Positions 1 to 45,620 of a stretch of 45,620 nucleotides of DNA are shown piece by piece. Location: the IMG/VR virus record IMGVR_UViG_3300031857_000369, positions 1 to 45,620 of that record; one strand, written 5' to 3'. Both the position numbers and the translations under genes were made by a program. Each line of letters begins with the position of its first letter. Positions within the stretch are counted from its first letter, which is position 1. Under the pieces are notes generated by a model. That model had not been told where the DNA came from and ran no database searches. It saw only the letters and a program-made list of their open reading frames with translations. Origin of the DNA: a virus.

Positions 1-1164
1 TTCGTCTTTGCTAATGTCGAATAGGAAAGCATCGTAAGTATACAATACTAATTTAGTTTTATGACCTTTTATTATTGGTAATATATCTTGTAATATTAAA
101 ATGTTTTGTGATGTCTCTAAATTTTGAACCCAATAGTTAAATAACTTTTGAGGACCCATATTGGGTAATTGTTCTTTATAGAATCTATGATTAGATATAG
201 GACATTCAATATAACCCTCAGTATTAAACTGTTCCCATAAATTATCTATTAATGTTTGGGTTTTAGAGAAAAATTCTAAATGTTTATAGTCATCAAAAAT
301 ACCTCCATATAGTTGTTTAAAGGTAAGTTCTTTACTTGTTTTATAATCTACCCCATAAAGTTGAGCCATATGTTCATGTATTGACTCTTCTCCAAAACTA
401 TAATCAATTTGTTTAGCAATTAGAGTTGGATGATAAGAATCAATATCAATATCAATAAGTTTTCCATTTGTAGATACAAATGCTTTTCTAGAACCATCTT
501 TAGGTAAAGCAGCGAAATTAATACCATTAAAACTATTTGATGGTCTTTTAGTTGTAGTATCTACATTGTACTGCGAGTATACTACATTGTTTTTTATTGA
601 ATGGAGGGTATTGTTAGGTGTAAAATAATCATCTATAAGCGTTGTATCCACACTAATACCACCTGATTCTATAATGTAGAAACACTCTATTGCTTTATTA
701 TAGAATTCTGAGTAATGTGTGAAGTTTATTTGAGTAAAATATTCTTCACAACGTTCATAGTGTTTAGCAATGGGAATAAATTTATTTACATCATTTCTAT
801 TTGGATACTGTCTATGATAATAATCATAAATAGGGAATGATAAATTCTCTATATTAATAGGAGAATGTATTAGATTCTTTTTATTAAGAAAATACATACT
901 TGTTTTCTTATCCCTAACAAATACTTCTTTATAACTTGCTATAAGTTTTTTAATTTGTTGAAATGGAATAGAAAACGATTCATTATGTGAGATAGGAATG
1001 ATATATCCTTTTTTTTCACCTTCAGGTCTAATATAGACTAATGAAACATCATTTAAGGCGGGATGTACTAGGTTATGGTTTAGAATAAGTTCAACAAAAT
1101 ATCTGTTAGTTTGCTGTTGAGCAAACTCTTCAAATTGATGTTGACTTTCTATTAAATAATACAT
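1..1164 (-). CDS. Family A DNA polymerase, N-terminal 388 residues (3' end outside window)
   Basis: Likely the replicative polymerase of the phage. My own translation from the ATG at 1164 is open to base 1 and gives 388 residues. Polymerase landmarks appear in the family A order: a KRPSNSFNG segment (about 206-214, like the RLSS region), motif A IDIDSYHP (238-245), motif B with K278, F282 and Y286-G287 spaced exactly as in the Pol I O-helix, a Q-containing helix (about 347-361), and motif C YDAF (377-380) instead of HDE. Residues 22-95 resemble the Pol I 3'-5' exonuclease fold (GYIIPISH matches the usual YIPxxH stretch), but the acidic DxE pair appears as V24-E25-L26, so proofreading looks lost. 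An ATG further upstream is out of frame. It lies directly downstream of the baseplate genes, an unusual place for a replication gene. The family call is confident; exonuclease inactivity is an inference. Confidence 0.85.
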   Translation of the reverse strand, partial: MYYLIESQHQFEEFAQQQTNRYFVELILNHNLVHPALNDVSLVYIRPEGEKKGYIIPISHNESFSIPFQQIKKLIASYKEVFVRDKKTSMYFLNKKNLIHSPINIENLSFPIYDYYHRQYPNRNDVNKFIPIAKHYERCEEYFTQINFTHYSEFYNKAIECFYIIESGGISVDTTLIDDYFTPNNTLHSIKNNVVYSQYNVDTTTKRPSNSFNGINFAALPKDGSRKAFVSTNGKLIDIDIDSYHPTLIAKQIDYSFGEESIHEHMAQLYGVDYKTSKELTFKQLYGGIFDDYKHLEFFSKTQTLIDNLWEQFNTEGYIECPISNHRFYKEQLPNMGPQKLFNYWVQNLETSQNILILQDILPIIKGHKTKLVLYTYDAFLFDISKDE

Positions 1165-1209
1165 AACCTTTATTTCCCATAATATAACAAAAAATTTTTA
1201 AAATCCAAA

Positions 1210-1752
1210 TTAAGAATTAACTTGATAATATTGGGTCCAATTTTCTTTTAAATAAATCCCTAAACCAAACACTTGCTCTCGTTGTTCTATTAACTCAGTA
1301 ATATTTTTATTTGTTCTAGCTACTTGATTTATTTCACCAGTTAATTGCCAAAATAAAGAAACATGTTTATATAGTCTCCAATAAGATGATGGATCTTTAC
1401 TTTTATATTTATTGTATTCAGTTTTAGTTGTTTCAATAAAAATAGGTTCATTACGTTTAACAATGAAATAACGAGTATATTCACCATTTTTATAATCTTG
1501 AGGAGTTGGGAAAAGGGGAGATGTAGGTATTAAATTATCAATAGAATTATTCTTTCTATTTTCTATATTAGGACTAATATATGGTATTAACTCTTTAATG
1601 TTAGGATGATTAGGTGTCCCTTCAGAGAATATTTTACCATTATATAATTTATGATAATACCCAGTATACTTAAGTTTTGATGAAGCATAAATATACTCAT
1701 TCCCTTCAGTATATAAGTTAGTTTGAACTTTATTTTTAGGTATGTAAGCCAT
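1210..1752 (-). CDS. Conserved-looking phage structural protein, unknown function (180 aa)
   Basis: I do not recognise a characterised family. The protein is 180 aa, rich in Tyr, Asn and Lys, with no signal peptide, membrane segment or catalytic motif that I can see. A Tyr-rich N-terminal segment (about residues 13-40) is followed by a Pro/Asn-rich middle and a C-terminal part ending in an aromatic ENWTQYYQ stretch. It starts 2 bases after the hub/M23 gene ends, so it is probably co-transcribed with the baseplate genes, which suggests a small baseplate or tail component. The function is inferred from position only. Confidence 0.7.
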   Translation of the reverse strand: MAYIPKNKVQTNLYTEGNEYIYASSKLKYTGYYHKLYNGKIFSEGTPNHPNIKELIPYISPNIENRKNNSIDNLIPTSPLFPTPQDYKNGEYTRYFIVKRNEPIFIETTKTEYNKYKSKDPSSYWRLYKHVSLFWQLTGEINQVARTNKNITELIEQREQVFGLGIYLKENWTQYYQVNS

Positions 1753-1754
1753 AA

Positions 1755-4700
1755 TTAATTAATTAAAGCAGATTGATATTGAGGAGTATTAACATTAGGC
1801 CACCCAGCTGCTTTAAGTTTAGCTATAGTAGCATCAGTAAGCATTGGTGGATATCCTTTTTCAGCAGCTATTCTTCTATTTGTTTCTTCTTCTGATATAA
1901 AAGAAGGTGTATTTGAGGTTGTTGGGGCAGCAGGTGTTGTTTCAGTAGGTGTATTATTAAATATTACTTCTGTTTTAACAGAACTTAATGGAGATGGATC
2001 TAGACCAACAATTCCTCTAGAAGATAAAAATTCTAATGGGTTGGTTGATGTTTCAAATCCAAAAGCATTTCTATCATAATCTTTTTTATATCTTATTTCA
2101 TAATGTATAACTCCTGTAGAGCTTTCTCCTATTGTGACTACTTGTCCTTTAGCTATAGTTTGGTTTAAAGAAACCATTATATTAGCTGCTTCTGCTATTC
2201 TTTCAACAACTCCTAATTGAGCATTATATATATCAAGATATTGATAATATCCTCCTGGGTCATTTCCTACTTTTATCACTTTACCTCCTATAAAGCTAAT
2301 CATTTCAGCATCGGCCCCGGAAATATCAAAATCTACCCCAGCATGTCTTCTTCCATCCCTTCTAGTATCCCCATATGCTTGACCAGATACTGTATTTGTG
2401 ACATAAACTTTTGAATTTTTTGTTTTTGTATTATTAAAATTTTCTTCAGTAGCTCCGTTTTTAGACCTTTTCATAAGATCTTCTTCAAGTGGATACCAAA
2501 AATCAGGTTTTTTTAAAGACGCAACATCTGGGGCTGTGAAACTATCTAAAGTTGTTGTCCATCCATTTATGTCTATTTTATGGGTTACACTTTTAGTTAA
2601 GAATTTAATATTATTTTTATAATTACTTGGAAGTAATGTCTCATTAATAGTGTAAGATTCAAATACTCTAGGACCACTTAACCCACTCATCACTATTTGA
2701 AGGTTAATAGGTAAAAACCCAGGACCTGGTAAACAATCTTTTTCAGTAAAATAATTTATTTCATATTTTAACATATCAACAATAGCTGATCCATAGGCTG
2801 TAATATCTTCAGATGTGATAAGGCCAGTTTGAATAAAATTAGCTAAAGAAGCATATTTAATAAGATTTTCAAGATAAACAGTTTCAGGATTTGAAGATAA
2901 AGAACCTGATTTTTGAGTTTGTTTATCCATAATACTACTTCTCTCAGGTATGATTCTATCAGTGTATCCTATATTCCATTTACTAAAAGCTGTAGCTGTT
3001 TCTCCTACAACATTACTATTAGATTGAGCAGCAGCTGTTATTTGACTAGAATAATTATTATTTAAATTACTCTTAAGTGATACATTAGTGACAAAACTGC
3101 CTAAACTATCAGTTAATAAATGAGTATTAATACGTGTAGGAGTTAAATCTCTACCTAAAAGTTTATCAGCATTAGGTAAAACAGATGTATCTATTATATA
3201 CATAGTGTTGATTAACTCATCATATTTAATTTCAAAGTTATTTAAATTACCTGTAGCACTCTGGATACCTTGCATAAGTTGCTGGAGGAATTTAATTAAA
3301 GTCACTTTACCATTTTCATCAATATTATCTGCTAGTAAAGTAGATATATAATCTATATTAACATGTATATGCATGAATCTACCTAAAAATTCATAACCAG
3401 ATCCTACTCTAAAATAATCACCTAAAGTAGATAAGTTAAAAGCGTTTTGAGTTGTTTCTTCTACACCATTTTCATTTGTGCTTGTAACTTCATTATTTGT
3501 GTTATAAGTTGATGTGTTTATATAAAACTCAGGAGTATTACCACTAGAGACATCATATATAACTGTTTGTCCGCTTTTATAATTTACTTGTATTTTTACT
3601 AGATTTCCATTACTATCATTCATTTTAGTGTAACTATCAGCTATTGAGGTTTCTGAAAAATTAGAATCTTCATTATTAATGTTGCTCCAAGATACATCTC
3701 CAAATTTAGAATTATTATCTATAGCTGGGAATGATAATTTTTGGTAAGTAGTAGTAGCTACTGCTTGTGAAGAATCTCCTTCAGTAGACATAGCTTTATC
3801 TGATGGCTTTAATAAACAAATTCTAGGGTCTATACTAATTTGTCTAGGTAAGGTTAAACATAGATTATTATTGTAATCATGATCTATTTTAAATAAAGGC
3901 TTATATGTTCCAGCTGTTCCTTTTGATGTATCATATTTTAATAAAAATGATTCTATAATTCTTAATAAAGTTCCTAATTTTATAAAGTAAAAATATCCAG
4001 TTGTATTATCATTAAGAGTTGTTAAACCAGCATATCTTTGTTTTCCACCTTCTTGATATGTTAAAATATGATTTAAAGTATCAGATTTTTCATCTGGGTG
4101 TTTGTAGTTAACTCCTATTAAGTCATAGCTAGAGTGTTTTTTAGTTAACTCAATTATATTTTCAGATGAAAGTTGAGTACCATCTAAAAACCCATCACCT
4201 TTATTTAATTCAGATCTTATAGCATGTAGTATTTGATGAATAGTAGATTTTTCTTTATTAGGAAACTCAGGTTTTTCTTCTTCATCAGAAGTAACAGAGG
4301 TTGATGTTTGGGAAGAGGGTTGAGGATAATTAGTATTTAATTTTAATGATTCTATAACATCACCTATAGCTACTAGTTCTAAAATAACATCATATCCTCC
4401 ATTAGGTTTTAAATCCCATGTAAAATTTCTTACCCATCCATAAAATCCATCATAATTACCACTAAAATCAGATCTTGTTTTTTCTAAATCTGTTAATAAT
4501 GAATCTTGATCGTATCCACCATTTAAAAACTTATTTAATACATTGTTTGGTACAGATTTATTTAATGTACCTTTATTATCAAACCAAACAGTATGGCCCC
4601 ACTCTAAAAGCATACTATACTTTAGTCTTAAATATAACGCTTCTATAACTTTAAATTGAGATAAATTATGACATTCTATTTGAACTGTAGCATATCTTAA

Positions 4701-5135
4701 TGTACTTTTATCACCCGCTGGTCTTATCTCAGCAGATATTATACCTGGGGGAGGGACTAAACCATAAGTAGGGCTAGATAGAAAACCATATGATGTAGCG
4801 GATGAGTCATATCCTACTCCGGAAGTAAAGGCAGGTAATGTAGTAGATGAATATAATGATGGTGAGGGTAATGAAACTTTTTGATTAAAATAAGCTGAAG
4901 ATAATACATATTGATTAGCTAACTTATTACCAGGTAAATTTACACCTATTTCTTTGGTTCGAGCAGATGAAACATCAACTCCTGAGGCTAATCTAAGCCA
5001 TGATGTAGAATTGTTTATAAAAGTAATAGTGTCTTGATCATATTTATTAGACTTAGCTAATTTTTGCTGTCTTATTTTAATTTGATTAGATACATATGGT
5101 TTAAAACTTTCTCCAAAAATACTTCTTTCAGCCAT
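1755..5135 (-). CDS. Baseplate hub protein with C-terminal M23-peptidase-like domain (1126 aa)
   Basis: Probably the central tail hub/spike-base protein, combining the roles of T4 gp27 and the lysozyme part of gp5. The N-terminal two-thirds is a large structural region. A segment near residues 860-885 (VTHKIDINGWTTTLDSF) has the look of gp27/gpD-type hub domains, with a Gly-Trp-Thr-Thr turn. The C-terminal part carries an M23 (lysostaphin-type) endopeptidase-like domain: the HAGVD motif (H about 931, D about 935) supplies two metal ligands and IHYEIR (H about 1011) the third. The first His of the usual HxH pair is Val (GVIHYE), so activity may be altered or lost. A short Ala/Pro/Thr-rich linker and a tail follow. 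It sits between the gp53-like gene and the 180-aa gene. The hub role is moderately sure; the M23 fold is fairly sure. Confidence 0.8.
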   Translation of the reverse strand: MAERSIFGESFKPYVSNQIKIRQQKLAKSNKYDQDTITFINNSTSWLRLASGVDVSSARTKEIGVNLPGNKLANQYVLSSAYFNQKVSLPSPSLYSSTTLPAFTSGVGYDSSATSYGFLSSPTYGLVPPPGIISAEIRPAGDKSTLRYATVQIECHNLSQFKVIEALYLRLKYSMLLEWGHTVWFDNKGTLNKSVPNNVLNKFLNGGYDQDSLLTDLEKTRSDFSGNYDGFYGWVRNFTWDLKPNGGYDVILELVAIGDVIESLKLNTNYPQPSSQTSTSVTSDEEEKPEFPNKEKSTIHQILHAIRSELNKGDGFLDGTQLSSENIIELTKKHSSYDLIGVNYKHPDEKSDTLNHILTYQEGGKQRYAGLTTLNDNTTGYFYFIKLGTLLRIIESFLLKYDTSKGTAGTYKPLFKIDHDYNNNLCLTLPRQISIDPRICLLKPSDKAMSTEGDSSQAVATTTYQKLSFPAIDNNSKFGDVSWSNINNEDSNFSETSIADSYTKMNDSNGNLVKIQVNYKSGQTVIYDVSSGNTPEFYINTSTYNTNNEVTSTNENGVEETTQNAFNLSTLGDYFRVGSGYEFLGRFMHIHVNIDYISTLLADNIDENGKVTLIKFLQQLMQGIQSATGNLNNFEIKYDELINTMYIIDTSVLPNADKLLGRDLTPTRINTHLLTDSLGSFVTNVSLKSNLNNNYSSQITAAAQSNSNVVGETATAFSKWNIGYTDRIIPERSSIMDKQTQKSGSLSSNPETVYLENLIKYASLANFIQTGLITSEDITAYGSAIVDMLKYEINYFTEKDCLPGPGFLPINLQIVMSGLSGPRVFESYTINETLLPSNYKNNIKFLTKSVTHKIDINGWTTTLDSFTAPDVASLKKPDFWYPLEEDLMKRSKNGATEENFNNTKTKNSKVYVTNTVSGQAYGDTRRDGRRHAGVDFDISGADAEMISFIGGKVIKVGNDPGGYYQYLDIYNAQLGVVERIAEAANIMVSLNQTIAKGQVVTIGESSTGVIHYEIRYKKDYDRNAFGFETSTNPLEFLSSRGIVGLDPSPLSSVKTEVIFNNTPTETTPAAPTTSNTPSFISEEETNRRIAAEKGYPPMLTDATIAKLKAAGWPNVNTPQYQSALIN

Positions 5136-5144
5136 AACTTTATT

Positions 5145-5444
5145 TTATTGATTAAGATTATAATAATTAGATACAATATCTAAATAATTAACTGGGATTC
5201 TGATTTGAGTTTCTAAAGGTAAATATAATGAGTTTTGAGGTATATGACTATTAGCTATAGATATAACCCACCATAAAGATGGGTCACCATAATATTGATT
5301 AGCTAATAAATCAAATCTATCACCATTAACTGAGATGACGTATATGTCATCTGATGATAATGGTATTTGGGGGTAAATTACATTTTTATAATGACTTACC
5401 CCATTACGATTTTTTATTGTTGGTATGTTTTGGTAACGATTCAT
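5145..5444 (-). CDS. 53: Baseplate wedge protein, gp53-like with LysM-type fold
   Basis: A 99-aa protein matching the small gp53/LysM class of baseplate proteins. The segment from about residue 44 (RFDLLANQYYGDPSLWWVIS) has the typical LysM-like pattern: a D-x-L-A helix, Y-G-D-P, then W-W and an IAN turn. It ends in a P-L-E-T-Q-I-R-I-P strand as in LysM repeats. In T4, gp53 bridges wedges during baseplate assembly; in other contractile systems a LysM protein sits next to the tube-initiator gene, as here. It starts 2 bases after the 766-aa gene stops (coding strand TAATAATG), suggesting coupled expression. Confidence 0.85.
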   Translation of the reverse strand: MNRYQNIPTIKNRNGVSHYKNVIYPQIPLSSDDIYVISVNGDRFDLLANQYYGDPSLWWVISIANSHIPQNSLYLPLETQIRIPVNYLDIVSNYYNLNQ

Positions 5445-5446
5445 TA

Positions 5447-7747
5447 TTATGGGTTAGCAAGAGGAACAGTAGGTTGAGCTAAAACTCCTGAGCCTGGTTG
5501 GGTTGGGTTAAGTACATCATTTAAAGCTCGAGTAAATCCAGGTTGGGTCGCTGGAGCGTAAGGGAGTAAAGTAGGAGGTGTAAAAGTTGGAGGAGGAGTA
5601 ATTGGTTTTGCTTTTTTAAGTGAGGAAGGTGGTGGTGTACCTACTGATGGGCTAGGTGAGCCTACATTCCTAATAAAATTCTTTTTAAATTGAGGTGTGA
5701 ATGAATGAATAGGTACAAAACTAAGAGTTACATCTATCATACGAGGTAACTGTCCTACAAAATAATTACCATATATTTCATCATCATTTTGGAGTGTTAA
5801 AGGATTACCTACCTCTTCAACAATACCTTTGTCAGTTAATTTTCCATCTTTAACATATGTGTAAACAGCGTATCTATTTATATCCCAACCTGCATCAAAA
5901 GAAGGATTTAAAGTTATACTTTTTATTATACTAGGTGTGTTAGTGAAATAATCTCCTATAGTTAGATTAACAAAATTTCCTCTCATAAATCCAATTTGCG
6001 AGTAATCAGGTGCTAAAGTACCTACTAGATAATTTAACTTTTCATAAATTGGAATCATTTCTGCTCTAGAATTAGCATATATTGTGAATGTTAAAGTTAC
6101 ATCTCTAGAAAATCCATTGTATTTATAAAAATTTTCACCTCTACCAACATATTTAAAAGGATCCCAATTAGCTTGAAAATTATCACTTAAATCATTAATA
6201 TATGCTCTAAAAAATAAAAACCAATTTTGATCAGTTGAGTCATTATTATTAATTTCAAAGAAAAATTTAATTAAATCAGTATTTTTATTTTCTTCTATTG
6301 TTTTATTATCAATTTCTCTAATTAAATTATCAGGATTATTCTGTTGGAGAATTGGTGATCTATTAAGTTCATCTGATAAAATTGAGCTATTGTTTTGTCT
6401 AGTGAATCCTCTTTCTTTAATAGTACCAGAAGTTTTATATGTAGTTTCTCTATTAAACCATGATATATTAGGATAAGGTTCTGGGACTTCTGTTAATATG
6501 GAAGTTGTAGAGGCTTCAGAATTAAACCCAGGATCGTTTGAAGTTAAATTGTTAGTTAAAGAAGAGACTAAAGATGTGTATACTGGGTTTAAGGAAGATA
6601 ATTGAGTACTCTGATTTTTCCTTCCAGGTTCTTCATCTACATAAACTGGGTATTGGATGGGGGATGTGGCACTATTCTGATTTACAATTTTTTTAGGTTC
6701 TGTTTCTAAAATTCTAAAAGCCGCTGACTCAGGTAAACCTTTTTCTTTATATAACTCAACATACATCTGAGTAGCTCCTATCGCCATTATATTAGGAACA
6801 TCCCAATTATCAACTTGTATACCACCAAGTGATTTTTTAGGCATTAAATATCCTAAATCATTAGGGGTAGTTGAAGTATAATCTATAGCTACTTTAGAAA
6901 TTCTAGGTTTATTAAATATAGTAGTTATATCTCTATCTAAAATATTAGATATATTATTTGTAAATAAAGCTTCTTCTTCAGAAGGAGGTATAATACCATC
7001 TAAAAGAGCATATTGTAAAGAAACACCACTGTAAGTTGGGTTATATATCCAAACAGAATCTTTACGGGATACAAATTTTTGGTTTTTTAAAACAGATGTA
7101 TAATGAGGATTATCATATATATTTTTAGTTCGTGTTTCACCATCATCATAAAGATCTTTAAGTCTTATAGTTGGATTTTGAATTCTTACAAATTCAAGAC
7201 TAGGATCAGAAGGTGAAGTAATAGGACTATTATATTCTAATAATATATTAGGTGGAGTAGTATTTGATACTCCAAAAGGATTAATAGCTAAATTACCTAA
7301 TTCTTGATTAGCTATTTTAGCGGTATAAGCTATAGTAAGTCGATTTTCTAAAGTACCATCTGATAAGGTTTGTCCTGATGGATTTTCACCAACCCCAGCT
7401 GTTTTAGGATAATATCCTTCAGTACCACCATAAAAATAACTTAAAGGAGTATCATAAATGTTTACACCTAGTTGGGTTGGAAGAGGGAGAACATTTGTAG
7501 AACCATTTGGATAAAGACTATATTCAAATTGAACCTGATCTCTAGCTTCCCCAGTGATAGAATATGGATATAATAATGGGGATTGATCTGTAGTTAAAAG
7601 ACTTGGGGGTGGGGTATTACCTTTATAAGCTGAGAGATCAGACCTTGATGAGTCTAATGGATCTGGAAATACAGCTTCTGGAGGGGTTTTTCCATCATAT
7701 TTGCTTAATTCTGATCCTTGGCGTCTTAAAGTCTTAATAATACCCAT
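5447..7747 (-). CDS. Baseplate / tail-tube initiator-like structural protein (766 aa)
   Basis: A large structural protein probably placed at the baseplate-tube junction (role comparable to T4 gp48/gp54, or the tube proteins of contractile injection systems). Residues about 530-660 carry the pattern WDPFKYVGRGENFY, a GFSRDVTLTF strand, a helix AEMIPIYEKLNYL, then MRGNFVNLTIGDYF, which resembles tube-fold proteins that precede a LysM gene. The C-terminal about 60 residues are Pro/Thr-rich low complexity. The N-terminal about 50 residues contain two SxLSxYxGxTPP motifs, also found in the 60-aa protein immediately upstream. A candidate late-promoter element lies 11 bases before the start. The structural role is firm from context; the exact equivalent is uncertain. 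Confidence 0.7.
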   Translation of the reverse strand: MGIIKTLRRQGSELSKYDGKTPPEAVFPDPLDSSRSDLSAYKGNTPPPSLLTTDQSPLLYPYSITGEARDQVQFEYSLYPNGSTNVLPLPTQLGVNIYDTPLSYFYGGTEGYYPKTAGVGENPSGQTLSDGTLENRLTIAYTAKIANQELGNLAINPFGVSNTTPPNILLEYNSPITSPSDPSLEFVRIQNPTIRLKDLYDDGETRTKNIYDNPHYTSVLKNQKFVSRKDSVWIYNPTYSGVSLQYALLDGIIPPSEEEALFTNNISNILDRDITTIFNKPRISKVAIDYTSTTPNDLGYLMPKKSLGGIQVDNWDVPNIMAIGATQMYVELYKEKGLPESAAFRILETEPKKIVNQNSATSPIQYPVYVDEEPGRKNQSTQLSSLNPVYTSLVSSLTNNLTSNDPGFNSEASTTSILTEVPEPYPNISWFNRETTYKTSGTIKERGFTRQNNSSILSDELNRSPILQQNNPDNLIREIDNKTIEENKNTDLIKFFFEINNNDSTDQNWFLFFRAYINDLSDNFQANWDPFKYVGRGENFYKYNGFSRDVTLTFTIYANSRAEMIPIYEKLNYLVGTLAPDYSQIGFMRGNFVNLTIGDYFTNTPSIIKSITLNPSFDAGWDINRYAVYTYVKDGKLTDKGIVEEVGNPLTLQNDDEIYGNYFVGQLPRMIDVTLSFVPIHSFTPQFKKNFIRNVGSPSPSVGTPPPSSLKKAKPITPPPTFTPPTLLPYAPATQPGFTRALNDVLNPTQPGSGVLAQPTVPLANP

Positions 7748-7758
7748 TGATTTTTTAT

Positions 7759-7767
7759 TATAAATAT
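7759..7767 (-). promoter_or_regulatory. Candidate late promoter element before the 766-aa baseplate gene
   Basis: The coding strand reads ATATTTATA ending 11 bases before the ATG at 7747. It is one copy of the recurrent element described in the findings. Function is inferred from recurrence only. Confidence 0.45.
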
Positions 7768-7774
7768 GAGGTAA

Positions 7775-7812
7775 TTAAAGAAACAAATATAGGAGAAATT
7801 AATCTCCTATAC
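7775..7812 (-). terminator. Probable intrinsic terminator after the 60-aa gene
   Basis: On the coding strand a stem ATAGGAGA / TCTCCTAT with a short loop is followed by the T-rich run TTTGTTTCTTT. It lies just downstream of the stop of the 60-aa gene and upstream of the element preceding the 766-aa gene, so it would separate two transcription units. Confidence 0.6.
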
Positions 7813-7840
7813 TAATAATTTTTATTAAAATTAATTCCTA

Positions 7841-8023
7841 TTATCTAGGAGGATTATCTAAATATCCTGATGGTGTTTCACCTTTATAGTTAGATAATTG
7901 AGTTGAATTTACTGATACTGTTGGGTCAATATCAGCTACTTTAGGTGGAGTTTCACCTTTATATGCTGTTAATAATGAGCCTTCAGATTGAAGTCTACCT
8001 ACAATTCCTTTGTTTTCTGCCAT
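7841..8023 (-). CDS. 60-aa protein paralogous to the N-terminus of the 766-aa baseplate protein
   Basis: A short protein of 60 aa without a known catalytic motif. It contains two copies of an S-x-L-x-x-Y-K-G-E-T-P-P-like motif (about residues 15-27 and 40-52). The same double motif, with the same spacing and a similar lead-in of G-I-(V/I)-x-x-L, begins the 766-aa protein encoded next. The gene therefore looks like a duplicated, free-standing N-terminal module. It may be an assembly chaperone, a plug, or a competitor for the same binding site; this is speculative. It has its own candidate promoter element 23 bases upstream and a terminator downstream, implying separate and possibly abundant expression. 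Confidence 0.75.
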   Translation of the reverse strand: MAENKGIVGRLQSEGSLLTAYKGETPPKVADIDPTVSVNSTQLSNYKGETPSGYLDNPPR

Positions 8024-8046
8024 GTTATTATATTTTTAAGGTTTAT

Positions 8047-8056
8047 TATAAATATT
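8047..8056 (-). promoter_or_regulatory. Candidate late promoter element before the 60-aa gene
   Basis: The coding strand reads AATATTTATA, 23 bases before the ATG at 8023. It is a member of the recurrent set. Confidence 0.5.
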
Positions 8057-8072
8057 ATATTTTTAATTAAAA

Positions 8073-11000
8073 CTAACTCAATGTTGAATAATCTCTTACT
8101 AGATATTGAGGTGTGTAAGGACTTAATTTTCTAGCGACAACTTCTCCATCTAAAGATAATTGAACACTTGTATCTTTAGTTTGAATAGCTTTAAGTACAT
8201 TAATAGCTTCTCTTAATGTTTTAACAACCTCATCATTTGAATTAATATTTGAGGTATTATTAATTAGTACTGGGTTGTTGTTGTTTGTAGTGTTGAGATT
8301 AGAGGATTCAATTGGAGTAGTTGTAGGTTTAATAGATGGTTCCATTAAATAATTAATAGCGCTAAATAAAGCTCCTCCAACTCCTCCTTGAGTACCTCCT
8401 TGTAATGTAGCTTCTAATAAATCTTTAGGTTTAGCAGGTTCAGTAGTTAAAGATCCATTTAAAATTTTGCTTAACAATAATTCATTTTCTGTTAATTTAG
8501 CTATAGCTGTAGATATAATTTCAGTTATATTAGTTTTAGTAAAAGATGAAGTAGACATAGCTTCACTAGTAGATAAAGCAAATGCTTGATCTTGTTTTAT
8601 TCCTTGGGCTATAGGCTGTAATTCACCTTGATTAAATTTAGCTATAACTAAACCACCATTTTCTTTTAAGCCTTTATTTTTCTTAATTATACCATCTTGC
8701 ATTTGGACTACAAGATCTTGACCTTTAATAGGTTCAGTAGCTAAACGGCTATCTGAACTTTGGGTTGGGACCATATATTCTTTTTCAGCTTTTTCTAATT
8801 GTTGTTGGGCTGCTTTTTGTCTTAGTTGTTGATTTTTTTCTACATCTCCGATTCCTCCAAGTAAATTACTTACTATCCTCATTACATCTTCTAGGAGATA
8901 TGTCTCACCAGCTGCCTTCTGTTGAAGATTAGATTTCCCAAAAATCATTTGATCGATATCTGATGGGGAATATTGGTATTCTAGGCTCTTTAAATACTGT
9001 TGTTTGGTTTGATCAGCGCTAACTCCTTTTCTTTGTTCTTCTAGTTGAGATATATCTTCTCCTTGAGCTTTCTTTTCAGCTATTTGTTTATCAAGAGATT
9101 CAGCTTGTTGTTGAGTTTGAAATTCTTTTACTTCACTTTCAGACATTAATCCACCAGTGAGTACACCTGTTAATCCTTTTGCTTCAACTGAGGTTACAAA
9201 TCTAGTTATAAAATCAGCTAATTTATCTAAAGATCCCCCATCAACAAATCGAGTAAATATTTCTTTAGCTTTTTCTAATACCTCATTGAACTTTTCTTGA
9301 GCATCTTGAGATGATAAGGATTGGTATGCTAAATCACCTAAAGCAGAAGATAAATCTTCAGATGACTTACCAGCTGCTTTTAAAGCTTGATAGTATTCAA
9401 GAATTGTTCCTTTACCAACTTTTAATAATTGTAATTGTTTATCTGTTAATGCTCCTGTTTTTTGAATTTGTTTAAAAGCATCATCACCTAATTTTTGGAA
9501 TTCACCTCTAGCTTTACTTAAAGACTCTTGTTCAACTAACATATTAGCGAACTCATCTTTGCTCATACTGAATATGGCTGCTATTGCCCCTTGTTGGACA
9601 CGGTTTAGGTCACCGAATTCTTCAGCAGTGCCTATTTCTCTTTGTATTTCAGTAGCTAAAGTTTCAAAGTCATTATTAAGAGCTGCTAATCTAGCCTTTT
9701 CTAAATTAAAAGACTTACCAAGTAATAATTCTGCTTCTAATTCAGCAGTTATAGAAGTTTCAAATTGTAGTAAACCATCAGCTATACCAGATACTTTTTC
9801 TAAAGATAAACCTAATCTTTGGGCTTCTATAGCAGCTTTAGTTAAACCATCAACTCCTCCTTTTACAGATAATCTAATAGCATTACTAACTTTTAAAACA
9901 TTTTCAAGAACTTTTCTTTCATTTATTAAAATACCTGTTTGTGCTTTGTAAAGAGAAGCTGTACCTAAAATTCGTTTAGCTATTTGATCTTGAGAAATTG
10001 TAGTGTTCTTTAATTCTTTATTAGAAATTAAAAACTGTTTAAGTAATCCTTGTGATTCTTCTTCACTTAATTTTAAAAATTTACTAACTATAGCAAATTG
10101 ACGAACTATACTTTCACCACTTTCACCAAACTGAGAGCTTAGATCAATAGAAGTACCTAATATTTCATTAATTTTTAAATTAGCATTTACTAATTCTTTT
10201 TGAGTTATTAATTGATTATCTAATAAATCATTATATTTAGAGGTATTTGTAGCTATTTCACTAAATCTATTTCTAACTTCACGAGCAGCATCTTTACTAA
10301 TAACTAAACTTTTAGCTAGATTTGTAACTTGTTTATCTGCTTCAAACATAGCATCAACAAAAAACTGAATAGCTTTGATAATACCTGTAATGGCTATTAA
10401 CCATGGGTTAAAACCTTTAAGGAGGTTACTTCCCATAGACATTAAACCACCACCCATAACTTTAAACTGTTGACCAAATGTTAAAGCTTGTTTACCATTT
10501 TGAGTATAATTGGCTGTTAATTTAGCCATCTTTTTAGTAGCGTCATCAATACCTAGCATATCAGCTAGTCTACCAAATCCTGTTTTATCAAGTGCTCCTT
10601 TAAGATTTTTGCCTATATTAAGACCAAAAGATTTGTTAATATTATTAACTCTACTTTCAGTATCTTTTAAAGATTTATTTAATTTTTCATATTCTTCATT
10701 TTGTCCTGAGATGTATTCTTGGGTTTTAGCTGTAAGTGTCTCATTAGCTTTAAGTTTACTTGTAATAGTTTCTTCATTTTCTACCAATTGAGCTTTTTTA
10801 ATTGATAGTTCATCTACTATTCGTTTTTTTTCTTCTGTAGTTTTATTACTATTTTCTTCTGCTTTTATTTGTTGTTCAATATCTTGAATGCTCTCATTAG
10901 TTTTTCTTTTTTTATCTTCAAGACTTTCTTTTTCAATGCTTAATAAATTTAGATTGCGAGTAAAACTTTGTTTTTCTAATTCAGCTTTTTTAATTAATTC

Positions 11001-12473
11001 TTCAACATCTTTTTTATTAACATCAACTATGTTTTCTTGATATTCTTGATTCTTTTGAGCTATATCAGATAAAGTTTGGAAAGATTTAGACATACTTTTA
11101 CTGATTTGGTCAGTAGTTGCTATATCATTAACCATATTTTTAAAGCCTTCATCTATTTTATTAATAGAATCTACAGCTATTTGATTTAAAGTAGCTCGAA
11201 TCTCATTATATTCTTTATTTTGACCTTTAATAGTTTCATTTAACTTCTTTTGAACTTCAGCATTTATATTTATTTTATTTTCTACTTCTTCAAGTATTTG
11301 TGTTTCTTTTTTATATAAATCTTGAATTTCTTTTAGACGTTGTTCTTCTTCATCATCCAATTTCCTTGATGCTTTTAGTTTTTCTAAGTTATCTTTAGTA
11401 ATTTTTAAAGAATTTTGCTTAGACTCACTAATTATCTTTTCACTTTTTAATCTTTTTTCATCTTCTTGAAAAGTCTTAACAGATTCAATAAATAATTTTT
11501 TCTTAGACTCTAATTCTTTTAATGAATTTTTAACTTCTTTTTCACTTAATTCTGATATACCGGATTGGTGGTCTAAGGCTCTTTGGGCTAGAGTAGTAAG
11601 AGAACCAAATGCTTTGGTTATTCTAGATAAATTTGCATCTATAGATAAAGTTTCTTTAACAGTATTTTTAAAACGCTCATCTAAATTTTTAATATTTTCA
11701 AATTTAACTTCTCGATTAATTCTTTTAAGAGAAAGTTCTAAACCTTCAGTTAAAGCATCATAATTCTCTAATACAGCAGTATTTTGCTCTAACATATAAG
11801 CATTTGTTTTGATCTGGTTTTCTACAGATTTATATTCTCTGTTTACTTCAGCAATTCTTATACGTTCTTCTTTAAGTTGTTCTCTTTTCTTAATCTTATC
11901 TTGTACTGATAAGTCTGTGTTATTTTTTAGATTTTTACCTGTTTTTAGTTCTTGCTGTAGAGCGTTAATGGATATTTCTAATTTTTGTCTTTCATTTCCA
12001 ATAGATTTTCTATCAATTTCATTTGTTATTTGTTTTTTTTCTAATAATTCATTAGCTGTTACTAATCTTTCTTTACTAGTCTCTAATAGTTTTAAATTTT
12101 TAGATACATCTCTTTCAGACATATCCATAATTCCTTTTTGATAGTATTGGATTTGATCTGCTATAGACTTAAAACCATTGTATATCTTTATAGATTCATT
12201 AAGACCTTCATTAGTATCTTTTATTTCTTCTAAAATTCTCCTAAAACCTACAGCAGCATAACTTATATCACCTGTTATTTCAGTCCATTCTTTTTCTAAT
12301 CTATTTAGTTGTTGACGAGCATTACCAGTTTGCTGTGCTTGATTAGCTGTGTTAGAGGCCGCTATTCCTGTTAATTTATCAATTTTTTGTAAGAGTTCAA
12401 TAAGTCTTTTTAACTCTTTTTCATTTAATTGATTAGGATTTGGTGTAGGATTATTACTAGAAGTTGTAGCCAT
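8073..12473 (-). CDS. Tail tape measure protein (1466 aa)
   Basis: The longest protein of the window. It determines tail length and is carried inside the tube; it is the counterpart of T4 gp29. The N-terminal about 640 residues are dominated by charged, heptad-like coiled coil (Lys/Glu/Leu-rich). That region contains three related units, recognisable by GIMDMSERDV (about 114), GISELSEKEV (about 305) and NIVDVNKKDV (about 481), each following a run with IADQ/LAQR/IAQK. A hydrophobic, Gly-rich segment (about 672-710, with WLIAITGIIKAIQFFVDAMF) could cross or disturb a membrane during DNA ejection. The C-terminal half is helical with Gln-rich parts. Its place directly after the chaperone pair is canonical. 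A candidate late element overlaps the end of the preceding frame. Confidence 0.92.
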   Translation of the reverse strand: MATTSSNNPTPNPNQLNEKELKRLIELLQKIDKLTGIAASNTANQAQQTGNARQQLNRLEKEWTEITGDISYAAVGFRRILEEIKDTNEGLNESIKIYNGFKSIADQIQYYQKGIMDMSERDVSKNLKLLETSKERLVTANELLEKKQITNEIDRKSIGNERQKLEISINALQQELKTGKNLKNNTDLSVQDKIKKREQLKEERIRIAEVNREYKSVENQIKTNAYMLEQNTAVLENYDALTEGLELSLKRINREVKFENIKNLDERFKNTVKETLSIDANLSRITKAFGSLTTLAQRALDHQSGISELSEKEVKNSLKELESKKKLFIESVKTFQEDEKRLKSEKIISESKQNSLKITKDNLEKLKASRKLDDEEEQRLKEIQDLYKKETQILEEVENKININAEVQKKLNETIKGQNKEYNEIRATLNQIAVDSINKIDEGFKNMVNDIATTDQISKSMSKSFQTLSDIAQKNQEYQENIVDVNKKDVEELIKKAELEKQSFTRNLNLLSIEKESLEDKKRKTNESIQDIEQQIKAEENSNKTTEEKKRIVDELSIKKAQLVENEETITSKLKANETLTAKTQEYISGQNEEYEKLNKSLKDTESRVNNINKSFGLNIGKNLKGALDKTGFGRLADMLGIDDATKKMAKLTANYTQNGKQALTFGQQFKVMGGGLMSMGSNLLKGFNPWLIAITGIIKAIQFFVDAMFEADKQVTNLAKSLVISKDAAREVRNRFSEIATNTSKYNDLLDNQLITQKELVNANLKINEILGTSIDLSSQFGESGESIVRQFAIVSKFLKLSEEESQGLLKQFLISNKELKNTTISQDQIAKRILGTASLYKAQTGILINERKVLENVLKVSNAIRLSVKGGVDGLTKAAIEAQRLGLSLEKVSGIADGLLQFETSITAELEAELLLGKSFNLEKARLAALNNDFETLATEIQREIGTAEEFGDLNRVQQGAIAAIFSMSKDEFANMLVEQESLSKARGEFQKLGDDAFKQIQKTGALTDKQLQLLKVGKGTILEYYQALKAAGKSSEDLSSALGDLAYQSLSSQDAQEKFNEVLEKAKEIFTRFVDGGSLDKLADFITRFVTSVEAKGLTGVLTGGLMSESEVKEFQTQQQAESLDKQIAEKKAQGEDISQLEEQRKGVSADQTKQQYLKSLEYQYSPSDIDQMIFGKSNLQQKAAGETYLLEDVMRIVSNLLGGIGDVEKNQQLRQKAAQQQLEKAEKEYMVPTQSSDSRLATEPIKGQDLVVQMQDGIIKKNKGLKENGGLVIAKFNQGELQPIAQGIKQDQAFALSTSEAMSTSSFTKTNITEIISTAIAKLTENELLLSKILNGSLTTEPAKPKDLLEATLQGGTQGGVGGALFSAINYLMEPSIKPTTTPIESSNLNTTNNNNPVLINNTSNINSNDEVVKTLREAINVLKAIQTKDTSVQLSLDGEVVARKLSPYTPQYLVRDYSTLS

Positions 12474-12489
12474 GTGTTAAAATATATAT

Positions 12490-12499
12490 TATAAATATT
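12490..12499 (-). promoter_or_regulatory. Candidate late promoter element before the tape measure gene
   Basis: The coding strand reads AATATTTATA, 16 bases before the ATG at 12473, overlapping the stop codon of the upstream frame. It is a member of the recurrent set. Confidence 0.5.
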
Positions 12500-12809
12500 A
12501 ATATTTTGGGGCTTTATTGGTTAATTTACCTTTAAAATGATCTGGGAGTTGTATTTTGCCTTCACGAATAGCCCTAGTTTGAGATGCTAGATCTCCGTTT
12601 TCATTTCCATTCTTTTCTTCATAATACTTTCTCATTGTGTGGAAAGTAAATTTACGAAGCCAGATAGGCATGTTATAGACTGTTCCCCAGTCATAACCGC
12701 CTTGGCTATGAAACACCATTTCATGAATTTGTGTAAATAAATTAACTCTATATTCTTTGGCTATCTCAGAGGTCAGGCCAAAAAAAGCTAAGTCTAATTG
12801 GAATGTCAA
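12498..12809 (-). CDS. Tail assembly chaperone, downstream frame reached by frameshifting
   Basis: This frame encodes up to 103 aa but has no ATG near its beginning; the first possible start is a TTG at 12809, and an in-frame stop lies only about 13 codons upstream of it. It overlaps the 3' end of the 244-aa gene. Both frames read through the same run of seven T on the coding strand, where the upstream frame reads AGC TTT TTT TGG and soon stops. A -2 (or +1) slip there would join 240 residues of the first protein to about 93 of this frame, including GLTSEIAKEYRVNLFTQIHE and a basic/aromatic segment near WLRKFTFHTMRKYYEE. This is the classic G/GT-type arrangement between tail tube and tape measure genes; phage Mu is the known -2 example. 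Alternative: independent start at TTG, or a sequencing indel in the T run. Confidence 0.75.
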   Translation of the reverse strand: MTFQLDLAFFGLTSEIAKEYRVNLFTQIHEMVFHSQGGYDWGTVYNMPIWLRKFTFHTMRKYYEEKNGNENGDLASQTRAIREGKIQLPDHFKGKLTNKAPKY

Positions 12810-13500
12810 CTTTTGAGTCGCTCCCTTCGGGAAAAAAGGTCAGATCAATGTCTGGTTGTACCTCCTTTACATACTCCCTAAACGCTCTGGAGTCACGAGC
12901 TAAAAGATTATTATCAACAAACTCTCTAATAGTTTTAGATTCTCTATTACCTTCAACTGAGGTAATCATATATTTCAAGCGAGTTGATAATTCAGGTACA
13001 TTATTTTTATTTATTTTTTTAAATCCTTCTAATTCAGCATTAATGGTTTTTTCATCAGCACCTGTTAAAAGTTTAAAAGTAATTTTAGTACCTGTTGAGG
13101 GAAGAGTATATTCAAATTCATTTACACCTTTAGTATATAAATGTTCTAATATAGGTTTATTTTCAACAGTTGTAAGATCAATTGTTTGTTCTTCACCATT
13201 GTAAGTGAATGTATAATCTTTACCATAACCTAAAATACGAGCGGCTACTAATAAAGCATTTTTATCACCTACAACCATATCTTCATATTTAACATTTGGT
13301 GTGACAATAAGAGATTTAATTACTTCATCTAATACTGTTCCTTTTTGAATGTAGGATTGATTTGTTAGAATATCTTCTTCTTTTGCAGTCATATATTTCA
13401 TTTCAACTTCACCGCTTGAAAGAGGATTTGTTTCTAAGTAAACTAAACCTTTTGAAGGCAATTCAACCATTTCGGTTGGCATACTAAACTTATTTTCCAT
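12766..13500 (-). CDS. Tail assembly chaperone / T4 gp26-like baseplate family protein (244 aa)
   Basis: It begins with MVELPSKGLVYLETNPLSSG-type sequence (about residues 10-28) followed by MTAKEEDILTNQSYIQKG, a pattern seen in the T4 gp26-like family (T4 base plate protein family) and related tail assembly chaperones. Such proteins bind the tape measure protein during tail assembly and are usually absent from the virion. It lies between the tail tube and tape measure genes, the standard position. The last four codons (Trp-Pro-Asp-Leu) follow a T7 slip site that can redirect ribosomes into the overlapping downstream frame. A candidate late element lies 33 bases upstream. Confidence 0.8.
   Translation of the reverse strand: MENKFSMPTEMVELPSKGLVYLETNPLSSGEVEMKYMTAKEEDILTNQSYIQKGTVLDEVIKSLIVTPNVKYEDMVVGDKNALLVAARILGYGKDYTFTYNGEEQTIDLTTVENKPILEHLYTKGVNEFEYTLPSTGTKITFKLLTGADEKTINAELEGFKKINKNNVPELSTRLKYMITSVEGNRESKTIREFVDNNLLARDSRAFREYVKEVQPDIDLTFFPEGSDSKVDIPIRLSFFWPDL
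12778..12789 (-). promoter_or_regulatory. Programmed frameshift site in the tail chaperone genes
   Basis: The coding strand is AGC TTT TTT TGG in the upstream frame: seven consecutive T followed by GGCC. A -2 slip gives TTT then GGC, and a +1 slip gives GGC directly; both enter the downstream chaperone frame. A -1 slip would give TTG GCC TGA and stop at once, so it is not productive. Confidence 0.65.
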
Positions 13501-13533
13501 AAATAATTTTGTTATAACATTTTGTTTGTTACT

Positions 13534-13543
13534 TATAAATATA
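13534..13543 (-). promoter_or_regulatory. Candidate late promoter element before the chaperone gene
   Basis: The coding strand reads TATATTTATA, 33 bases before the ATG at 13500 and just upstream of it in the same intergenic space as the tube-gene terminator. Confidence 0.45.
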
Positions 13544-13544
13544 T

Positions 13545-13582
13545 AAGAAAAAAAGAAGCTCGCAAAAAATGCGAGCTCTTTT
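13545..13582 (-). terminator. Intrinsic terminator after the tail tube gene
   Basis: The coding strand shows an eight-base perfect stem AGCTCGCA / TGCGAGCT around a T-rich loop, followed by TTCTTTTTTT. The G+C-rich stem stands out in A+T-rich DNA. It follows the tail tube stop codon and is a strong candidate for Rho-independent termination. Confidence 0.85.
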
Positions 13583-13603
13583 TATAAATATTGGGTTGAA
13601 CTT

Positions 13604-14092
13604 TTAGTAGTTTAACACGGCGTAGTCAATTGCTAATGTCATAGTGATATTAATAGCTTGGTTTTCAGTGTCCCAGTTATATTCACCAAATTTAGCATCT
13701 TTTACAAAAGCGCCTTTAAGTACCCATTCTGCCACTACATCACCTACAGGACCAAGAGCATTGATTACTAAATCCTTCTTGTAGAAGTCTGAGTATCCGT
13801 CTCTACCTGTTACTGATTCATGTGATAAGCGAACCCATTCCATAATCGTTTGAGCACCAGATGGTGAAATTGGATCGTGAAGTGTCATAGTTACATCATC
13901 CCAAATTGTCTTACCTTTTACTTTACGTAAAACGTTAATATGGTTTAATACTACTTCACCTTGGGTTAAGCCTACTGCGCTCACACCTTTAATCATCCAA
14001 GTTGGTATTCCATCAGCGTACAGGATAAATCGGTTAGCCTGTTTTGGTTCAAACGCTGTAAAAAACATTTCATTTGCGTCTATAATTGCCAT
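13604..14092 (-). CDS. 19: Tail tube protein, gp19-like (162 aa)
   Basis: The tube subunit that stacks in hexameric rings inside the sheath. Length (162 aa; T4 gp19 is 163) and pattern fit the family: an N-terminal F-E-P-K-Q-A-N-R-F segment, W-M-I-K-G-V, the T-I-W-D-D-V-T-M-T-L-H-D-P strand (about residues 61-74), and W-V-L-K-G-A-F-V near residue 122, ending in I-T-M-T-L-A-I-D-Y. It follows the sheath gene and is closed by a strong terminator, as expected for an abundant product. The base composition looks a little richer in G+C than the fibre genes, consistent with selection for high expression. Confidence 0.95.
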   Translation of the reverse strand: MAIIDANEMFFTAFEPKQANRFILYADGIPTWMIKGVSAVGLTQGEVVLNHINVLRKVKGKTIWDDVTMTLHDPISPSGAQTIMEWVRLSHESVTGRDGYSDFYKKDLVINALGPVGDVVAEWVLKGAFVKDAKFGEYNWDTENQAINITMTLAIDYAVLNY

Positions 14093-14114
14093 TTTCTTTT
14101 AGTTTTTATTTGTT

Positions 14115-14124
14115 AATAAATATT
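14115..14124 (-). promoter_or_regulatory. Candidate late promoter element before the tail tube gene
   Basis: The coding strand reads AATATTTATT, a one-base variant of the recurrent element, about 22 bases before the ATG at 14092. Confidence 0.4.
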
Positions 14125-14142
14125 TAAACAGTTAACCTTTTA

Positions 14143-15840
14143 TTATTCAAAAGTTGCACCTGTTGGAGTAATTGTGAAGTTTAAGTAAATAAATTCAGCT
14201 GTCTTAGTTGGTTGTAAGTAAATTTGGCCTACTAATTCATTTCTGTCAATTACAGCTGCATTATTAATAGAATCATCCATTACTACTTTAAATGCGTATA
14301 AACCTTGACGTTGTTGAACTGATTCAAGATATGGATTCACTTGAGCTAAGAATGAGTTTCTTGTAGAAGCATTATTAGGTTGGAATACAATTGTATTAGC
14401 AATCTGACCAATTGTTCTCTTAAGAGCAATCATTAAACGGCGAACATTAATACGATCAAGAGCTGATGCTTTGGTTTGTAAGGTTTTCTGACCATAAACT
14501 ACAACACCTTGTCCTGGGAAGGTTGAGATTGGATTAACTTTACCTACATATAAATCATCACGAATTCCTTGAGATAATTTAGAAGCTGCTCTAATTACAG
14601 AGCTTAATCCTCCTCGGTTAATACCTGCTGGGGCGAACCATGGCTCAGCTACTCTATCATTAAATGCATATACACCTGGTATCATGGTTGAAGCAGGTAC
14701 AAATACATATTGGTTAGTAGCAGGGTCAAGTGTTTGAACCCAAGGGTAATAAGCAGCTACATATGATGAGTCAATTGAAGCTGCTGTATTTATCACTTCG
14801 CTAGCTGAAGATGAATAATTACCTAAATCTATTACAAGGATATTATCACCTCTTTCTTGAGTGTTTGTAATAATAGTATCTAATTCTGTATCGTGATCTG
14901 CGTAATTTAATCCAGGGATAATTAAAGTATTAAATTGGAAATCATTAGCACTCTTTAATAAATTAATTGAAGATGTGTAATTAGCTGCTTGTAAACCTTG
15001 AATATTGGTTGATTCGATTTGATCATAAAATTTAGCTGTTGTTGATGAAGCACCTGTACCACCATTAAATGATCCTGATCCGTTAGCTGGGATGAGATTA
15101 ATATAAGAAGGATTTGGAACACCACCTAAGAAATATTGTGGAGTAGGTGTAAATACTTGGCCTATTCTAACATATCTTGATTTATTAGGATAAGTACCAG
15201 TAATTTGTAAAGTATCTTCACCGTCAATATTTTCTTGAGTAAATTGATAATCACCAATTCTTCTAGCTACATAATTATCATCTAATGGATCCATTGATAA
15301 TCCAGTGTATGTTTCTAGAATAGCTTTATTTTTGTTATCATCATCACCTCTACGAATATACAAGTTAAATGTACCAGAAGATGTTTTAGATGATACAATT
15401 TCCCAGCGAATATTATTAGCTGATCCTGATGGTAAAGCACCTGTAGATGTAGGAGTACTAAAGCTGTTTTGCATTGCTCCTTCAGAAATAGTAACTAAAC
15501 TAAATGCTGGGTTTGTAGCTATATTAGTAATAGATGAAGAAGCAGGAGAATAAGTACCTGACACTACACGGGTTACTAATAATGTTTGACCACCATTTTG
15601 GAAGTAATTATAAGCTGCAATAGATGTGAAATATGAGTATGAACCTGAGTTAGGAATAACTTCAGTCTCACCAAAACGATTAACGTAGTCAGTATATGAT
15701 GTTACTGTCACAGGAATACCAACAGGTCCTTTAACTGTTGGACCGATAATAGCAGCACCAATTTGAGGTGGTTGTTCCGCTATAAATGAGGCGTCTATCT
15801 CTCTTGATAAAACACCTGGGGATAATAAAATTTCTGCCAT
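14143..15840 (-). CDS. 18: Contractile tail sheath protein, gp18-like (565 aa)
   Basis: The contractile sheath subunit. The N-terminus (LLSPGVLSREIDASFIAEQP, about residues 4-23) is the typical sheath start, followed by GAAIIGPTVKGPVGIPVTV. The C-terminal part has the conserved sheath fold: NRGGLSSVIRAASKLSQGIR, then VYGQKTLQ, RINVRRLMIALKR and a final IYLQPTKTAEFIYLNFTITP. The Ser/Thr-rich middle (about 100-260) is the variable outer domain. At 565 aa it is somewhat shorter than T4 gp18 (659 aa). It is followed immediately by the tube gene. Confidence 0.96.
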   Translation of the reverse strand: MAEILLSPGVLSREIDASFIAEQPPQIGAAIIGPTVKGPVGIPVTVTSYTDYVNRFGETEVIPNSGSYSYFTSIAAYNYFQNGGQTLLVTRVVSGTYSPASSSITNIATNPAFSLVTISEGAMQNSFSTPTSTGALPSGSANNIRWEIVSSKTSSGTFNLYIRRGDDDNKNKAILETYTGLSMDPLDDNYVARRIGDYQFTQENIDGEDTLQITGTYPNKSRYVRIGQVFTPTPQYFLGGVPNPSYINLIPANGSGSFNGGTGASSTTAKFYDQIESTNIQGLQAANYTSSINLLKSANDFQFNTLIIPGLNYADHDTELDTIITNTQERGDNILVIDLGNYSSSASEVINTAASIDSSYVAAYYPWVQTLDPATNQYVFVPASTMIPGVYAFNDRVAEPWFAPAGINRGGLSSVIRAASKLSQGIRDDLYVGKVNPISTFPGQGVVVYGQKTLQTKASALDRINVRRLMIALKRTIGQIANTIVFQPNNASTRNSFLAQVNPYLESVQQRQGLYAFKVVMDDSINNAAVIDRNELVGQIYLQPTKTAEFIYLNFTITPTGATFE

Positions 15841-15881
15841 GTTATTTTAATTAATTAAATTGTTTTTACTTGGGGTTTGAT

Positions 15882-15890
15882 GATAAATAT
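15882..15890 (-). promoter_or_regulatory. Candidate late promoter element before the sheath gene
   Basis: The coding strand reads ATATTTATC, about 41 bases before the ATG at 15840. It is a slightly diverged member of the recurrent set. Confidence 0.35.
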
Positions 15891-15909
15891 CCTAAAAATT
15901 TTCGAAAAA

Positions 15910-16158
15910 CTAATTACTCACAAATTCTCCTCTTTCAACATTAATAGTACCATCACCATATTTTTCTTGTAATTGTTTTCCTAAAATCTCTTCTTTTTGT
16001 TTTAATTCTAAGTATTTATTTTTTAAAAACTGTTTGCGAAACTCTAATTCTTGAAGTTGAATTTCTAAAGTTCCAAATGCTTCAATAATAGAATATCGTT
16101 CTTGTTGAGTTGTTTTTAATTGTGTAATCTCTTCTTGGGTTAAAACTTTTGTTTCCAT
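15910..16158 (-). CDS. Small coiled-coil protein of unknown function (82 aa)
   Basis: An 82-aa protein that is almost entirely predicted helix, with heptad-like Leu/Ile spacing and many Gln, Glu and Lys residues (from about residue 8 to 65), ending in a short polar tail. No catalytic motif, membrane segment or signal peptide is visible. It lies between the adhesin block and the sheath gene and has its own candidate late element 13 bases upstream. A role in tail or fibre assembly is possible but only suggested by position. Confidence 0.75.
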   Translation of the reverse strand: METKVLTQEEITQLKTTQQERYSIIEAFGTLEIQLQELEFRKQFLKNKYLELKQKEEILGKQLQEKYGDGTINVERGEFVSN

Positions 16159-16171
16159 TTTTTTAATTTAT

Positions 16172-16181
16172 TATAAATATT
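16172..16181 (-). promoter_or_regulatory. Candidate late promoter element before the 82-aa gene
   Basis: The coding strand reads AATATTTATA, 13 bases before the ATG at 16158, touching the stop codon of the upstream gene. Confidence 0.5.
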
Positions 16182-16387
16182 TAAGAAACACCTGGAAAAT
16201 CAGGGGGTGTTGTTAGGGGGCGATAAAAAATGTCTTCAGATGATTCGTACCAATCACCTATACCTGCTACTCTATCAATATCTTCTTTAAGAAAATCATG
16301 TGGTAAAGGATATACATAAGGAGTTATTCCATCCCAACTAATTACATTAATAATGTAGTTATCTTTTATTACAAACCAATTTTTCAT
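16181..16387 (-). CDS. Small fibre-associated protein, unknown (68 aa)
   Basis: A 68-aa protein beginning MKNWFVIKDNYIINVISWDG, a hydrophobic, beta-strand-like start that resembles short proteins often found next to phage fibre genes. No domain can be named. It starts 12 bases after the glycine-rich fibre gene ends, so it may be co-expressed with it as a chaperone or accessory subunit. Function is not established. Confidence 0.65.
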   Translation of the reverse strand: MKNWFVIKDNYIINVISWDGITPYVYPLPHDFLKEDIDRVAGIGDWYESSEDIFYRPLTTPPDFPGVS

Positions 16388-16399
16388 AGTATAAAATTT

Positions 16400-17524
16400 T
16401 TAATAATATTCAAGTATTGCTAAATATCCTCCACCTCCATTTCCTCCTCTTCCTCCGTTTTGATTGTAAGCTCCTCCTCCTCCACCACCACCAGCTCCAA
16501 AATATCCTCCATCTCCTCCTCTCCCTCCAGTTAAAGTTCCAGCTGTATTTCCAGATCCAGCACCATGTCCCCCTCCTCCAAACCCATAAGAAGAAGTAAC
16601 TACTGCACTACCTGAAAATGAAAATAAGGAAGCAGCTGTGACGACATTGCTAGCTCCATTACCGCCTGAGTTCGCGGTAGTACCTGCGGCCCCGGGAGAT
16701 CCAGATGTGTAAAGGGTGCCATTAATAAGATAAACCCCAGATCCTGATCCTCCAGCTTGGGCTGTTGGTGTAGCTGTGCTTCCTCCACCTCCACCGCCTC
16801 CACCTGTTCCTCTATATCCATTTCGAGCATGGAAATTACCATCATATGGAGTTACAGTACCACCTACAGATCCAGCATTTCTTCCTATTTGAGCATTACA
16901 TCCACCTCCATTTATACCTATAAATGTAAAAGGACTAGACTGGAAGAAACTAGCAGATTGAAAGTTACTTCCGCCAGCGGCGACTCCACCTGTACTTGAT
17001 CCAGCTATTCCAGGTTGTCCCCCACCTGCTTTAATAAGAGTTACAGAACCACTAATTAATGAAGTTGTACCTCCTATTACTCCTACTGTTCCGTTTGATC
17101 CATTTGTAGTAGCTCCTGCTCCTCCATTAGCAGTACCTGATACTGTTATAGTGTATCCCTGAGGAGCAAAAGGAATTGAAGCTATTGGATACCAAACTAT
17201 AGAAATTTCACCTCCTGCTCCTCCACCTCCTCCACCAACTGCGGCGGCAGCTACTGCTCTTCTTCCTCCTCCTGCTCCACTTCCTCCTCCACCTACAACT
17301 ACAAATTTAACATATTTTGCATCGGTAGGAACAGTCCATACTCCTCCGGATTGGGTGTATTCTGTCATTAATATATATCCTTTTGAGCCTGTTAAGTTAT
17401 ATTCAGTTCCAGTAGAATTTTTAAAATATATAGAACTACCAGAAGTATATAGAACTCCTCCTACAGACGGAGTTGAGGGTGAGGACTGTGTAACTAAAAA
17501 AGCATTATTTAAAAACTTAGGCAT
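16400..17524 (-). CDS. Glycine-rich fibre/adhesin protein A (374 aa)
   Basis: Probably a receptor-binding tip or decoration protein. The N-terminal about 55 residues form a module (FLNNAFLVTQSSPSTPSVGG, then LYTSGSSIYFKNSTGTEYNL) shared with the next upstream gene and with the 48-aa protein. From about residue 60 (VWTVPTDAKYVKFVVVGGGG) a Gly-rich domain begins, with many runs of 4-9 Gly separated by short hydrophobic stretches, ending in GGGGYLAILEYY. Comparable polyglycine sheets form the receptor-binding domain of gp38-type adhesins in some T4-like phages; that analogy is an inference. The DNA has dense CCT/TCC trinucleotide runs on the plus strand. Confidence 0.75.
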   Translation of the reverse strand: MPKFLNNAFLVTQSSPSTPSVGGVLYTSGSSIYFKNSTGTEYNLTGSKGYILMTEYTQSGGVWTVPTDAKYVKFVVVGGGGSGAGGGRRAVAAAAVGGGGGGAGGEISIVWYPIASIPFAPQGYTITVSGTANGGAGATTNGSNGTVGVIGGTTSLISGSVTLIKAGGGQPGIAGSSTGGVAAGGSNFQSASFFQSSPFTFIGINGGGCNAQIGRNAGSVGGTVTPYDGNFHARNGYRGTGGGGGGGGSTATPTAQAGGSGSGVYLINGTLYTSGSPGAAGTTANSGGNGASNVVTAASLFSFSGSAVVTSSYGFGGGGHGAGSGNTAGTLTGGRGGDGGYFGAGGGGGGGAYNQNGGRGGNGGGGYLAILEYY

Positions 17525-17535
17525 TTTTTATTTTT

Positions 17536-18657
17536 TTAATAAAATTCAACAACAATACATAATCCAGATGATCCTGAACCTCCATTTCCTGCTGGTAAGC
17601 CAGCGGTAGTTAAAGACATTACTCCTCCCCCTCCTCCTCCTGCTCCATAAAGTCCACCATTGCTTCCATTTCCTCCAGCGGTTGATGTTCCAAATCCTCC
17701 ACCATGACCTCCTCCTCCTAAACCATATAACGTAGTACTGCCAGTAAACTGCAGTAATGTTGTTATCATATTGTTTGTTGGCGGTGTCCCATTTCCTCCA
17801 GTACCTCCAGCGGATCCAACATTTCCTCCATTAGTTATAAGAGTATTAAATTGATACCCGTCAGCACCACGAGACGCTGATACTAACGTTCCACCTCCAC
17901 TGCTGCCTCCACTACCCCCGCCCCCACCTCCAAGTCCAGGGCGAGTATCATTTGTTCCAAAAGCACCATCAAAATCAAAAATAGGATTAGCGTTACCTGC
18001 AGGATTGGCAGGAAAATTAGCTATTGCCCCACTGCCGCATCCATTTATAGCATACGGAAGTCCAGCAGGAGTACAGCTAATACTTTGGCCTCCAGCTGCT
18101 TGTTTAATAACTGAGGTTGCTCCTCCAACTCCTCCTCCCCCTCCTTGAGCAATCACCAATGTACCAAAAGAAGAAGTTCCTCCAGTTGTCCCTGCAGCGC
18201 CATTACCCGCTGCCGCGGATGGTCCGGCTCCTCCAGCTCCTCCAGCTCCTATACTTATTGGGTAGCTAGATGCTAATAAAGCAGCATCAAAAGTTGCCCA
18301 TACTATAGCTCCACCTCCTCCTCCAGTTCCACCTTGAGCAGAACCAAGTGATGTTCCTTTTCTTCCTCCTCCACCTCCTCCACCTGCACCCACACAACAT
18401 ACTTCAAGATATTTTAAACCAGCAGGTGGTTTACTCCATGTATAAGTTTGTGCTACTCCACTTCCTGTTCCAGAACCTGTGTAGTATAAGATATTTATGT
18501 ACCCATTAGGATTTAATAAATCAAATTGTGTTCCTGAAGGATTTTTATAATAAAATTTATTACTCCCACTAGCGTAAACAGTCCCAAAACCTGAAGGAGG
18601 TGTTCCTGGGGTTATACTTGAAGTTGTTAGTTGTAAACTTTTTAATATTTGAGTCAT
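17536..18657 (-). CDS. Glycine-rich fibre/adhesin protein B (373 aa)
   Basis: A paralogue of the glycine-rich protein encoded just downstream, with the same length and plan. The N-terminal module (SLQLTTSSITPGTPPSGFG, then VYASGSNKFYYKNPSGTQFD) is followed by YTWSKPPAGLKYLEVCCVGA and a long Gly-rich domain ending in SGSSGLCIVVEFY. Two adjacent Cys (about residues 86-87) and a few others are notable for a phage fibre. Tandem duplication followed by divergence is the simplest explanation; different receptor specificity is possible. A match to the recurrent element lies 53 bases upstream, inside the 48-aa gene. Confidence 0.75.
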   Translation of the reverse strand: MTQILKSLQLTTSSITPGTPPSGFGTVYASGSNKFYYKNPSGTQFDLLNPNGYINILYYTGSGTGSGVAQTYTWSKPPAGLKYLEVCCVGAGGGGGGGRKGTSLGSAQGGTGGGGGAIVWATFDAALLASSYPISIGAGGAGGAGPSAAAGNGAAGTTGGTSSFGTLVIAQGGGGGVGGATSVIKQAAGGQSISCTPAGLPYAINGCGSGAIANFPANPAGNANPIFDFDGAFGTNDTRPGLGGGGGGSGGSSGGGTLVSASRGADGYQFNTLITNGGNVGSAGGTGGNGTPPTNNMITTLLQFTGSTTLYGLGGGGHGGGFGTSTAGGNGSNGGLYGAGGGGGGVMSLTTAGLPAGNGGSGSSGLCIVVEFY

Positions 18658-18667
18658 AACTTATTTT

Positions 18668-18814
18668 TTATGATGTTAATCTTGCTTCTGATCCGTTAGA
18701 AAATTTTATATATAAATATCCATCTGTATTAACATACAATGCTATGAACCCAGCCTCTGGTGTATCCATAGAGCTAGTAGCTACAAATTGTACTTCAGTT
18801 AAAAATTTAGCCAT
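18668..18814 (-). CDS. 48-aa stand-alone fibre N-terminal module
   Basis: A small gene that I translated myself: ATG at 18814, stop at 18668, 48 aa, beginning MAKFLTEVQFVATSSMDTPE and ending NGSEARLTS. Its start overlaps the stop of the 1334-aa fibre gene (TAATG), which predicts translational coupling. The sequence matches the N-terminal about 50 residues of both glycine-rich fibre proteins: K-F-L, then T/V-SS-x-x-T-P, an LYV strand, Y-x-K-x-S-x-G-x-E/Q and a final Leu. It may be a fibre-attachment module without an adhesive domain, a cap, or a remnant of a truncated fibre gene. Confidence 0.75.
   Translation of the reverse strand: MAKFLTEVQFVATSSMDTPEAGFIALYVNTDGYLYIKFSNGSEARLTS
18711..18720 (-). 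promoter_or_regulatory. Possible late promoter element inside the 48-aa gene
   Basis: The coding strand reads GATATTTATA, 53 bases before the ATG at 18657. It lies in coding sequence, so it could be a chance match. Confidence 0.25.
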
Positions 18815-21800
18815 TATTGTGATATATAAACTATATATTGACTTGATGATGGTGGATTAGCAAATACAACTCTTACTGTATTATTGTCAGGTCGTCTTAT
18901 ATCAGGATAAACAGTTTCACCATTTGACCCACTTTCATAGACTGTAACATGGAGATTTCTTGTGTTAAATCCATGATTAATGTCCCATGTTGCTATTATA
19001 CCATCACCTATAATAGAAGAAGTTGAATTATAATTAAATGATGATCCACCACCAATAGATGATGTGAAAAATAACTGGCCGCTTCCTGTGTCGATGACAA
19101 CAACATGAGTATATGATGAGTTTGTTAGACTAGGGAATGCTATTGTACCTGAGGCATGGAAATTAAATAATGGAGGATATATATTAATACCTACATTACC
19201 TCCGGCTGGGGTTTTGATAGGGTTAGATATAAAATTTGAATTTGAGCCTGTGGCGAATATAAGACCTCCTATATTAATTGAGTCTTTAGTTTGACCAGGT
19301 AAGGAAATATTATTACCAATTATTATATTATTAGAACTAATAGAATTAATTCCAGATGTTACATCTTGTCCAGCTCGATAACCTATTAAGGTAGAATAAG
19401 AAGCTGAGTAAGCTTGTTGACCAGCTTCATAACCTACAAAAAATGAATGTGAAGCTTGTATAGCTAAGACTCCGGTTCTTGGACCTATAAAAGTAGAGTT
19501 AGAAGCAGATATAGCTCCATTACCAGCTAAACGACCTATAAAATTAGAATTATCAGCATAAGGAGTACTAGTACCAGCTTGTTGACCTATAAAATTAGAA
19601 TTATTAGCATAAGTAGCACTGCGGCCTGCGTTTTGACCTATAAAATTAGAATTATCAGCATAAGCAGCATCTTCACCTGCACCATTACCCATAAAATTAG
19701 AATTATCAGCAAAATCAGCATTTCTTCCTGCTTGATTACCTAAAAAATTAGAATATGAGGCTGAAGTAGAAAGTTCACCTGCTTCGTAACCTAAAAAGTT
19801 AGAATTATTAGCATATGGAGCCGCATTACCTGCTTGAAATCCAAAGAAGTTTGAGTGAGTAGCATAAGTTGCTTGATAACCAGCTTGTCGACCTAAAAAG
19901 TTAGAATTAGAAGCTGAGTAAACTTGGTAACCTGCTTGATATCCAAAGAAGTTTGAGTGAGTAGCATAAGTTGCTTGATAACCAGCTTGTCGACCTAAAA
20001 AATTAGAATTACCAGCATTTGTAGCTCCATCACCTGCTTGGGAACCTAAAAAATTAGATTGACTAGCATTTGTAGCTAGCCTACCAGCTCTATATCCTAA
20101 AAAGTTAGAATCAGAAGCACTTGTAGCTGTTATACCAGCGTCAGTTCCAAAAAATATACTATCTGATATAGAAGGTATACCTGCTGGTGGAGCTACAGAA
20201 TATAAGGAACTTCCTGTCACACTAATAGGATAAGAAGATGTTATAGCATTTATAGCCCAAGATGATGTTCCAAATAGACTACCTGTTATACCACTCCCAG
20301 AAACTAATAATGATCCAGTTATTATAGCACTACCAGAAAAGGGGAAAGGTAAAGTTGTTATTGTTGTAGAAGAAGCAAAATAAACTTGATTTGAAGATGT
20401 ATTATATGTTAGTATATAATTTGAAGAAGATTCAGGTAATCCTTTTAAAAAAGTACTTCCTGATATTGTTATTTGATTTACTGTACCCCAATCTATAGCG
20501 GGTGAAGGTGGGTAGTTTTGATAACTTAATTGCCTATCATTATAATGTATAGATTGACTACCGACTGAATCATAAAGTATTCTAGAGCTCCAATCTAATG
20601 AAGCATAACCACCATAATCTCCTAATTGAAGTCCATCTGTAGTTAAAAGTATTATATTATTATTAGATGAATCTCGAACTGTTAACCAAGCATTATCTAA
20701 ATGTAGATGATCATATTCTACACTAGAAGGACCATCATTATTGATATATATTGTACTACTACCACTAAAAACACTTGCGCTATTGAATTGAACAGATAAG
20801 TTAGGACCTCCTGGTCTTGCATTTCCTCCTCCAATAGCATTTGATGATGTGTAAAATAATTGTCCACTAGATGTGTCAATCATAACAACATTATTTTGAG
20901 AAGATGTTGTTAAACTTGGAAATGCTACTGTTCCTGATGCATGAAGATTATAAGTTGGATGTGGAATATTAATCCCTATATTACCTCCAGCTGAACCAGA
21001 GAATGGGAATTCTGAAGTAATATCAGAATATGATCCTGAGCCAAAAATAATACCACCTATATTAATTGCATCTCGTCTATTAGAATCTAGTGTTATGTTT
21101 GTTCCAATAATTATATTATTAGGACCTACACTAACTGTTGAGGAAGAAGCAAAACCAGCTTGGTAACCTATTAAGGTTGAATATGAAGCATTTATAGCTT
21201 GATAACCTGCCGTAGGACCTAAAAAATTAGAAGAACTAGCATTTGAAGCGCTAACACCAGCTCCAAATCCTAAAAAATTAGAATTAATAGCATTTGCAGC
21301 TTCAGCTCCAGCACTGCCTCCTAAAAAGTTTGAACCTATAGCTCTTGTAGCTCCATTACCAGCGGAAAAACCTAAAAAATTAGAATTATTAGCATTTGCA
21401 GCTTTATAACCTGCTTTTGCACCTATAAAATTAGATCTATTAGCAGTGGAAGCACTATAACCAGCTTCAGTTCCTATAAATTGAGAATATTGGGTATTTG
21501 TAGCATAGTAACCCGCATTTGTACCTATAAAACTAGCATTATCAGCATTTGAAGCACTAAAACCAGCTCCTTTTCCTATAAAATTAGAATTATTAGCATT
21601 TGGAGCATAAGAACCAGCTTGGTTCCCTATAAATTGAGAAAATTCAGCATTTGTAGCATAAAAACCAGCTTGGTTTCCTATAAAACTAGAATTATCAGCT
21701 GAGGATGCGCTATAACCTGCTTCGTAACCTAAGAAATTAGAGTTATTAGCATTTGTAGCTTGATAACCAGCGTAATTTCCTATAAAATTTGATCCATTAG

Positions 21801-22818
21801 TATTTGTAGCTTGATAACCAGCATAATATCCCATAAAGTTTGCTGTAGATGCTCCAGACGCACTGTATCCGGCTTTATAACCTATAAAATTAGTTTGAAA
21901 AGCATTTAAAGCAGCATAACCAGCTTGATAACCTAAGAAATTAGAATGGTAAGTCATATTAGTTAAAGCTCCAGCATCTACTCCTATAAAATTAGATTCA
22001 AAAGCATTTGTTATAATACTATTTCCAGCTCCTCCTCCTATAAAATTAGAGCTATAAACTTCTGTACTACCCGCTCCTGCTCCTCCACCTATAAAAATTG
22101 AATAATAAGCGTTATTAACTGTATTAGCTCCTGCTCCTCCACCTATAAAAATTGAAAAATCAGAAGTGTCAGTGTTAAGACCAGCATTTTGACCTAAAAA
22201 TATAGTACCAATAGCTGAGACTCCTAGGTTTGATCCAGCATTACTACCAAACCAAATACTATTAGGTGAAGTAGTCATATCTGAAGGAATACCTGAAACT
22301 GGGTCTACAGAGTATAAGGAACTACCTGTCACATCAATAGGGTAAGGATTAAGTATAAAACTAGCTGTGTCCGCAAGAGTAGAAGATGAAGCATATGAAG
22401 CACTTAATACACTATTACTACCAAAAGGTCCATACACTCCAGATCCAGTTATAAATGAAGAACTTTGAGCCCAAGAAGCTGTCCCATAAAATCCTACTGT
22501 ATTAGGTCCAAAAGAAGCAGATATAGCTCCGCTTATAAGCATAGAACCAGTTAAATAAATAACATTGTTAATAAATAACAAATTAGATGAACCACTAAGA
22601 GCACCACTATAATTAAACTGAATTGAATCATATGGATCATCAGGTTTACCGCCAAATGAGTCTGATCCTGTAAAAAATACTTGTCCTGAAGATGTATTAT
22701 AAGTTAATACATGAAAAGTAGAAGAGGTTTCTAAAGTATAGAAATATACTGGTCCAGATATATGGAGAGAACCGGTGGTTGTATTTGATCCTGTAACTGT
22801 GGGTTGGAATATTCTCAT
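18814..22818 (-). CDS. Giant modular fibre with two arrays of 17-residue repeats (1334 aa)
   Basis: A very long fibre or adhesin. The N-terminal part contains the hinge module LTYNTSSGQVFFTGSDSFGG (about 38-57) and a GFYGTASWAQSSSFITGSG segment, both shared with other fibres here. Two arrays of 17-residue repeats follow, with consensus S-N-F-(I/L)-G-x-x-A-G-x-x-A-(T/S)-x-A-x-x: about 22 units (residues about 187-560) and about 16 units in the C-terminal half. Each array ends with a LIGYQAG/LIGYRAG unit and an INIGGxIF capping module, and the two halves look like a duplication. Such short-period repeats usually form parallel beta-helices or beta-rolls in trimeric fibres. The C-terminus (VRVVFANPPSSSQYIVYISQ) looks like a compact end domain. 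A candidate element lies only 4 bases before the start. Confidence 0.85.
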   Translation of the reverse strand: MRIFQPTVTGSNTTTGSLHISGPVYFYTLETSSTFHVLTYNTSSGQVFFTGSDSFGGKPDDPYDSIQFNYSGALSGSSNLLFINNVIYLTGSMLISGAISASFGPNTVGFYGTASWAQSSSFITGSGVYGPFGSNSVLSASYASSSTLADTASFILNPYPIDVTGSSLYSVDPVSGIPSDMTTSPNSIWFGSNAGSNLGVSAIGTIFLGQNAGLNTDTSDFSIFIGGGAGANTVNNAYYSIFIGGGAGAGSTEVYSSNFIGGGAGNSIITNAFESNFIGVDAGALTNMTYHSNFLGYQAGYAALNAFQTNFIGYKAGYSASGASTANFMGYYAGYQATNTNGSNFIGNYAGYQATNANNSNFLGYEAGYSASSADNSSFIGNQAGFYATNAEFSQFIGNQAGSYAPNANNSNFIGKGAGFSASNADNASFIGTNAGYYATNTQYSQFIGTEAGYSASTANRSNFIGAKAGYKAANANNSNFLGFSAGNGATRAIGSNFLGGSAGAEAANAINSNFLGFGAGVSASNASSSNFLGPTAGYQAINASYSTLIGYQAGFASSSTVSVGPNNIIIGTNITLDSNRRDAINIGGIIFGSGSYSDITSEFPFSGSAGGNIGINIPHPTYNLHASGTVAFPSLTTSSQNNVVMIDTSSGQLFYTSSNAIGGGNARPGGPNLSVQFNSASVFSGSSTIYINNDGPSSVEYDHLHLDNAWLTVRDSSNNNIILLTTDGLQLGDYGGYASLDWSSRILYDSVGSQSIHYNDRQLSYQNYPPSPAIDWGTVNQITISGSTFLKGLPESSSNYILTYNTSSNQVYFASSTTITTLPFPFSGSAIITGSLLVSGSGITGSLFGTSSWAINAITSSYPISVTGSSLYSVAPPAGIPSISDSIFFGTDAGITATSASDSNFLGYRAGRLATNASQSNFLGSQAGDGATNAGNSNFLGRQAGYQATYATHSNFFGYQAGYQVYSASNSNFLGRQAGYQATYATHSNFFGFQAGNAAPYANNSNFLGYEAGELSTSASYSNFLGNQAGRNADFADNSNFMGNGAGEDAAYADNSNFIGQNAGRSATYANNSNFIGQQAGTSTPYADNSNFIGRLAGNGAISASNSTFIGPRTGVLAIQASHSFFVGYEAGQQAYSASYSTLIGYRAGQDVTSGINSISSNNIIIGNNISLPGQTKDSINIGGLIFATGSNSNFISNPIKTPAGGNVGINIYPPLFNFHASGTIAFPSLTNSSYTHVVVIDTGSGQLFFTSSIGGGSSFNYNSTSSIIGDGIIATWDINHGFNTRNLHVTVYESGSNGETVYPDIRRPDNNTVRVVFANPPSSSQYIVYISQ
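19366..20165 (-). repeat. Second 17-aa (51-bp) repeat array in the 1334-aa fibre
   Basis: About 16 tandem coding units with F-(I/L/F)-G-x-x-A-G as core, spaced by 51 bp. It includes a 61-bp exact duplication (19839-19899 and 19941-20001), two units apart, pointing to recent expansion. Confidence 0.9.
21138..22262 (-). repeat. First 17-aa (51-bp) repeat array in the 1334-aa fibre
   Basis: About 22 tandem coding units of 17 residues with the core SNF(I/L)G..AG. Period and core match the second array, while the individual units are well diverged. Confidence 0.9.
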
Positions 22819-22822
22819 TGAT

Positions 22823-22832
22823 TATAAATATA
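22823..22832 (-). promoter_or_regulatory. Candidate late promoter element before the 1334-aa fibre gene
   Basis: The coding strand reads TATATTTATA and ends only 4 bases before the ATG at 22818. An imperfect palindrome with TAACAA / TTGTTA arms (22831-22844) abuts it. Confidence 0.4.
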
Positions 22833-22868
22833 ACAAACTTGTTAGATTGAGTTAGTGATTAAATAAAC

Positions 22869-25010
22869 CTATGCTACTTGTGTTACTGTTGCTATGATTG
22901 ATGGTGTAGCTGGTCTTGTGGGTGTTGATTGCGTTCCTTTTGCTTCTAGCTGTCCTTCTAGTGTTGTTTTTGAGTATTTTAGTTCTACATAACTGCCACT
23001 TGTTATTTCAGTTAAAAAGTTTAAAGCTGCTACTCCATACCCACCTCCACTTATTTTTTCAACAGTAAAATCAGTATTTGAATTAGCTATATTAGATCCT
23101 GTCATAGCAAACCAAATTGAAAAATTAACTGCTTGGTTAACTGTTGTATGCAATTGAGCTGAAAATTGAATATTATATAGGCCTGTGTTTGCTATTGTTA
23201 TTTTACTGTTGTCTACTAAAGTTACTCCATTTGAAAAATCAATTGTATCAAATACCATTGAATAAGCTGTATCAGCTGATCCAGATTGTGTTTGTATACT
23301 ACTAAACTGTCCATAATTAAATAACTTATTACCCCATCTTGTGAATGAGGAACCACTTACTACATTTATATCGCCATTTACAACATTAAATGAACCTGTA
23401 ATGTTAGTACTACCACTAATATTTGTTACCCCTTTAATAAATGTTGAACCTGTTATAATAAATATACTATTATGAAAGTTAGAAGAACCACTAACATCAA
23501 TACTACCACTTAATACTGTGTTGCCTATAATAGTGTTACTACCACTTAATATGTGGGTACCAGAAAAGTTTGTGCTACCACTTAATGTTGTTGATCCACT
23601 TATATTAATACTACCACTTAATATAGTATTACCTATTAAGGTGTTATTACCTGTTTGTGTTGTTGATCCACTTATACTTAATGAACCACTCATTGTAGTA
23701 GTTCCTTGTATTGTACTAGATCCACTTATACCGATACTACCACTTAATATAGTATTACCTATTAAGGTGTTATTACCTGTTTGTGTTGTTGAACCTGTTA
23801 CATTTAATGAACCAGTTAAAGTAATTGATCCTGAAAATAAGCTGGGGCCGATTCCGAAAAAACTTCCTGTGAATGATCCAGAAAATGGTTTATCAGATAT
23901 TATATGTCCATTATTATAATCAATATAAGCTGAGTCTCCAAGTGTTCCTAGATATATTTGGTTTCCAACATATAAATTATTCCATCTAGTTGTAGAAGTA
24001 CCTATATTGTAATTTGAGATATTAGCACTGTATGGACCACCTGGTACTAAATTTCCACTTATAATAGCGCTACCATTAACACTCATATTACCACTAATAA
24101 TAAGAATATCAGTAGGTTGTATAACTAGATTATTATTTAAATCATATATTTGACCTCCAAAATTAGTTATAACTGCTGAGGATGTTAAAGAAAAAGAAGA
24201 TGTAACTCCGCCTATAGAAGCTACAGCGTATCCACTTTCAGGAGTAGGAAATGTTAACACAGCTGAGGATGAATCAACTAAGGTTATATTTTCAGGTATA
24301 ATTTGATTATGATTAACATCTAAGGCTTGAATTATAACATATCTACTTAATAAATTATGAGTAAAGTTCCAAGTTGATAGATTTGTAAAAGAAGCAGTTG
24401 CAGTCACTGATACTCCTGCCCCAGCCGCAGCTGATGCATTAATAGTCACTGACCCTGTTCCTTCAGGTGGGTCAATTGTTATATTAGTACCAGCTATAAT
24501 TTTTGTAACATCACCTCCATGTAAAGCGTATGATGCACTTAATACACTATTAGAACCAAAAGGGCCAAATACTCCTGTCCCAGTGATAAATGAAGCTGTT
24601 AATGCGTTTAAAGCCCAACTAGCTGTACCATAAAATCCTACAGTTCCAGGACCATATGAAGCAGATATAGCTCCACTAACATTAAAAGTAGGGGTTGAGG
24701 ATGTATAATTAAAAATAAAACTAGGACTACCACTTAAAGCAGTACTACCACTAAAAAATACTACTTGACCATCAGAACCAGATATAGAAAGAGCTGCTCC
24801 TTTAGGTACTAAATCTTCATCAGCAATTGTTGGGTTATACCAATATTCAATTTGGGTTCCACTACCTGTTAATAAAACTGTTAAACCTATATATCTATAG
24901 AAACTTAAAATAACATCATTAGCTTCTGTTGTATCAGCAAATGGGCCATACCTATTATCTATACTAAGAGGTGCTTTAATCTCAAATCCATCAATAGTTT
25001 GTATTGCCAT
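22869..25010 (-). CDS. Fibre protein with beta-helix-like shaft and C1q/TNF-like C-terminal domain (713 aa)
   Basis: A trimeric-fibre type protein. The N-terminal region includes the GFYGTASWALNALTASFITG and GPFGSNSVLSASYA modules that are nearly identical to those in the 1334-aa fibre. The middle (about 390-560) is a repetitive shaft rich in SGS(I/T)xISGSTT and TGNNTLIGNTILSGS units. The C-terminal about 140 residues look like a C1q/TNF-like jelly roll: TLVDNSKITIANTGLYNIQF, then VNFSIWFAMTGSNIANSNTD and a closing SYVELKYSKTTLEG and PSIIATVTQVA, a common phage receptor-binding tip. The DNA of the shaft holds a perfect 59-bp direct repeat. Confidence 0.82.
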   Translation of the reverse strand: MAIQTIDGFEIKAPLSIDNRYGPFADTTEANDVILSFYRYIGLTVLLTGSGTQIEYWYNPTIADEDLVPKGAALSISGSDGQVVFFSGSTALSGSPSFIFNYTSSTPTFNVSGAISASYGPGTVGFYGTASWALNALTASFITGTGVFGPFGSNSVLSASYALHGGDVTKIIAGTNITIDPPEGTGSVTINASAAAGAGVSVTATASFTNLSTWNFTHNLLSRYVIIQALDVNHNQIIPENITLVDSSSAVLTFPTPESGYAVASIGGVTSSFSLTSSAVITNFGGQIYDLNNNLVIQPTDILIISGNMSVNGSAIISGNLVPGGPYSANISNYNIGTSTTRWNNLYVGNQIYLGTLGDSAYIDYNNGHIISDKPFSGSFTGSFFGIGPSLFSGSITLTGSLNVTGSTTQTGNNTLIGNTILSGSIGISGSSTIQGTTTMSGSLSISGSTTQTGNNTLIGNTILSGSINISGSTTLSGSTNFSGTHILSGSNTIIGNTVLSGSIDVSGSSNFHNSIFIITGSTFIKGVTNISGSTNITGSFNVVNGDINVVSGSSFTRWGNKLFNYGQFSSIQTQSGSADTAYSMVFDTIDFSNGVTLVDNSKITIANTGLYNIQFSAQLHTTVNQAVNFSIWFAMTGSNIANSNTDFTVEKISGGGYGVAALNFLTEITSGSYVELKYSKTTLEGQLEAKGTQSTPTRPATPSIIATVTQVA
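23608..23792 (-). repeat. 59-bp perfect direct repeat in a fibre shaft
   Basis: Positions 23608-23666 and 23734-23792 are identical and begin 126 bp apart (42 codons, in frame). They encode TQTGNNTLIGNTILSGS-type shaft units. Identity at the DNA level suggests recent duplication or gene conversion. Confidence 0.9.
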
Positions 25011-25016
25011 TTAATA

Positions 25017-27146
25017 TTAATTAAATTTAAATAAATAATTTTGAGCAGGATTAACTGCTGTTATATATCTTGATTTATAAACATTATAATTTACAGGTCC
25101 CCAAGGATAAGTAGAGCCAGATTGAGGAAAGGTATATTTAATAAAAGCAGAATTTGGGTTAGCTGGGTCATATACTATGTACCCATTACCCTCATATATA
25201 TTTAGTAAATCACCATAGCTTTCAGGGTAAGCAAAATATATATATTTTTCTGTTCCTTGTATAGATAAAGTTTTATTTGATTCACCTGTTATTAATTTAG
25301 TTATACCAGGATCAGATTCTAATTGTCCTGAGTTTGTGTAGCTTGCTGATGTCATCCCGTAAAAAATAGGGTAAACGTAATTTAAAGTAGCTTCATCTTT
25401 TATATTTGGTAAAGCGGATGAAGAAGGATGAGCTCCTTGAATTGTAAAAGTAACAGGACCTTCTGTACTTTTATTTATAATTCGAGTACTACCAACACTT
25501 AAATTATTAGTAGTTGCTAAAACATTATCTCCAAAATAGTGATTAAAAGCACCTATAATTCCAGTTCCAGAAGCAGTGAAACTAGCACTATAAGCAAATC
25601 TTCCGGCACCTGGGCTATCAGGAGTAGCATTAAAATCAGCTGTATTAAATGTTAAAGAATGACTAACTTCTCTATAAATATCAGTTGTTGGGTTAAATGT
25701 AGTTGCTCCTCCAAGTTTTAAGAGATTAAAAGTTATTGTAGGGTCTATATAATCTATAAGTATATCTCTTAAAATATCTTCTAGTAATGTACCTATAGGA
25801 TATGTTGTTCCAGAATCTGATCCACCTACTGTTATGTTAGTAAGTAGATTATTTAATAAAACAGCGCTTCCGCTACCTCCTCCACCTGGTATATATACAT
25901 TAACAACACTTCCACTTAATGAAGCGGATACTCCACTGCCTGTAAAGTTAAATATAGTTGTATTTGAAGTGACTGTATTTCCTTCGTCTCTAGTTTCTAA
26001 ACCACCTAATATTGAAGCTGTGTAAAATACTTGACCAGTTTCTGGTTCATATGTTAAAATATAAGGTTGGCTTGATGTAGGTAATCCTTGTAAAAATACA
26101 TTTGAAGCACTAACTTGAAACCATGATTGAGAAGTAAATAAAAGATTATGACGAGTAATATTAACTATTGAAAATGTGTCAATATTATCATAATAATTTT
26201 GAGTTAATTTTCCATCAATAGTGATTTCATACTCACTAAAACCTTTAGACTCAACAGCTATTATAGGGAAAGTTTCACTAACACTACTAGAAGCAGAAAC
26301 TAATGTTATAATTGAACTAGTGAGTAGTCCTATAGGAGAAAATTGAGAATAAATATTAAATACAGAACTACCAGTTGTTGGACTACTACCTAAATTTCCA
26401 CTTTCTATAAGTCTAGCGTAACCATCACCAATTATAAAAGCACTTTGAGATGTAGTAAAAATATTGTATTGACCAACAACAGTTTGGTAATTACCTAAAG
26501 CTACTGTATTATTACCTTCAGTGTGAGAATAATGTCCTACAGCATATGATCCACTACCTTCTGAATGAGCTCCAATACCTATAGCGTGGGTTCTTTCTCC
26601 TTCAGAATGAGCTATATATGTTCTAGCTATTTTATTACCAAGTAAGTTTTGTATATAAAATGTACCTAAACTACCTACAAAAGAAGTAGTAGTGTGTATA
26701 TTATTAACATCTAAAACAATATATGAGCTTGTACCATCCCATGATGTACTATTAATTTTAGCTACAGTTGTGCCTTGATTATTATCAAATTCATAATCAT
26801 TTAAATAAATATAATCTCCAATCCTAAATGAAGATGTTATATTACCATATTCAGCTGATAAAGTAACAGAACCTGATAAGATAGAGGATGAGTAGGTATT
26901 AAGTAGCCCAGTATATGTATTAGCTCCTTCAGCGTGAGAGTAATATCCTAAAGCATTAACATTGTTACCTTGTTGAAAACTATGAATTGGATAAATATAT
27001 CTGAAGTAAGCATCAGCCCCAAATTTACCTTTTTTATTATATTGAATATAAGTATCTAAAGGTGCAGGTATACCATTTAAAGCATAAGACGCTGTGTCAG
27101 CTATACCTGCTCTTCGAGCATATTGACTTAAATAGACTTGGGCCAT
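25017..27146 (-). CDS. Fibre protein with YadA-like HxEG repeats and a distinct C-terminal domain (709 aa)
   Basis: A large fibre. It starts MAQVYLSQYARRAGIADTAS, with the ADTASYALNG motif shared by phage fibres. A short set of YadA-head-like 14-residue units (YSHAEG, IAHSEG, GAHSEG, YSHTEG, about residues 68-220) is followed by a long insertion-containing region, the hinge LTYEPETGQVFYTASILGG (about 365), and a Gly-rich linker (IPGGGGSGS). The last about 300 residues form another domain of unknown specificity, rich in aromatic residues near the end (YPWGPVNYNVYKSRYITAV). It is preceded by a candidate late element 15 bases upstream and followed 6 bases later by the 713-aa fibre. Confidence 0.8.
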   Translation of the reverse strand: MAQVYLSQYARRAGIADTASYALNGIPAPLDTYIQYNKKGKFGADAYFRYIYPIHSFQQGNNVNALGYYSHAEGANTYTGLLNTYSSSILSGSVTLSAEYGNITSSFRIGDYIYLNDYEFDNNQGTTVAKINSTSWDGTSSYIVLDVNNIHTTTSFVGSLGTFYIQNLLGNKIARTYIAHSEGERTHAIGIGAHSEGSGSYAVGHYSHTEGNNTVALGNYQTVVGQYNIFTTSQSAFIIGDGYARLIESGNLGSSPTTGSSVFNIYSQFSPIGLLTSSIITLVSASSSVSETFPIIAVESKGFSEYEITIDGKLTQNYYDNIDTFSIVNITRHNLLFTSQSWFQVSASNVFLQGLPTSSQPYILTYEPETGQVFYTASILGGLETRDEGNTVTSNTTIFNFTGSGVSASLSGSVVNVYIPGGGGSGSAVLLNNLLTNITVGGSDSGTTYPIGTLLEDILRDILIDYIDPTITFNLLKLGGATTFNPTTDIYREVSHSLTFNTADFNATPDSPGAGRFAYSASFTASGTGIIGAFNHYFGDNVLATTNNLSVGSTRIINKSTEGPVTFTIQGAHPSSSALPNIKDEATLNYVYPIFYGMTSASYTNSGQLESDPGITKLITGESNKTLSIQGTEKYIYFAYPESYGDLLNIYEGNGYIVYDPANPNSAFIKYTFPQSGSTYPWGPVNYNVYKSRYITAVNPAQNYLFKFN

Positions 27147-27161
27147 TAACTACTTTTTGAT

Positions 27162-27171
27162 TATAAATATT
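27162..27171 (-). promoter_or_regulatory. Candidate late promoter element before the 709-aa fibre gene
   Basis: The coding strand reads AATATTTATA, 15 bases before the ATG at 27146. It is a member of the recurrent set. Confidence 0.5.
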
Positions 27172-27189
27172 AAAAATTATAGTAGTTAA

Positions 27190-28152
27190 TTAAGTAAAGT
27201 TATACTTAACACTCCAAAATATAATTTTATTTATACAAATAAACTCTAATATATCATAAGCAAATGGGTCTGGTGTAGGGTTGTAAGTGCCTCCTCCATT
27301 GTTTTCAATATAGTTGGTTACAGATCCTCCACCTGTAGAAGTTGGTAAAAGAAAATTTCGGCTACCTATATTGTCTTGTTTTATTATTAAAGTACCTTTA
27401 ACATACTCTAAAGGATTTCCAAAATAATTAATTTCAAAATCTGTAATATCATCACTTAATGTGACAAAAGCTATACTACCACTTTTGCCTATATCCCACT
27501 CAAAAGATTTATTAAAAGGTAAAGTATTAAGTTGAGGAAAGGTTTGTGTATATATATTAGCTTCATTGGTTTGTATTTTACCTAAAACATTAATATTACC
27601 ATTAACTGCTAAAGAAGATGTTGTAGATTCTATAATAGGTGGAAATTTGTTTTGAGATCCTGATTTTTGTATAGTTACTAAATTAGTATTTTTATTAAAA
27701 GTAAAATCACTACTACCATTAAAAGCAGTACTATCATTAAATTGTATAGCTGTATTTGTACCTCCCGGAGTTCCACCTCCGCCTCCACTACTCCCAGTAT
27801 TAATAGTGATGCTAAATTGACTATTATTTCCTTTAGTAAATGTTATAGTATTTAAATTTACAGAAGCTGTTATTAAAGCATTTGGGGTATTAGAAGCAGT
27901 TAATGCTTGAGAAGCACTTTGAGCCCAGCTTGCAGTACCATTGAAACTACCAGTAAAACTTCCACTAAATGATCCTGTATTGTAGGATGATGTAAATGTG
28001 TTTATACTTGAAGTAAACGCGTTAAAACTTGAAGTAGTTACTAATCCACTAGTATCTATTGTACTACCCCCAGTGTTTAAAGCATATGAAGTTGTTAAAG
28101 CATAAGATGCTGATAAAGGATTTGATAGTTGTTCTTTTCTGATTATACTCAT
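27190..28152 (-). CDS. Fibre protein of the TASYA/GTASWA family (320 aa)
   Basis: A shorter fibre protein. Its N-terminus (SNPLSASYALTTSYALNTGG) and the repeated FTSS / SGSFTGSFNGTASWAQSA segment (about residues 45-90) mark it as part of the same module family. A Gly-rich linker (GSSGGGGGTPGG) and the AIQFNDSTAFNGSSDF module follow. The C-terminal about 110 residues (SGSIAFVTLSDDITDFEINY and ending AYDILEFICINKIIFWSVKY plus NFT) form a compact beta-rich end domain, possibly a receptor-binding or capping domain. It begins 2 bases after the gp15-like gene, so it may be tied to the tail-completion operon. Confidence 0.75.
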   Translation of the reverse strand: MSIIRKEQLSNPLSASYALTTSYALNTGGSTIDTSGLVTTSSFNAFTSSINTFTSSYNTGSFSGSFTGSFNGTASWAQSASQALTASNTPNALITASVNLNTITFTKGNNSQFSITINTGSSGGGGGTPGGTNTAIQFNDSTAFNGSSDFTFNKNTNLVTIQKSGSQNKFPPIIESTTSSLAVNGNINVLGKIQTNEANIYTQTFPQLNTLPFNKSFEWDIGKSGSIAFVTLSDDITDFEINYFGNPLEYVKGTLIIKQDNIGSRNFLLPTSTGGGSVTNYIENNGGGTYNPTPDPFAYDILEFICINKIIFWSVKYNFT

Positions 28153-28154
28153 GT

Positions 28155-29420
28155 TTAAACAAATTTACCTATAGCAACTACTTCATCTGTGTTTACTAAA
28201 GTAAACCCTAATTCAGTTGTATTAATTGTTAATGTACATGTTCCATTATTATTATCAACAAATGTTGTTATAGCCGCAGGTTCAATAAGTTGACCATTTA
28301 CAAAATATGTAAATGAGTTTTTATTTGTATCTGGTAAGCTACTAGGGGCAACATAAAATGAAGCATTGAATATAGCAGTGTTAGAAGCTACAGTTGTTGC
28401 TGTTACAGCTTTATTAACATTTAGATATATTAAAGCTGCTGGGTCTATTACAGTATTATTATTTATTATATTAGTTACATTTTGGGAGTCAAATATGTTA
28501 GCTATACCTGTACCTTGAGTTGAGGTTTGTTTAGTATTAGCTTCAAAATTTTCTAAGTCACCACCTGTAACTTCTAAACCAAAAACAATTCTATTTTTTT
28601 CAGAAAATTTACGAGCTGCTTTTAAATCTTTTTGAATAGTGTCTGGGATGATGTATCCATATATGTTTAAGGTAAAAGTACTTTTTACTATTCTTTCTCC
28701 ACTTTCAGATAAATCAGCTGTTGTATTAAAAGAATTAACAGTAGCTTTAAATTTAAATCTTTCAGGATCACCCCAATATGAGTCAGAAGCATATTCAATA
28801 GCTTCTACTATTTTATTTAATTGATCATTATAGTAAGTAGAAATTACACAATCATAAGTTATAGATACATGATCAGGAACTACAGTGACATAATATGTTT
28901 TTTCAGGTTTAACATTATTTAACATATTAAATTTACTGTACTCATTTCTTTTTTTATACGATTGTCCTATAACCGCTATATTATGAGGATTATTAGCATC
29001 TAATTTATTATTTAAACTTCTATCTTTAGTAATAGTATTACGTTTAAACATTAAAATAGGAGCCATTATTTTACCTTGTAGATCTCTATAATATCCATCT
29101 TTTTGGAATGATTTCCATTTTTCAGGTGAACCATATATTACAGGTACTACTAATCTTTCACCATTTTGAAATACAGTAGGTCGAATAACATTTTGAAAAT
29201 AATACATTACTGCTTCATCTATATCCTGTATTCCAATAGACATAGGTTTAGTAGAATCATCCTTAAAAGAAGTTTGATTCGCTCTATTAGGATTACCAAA
29301 ATCATTAGGATTACCAGTAGGAGAAAAACCAGGTGACCCGGCTGGGGGTATATAAGGCTCCTGTCGAGATTTACTCAACTCCTTTTGTGTTTTTGGAACT
29401 GGTTTTCTTTTGTTTATCAT
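28155..29420 (-). CDS. 15: Tail completion / sheath stabiliser protein, gp15-like (421 aa)
   Basis: Probably the counterpart of T4 gp15, which caps the tail and connects it to the neck. Supporting features are the position right after the gp13- and gp14-like genes and the segment RLVVPVIYGSPEKWKSFQKD (about 104-123), matching the VPI.YG pattern of this family. Later come a TYDCVISTYYNDQLNKIVEA helix region and a TFTLNIYGYIIPD strand. T4 gp15 is 272 aa; here a disordered, Pro-rich N-terminus and about 110 extra C-terminal residues (FYVAPSSLPDTNKNSFTYFV and VVAIGKF at the end) form an additional beta-rich domain. The start overlaps the stop of the upstream gene by 4 bases. Confidence 0.72.
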   Translation of the reverse strand: MINKRKPVPKTQKELSKSRQEPYIPPAGSPGFSPTGNPNDFGNPNRANQTSFKDDSTKPMSIGIQDIDEAVMYYFQNVIRPTVFQNGERLVVPVIYGSPEKWKSFQKDGYYRDLQGKIMAPILMFKRNTITKDRSLNNKLDANNPHNIAVIGQSYKKRNEYSKFNMLNNVKPEKTYYVTVVPDHVSITYDCVISTYYNDQLNKIVEAIEYASDSYWGDPERFKFKATVNSFNTTADLSESGERIVKSTFTLNIYGYIIPDTIQKDLKAARKFSEKNRIVFGLEVTGGDLENFEANTKQTSTQGTGIANIFDSQNVTNIINNNTVIDPAALIYLNVNKAVTATTVASNTAIFNASFYVAPSSLPDTNKNSFTYFVNGQLIEPAAITTFVDNNNGTCTLTINTTELGFTLVNTDEVVAIGKFV

Positions 29421-29926
29421 AATCTTTGTTTGATTATATTATATTTGTCTGCAGGCACATAATGAGCTGTACAGATAACACTTACATTATAACCAAAATT
29501 CTCTAAGCCTGGGTTTAATGGGTTTTCATTATATGGGAAATCAGGATTTTTACCAGCAAAATATTGAGTTTCATTAGTATTATCTATTTCAAAATAACTT
29601 TCTTGATATAGAATAATATCACCTACCTCAGGATGGACATTAATTGTCACTAAATCATCTCGTAAAAAAGATACAGTTATTCCCCAATCAAAATCAACAC
29701 CTAACTCACTAGTAGGGGAAGTAGTAGCATTAACTTCAATTAATGAGTTAAATAAAAATGGACCTTCTAAAAATTTACCTTCAGAAGCTTCTCCATACAT
29801 GTTAATAGAGGTTTGTTCTAAAGAAAATTTATATAAAGCACATTGTTGAGTAATAACATTCCCTAGCAACTCTCGGTTAACATGTCTAAATACACTTACA
29901 TCTCTTGATCCTCCAAATAGTGCCAT
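29417..29926 (-). CDS. 14: Neck protein, gp14-like (169 aa)
   Basis: A neck/head-completion protein placed between the gp13-like and gp15-like genes, as in T4. Features include an ALFGGSRDVSVFRHVNRELL start, a central SLIEVNATTSPTSELGVDFD loop, then HPEVGDIILYQESYFEI and DNTNETQYFAGKNPDFPYN, a pattern found in gp14-type neck proteins. It is shorter than T4 gp14 (256 aa). Overlaps with both neighbours (1 and 4 bases) indicate translational coupling of the whole neck set. Confidence 0.75.
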   Translation of the reverse strand: MALFGGSRDVSVFRHVNRELLGNVITQQCALYKFSLEQTSINMYGEASEGKFLEGPFLFNSLIEVNATTSPTSELGVDFDWGITVSFLRDDLVTINVHPEVGDIILYQESYFEIDNTNETQYFAGKNPDFPYNENPLNPGLENFGYNVSVICTAHYVPADKYNIIKQRL

Positions 29927-31089
29927 TATCCTATATATATTACCATTGGTACATTATTAATTTCTTGTTTTCTAAAATCACTTTCTTGAGCTCTTCTTTC
30001 AAGTAATGATTTTTTAGAAGTTTCATCTAAATATACTCTTAATCTTTCAATTAAAGCTAATTTTTCAGCTGTAGCAGCTGATAATAAATCTGCTTGATTT
30101 AATGTTACTTCTCGACCTGGTATAGGGATTGTTCCGTATTTACCACGAACATACCCTAGCATTTCTTTACAAAGTGCTAAAGCATAATCAAATATCCATG
30201 ACTTACCAACAGCATTTATTTGAGAATAAGTTGGATAATTATATGGAGCATTTGATACATTTGTGACTTTATCACCTCCAGTCTGGGTAATGCTATCTGT
30301 ATATCTGTCTTCTACTTTAATATATTCAAACCATAAAAATCCTCCTCTAACATCATTATATGAGGGTATAGGGAATATTTTTAAATTGTTATTTATAAGT
30401 TCAAATGTGTAATTAGATAAGCGAATAGTATTACTTAATTCTAGCCCTTGAATTACTCCAGCATCATACGCAACAGGCATCATTAAATAACCACCTCCAT
30501 ATCCTCCACCATACATCCCACCATATATGCCTGCTGCGGGTAAACCACCTAATCCCGCAAAGCCTCCAAACGGAGCATACATTTGGTTTATAGCAGGAAG
30601 ATCTTGGTAAAATACAGTTTTAATTTCTATCCCACCTGATATACTTTGGCTTATAGCCCATTCTTTTAAATCATATGTTTGTTTACCTGGGGTTAAGGCT
30701 AAAGCACCACTATAATAGGTTATATTTCCTCCTGCTCCGGCCTCAGCAGCATATTGTTGTGATAATTTAATTATTGTTCCCATATTGGGAGTAATAATAG
30801 CATCATTCACATATGCTGATGTTGGTGCTCCTTCTAGAGATAAATAATTATCTCTTATTTGAAATGAATATATTTCATTACCATAAGTAGTTATAGCATC
30901 TTCAAAAGCAGCATAAAAATTTAAATCCTGTAATTCAATATCTGTTAAAGGATACCCTAATCTTCTAGCGCAGTATGTGACTAATTTGTCAGCATCTACT
31001 TGAAATTGGGTATCATAATCATAAAATCCAAATGGTGTTAACCCAGGAAAAAATGAGGATGAGCCAGGGTAAATAGGAATATTAGCCAT
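29926..31089 (-). CDS. 13: Neck protein, gp13-like (387 aa)
   Basis: The head-tail connector protein that joins the portal after packaging. The N-terminal segment KLVTYCARRLGYPLTDIELQ (about residues 34-53) is followed by a helix with AAFEDAITTYGNEIYSFQIR, closely recalling the W-C-L-R-x-L-G-x-P signature of T4 gp13. A Gly/Tyr-rich loop (GGFAGLGGLPAAGIYGGMYG, about 175-194) is an unusual insertion. The C-terminus has GKYGTIPIPGREVTLNQADL and a charged helix. It has a candidate late element 14 bases upstream and a terminator before that, so it opens the neck operon. Confidence 0.85.
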   Translation of the reverse strand: MANIPIYPGSSSFFPGLTPFGFYDYDTQFQVDADKLVTYCARRLGYPLTDIELQDLNFYAAFEDAITTYGNEIYSFQIRDNYLSLEGAPTSAYVNDAIITPNMGTIIKLSQQYAAEAGAGGNITYYSGALALTPGKQTYDLKEWAISQSISGGIEIKTVFYQDLPAINQMYAPFGGFAGLGGLPAAGIYGGMYGGGYGGGYLMMPVAYDAGVIQGLELSNTIRLSNYTFELINNNLKIFPIPSYNDVRGGFLWFEYIKVEDRYTDSITQTGGDKVTNVSNAPYNYPTYSQINAVGKSWIFDYALALCKEMLGYVRGKYGTIPIPGREVTLNQADLLSAATAEKLALIERLRVYLDETSKKSLLERRAQESDFRKQEINNVPMVIYIG

Positions 31090-31103
31090 GAATAGAGTTT
31101 GTT

Positions 31104-31113
31104 TATAAATATT
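31104..31113 (-). promoter_or_regulatory. Candidate late promoter element before the gp13-like gene
   Basis: The coding strand reads AATATTTATA, 14 bases before the ATG at 31089, directly downstream of a terminator. The arrangement terminator, element, gene supports a promoter role. Confidence 0.55.
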
Positions 31114-31121
31114 AAGAGAAA

Positions 31122-31150
31122 ATAAAAGACCCCTAAATTGGGGTCCTTTA
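31122..31150 (-). terminator. Intrinsic terminator after the 399-aa fibre gene
   Basis: The coding strand has the stem GACCCC / GGGGTC around an AATTTA loop, followed by TTTTATTTT. It separates the fibre pair from the neck operon. Confidence 0.8.
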
Positions 31151-31170
31151 AATTTATATATTTTTAATTA

Positions 31171-32370
31171 TTAACCAAACGAAGCTGTTCTCCAGGTTGT
31201 GCCATTCCAAATATTCATCATATTTGTACTTGGATTAAAATACATTGATCCTGTTTTTGGGTTAACTGGGTTGGAGGTGTTTGTTGGGAGTACAATGTGA
31301 GGTCTAACATTAGCAGTGTCTAATTCTACTGAGAAGCCATCTTTTCTAGTGCCAGAAGTACCAGCTCCTACTATAAATAAAGAAGCAGTATTGTTTAAAG
31401 CATTATACTGACCAGCTACAGTTTGGTATGATCCTGAAGCTATTGTAAATAATCCTTCTGTATGAGAGGCAAAGCCTAAAGCTATTGTTCCTTCACCTTC
31501 AGCATGAGAAGAATTACCTATAGCTGTAGCTGAACGACCTTCAGCATGGGAAAGAGCTCCTTGTGCAATTGTTAAATATCCTTCAGCATGGGCACCATTA
31601 CCATTTGCTAATGTATATTCTCCTTCAGTATGAGAATTAGCTCCTGAAGCTGTAGTATAGTATCCTTCAGCGTGAGATCCAACTCCCAAAGCTACAGTAT
31701 ATTGACCTTCAGCGTGAGTAGATGAAGCTATAGCTTTTGTATAACTACCTTCAGCATGTGCGTAGTAATCCATTGAACTATCTCCAGCTATAGTGTTACC
31801 ACCTTCAGCGTGAGAGTACATACCTGAAGCTGAAGTAGAATTTCCTTCAGCGTGAGAGCCATTAGAAGAAGCTAATGTATCAGTTCCTTCAGCATGAGAC
31901 GCGTACCCAGAAGCTACAGTAAAAGAACCTTCAGCATGAGAATAAGAATTTGTTGCTCTAGTATAATTACCTTCAGCATGTGAACTATCTCCTGAAGCTA
32001 TATTAGATTGACCTTCAGCATGAGAAAATACACCTGAAGCTGTGTTTTGGGCACCATTAGCTAAAGAAGCTGTTCCAGAGGCTCTATTATTTCTTCCTAC
32101 ACTAAATGATCCTCTTAAGTTATTAGTTTCTGTAAAAATCATTCCTTGGGTAAGACCAGTAGTTACTCCTGTTTCACCACCAGCTTTTAATGAAGCTACA
32201 GCTCCAGTACTAGTCATAAAGAAAACTGAGGCTGTACCAATATATAAATCATTCCAAAAATTGGTTTCTGATCCTAAGGTTTTATCGCTGCCTGAGGGAA
32301 TAGCATGGCCTCCAAGGATTATATTCTGTCCAGTAAATGGGTTTATAGTATTTACTTTTATTCTACTCAT
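31171..32370 (-). CDS. YadA-head-like SHAEG-repeat fibre (399 aa)
   Basis: A trimeric adhesin-like fibre. The N-terminal about 65 residues (KVNTINPFTGQNIILGG, then LGSETNFWNDLYIGTAS) form an attachment module also seen in the 499-aa fibre. Residues about 88-330 are a run of 14-residue repeats with the core S-H-(A/T)-E-G-x-x-T-x-A-S-G, 14 HxEG copies, with one four-residue insertion near residue 200. This is the left-handed parallel beta-roll repeat of YadA-type heads (Hep_Hag family). The C-terminal module (NPKTGSMYFNPSTNMMNIWN, ending WRTASFG) is shared with the 499-aa fibre. It could serve as a whisker, head fibre or short tail fibre. Confidence 0.85.
   Translation of the reverse strand: MSRIKVNTINPFTGQNIILGGHAIPSGSDKTLGSETNFWNDLYIGTASVFFMTSTGAVASLKAGGETGVTTGLTQGMIFTETNNLRGSFSVGRNNRASGTASLANGAQNTASGVFSHAEGQSNIASGDSSHAEGNYTRATNSYSHAEGSFTVASGYASHAEGTDTLASSNGSHAEGNSTSASGMYSHAEGGNTIAGDSSMDYYAHAEGSYTKAIASSTHAEGQYTVALGVGSHAEGYYTTASGANSHTEGEYTLANGNGAHAEGYLTIAQGALSHAEGRSATAIGNSSHAEGEGTIALGFASHTEGLFTIASGSYQTVAGQYNALNNTASLFIVGAGTSGTRKDGFSVELDTANVRPHIVLPTNTSNPVNPKTGSMYFNPSTNMMNIWNGTTWRTASFG
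31413..32025 (-). repeat. 14-aa (42-bp) SHAEG repeat array
   Basis: Fourteen HAEG/HTEG copies encoded at a 42-bp period, except for one 54-bp interval. Protein-level conservation with DNA-level divergence shows it is an old, selected structural repeat. Confidence 0.9.
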
Positions 32371-32386
32371 TGTATTTTTATTTTAT

Positions 32387-32396
32387 TATAAATATA
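32387..32396 (-). promoter_or_regulatory. Candidate late promoter element before the SHAEG fibre gene
   Basis: The coding strand reads TATATTTATA, 16 bases before the ATG at 32370. It is a member of the recurrent set. Confidence 0.5.
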
Positions 32397-32413
32397 TTTT
32401 TTTATTTTAGTTA

Positions 32414-33913
32414 TTAAGAAAGTGAAGCGGATCTCCATCTTCCACCTACATAAACATTTATATAGTAATTTGATCCACTTTCAAACACATACATTGATCC
32501 AGATTTTGGATTTGTAGGATTTGTTGAGTTTACAGGTATAGTAACGTGTGCTCTGATACTAGTATCTGCTTCTACAGTAAATCCATCTTTTCCACTTCCT
32601 ACTCCCACTATAAAAATTGATGAAGTATTATTTGGGGTATTTTGTCGTCCAACAGCTACTTGGCTAGAACCACTAGCTATTACACCATATCCTATCGCTA
32701 CAGAAGCTGTGTCAAGAGCATAAGCTCCTACTAAAGATACACTGTAATCACCAAGTGCTTTACCTTCACGGCCTTGCAATATAGCATATTGCCCTTTATT
32801 TTCAGTTATCCCAAAAGGAGCGGGTTGGAATTCTGTTAAAGAAATACTATGGGAAGAAGCATTATATGTAAATTTTTGTGTTCCTCCAAAATCTCCAACA
32901 CTGTTATTAAATTGAATAGAACCTTCAACTCCTCCAGGGAGGGTTGAAGCACCACCACCTATAGCACTTGAAGCAGTATAATATACTCTTCCAGCTCCAT
33001 CTATGCCTAAAACATTTGTTATTGAACTTTCACTTACATTAGGAAGTTGCATGTAAGAAGGATTACTCCAGTCTATATGAGAAGTAGTTCCGTCATTAGC
33101 ATAAAATATTCTACTTTCCCAATCAATAGATTGAGCATCAGAAGAATCTTGTAATAATCTATTACTCCAATCTATAGATATTCGAGAATTAGCATCATAT
33201 AAATAGCGATCTCGCCAAATTATACTAGGCATGTAATTAAGATCGTATGCACCTACATCAGATATTAGAACAGGACTTCCTAATGTTACAGTTAATGAAC
33301 CAGTTATAACAGCACTACCTGAGTATGGGAATGTAGGATTTGAATTTAAAGCATAACTAGCAGTTGTAGCAAATAAAGCAGTATCTGCTGAGGCTACACT
33401 TTGGATTTCTATATCTCCAAAAATAGTCAAATCAGATCCTTCTTCAACAACAATTTCTTTATCAGTTTCTACCTCGATAGGACCTATTAATAAACTATTA
33501 TTACTGTCTTTAACAGTAATATTATTACCTAAACTTTTAGAAGTGATAAATTGTCCACTAACACCATCTGCTGATATAGTAGAGCCTCCATTAATAGAAA
33601 TACCACCATCTTTAGCTGAAAGTACAATTTCTGCTGATCCTGATTTTATAAATTTGATAGATCCTTCAGATACATAAATGTCTCTCCAAGCTGCAGTTTC
33701 TGATCCTAAATCAAAGGATGAGGTAAGTTCACCTGCTCCTACATTAGGTATAATACTACCTGAAATAAGAATTGATCCTGTTATGGTTTGATTACCAGTA
33801 AAGGTATTAGATCCAGTAGTAGCTCCACCTGGGGGGCCTATTGGGCCTTGTGGACCTTGTGGGCCTGGGGAGGTTATTGTTATTACTGTAGCGGTTTGAT
33901 TAGCTGATACCAT
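32414..33913 (-). CDS. Fibre protein with collagen-like start (499 aa)
   Basis: A fibre with a short collagen-like Gly-x-Pro stretch near the N-terminus (SPGPQGPQGPIGPPGG, residues about 14-29), then SGS-rich strands and the attachment-like module LGSETAAWRDIYVSEGSIKF (about 71-90) shared with the SHAEG fibre. The TASYALNSNPTFPYSGSAVI module and the hinge YYTASSAIGGGAS (about 312-324) recur in other fibres here. The C-terminal module NPKSGSMYVFESGSNYYINV, ending WRSASLS, matches the next fibre. Together with that neighbour it forms a two-gene fibre unit between the capsid and neck genes. Confidence 0.8.
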   Translation of the reverse strand: MVSANQTATVITITSPGPQGPQGPIGPPGGATTGSNTFTGNQTITGSILISGSIIPNVGAGELTSSFDLGSETAAWRDIYVSEGSIKFIKSGSAEIVLSAKDGGISINGGSTISADGVSGQFITSKSLGNNITVKDSNNSLLIGPIEVETDKEIVVEEGSDLTIFGDIEIQSVASADTALFATTASYALNSNPTFPYSGSAVITGSLTVTLGSPVLISDVGAYDLNYMPSIIWRDRYLYDANSRISIDWSNRLLQDSSDAQSIDWESRIFYANDGTTSHIDWSNPSYMQLPNVSESSITNVLGIDGAGRVYYTASSAIGGGASTLPGGVEGSIQFNNSVGDFGGTQKFTYNASSHSISLTEFQPAPFGITENKGQYAILQGREGKALGDYSVSLVGAYALDTASVAIGYGVIASGSSQVAVGRQNTPNNTSSIFIVGVGSGKDGFTVEADTSIRAHVTIPVNSTNPTNPKSGSMYVFESGSNYYINVYVGGRWRSASLS

Positions 33914-33918
33914 GTATT

Positions 33919-34287
33919 TTATCGTGTTACTTCTTTACTTAGTTTAATATTTCCTTCTAATAACCTAATAACATAAGGACATACTCCACTTCCTGAGTAT
34001 ATTTCTAAATCATATACGGCTTGGTCAAAAGTAAGCATAGAACTAGTACATGAAGAAATATAAATATTAATTGAACCGCTAGGACTAACAGTTATGCCAG
34101 TACCATCTGGGTTTAATGAACTAGAGAGTTGGAGGTATATAGTTGAAGAATTTACATTAGGTCTAAGCTGCATTCTGGCTGCATATCCAGTTAAATCAAT
34201 ATAGTTTTTACTAGAATCTTGATATAAAATATTAAAATTAGTAGTAGTTCCTTGTTCTATTACAAATGAATATTTACCAGCTGCCAT
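33919..34287 (-). CDS. Small beta-rich virion protein (122 aa)
   Basis: A 122-aa protein with the pattern YSFVIEQGTTTNFNILYQDS, IDLTGYAARMQLRPN, a strand with GITVSPSGSINIYIS, a YDLEIYSG turn and a terminal LLEGNIKLSKEVTR. This compact beta-sandwich pattern recurs in structural proteins of T4-like marine phages, usually of unknown function, sometimes next to fibre genes as here. It is probably a virion or fibre-associated component. A candidate late element lies 14 bases upstream. Confidence 0.75.
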   Translation of the reverse strand: MAAGKYSFVIEQGTTTNFNILYQDSSKNYIDLTGYAARMQLRPNVNSSTIYLQLSSSLNPDGTGITVSPSGSINIYISSCTSSMLTFDQAVYDLEIYSGSGVCPYVIRLLEGNIKLSKEVTR

Positions 34288-34301
34288 GAATAGAGTTTAT
34301 T

Positions 34302-34311
34302 TATAAATATT
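34302..34311 (-). promoter_or_regulatory. Candidate late promoter element before the 122-aa gene
   Basis: The coding strand reads AATATTTATA, 14 bases before the ATG at 34287. Here the extended sequence TATTTATAAATA also contains a forward TATAAATA box on the coding strand. Confidence 0.5.
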
Positions 34312-35005
34312 AATCCCTATAGTCTGAGTATAATTTAAGAATAGGCTCTACAATCTCATGTCTATGGTTTGTTTTAAGAGTAACAATTTTAACACCTTTA
34401 ATATTTTCTTCCAAACGAGTAAAAAAACCTATACCACTATCTTTTTTATTTTTTAAGTCAGTTTGAGTAATATCTCCACAAAAAACCATCTTACCACCTT
34501 TACCTAAACGACCTAAAATCATCTCTGTTTGACCATGAGTAATATTTTGACATTCATCTACAATTACAAATGCATCTGGAAATGTTCTGCCTCGCATAAA
34601 TGCAAATGGTACAATTTCAATAATTTGATCTTGAATCATTTTATCTACTTTAGCTTTATCATATAACATATATAAGTTAGCATAGATAGGAGCTAGCCAA
34701 GGATCCATTTTTTCTTTTAAATCACCAGGTAAAAAACCTATTTCTTCTTTAGCTACAGTAGGACGAGTAATAATTATCCTTTCAACATCTTTTTTAAATA
34801 CCATGTCTAAAGCTACTTGACAAGCTACTAATGTTTTACCACTACCAGCCATACCCTTTAATAATGTGACAGGGTTATCTAAAATAAGTTGTTTAGCTAC
34901 TTTTTGTTCTTCATTTAAAGTTAATTTAAATGTGATTGGATTTTTAGGCTTACGTTTTTCTTTAAAAATCTGTTGAGCCTGTTCGGTTCTGTTAAAGTCA
35001 GACAT
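34310..35005 (-). CDS. phoH: PhoH-like ATPase (231 aa)
   Basis: A PhoH-family P-loop NTPase, related to the N-terminal part of RNA helicases; in phages its role is unsettled (phosphate stress or RNA metabolism have been proposed). Walker A is GMAGSGKT (residues 51-58) and Walker B is VIVDECQN (147-154), with ITRPTVAKEEIGFLPGDLKE (79-98) and GDITQTDL (178-185) as further family signatures. Near-complete length and intact motifs suggest an active enzyme. It is inserted between the capsid gene and the fibre genes and has its own candidate late element 13 bases upstream, just after the capsid terminator. Confidence 0.95.
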   Translation of the reverse strand: MSDFNRTEQAQQIFKEKRKPKNPITFKLTLNEEQKVAKQLILDNPVTLLKGMAGSGKTLVACQVALDMVFKKDVERIIITRPTVAKEEIGFLPGDLKEKMDPWLAPIYANLYMLYDKAKVDKMIQDQIIEIVPFAFMRGRTFPDAFVIVDECQNITHGQTEMILGRLGKGGKMVFCGDITQTDLKNKKDSGIGFFTRLEENIKGVKIVTLKTNHRHEIVEPILKLYSDYRD

Positions 35006-35018
35006 GATCTTATTTGTG

Positions 35019-35028
35019 TATAAATATT
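35019..35028 (-). promoter_or_regulatory. Candidate late promoter element before phoH
   Basis: The coding strand reads AATATTTATA, 13 bases before the ATG at 35005 and 10 bases after the capsid-gene terminator. Confidence 0.55.
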
Positions 35029-35037
35029 AAAAGAAAA

Positions 35038-35066
35038 ACAAAAAAGCCCTGCTTTTGCAGGGCTTA
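35038..35066 (-). terminator. Intrinsic terminator after the major capsid gene
   Basis: The coding strand has a perfect stem GCCCTGC / GCAGGGC with an AAAA loop, followed by TTTTTTG. It is a strong terminator for the most abundant virion product. Confidence 0.9.
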
Positions 35067-35088
35067 ATTGTTATAATTCTAAATTATA

Positions 35089-36765
35089 TTAGAGGGTATT
35101 CAAACCATTAATATAAATCTTACCATAGAATTCAGGACGTAACATCTTCTTAGCATAGCGAGTCAACAGACCTTTACGTGGAGTGAAGGTAGTTGGATCA
35201 TAGATAAGAGGTGTCATGATCAATGGAATATAAGGAGCAAATACAGCACCTGCTTCCAAGAATTGCTTACCACGGAAACCAACTAAGATAGTGTTTTCAG
35301 TCATGTAAGGATTCTTATAAACAGTGTAGCGGCTGTTGAATTGACCAGCTTTCTGTACACCAAATGCATATTCCATATCAGCAGCATCACCGTTACTATT
35401 AGCAGCGAATCCAGGGATAGACTCGATGATTGTAGCTACAGTTGGAGAAACTACCATGAAGTTAGCACCACCACGAAGGGTTAATTGGTGAATACGATTG
35501 CTTAACTTTTGAAGTTTAGTACCAAGAGTTTGGAACCATTGACCTTGTGAGTTATAAAAACCTAAATCTGTAAAGGCTGTGTTAGGAGCTGTAATAGCTT
35601 TATTGTTAACAGCGCTCCAGTATTCAATGTTAGATGAAGGTACATCTCCAATCAACATATCAAGGATTTCGAGGTCAATTTCTAATGAAATGTACTCACT
35701 CATGATATTTGTCAATTCAGCTTCAGCATCCAAGTTTTGGTATGCGTTCAAGTCTTGAGCAAATTCAGGAGTCCATACAGCCTTCAACTTTTTAGTCTTA
35801 GCTGTGATAGCTTGAGACTGCATGCTGATGTTAATTTCTGGGATAGAAATTTGATTATCAACAGTTTGAGCATTTGGGTTAGAGAATGAACCCATAGCTG
35901 TATCTTCAAAATCACCACGTCTATTATCAGCTGTTTTCTTATTATAGTAAATGATACCAGCAGCAGCAGTATATGGAGTAGCAGAAGCACTAATTACAAA
36001 TGTAATTTGATCTGTAGATGAGTTATATGACGTGAAAGCTGGGAGTAATTCTACAAATGCTGTACCACCTGTTAAGACAAATCCACGAACTGCATCAAGA
36101 TCCATATAAGAATCAACACGGCTAGCAGAAATTTTTACAGTATACAATTTATTTCCAGCGACTGAAGCTGAGAAAGCTGAATCATAGCCTACATGACTCC
36201 AATCAGCTTGAGCAATAACTGCATTAGAAGCTGCGTTTGAACCAGATGTGCCAGTTGAGCCTGAGAATTGGTTAGTGGTGTAAGTGAAACGACCAGCACC
36301 ATACAAACCACCAGCAGTATCAGTAGTAGAGAATGGATTTTGAGGATCACTAGCGTTACGGTTACCGTATAAAGAAGTATTAGCAGTGAATGGATTCTTA
36401 GTAGTACCATATTGGAAATCTAAGAAGAATACAAGACCAGAAGGTAAGTTCATTGGTTGAACGCTAACGAATTCTTTCGCTGCAATTTGACCAAATACCT
36501 TACGTACTAATGGTAATGCAATACCAGCCCAGTTTTCACCTGAGGTGCCTGAGGTGAAAGTATTGCCAGTAAAAGTTGAGTTAGCTTCTACTACTAATTG
36601 CTTTGCTTGGTTTTCTAACATCAAAGCCATGTTGTTTTTGTTGACATCTTCACCAAGACCTTCTAAAAGGCCGGTTTTTTCCCATTTGTTAGCTAATTTA
36701 GCTGCATCACCTTGTAGTGATCTCCATGGGTTGGCAGACTCAACTAATTGTTGAATTGTTTCCAT
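35089..36765 (-). CDS. 23: Major capsid protein, gp23-like (558 aa)
   Basis: The hexameric shell protein. Family signatures include the N-terminal ENWAGIALPLVRKVFGQIAA (about 79-98), VSVQPMNLPSGLVFFLDFQY, and the central AVWTPEFAQDLNAYQNLDAE segment followed by ELTNIMSEYISLEIDLEIL. Near the end come VGFRGKQFLEAGAVFAPYIP and TRYAKKMLRPEFYGKIYING. Length is close to T4 gp23 (521 aa). The first about 60 residues probably form a propeptide removed by the gp21-like protease; VVE at 58-60 before Ala is a plausible cleavage site (inference from the T4 rule). Base composition looks richer in G+C than nearby fibre genes, fitting high expression. It follows the scaffold gene and is closed by a terminator. 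Confidence 0.97.
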   Translation of the reverse strand: METIQQLVESANPWRSLQGDAAKLANKWEKTGLLEGLGEDVNKNNMALMLENQAKQLVVEANSTFTGNTFTSGTSGENWAGIALPLVRKVFGQIAAKEFVSVQPMNLPSGLVFFLDFQYGTTKNPFTANTSLYGNRNASDPQNPFSTTDTAGGLYGAGRFTYTTNQFSGSTGTSGSNAASNAVIAQADWSHVGYDSAFSASVAGNKLYTVKISASRVDSYMDLDAVRGFVLTGGTAFVELLPAFTSYNSSTDQITFVISASATPYTAAAGIIYYNKKTADNRRGDFEDTAMGSFSNPNAQTVDNQISIPEINISMQSQAITAKTKKLKAVWTPEFAQDLNAYQNLDAEAELTNIMSEYISLEIDLEILDMLIGDVPSSNIEYWSAVNNKAITAPNTAFTDLGFYNSQGQWFQTLGTKLQKLSNRIHQLTLRGGANFMVVSPTVATIIESIPGFAANSNGDAADMEYAFGVQKAGQFNSRYTVYKNPYMTENTILVGFRGKQFLEAGAVFAPYIPLIMTPLIYDPTTFTPRKGLLTRYAKKMLRPEFYGKIYINGLNTL

Positions 36766-36801
36766 AATTTTTAAAAAAATTGTTTTTGTTAATGTTAATT
36801 T

Positions 36802-37920
36802 TTACTTTTTGAGACCTGCAAGTCTTTGCATACGTGCAAAAGCATCATTGCTCTCAATAATTGGTTGTTTAGGGGTAGCAGTTGAAATTGTTTTAGAAGC
36901 TGATCCTAATGACTCTTTAATTGGATTCTTTTTAACTGTAATGGTTTTTAAAGATTCGGTTAAAGTCTCAAATACAAGTTTCACTTCTTTTACAGTTTCT
37001 GCTTTGTCAAATGTGTTTAAAACCTTGATTTTTTCTGATTCGGTAAGATTCTTAGATTTGAAGATTTTGTTGGTGTAAAGAAGCTTAGCATTTAATAGAT
37101 TAACTTCGTTGAGTTCGTTACGGAGTTCAGCGATAGTTTCTTCCATTTCAGTAGCATCAGATGTTTCTTCCATCTTATCACCTTTTTCAGTTTTGCGATC
37201 TTTCAAATAACTTTTTAAAGCCTTAAAGAAAGCAACTGTAGATCCTGTAACTCCAAGCCCGCCAGCTACATCACCAGCAGTGGCTTGATGTAAAGCAGCA
37301 TCAATTACATTTCCTGCAGCTGTCATGTTTCCGGATGTAACAAAGTCTATGAATTGACTTATAACGCCAGCTTCAGTTATAGATTCTTTGTCTTCCATTT
37401 CAGATAAAATTTCATCGATATCGATTTCTTCATCTTCATCACCTACTTCCATGTCTTCCATGTCTTCCATGTCTTCACCTTCTTCATCTTCTTCTTCGCC
37501 TTCACCAGGCATAAGCTTACCAGATGCGATCATGTCATCAATTACTTGCATAACAAGTTCTTCAATTTCTTCGTCAGACATTTCTTCAAGCATTAGATCT
37601 TCATCTAATGGTTCTCCCATGTCATCACCTTCCATTGTAGGTTCTTGTTCTTCTTCCATTGATAACTCAGCAAGAAGTTCTTCGAGATTAAAAGTTTCTT
37701 CTAATTCTTCTTCTTCTACACTGTACATTTCATCAATTTCTTCTTTTGGCTCTTTTTTATCTTTTTCTTCCTCTAATTCAAGCTCGTTTAACCTTTCAGC
37801 AAACATAGCTGTTAATTGGGGAGTAAAAGCTTCTTCAAGAGCGGATTTTGCACTTTCAATTGCTGTTTCTCGGATAGTTTTAGCATCAGCAATTGCTTCT
37901 TTAAGCATTTCTCTGTTCAT
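36802..37920 (-). CDS. 22: Prohead scaffold (core) protein, gp22-like (372 aa)
   Basis: The internal scaffold around which the capsid assembles. It is very acidic: residues about 50-190 hold long Glu/Asp-rich runs typical of phage cores. It is helical at both ends, with a mixed middle (FIDFVTSGNMTAAGNV, then a hydrophobic Gly-rich stretch) and a C-terminal coiled part. It ends in DAFARMQRLAGLKK, like other gp22 proteins whose tail binds the shell protein. I chose the ATG at 37920, preceded by GAGGACA, over a TTG three codons earlier. It lies directly upstream of the capsid gene and downstream of the protease, the canonical order 21-22-23. Confidence 0.88.
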   Translation of the reverse strand: MNREMLKEAIADAKTIRETAIESAKSALEEAFTPQLTAMFAERLNELELEEEKDKKEPKEEIDEMYSVEEEELEETFNLEELLAELSMEEEQEPTMEGDDMGEPLDEDLMLEEMSDEEIEELVMQVIDDMIASGKLMPGEGEEEDEEGEDMEDMEDMEVGDEDEEIDIDEILSEMEDKESITEAGVISQFIDFVTSGNMTAAGNVIDAALHQATAGDVAGGLGVTGSTVAFFKALKSYLKDRKTEKGDKMEETSDATEMEETIAELRNELNEVNLLNAKLLYTNKIFKSKNLTESEKIKVLNTFDKAETVKEVKLVFETLTESLKTITVKKNPIKESLGSASKTISTATPKQPIIESNDAFARMQRLAGLKK

Positions 37921-38054
37921 TGTCCTCAAATAAATTTGTTTTGGAAATACGTTTAATAGGAAACGTAATAGATTATTAACTAATTAATGCTACATAGGGG
38001 AAAGGGTAGCATATTTGCATATACATATATATGGATCTACTAAAAACACATTTT
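37921..38054 (-). promoter_or_regulatory. Leader/regulatory region of the scaffold-capsid operon
   Basis: A 134-base non-coding stretch between a terminator and the scaffold start, in the longest gene-free gap of the window (196 bases in all). On either strand it holds two inverted repeats: TACGTTT / AAACGTA with a 6-base loop (37948-37967) and GCTAC / GTAGC with a 12-base loop (37989-38010). No copy of the AATATTTATA element is present, so scaffold and capsid may use a different promoter. Confidence 0.5.
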
Positions 38055-38090
38055 ATTAAAAAAGAAATGCCCCACTTTTGTGAGGCATCA
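38055..38090 (-). terminator. Intrinsic terminator before the scaffold-capsid operon
   Basis: The coding strand has TGCCTCAC / GTGGGGCA (one U-G pair) around an AAAA loop, followed by TTTCTTTTTTAAT. A second perfect inverted repeat, CTTAAAAT / ATTTTAAG (38093-38111), lies immediately before it. It ends the transcription unit of the 83-aa gene. Confidence 0.8.
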
Positions 38091-38116
38091 GTCTTAAAAT
38101 ACTATTTTAAGAGGAG

Positions 38117-38368
38117 TTATTTTTTCTTTAAATCATCTGCTGTTTTTTTACTTATCTGTTTTGCATTTTCGTTTATTTGGTTTTCAACTGAAGTAGAAAT
38201 TGCTGTAATTGTTTTATTAATTTCGTTTTCTAAGGGACCAAAGTTATATTTGGCTCCTAGTTTAGTGAGGGTTTCTTTTAGATATTTAACTTCAGCATTA
38301 AGAGCAGATTTACATTTAGATACTTTAGCTTTAAAATCAGCTAATTCTTTAGTAGATTGTGTAAACAT
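38117..38368 (-). CDS. Small helical protein between protease and scaffold genes (83 aa)
   Basis: An 83-aa, Lys-rich, mostly helical protein with heptad-like spacing (STKELADFKAKVSKCKSAL at the start, then an ISTSVENQINENAKQISKKT segment). No motif identifies it. Position between the gp21- and gp22-like genes suggests a minor prohead core component, like the small core proteins gp67/gp68 of T4, but T4 places these before gene 21 and I see no sequence similarity to support this. It has a double hairpin/terminator right after its stop. Confidence 0.75.
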   Translation of the reverse strand: MFTQSTKELADFKAKVSKCKSALNAEVKYLKETLTKLGAKYNFGPLENEINKTITAISTSVENQINENAKQISKKTADDLKKK

Positions 38369-38379
38369 AATAATTTATT

Positions 38380-38985
38380 TTAGAATATTGGGCAAGTTCC
38401 ATTAGCACAAAGTATGTCTGTAATAATAGAATTTACTTTATAATATTGGTTGTTGTTAACAGTTTTACTTTCATTTAATGCTACTTCTTTCATGTATGAG
38501 CCTGGGTTGGAAGGTGTTGAGACAAAGTCCCAACATAGTAATTCGAAGTCGTCTTGTACTTCCATTAATTCACCTTTTTGTTTTAATGAACCCATTCCTC
38601 GAGATGATACACCTACAGGTATACCATTTTGAAATAAAGCAGCTAAGATGTTACCTGATGGTGTGGGTAGTATTTCTATAGCACCCATCACATGGTCTCC
38701 ATCCCACCATATTTTTTTAATATTATGAGATACATTTTTTAAATTAATGATAGAAGAATCAGGGTGATCTAATTCACCTAGTGCTCTATTATACTTAACA
38801 TTATCCATATACTTATCAATTTCTCTATCCCATAACTCTTTTGAGTAATAACGGCCATTACCGTTTTTTACTTCGGCTGTGGCTAATATTCCTTCAACTA
38901 AAGGATTACCTGTTGAAGATTTTCCTTCAATTAGTTTAACAGGTTTAGCTGTAAAGGTTTGAGTCTCAATAAGAATTTGTTTCAT
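38380..38985 (-). CDS. 21: Prohead maturation protease, gp21-like (201 aa)
   Basis: A serine protease of the T4 gp21 type that degrades the scaffold and trims the capsid protein. Visible signatures: GNGRYYSKELWDREI (about 43-57), ALGELDHPD with the putative catalytic His74, and GIPVGVSSRGMGSL with the catalytic Ser at 127 or 128; the later FELLCWDFVSTPSNPGSYM segment is also typical. I chose the ATG at 38985 (MKQILIET) rather than a TTG nine codons upstream that would overlap the preceding gene. Length is close to T4 gp21 (212 aa). Confidence 0.95.
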   Translation of the reverse strand: MKQILIETQTFTAKPVKLIEGKSSTGNPLVEGILATAEVKNGNGRYYSKELWDREIDKYMDNVKYNRALGELDHPDSSIINLKNVSHNIKKIWWDGDHVMGAIEILPTPSGNILAALFQNGIPVGVSSRGMGSLKQKGELMEVQDDFELLCWDFVSTPSNPGSYMKEVALNESKTVNNNQYYKVNSIITDILCANGTCPIF

Positions 38986-38995
38986 AGTTACACTA

Positions 38996-40048
38996 TTATT
39001 TATTAGGAGCAACTTTTACATTTTTTAATAAATCTGTCTTTTTTAATTTTTCAGCTGTTTCTTCTGCTTTTTTTTCTGAATCTCTAAAAGCTATAGCTAC
39101 AGTTTTACCATTGTGTTCAAAAGTTACTTTATGGGTATTTGTTCCGATACTTGAGATAGCAGCCCCAGCTTGTTTTAAAGCTTTTTCTTTTAAAGCATTA
39201 AGTTTTTTCTCTTCTTCAGTTTTATTAGTATCTTCAGCTAATATTTCTTTAGCTAACAAATAAATTTGAGAACGTAATACTGATTCTTTTAAATCACCGT
39301 AACCTGATGATTTATGTTTGCCTTTAGCAGGTTTTGGTTCGCCTAAACCAGGAGCATCTACAGTGTATCCTACACCTTTAGTACCAAATTGACCATTTTT
39401 AACATAATGGTTAACATCTTTAGCTAAATTCTTAGCTACAATTTGTCTTAATTCTTCAACATGTTTACCTTCATTTTTAGGATCTTTCATTTCAGTGTAA
39501 TATCCTTTTAAGAATTCTTCACCAAATACATTATCATAATTCTTAGTATCCTTATAATCATAACCATGAGTAGCCATATCAGTTACTTCTTTAGTGGTTT
39601 CTTTTTCTTCAGCTTTAGCTTCTTTAGCTTCAAAGATTGCATCATTTAAATTTGGATCAGTATCTTGATACATTAAAAATTGTTTTGCTTCTTTTTCAGA
39701 CTCAAATGATTTTTCTTTAATTCCATCTTTTGTACGATAAGTAACAATCCAAAATCTACCTTCAGGTCTAATACTATTAATTTCATTATGGCCTAAATTT
39801 TCTTTTTTAAGATTAATCATGTTCTCATTAAAGATAGCGTGCCAATCTTGCTTTTTACCTGTAGTAACTACACCACCAATGCCTTCAGCAATAATACTTC
39901 TATTTTTAAGAATACGCACTGTATCTTCATAAGTATTAACTGGGGTGATAAGGTCAGGAAATAAGTGACGAGCAGATTTAAAAAAATGCTGTTTATTGCC
40001 TTTACCTTCTTTAATAAGATTATATTGTTCTTGTAATGTATTTCTCAT
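38996..40048 (-). CDS. Unknown head-region protein (350 aa)
   Basis: A 350-aa soluble, highly charged protein that I cannot assign. It starts MRNTLQEQYNLIKEGKGNKQ, has FWIVTYRTKDGIKEKSFESE (about 98-117) resembling a short beta hairpin, a Lys/Glu-rich middle, a Gly-rich stretch near VGYTVDAPGLGEPKPAKGKH, and a final beta-alpha piece with HKVTFEHNGKTVAIAFRDSE. Its place in the portal-protease interval, where T4 has prohead core genes, suggests an internal head or core protein. It starts one base after the preceding gene stops, implying coupling. Confidence 0.75.
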   Translation of the reverse strand: MRNTLQEQYNLIKEGKGNKQHFFKSARHLFPDLITPVNTYEDTVRILKNRSIIAEGIGGVVTTGKKQDWHAIFNENMINLKKENLGHNEINSIRPEGRFWIVTYRTKDGIKEKSFESEKEAKQFLMYQDTDPNLNDAIFEAKEAKAEEKETTKEVTDMATHGYDYKDTKNYDNVFGEEFLKGYYTEMKDPKNEGKHVEELRQIVAKNLAKDVNHYVKNGQFGTKGVGYTVDAPGLGEPKPAKGKHKSSGYGDLKESVLRSQIYLLAKEILAEDTNKTEEEKKLNALKEKALKQAGAAISSIGTNTHKVTFEHNGKTVAIAFRDSEKKAEETAEKLKKTDLLKNVKVAPNK

Positions 40049-40049
40049 G

Positions 40050-40550
40050 TTATGTAAATAATTTTATTGCTCTATCAAGTATTGAAATAGCTAAATCAGT
40101 ACCATATACTGATTTTTTTTCTGGTGTTTCTCTGTAGCTATTGATAGTTTCTTTTTTAGCTTCTTGAATTAGTTTAATAAGGTTTTTTAACTTATCCGCT
40201 ATTAGATCAAAATCTCCTAATCGTCCCGCGATATATTGTTTTGTTTCATCATCAACTCCTAAATTATTGACAAAACCTTCAATGTCAAATTTAGGTTCTT
40301 CTTCTTCCCATAACTGTTTTACTTCAATACCTTTAGCAGCTTTATTTAAAACTTTTTGATTTACAGGCTTAAAACCAAGTTTATAATAATAGATATTTTT
40401 AGCACCTTTAGCTTTTTTATTTGGATTAAAAGCATAAGGTGTAGCATAATTTTTACCAGAACCTGCAGTAAAAGAAGCACCAGTACCTGTAGCGCTTATT
40501 TCTTTTAATTTAGTTTGAATAAGTTCTTTTATTTTCTCTTTTTTACTCAT
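40050..40550 (-). CDS. Unknown head-region protein (166 aa)
   Basis: A 166-aa protein beginning with a Lys/Glu-rich helix (KEKIKELIQTKLKEI), then an ATGTGASFTAGSGKNYATPY segment resembling the small-residue, TP-aF-containing segments of other phage head-region proteins. An acidic patch (WEEEEPKFDIEGFV) and a C-terminal helical domain follow. No catalytic motif. It overlaps the upstream gene by 8 bases (ATG inside the end of that gene), so translation is probably coupled. A prohead core or internal head protein is plausible from context only. Confidence 0.75.
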   Translation of the reverse strand: MSKKEKIKELIQTKLKEISATGTGASFTAGSGKNYATPYAFNPNKKAKGAKNIYYYKLGFKPVNQKVLNKAAKGIEVKQLWEEEEPKFDIEGFVNNLGVDDETKQYIAGRLGDFDLIADKLKNLIKLIQEAKKETINSYRETPEKKSVYGTDLAISILDRAIKLFT

Positions 40551-41400
40551 TTACTGCTTCTAACTCTTCAACTAATTGATAATGTTGAAGAAGGTTAATT
40601 AAATGATCATCATTAACTTTATCTGTTTTACCTAAACTTGGTAAAATATTTACAACCTCATTTACTTTTATTTGGATAGCTTTATTAGTCACTTTTTTAT
40701 TTAAAGTCAATAAAGTATTTCTGATTTCATTTATTTTAGTATTATAGAACTCTCTTAATTTAGGTGTGTTATCAACACTATTAATAAATTCTTTTAATAC
40801 TGATTTTTGACGTGGGTTTAAGTCAGCATACTTATCATTAAATTTTTCTAGTAATACCCTATATGCTAATACTCGAATATCTTTATCTTGATTTCTAAAT
40901 TCTTCTAAGATATTTTCTTTAACTTCTTTTTTATTAATAGGAAATTTAACAAGATATTCTAGTAAAACTGTTTTGTTTTCTATAATCTGGTTAGGGTTAG
41001 ATAGGTTTTCGCTGTTGTATACTTCTAGAAGTGTAAATAAAGCTGCTTGTGCTTTATAGTTTGGTAATTTAGTTTTAAAGAATTCTTCTAAATTATAGTG
41101 ATTTTTAATTTCTTTAATTAAATTATACTTTTGTCTTCTTAAAATAGAACGATTTAATTGTTTAGAACTTTCTATGAGTGTACTAATAACCATATCAGCT
41201 TTAGCCTCACTAGTATTAGTATGTCTAAAAAAACTTTCATATAACTTATACTCTTTTCCTAATTCTGTTTTACCAAAATATTTTTTTAAAATATTAGTTG
41301 CTGGTGATTCAACACCTGATAGTGTGTCAGCTGTAATTTGTCTTACTAATAGTTCAAAAAGGATACTAGTATTTTTATACTTTGAATGTTTTATAATCAT
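40543..41400 (-). CDS. Unknown all-helical protein next to the portal gene (285 aa)
   Basis: A 285-aa protein that seems entirely helical (for example KNTSILFELLVRQITADTLS near the N-terminus, AQAALFTLLEVYNSENL, and DIRVLAYRVLLEKFNDKYAD). There is no membrane segment or enzymatic motif. Placement just after the portal gene and before the protease suggests a head-assembly role. It has a candidate late element 20 bases upstream and is the first gene of an apparent four-gene set. Confidence 0.75.
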   Translation of the reverse strand: MIIKHSKYKNTSILFELLVRQITADTLSGVESPATNILKKYFGKTELGKEYKLYESFFRHTNTSEAKADMVISTLIESSKQLNRSILRRQKYNLIKEIKNHYNLEEFFKTKLPNYKAQAALFTLLEVYNSENLSNPNQIIENKTVLLEYLVKFPINKKEVKENILEEFRNQDKDIRVLAYRVLLEKFNDKYADLNPRQKSVLKEFINSVDNTPKLREFYNTKINEIRNTLLTLNKKVTNKAIQIKVNEVVNILPSLGKTDKVNDDHLINLLQHYQLVEELEAVNE

Positions 41401-41420
41401 TCTAGGGTAAATATTTTAAT

Positions 41421-41430
41421 TATAAATATA
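41421..41430 (-). promoter_or_regulatory. Candidate late promoter element before the 285-aa gene
   Basis: The coding strand reads TATATTTATA, 20 bases before the ATG at 41400. A related AAATATTTA lies slightly closer to the start. Confidence 0.5.
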
Positions 41431-41440
41431 TATAGAGATA

Positions 41441-43330
41441 TTATTCTCGTATTTGAGACTCATCTAATAATGAAGATTCTTCTTTTTTAATTGATAATTT
41501 TTTACTTAAAGACTCTAATAAGGTTTTATTTTTAAGTTGAGTTTCTAAAGCTAAAGGTGATCCACCTTTAAAATTATTTCTTAAGGATACATCTTCACCT
41601 GTTGCATCTCCTTTTTTCATACCAATATTACCTAATCTATCTTTACCTAAAGTACTTTGTTGTGTACCAGCAATAGATGCTTTTTCTTTAGGTCTACCTA
41701 GAGGTTCATCTTTATCATAACCATCAGGAACACCAATTCCATTTCTTCCAGAACCATATAAAGCTGCTAAATCATGAGGTGTACCATATGACTTACCAGA
41801 TTCAAGTGGATCATTACCTTCATTTTCAATTTGTTTAAATCTAAAGATACGTTTTTGGTCTTCAGCTATTAAATCTCTATACTCATCATATTGATCTTGG
41901 CTAAGATGGAATACATTATCATAAATCCAATCTGTAGGTAGTAATTTACCATCAATGATATCTTTAGCTAAAGATACTTTTTCTTTCATTAATGCTATTC
42001 TTTCTTGATCATAAATTATAGAAGGAGTAGTTAATGATAATTCAAAATTAGTTAATTGATCATTTTTATAACCTTGAGTATATAAATGCACTAAAGCAAT
42101 TTTATATAATTCTGAGAGTATAATTCTTTGGATGCGATCAATTGTGCGAGCAAAACGAATATCTTCAGCTGCTAATGTTGCCTTACCTGTTAAATCTTTT
42201 TCATAACCCATAAAAGCTTTAGGTACTTTTAAAGCTGCAAATAGCTTATCTCTTAAATAAGTTACATCTTCAATAGCTGTATAATCTAAACCTTTAGTAG
42301 TGTCAATTTTAGTAGTAGTATCATTACCACGAATGGGGATAAAGAAATCTTCTAATGAATTTTGTAGGTTATATTTTAAATTATACTCACCTGTTTGTGG
42401 ATCCATAAATGGAGTCCTCTTCATTTGTGAAATAGTTTTTTGCATAAAATTTTCTACTTCATTTGGAGGAATAGAACCTACATTAACATAAAATACTCTT
42501 TTTTCAGGAGCACGAACAATACGATGGATTAACATTGCATCTTCCATCAAGATGTATTGTTTAAATAATTTACGAGCAGGCTCTAAATAAGAACGACCAT
42601 ATGGAAGGTAATTCACATCAGTAATTAATCTGAAGTGAGCCATCTCGTAATTATCAAAATAAATTGAGGTATCATTTTTATTAGTGCTGTAAGTGCCTTG
42701 TCCTGTCACACCATAAAAACCTGTAGCACCACCGGAAAAACCATCTGGGCTAAATCTGTATCTTACCTCAGCTGGGTTTTTAGGGTCATAGTGTTCTTCC
42801 CTCATAATATGATAAGCAGTATATGGGATGACGTTATAAACTCCAAATTTTTCCGCGATTTCTAATTTTAAAAAGAAGTCACCATACTTACACATTTGGC
42901 GAATCCAAGACCAAAGATTAAATTCAACATTTAATACATCATAAAATAAATTATAAAGAATTTTTTGTGTATCTTCATTTGAACTTTTAATTTGAAGTAC
43001 CTCACCCATATCATTTTTAAGAGTACATTCATCAGCTATGATATCAAGAGCAGAAGCTACAATAGCATCTGTATCCATTGCATCATAATCTGAGTATACT
43101 TGGGTGCGTAAGTATCTCCAGTTGAGGTTTAATTGAGCTCCAAAAAGTGATGTACTATTACTAGAGTAGATACGATTAAATCTGTCTACTAAAGCATTAG
43201 TTTGGAATTCACCTGTTGCTTGGATGCTATTAACATCCATTACTTTAAGCTGATTACCACCAGCATTACGAATTATTACATCTGTTGAGAATAATTTCCT
43301 TAATCTTGAAAAAACACTTGTATCAGCCAT
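41441..43330 (-). CDS. 20: Portal vertex protein, gp20-like (629 aa)
   Basis: The dodecameric DNA-packaging portal. Signatures include YRYLRTQVYSDYDAMDTDAIVA-type sequence near residues 67-88, SALDIIADECTLKNDMGEVL, and the strongly diagnostic RIVRAPEKRVFYVNVGSIPP followed by NEVENFMQKTISQMKR. Later segments YEKDLTGKATLAAEDIRFAR and RIQRIILSELYKIALVHLYT form the wing/stem region. The C-terminal about 90 residues are Gly/Asp-rich and probably flexible. Length exceeds T4 gp20 (524 aa), mainly through the C-terminus. It follows the terminase gene, with a candidate late element 18 bases upstream. Confidence 0.96.
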   Translation of the reverse strand: MADTSVFSRLRKLFSTDVIIRNAGGNQLKVMDVNSIQATGEFQTNALVDRFNRIYSSNSTSLFGAQLNLNWRYLRTQVYSDYDAMDTDAIVASALDIIADECTLKNDMGEVLQIKSSNEDTQKILYNLFYDVLNVEFNLWSWIRQMCKYGDFFLKLEIAEKFGVYNVIPYTAYHIMREEHYDPKNPAEVRYRFSPDGFSGGATGFYGVTGQGTYSTNKNDTSIYFDNYEMAHFRLITDVNYLPYGRSYLEPARKLFKQYILMEDAMLIHRIVRAPEKRVFYVNVGSIPPNEVENFMQKTISQMKRTPFMDPQTGEYNLKYNLQNSLEDFFIPIRGNDTTTKIDTTKGLDYTAIEDVTYLRDKLFAALKVPKAFMGYEKDLTGKATLAAEDIRFARTIDRIQRIILSELYKIALVHLYTQGYKNDQLTNFELSLTTPSIIYDQERIALMKEKVSLAKDIIDGKLLPTDWIYDNVFHLSQDQYDEYRDLIAEDQKRIFRFKQIENEGNDPLESGKSYGTPHDLAALYGSGRNGIGVPDGYDKDEPLGRPKEKASIAGTQQSTLGKDRLGNIGMKKGDATGEDVSLRNNFKGGSPLALETQLKNKTLLESLSKKLSIKKEESSLLDESQIRE

Positions 43331-43348
43331 TTAAATTAAATTATATAT

Positions 43349-43358
43349 AATAAATATT
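43349..43358 (-). promoter_or_regulatory. Candidate late promoter element before the portal gene
   Basis: The coding strand reads AATATTTATT, a one-base variant, 18 bases before the ATG at 43330 and overlapping the terminase stop codon. Confidence 0.45.
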
Positions 43359-44928
43359 ATAGTAACCAGCTTATATTTTCATCTTGCCCACCAATATTCA
43401 TACTATATGGATTAGGAACACCATTTCTAGTGTAATTACCTTGTGGGTTTGGACGAACAGTAGCCATGTTACTTAAAGTAGCACGAGTTAAATCTAAACC
43501 TTGCGTTTTATATTTTAAAGCTGTGTCACGAATATACATTCCGATAGCAAAACTCATAACTAAATCATCATTATAACCAGATTGTGCTTCAGGACGTCCA
43601 TTTCTCCATATAAATACTTTCATTTCTTCAAGAAGACGTTTAGATTGTATATTAACACTTTTATCTCCAACATATTCTCTAAATTTATTTATAACTAACG
43701 GACGAGTTCTCATAGACATTGTAAAACCTGGTGTCATTCTTGATGGGTCATCTGTTCTTTCTAAATAAGTTTCCGCGTTTAATGCTTCACTTTTTGGAGA
43801 ATAGTATAAATTTCTGTATCCTCTTTCAATAATTGAGTCAAGAGCTGACCATCCTATGTTAGCATTTTCAACAACTAGTAACGCATCATTATATTCTGTC
43901 GCGATACTTACTAATAAATAACCAAATTCTTTTGGTGATATTTGACTTTTATACTCAGCTACTTGTGTATTTAACTCAGTATCTATCACATGAAATGTTG
44001 AAAAATCTTTACCATCTCCACGAGCTACATCAGCAACTACCATATAATTACGTGTGTAATCTGGTAGCTCCCATATCCATAAATTATGATCTATACCACG
44101 TTTTTCTAAAGGATCTTTAACAGAGGTTGCGAAAATAAAGTCTAGTTGTTCACTATAAAATACAGTATCACCTGAAGTGTTAAAATCACAATCGCATTCT
44201 TGTGCTGCTAATCGTGGATCTCCTAATAGTTCATCTTGTTTTTTTCTCCAATATTCATCACGTTCAGGGTGAACATACCATGGAAGTTTAATAGGTAGAA
44301 AATCATTTTGTTGTGCTTCTGCTCTAACCCATGTTTGATGAAACCAATTACCAGTACCATATGGAGTAGATAATACAATTGCTCCACCACCAGTTGCTAA
44401 GGTTTGTTGAGCAGATGCCCATATCTCACCAATTCCTTCAATAAATGCTGCTTCATCAATTAATAAAAGTGATACTGCTTCTGATCGACCCGCATCACCT
44501 GCTGCTGAAACTGCTTTAATTTGAGAGCCATTACTTAATCGTAGTGTTAATTTATTATTTTCTTCAGCATGTACTTTTAACCAAGAAGGTAAATTCTCAA
44601 ACATGAATTTAACTTTTGTTACCATGTTTTTAGCTGTTTCTTGTTTAGTAGCTATACAAAGAACATTTTTATCTTTTTGAAACAACATTAACCATAATGA
44701 GTAACCAGCAGTTAAAGTTGAGATACCTAATTGACGAGATTTAAGTACTATATTATATGGATTATCCCTCCATAAACGTAATACTTTTTCTTGGAATGGA
44801 TATAAATTAAATAATATCCTACCACGAGTAGGATGCTGTATATGACAGTATTTTTTCATAAAGTGAGCTGGGTCTTGAGCGCACTTTAAGTATTCATCCC
44901 TTATTATTTGTTTTAAGTCTTGAGACAT
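43357..44928 (-). CDS. 17: Terminase large subunit, gp17-like (523 aa)
   Basis: The packaging motor ATPase and headful nuclease. ATPase landmarks: the variant Walker A SRQLGIST (64-71), Walker B LLLIDEA (154-160) with the catalytic Glu159, and the coupling motif LSTPYGTG (187-194). The nuclease domain has VADVARGD (Asp300), VVEN (Glu354) and NDDLVMSF (Asp454/455), the expected acidic triad of the RNase H-like fold. Length is somewhat shorter than T4 gp17 (610 aa). The gene follows a 63-aa gene; no small terminase subunit is recognisable in the window. The start ATG at 44928 lacks a Shine-Dalgarno. Confidence 0.97.
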   Translation of the reverse strand: MSQDLKQIIRDEYLKCAQDPAHFMKKYCHIQHPTRGRILFNLYPFQEKVLRLWRDNPYNIVLKSRQLGISTLTAGYSLWLMLFQKDKNVLCIATKQETAKNMVTKVKFMFENLPSWLKVHAEENNKLTLRLSNGSQIKAVSAAGDAGRSEAVSLLLIDEAAFIEGIGEIWASAQQTLATGGGAIVLSTPYGTGNWFHQTWVRAEAQQNDFLPIKLPWYVHPERDEYWRKKQDELLGDPRLAAQECDCDFNTSGDTVFYSEQLDFIFATSVKDPLEKRGIDHNLWIWELPDYTRNYMVVADVARGDGKDFSTFHVIDTELNTQVAEYKSQISPKEFGYLLVSIATEYNDALLVVENANIGWSALDSIIERGYRNLYYSPKSEALNAETYLERTDDPSRMTPGFTMSMRTRPLVINKFREYVGDKSVNIQSKRLLEEMKVFIWRNGRPEAQSGYNDDLVMSFAIGMYIRDTALKYKTQGLDLTRATLSNMATVRPNPQGNYTRNGVPNPYSMNIGGQDENISWLL

Positions 44929-44943
44929 AACTAATTAGAAATT

Positions 44944-45135
44944 TTATACAAAATCAACTGGGTTTTCGGAGGTACCAAGTTTAGGGTTTTTTGTTTTTGT
45001 GCGAGCCGTATTGATAGCAGATTGTTTTTGTTGTGGAGTTAATTTACTAGGATCACCAGCTACATCTATTGTTTCCTCATTTAGTATTTCAACAATAGCT
45101 TTTTCAATTTCTTTTTTTAATTCTGAGCGTTTCAT
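44944..45135 (-). CDS. Small protein upstream of the terminase gene (63 aa)
   Basis: A 63-aa protein: a charged N-terminal helix (KRSELKKEIEKAIVEILNEE), a loop with AGDPSKLTPQQKQSAINTAR, and a short polar end. It ends 15 bases before the terminase start. It is far too short for a normal small terminase subunit (T4 gp16 is 164 aa) and has no visible DNA-binding motif, so I leave it unassigned. A candidate late element lies 14 bases upstream of its ATG, so it may open the terminase-portal transcript. Confidence 0.7.
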   Translation of the reverse strand: MKRSELKKEIEKAIVEILNEETIDVAGDPSKLTPQQKQSAINTARTKTKNPKLGTSENPVDFV

Positions 45136-45149
45136 TGGTATAGTTTGGG

Positions 45150-45159
45150 TATAAATATT
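45150..45159 (-). promoter_or_regulatory. Candidate late promoter element before the 63-aa gene
   Basis: The coding strand reads AATATTTATA, 14 bases before the ATG at 45135, touching the stop codon of the upstream gene. Confidence 0.5.
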
Positions 45160-45620
45160 AAAACCCTAAGTAACCTTTAATCTGTTCAATTCTTTGCTCA
45201 TTAGTACCTGAAATAATGCCAAAGTTTTTTATGTTAGATAAATTATCTTTAATAACATGTTTAATAGTACTATCAATTCTATCACGATAATCAGTATCGG
45301 TTTCTCTAACACCGTTATCTTCAATTTTAACTCCTATAGGAGAAACATAAAAAACATAATCATACTCCCAAATAAATGGAGCAGCATAATTGTTAAAAGC
45401 ACCCTTATCTACAACACTAATTGATTTAGCACATTGAGCAAATGCCATAACATCAATTACTGTTCTATCAGTAATAACATTTTCTCTCATTAATTCAGAA
45501 CAACGTTCAGCTAAGAATATTGTTTGACCTTTTAATGTACTATCAGTGTTTAATGGAATACCTAAATCACGTAAGTATTTACTACGTTCAGTAGCAAAGA
45601 AATAATCTTTAAATTCAGGT
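45158..45620 (-). CDS. NadR/AAA_28-like nucleotide kinase, C-terminal part (5' end outside window)
   Basis: The frame stays open to the window edge, so the Met at 45490 is internal and the gene is cut. The visible 153 residues resemble the C-terminal two-thirds of AAA_28/NadR-type kinases (ribosylnicotinamide kinase-like): QTIFLAERCSELMRE, the ITDRTVIDVMAFA stretch with the conserved Asp-Arg, a WEYDYVFYVSP strand, and a final NFGIISGTNEQRIEQI lid/strand. The P-loop would lie outside. It may act in NAD salvage or another nucleotide phosphorylation, but substrate cannot be read from the sequence. Moderately sure of family, unsure of substrate. Confidence 0.7.
   Translation of the reverse strand, partial: PEFKDYFFATERSKYLRDLGIPLNTDSTLKGQTIFLAERCSELMRENVITDRTVIDVMAFAQCAKSISVVDKGAFNNYAAPFIWEYDYVFYVSPIGVKIEDNGVRETDTDYRDRIDSTIKHVIKDNLSNIKNFGIISGTNEQRIEQIKGYLGF

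Follow-up and report, generated by a model that had tools for sequence, protein, structure and literature searches.

The window, meaning the whole stretch of DNA analyzed here, is a 45.6-kb IMG/VR virus record with 32% G+C, probably a fragment, and its minus strand carries nearly all of its genes. Matches to PHROG families assign it to a T4-superfamily myovirus, of which it covers the structural half, as follows:

43357-44928: terminase, gp17-like
41441-43330: portal, gp20-like
38380-39012: prohead protease
35089-36765, minus strand: major capsid protein, gp23-like (phrog_138)
34310-35005: PhoH
29926-31089: neck or head-tail adaptor protein
14143-15840: sheath
13604-14092: tube

Judged by the terminase, the closest isolates are the Flavobacterium phages immuto (60% identity) and Microcystis phage Mel-JY01 (52%), the enzyme of Rhodothermus RM378 being distant (34%). 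A related 163-kb contig, G001, is colinear with the window and matches many of its proteins at 50-96% identity. The window phage is a large T4-like virus whose hosts are probably Flavobacterium-type bacteria. Genes 25017-27146 and 31171-32370 have matches to phrog_25468 in common and perhaps encode related fibre proteins. A gap between two structural genes, at 37930-38380, contains a plus-strand ORF (38031-38405) overlapping a minus-strand ORF (38117-38368), as well as a terminator-like hairpin at 38066-38089. The stretch 18658-18813, between 18814-22818 and 17536-18657, looks coding (it reads ...GYLY... before a stop, and G001 reads similarly) and is possibly a short or frameshifted tail-fibre end.

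The initial annotation of this DNA had noticed a recurrent element before about 16 gene starts, mostly at a distance of 11-23 bases, and had listed 11 of its sites. All 11 exist: the exact plus-strand sequence TATAAATATT stands at 8047, 12490, 16172, 27162, 31104, 34302, 35019, and 45150, and the sites at 7759, 41421, and 43349 are one base off. We count 17 promoter-like sites before 16 genes, and the spacing from TATTTATA to the start indeed lies in most cases between 11 and 23 nt, the shortest being 4 and the longest 82 nt. These putative late boxes, and two of the hairpins beside them, are as follows, fractions giving the orthologous upstream regions in which the box recurs:

45150..45158, minus: box ATATTTATA before gene 44944-45135
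43349..43357, minus: variant box ATATTTATT before the portal gene 41441-43330; ATATTTA in 69/87 distinct orthologous upstreams
41421..41429, minus: box ATATTTATA before 40543-41400; 87/90 distinct orthologous upstreams
35044..35065, minus: terminator-like hairpin, 9 pairs and a T-run, upstream of the PhoH box
35019..35027, minus: box directly after that hairpin, before the PhoH-like gene 34310-35005; 28/32
34302..34310, minus: box before 33919-34287; 25/25
32387..32395, minus: box before 31171-32370
31123..31150, minus: terminator-like hairpin, 11 pairs and a T-run, upstream of the 31104 box
31104..31112, minus: box directly after that hairpin, before the neck/head-tail adaptor gene 29926-31089; 33/49
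27162..27170, minus: box before 25017-27146
22823..22831, minus: box 4 nt ahead of the first ATG of 18814-22818
16172..16180, minus: box before 15910-16158; ATATTTA in 16/17
15882..15890, minus: variant box ATATTTATC before the sheath gene 14143-15840; 15/15
14115..14123, minus: variant box ATATTTATT before the tube gene 13604-14092; 11/11
13583..13591, minus: box upstream of a terminator-like hairpin, before 12766-13500
13534..13542, minus: second box, after that hairpin, before the baseplate-hub-like gene 12766-13500; 6/6
12490..12498, minus: box before 8073-12473 (tape-measure position)
8047..8055, minus: box before 7841-8023
7759..7767, minus: box after a hairpin, before 5447-7747

Hairpins with a T-run immediately precede at least four of the boxes, in line with the annotated placement directly after terminators. 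Gene 40543-41400 heads a run that includes the protease and major capsid genes. The major capsid gene has no box directly upstream, either in the window or in 61 orthologous upstream regions; it would be transcribed from the 41421 box, and the terminator-like hairpin at 35044..35065 would close its transcript. Since the 22823 box lies 4 nt from the first ATG, the transcript from it would be leaderless, or a later start would be used. A further site, at 34059, falls inside a gene, and one at 18711, absent from the initial list, was rejected as a promoter and excluded from our count, the sequence there reading as protein (...GYLY...) with the same reading recurring in G001.

The element is real and not a product of chance. 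This rests on its placement and strand, as its raw count over the whole window is only mildly unusual (47 one-mismatch matches against 34 expected). The coding strand carries 20 copies of TATTTATA and the opposite strand 7, and exact AATATTTATA occurs 10 times on the former and never on the latter. Within the 3.1 kb of intergenic DNA we observed 15 copies of TATTTATA, against 1.0, 1.4, and 1.8 expected under Markov models of order 1, 2, and 3, a number reached in 0 of 400 simulations for each order. The T4-orientation sequence TATAAATA is not enriched there (1 observed, 1.3 expected) and was dropped as a working box. De novo EM motif discovery on the 37 upstream regions of the window returned ATATTTAT, with a log-likelihood gain of 62.9 against 33.6 ± 2.7 (maximum, 41.1) for dinucleotide shuffles, and a scan for the sigma-70 consensus gave nothing above shuffles. 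The most tightly constrained unit is ATATTTAT, shifted one base to the left of TATTTATA.

Portal and PhoH scans of IMG/VR brought in 160 loci, and ATATTTATA with at most one mismatch was found in 281 of 319 orthologous upstream regions of related viruses, a count that does not represent independent events because the loci and contigs are related. Across these regions ATATTTAT is practically invariant and the following A is tolerant (247/281); flanks and distance to the ATG vary while the box is kept. The reverse-complement control gave 61 near matches with scattered mismatches and a single exact one, compared with 242 for the box itself, and TATAAATA occurs in 12 of the 319 regions versus 245 for TATTTATA. 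Genes that are boxed in the window keep the box in their orthologues and boxless ones are without it there too, so that the annotated restriction to operon heads is borne out by the counts for internal genes (0/61 for the major capsid gene, 0/39, and 0/32). Among 283 aligned sites, A occupies positions +12 and +13 in 88 and 92%, respectively, and an upstream TTTG or GTTG was seen in only 8.

EM on structural-gene upstream regions of G001, of a further relative, G003, and of immuto likewise recovered the ATATTTAT box; it was not the top motif for the related contig G002, though plainly present in the site listing of that genome. The box favours structural over other genes in G001, G002, and immuto (Fisher P = 0.0018, 0.005, and 0.046, respectively). 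Three other contigs (G004, G005, and G007) show strand-biased TATTTATA, yet the candidate sigma gene discussed below was not found in them; these contigs may be incomplete. The 181-kb contig G008 has a PhoH 80% identical to that of the window and no strand bias of TATTTATA; having little beyond PhoH in common with the window, it was dropped as an out-group for covariation of sigma factor and box.

The same phages carry a second, host-like promoter class. The Bacteroidota primary sigma factor uses promoters with a -33 TTTG, a -7 TAHHTTTG, and a start 4-5 nt downstream, as described in Flavobacterium johnsoniae (PMC6847099). Many genes outside the structural modules of G001, immuto, and G002 bear TTTG(G) or GTTG followed, after about 18-21 nt, by a -7-like element, and the consensus for non-structural genes of the relatives is TTTG(G)-N~20-TAnnTT[T/C]. 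EM on the non-structural genes of G001, G003, and immuto yielded a GTTTGG or TAT-TTTAG element, and the site listing for G002 gave the same split between structural and other genes. The -7-like element varies from phage to phage (TTATATTTAGg in G001; TTCGTATATTTAGGTAT in immuto; TATGTTCAC, GTATGTTTAC, or TATATTC in G002), whereas the late box is constant. Gene content and the T4 precedent suggest that the host-like class would serve early and the ATATTTAT class late transcription. Some host-like promoters have their -33 TTGG within the stem sequence of a hairpin that resembles a terminator (GCTTGGGAAACCAAGCCTTTTTTTGTATGTT), which means that a terminator and the next promoter share bases; we counted seven such sites in G002 (L186-L194; among them 56370, 66735, 75452, 119974, 122418, and 162272) and two each in G001 (L177-L185; 23709 and 79574) and G003, with none in a reversed-sequence control.

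The candidate sigma gene does not lie within the window, itself probably a fragment, but five box-carrying relatives (G001, G002, G003, immuto, and Mel-JY01) encode one orthologous protein of 230-257 amino acids. The gp55 family phrog_234 matches this single orthologue in the first four, with E values from 3.8e-5 to 0.008, including the following:

G001, 147008-147718: candidate sigma factor, phrog_234 match
immuto, KNV73_gp118: candidate sigma factor, annotated as hypothetical, phrog_234 match

Sixteen of the 17 aligned members matched Sigma70_r2, the best with an E value of 2.3e-4 and a score below the Pfam curated cutoff, and hhalign of the candidate profile against gp55 gave P = 0.02. A tblastn search of phage records retrieved matches only in the immuto phages, Mel-JY01, and LR756508, and a sequence search of the PDB with the alignment gave no match. 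An AlphaFold model of the candidate (pLDDT 68, pTM 0.44) retrieved mostly sigma factors with Foldseek: the best E value was 0.17 in the PDB and 3.3e-4 in BFVD, for an unnamed protein followed by a phage sigma-E factor at 0.0047. Modeled alone, the C-terminal domain folds confidently (pLDDT 87) without any convincing structural match; its assignment as a sigma-4 domain was dropped. On these profile and model matches we lean toward regarding the orthologous protein as the late sigma factor, and slightly less firmly toward its pairing with the ATATTTAT box. Another sigma family, phrog_1740, found in RM378, G002, and G008, is a different protein that is not common to the box-carrying clade; G008 encodes two of its members (C1:16023-16526 and 72111-72629).

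T4-like activation by a sliding clamp is possible in most of the group but unproven in all of it. No match to gp45 (phrog_223) or to the beta-clamp family was found in the relatives. However, G001, G002, G003, and Mel-JY01 have a gp44-like loader, which led us to drop the idea that the clamp is wholly absent from the group; PolB and a weak clamp candidate accompany these loader genes, and a weakly gp62-like gene occurs in G001 and is also annotated in Mel-JY01. The same searches found no gp44-like loader, gp62-like gene, PolB, or clamp candidate in immuto. Directly before the candidate sigma gene lies a small gene of 91-97 codons (G001:146736-147011; G002:141598-141873; immuto 77900-78193), a candidate co-factor, although a search for a gp33 co-activator gave no informative family match for it.

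Several other explanations of the box deserve consideration. Were it a mere consequence of A+T-rich intergenic DNA, the modest excess over the whole window would be expected, but not the 15 intergenic copies where at most 1.8 are predicted, the 10:0 strand asymmetry, the EM score far above shuffles, or the conservation in orthologues, and we regard this explanation as negligible. The initial annotation had also offered a translation element, which would suit a host without Shine-Dalgarno (SD) sites: in many copies the ATG is 13-16 nt away, and SD-like sites are near absent from the window (1/37), G001, G002, G003, and immuto, just as they are nearly missing in Bacteroidota (PMC6847099). That proposal fails on spacing, the distance to the start ranging from about 4 to 80 nt and differing between orthologues, and internal genes of the same transcripts manage without the box. 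Mel-JY01 is informative here: SD-like sites occur at 54 of its 178 genes, yet its portal gene and several further structural genes are preceded by the ATATTTAT box, which often stands about 35-40 nt ahead of the start and in several cases is separated from it by an SD-like site. This phage also encodes the candidate sigma orthologue. The box thus seems to follow a phage protein rather than the host type of translation, and a role in translation initiation is very improbable. Although related to immuto of Flavobacterium, Mel-JY01 (L286:2971-3741; PP395634.1) is annotated as a Microcystis phage, and a host outside the Bacteroidota would agree with its use of SD-like sites.

The box could instead be the -7 element of ordinary Bacteroidota promoters, read by the unmodified host holoenzyme with sigma-A (sigma-ABfr). 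Its core ATATTTA fits the A-11 and TTT of TAHHTTTG, and F. johnsoniae promoters likewise have weak -33 boxes (PMC6847099). However, the nearly invariant host T-12 is A in 45% and T in 33% of boxes, the G-5 position is A in 280 of 281, and an extra invariant T follows; moreover, the same phages bear a separate class with T-12 and a TTTG/GTTG -33 at other genes, and the late box is unchanged in Mel-JY01, which uses SD-like sites. Recognition by host sigma-A is in our view unlikely. A middle promoter would account for the 13 of 165 non-structural G001 genes that are also preceded by the box, as would a site for RNA processing or DNA binding at the heads of operons, but the box is enriched at structural genes, a conserved A lies downstream at the expected start, and the boxes right after terminators sit where promoters would, so that such a role appears quite improbable.

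We favor the reading that the box is a late promoter of the T4-like kind, with a probability of about 0.85 on sequence evidence. The initial suggestion of a late box for a diverged sigma factor is supported by the placement and conservation of the box, by the separate host-like class, and by the conserved sigma-like protein of box-carrying relatives. For the box we infer promoter activity, late use, and recognition by the candidate protein. The coding-strand element ATATTTAT(A)A...AA would act as a single -10-like element without a -33/-35 box at the heads of structural operons, would most likely be read by a gp55-like sigma factor that the phage encodes and that works with the host core RNA polymerase, and is predicted to direct initiation about 11-13 nt downstream of its first A, within the conserved AA.

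Our search of the open-access literature turned up nothing relevant on TATTTATA phage promoters, on late promoters in Flavobacterium T4-like phages, or on Mel-JY01. The analysis yields a promoter map that can be put to use and names KNV73_gp118, of the cultured phage immuto, as a candidate late sigma factor; the T4-like clade concerned is common in metagenomes, and its transcription is otherwise uncharacterized. It also offers a natural test of the joint evolution of late promoter and sigma factor in a T4-type phage whose host bacteria have very different promoters, and of whether late transcription can do without a sliding clamp. More tentatively, and with less than even odds, this abundant clade may possess a distinct late system in which the gp55/gp33 split sigma is replaced by a single polypeptide that joins a gp55-like sigma domain 2 to a C-terminal helical domain of its own. 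This polypeptide would read ATATTTAT in hosts as unlike as Flavobacterium and the annotated Microcystis, in immuto without a detectable sliding clamp or loader.

The T4 late promoter is a single box without a -35 element (PMC2988020), the late box of cyanophage S-PM2 is NATAAATA (PMC2984593), and both are read by gp55, gp33, and gp45 (PMC2988020, PMC2984593). The window's box was initially described as the reverse complement of the T4 late box, which is literally true but misleading: TATnnATA has palindromic ends, so that replacing the central AA of TATAAATA by TT, without any change of strand, yields the same TATTTATA as reverse complementation does. Read on one strand, NATAAATA of T4 and cyanophages and NATATTTA(T) of the window differ in the two central bases only. 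This reading is simpler, places the start at the conserved A's, and makes an inverted T4 box needless. The AA-to-TT change brings the box closer to the Bacteroidota -7 element, with which it shares A-11 and a TTT run; it differs from the sigma-A promoter in having no -33, conserved T-12, or G-5 and in its extra conserved T and A-rich start. Common to the window phage group and to T4 and cyanophages are a single A+T box at about -12 to -6 without a -35 element, its position at the head of transcripts of virion genes, and membership in the T4 superfamily with homologues of gp17, gp20, gp21, and gp23. Unlike them, the group has TT for the central AA and an added invariant T (ATATTTAT), and its candidate sigma factor, which has a C-terminal helical domain in addition, has diverged so far that gp55 profiles hardly detect it. 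The late promoter of Aeromonas phage Aeh1, in which a/gC replaces TA at -13/-12 (PMC2988020), likewise shows T4-type late boxes drifting between lineages, but it departs from T4 at other positions. The window's box is thus a variant of the known T4 late promoter kind: a -10-like box without a -35 element, located at virion genes, whose coding-strand sequence is neither TATAAATA nor NATAAATA, and which by analogy would work like a T4 late promoter without the sequence that defines one.
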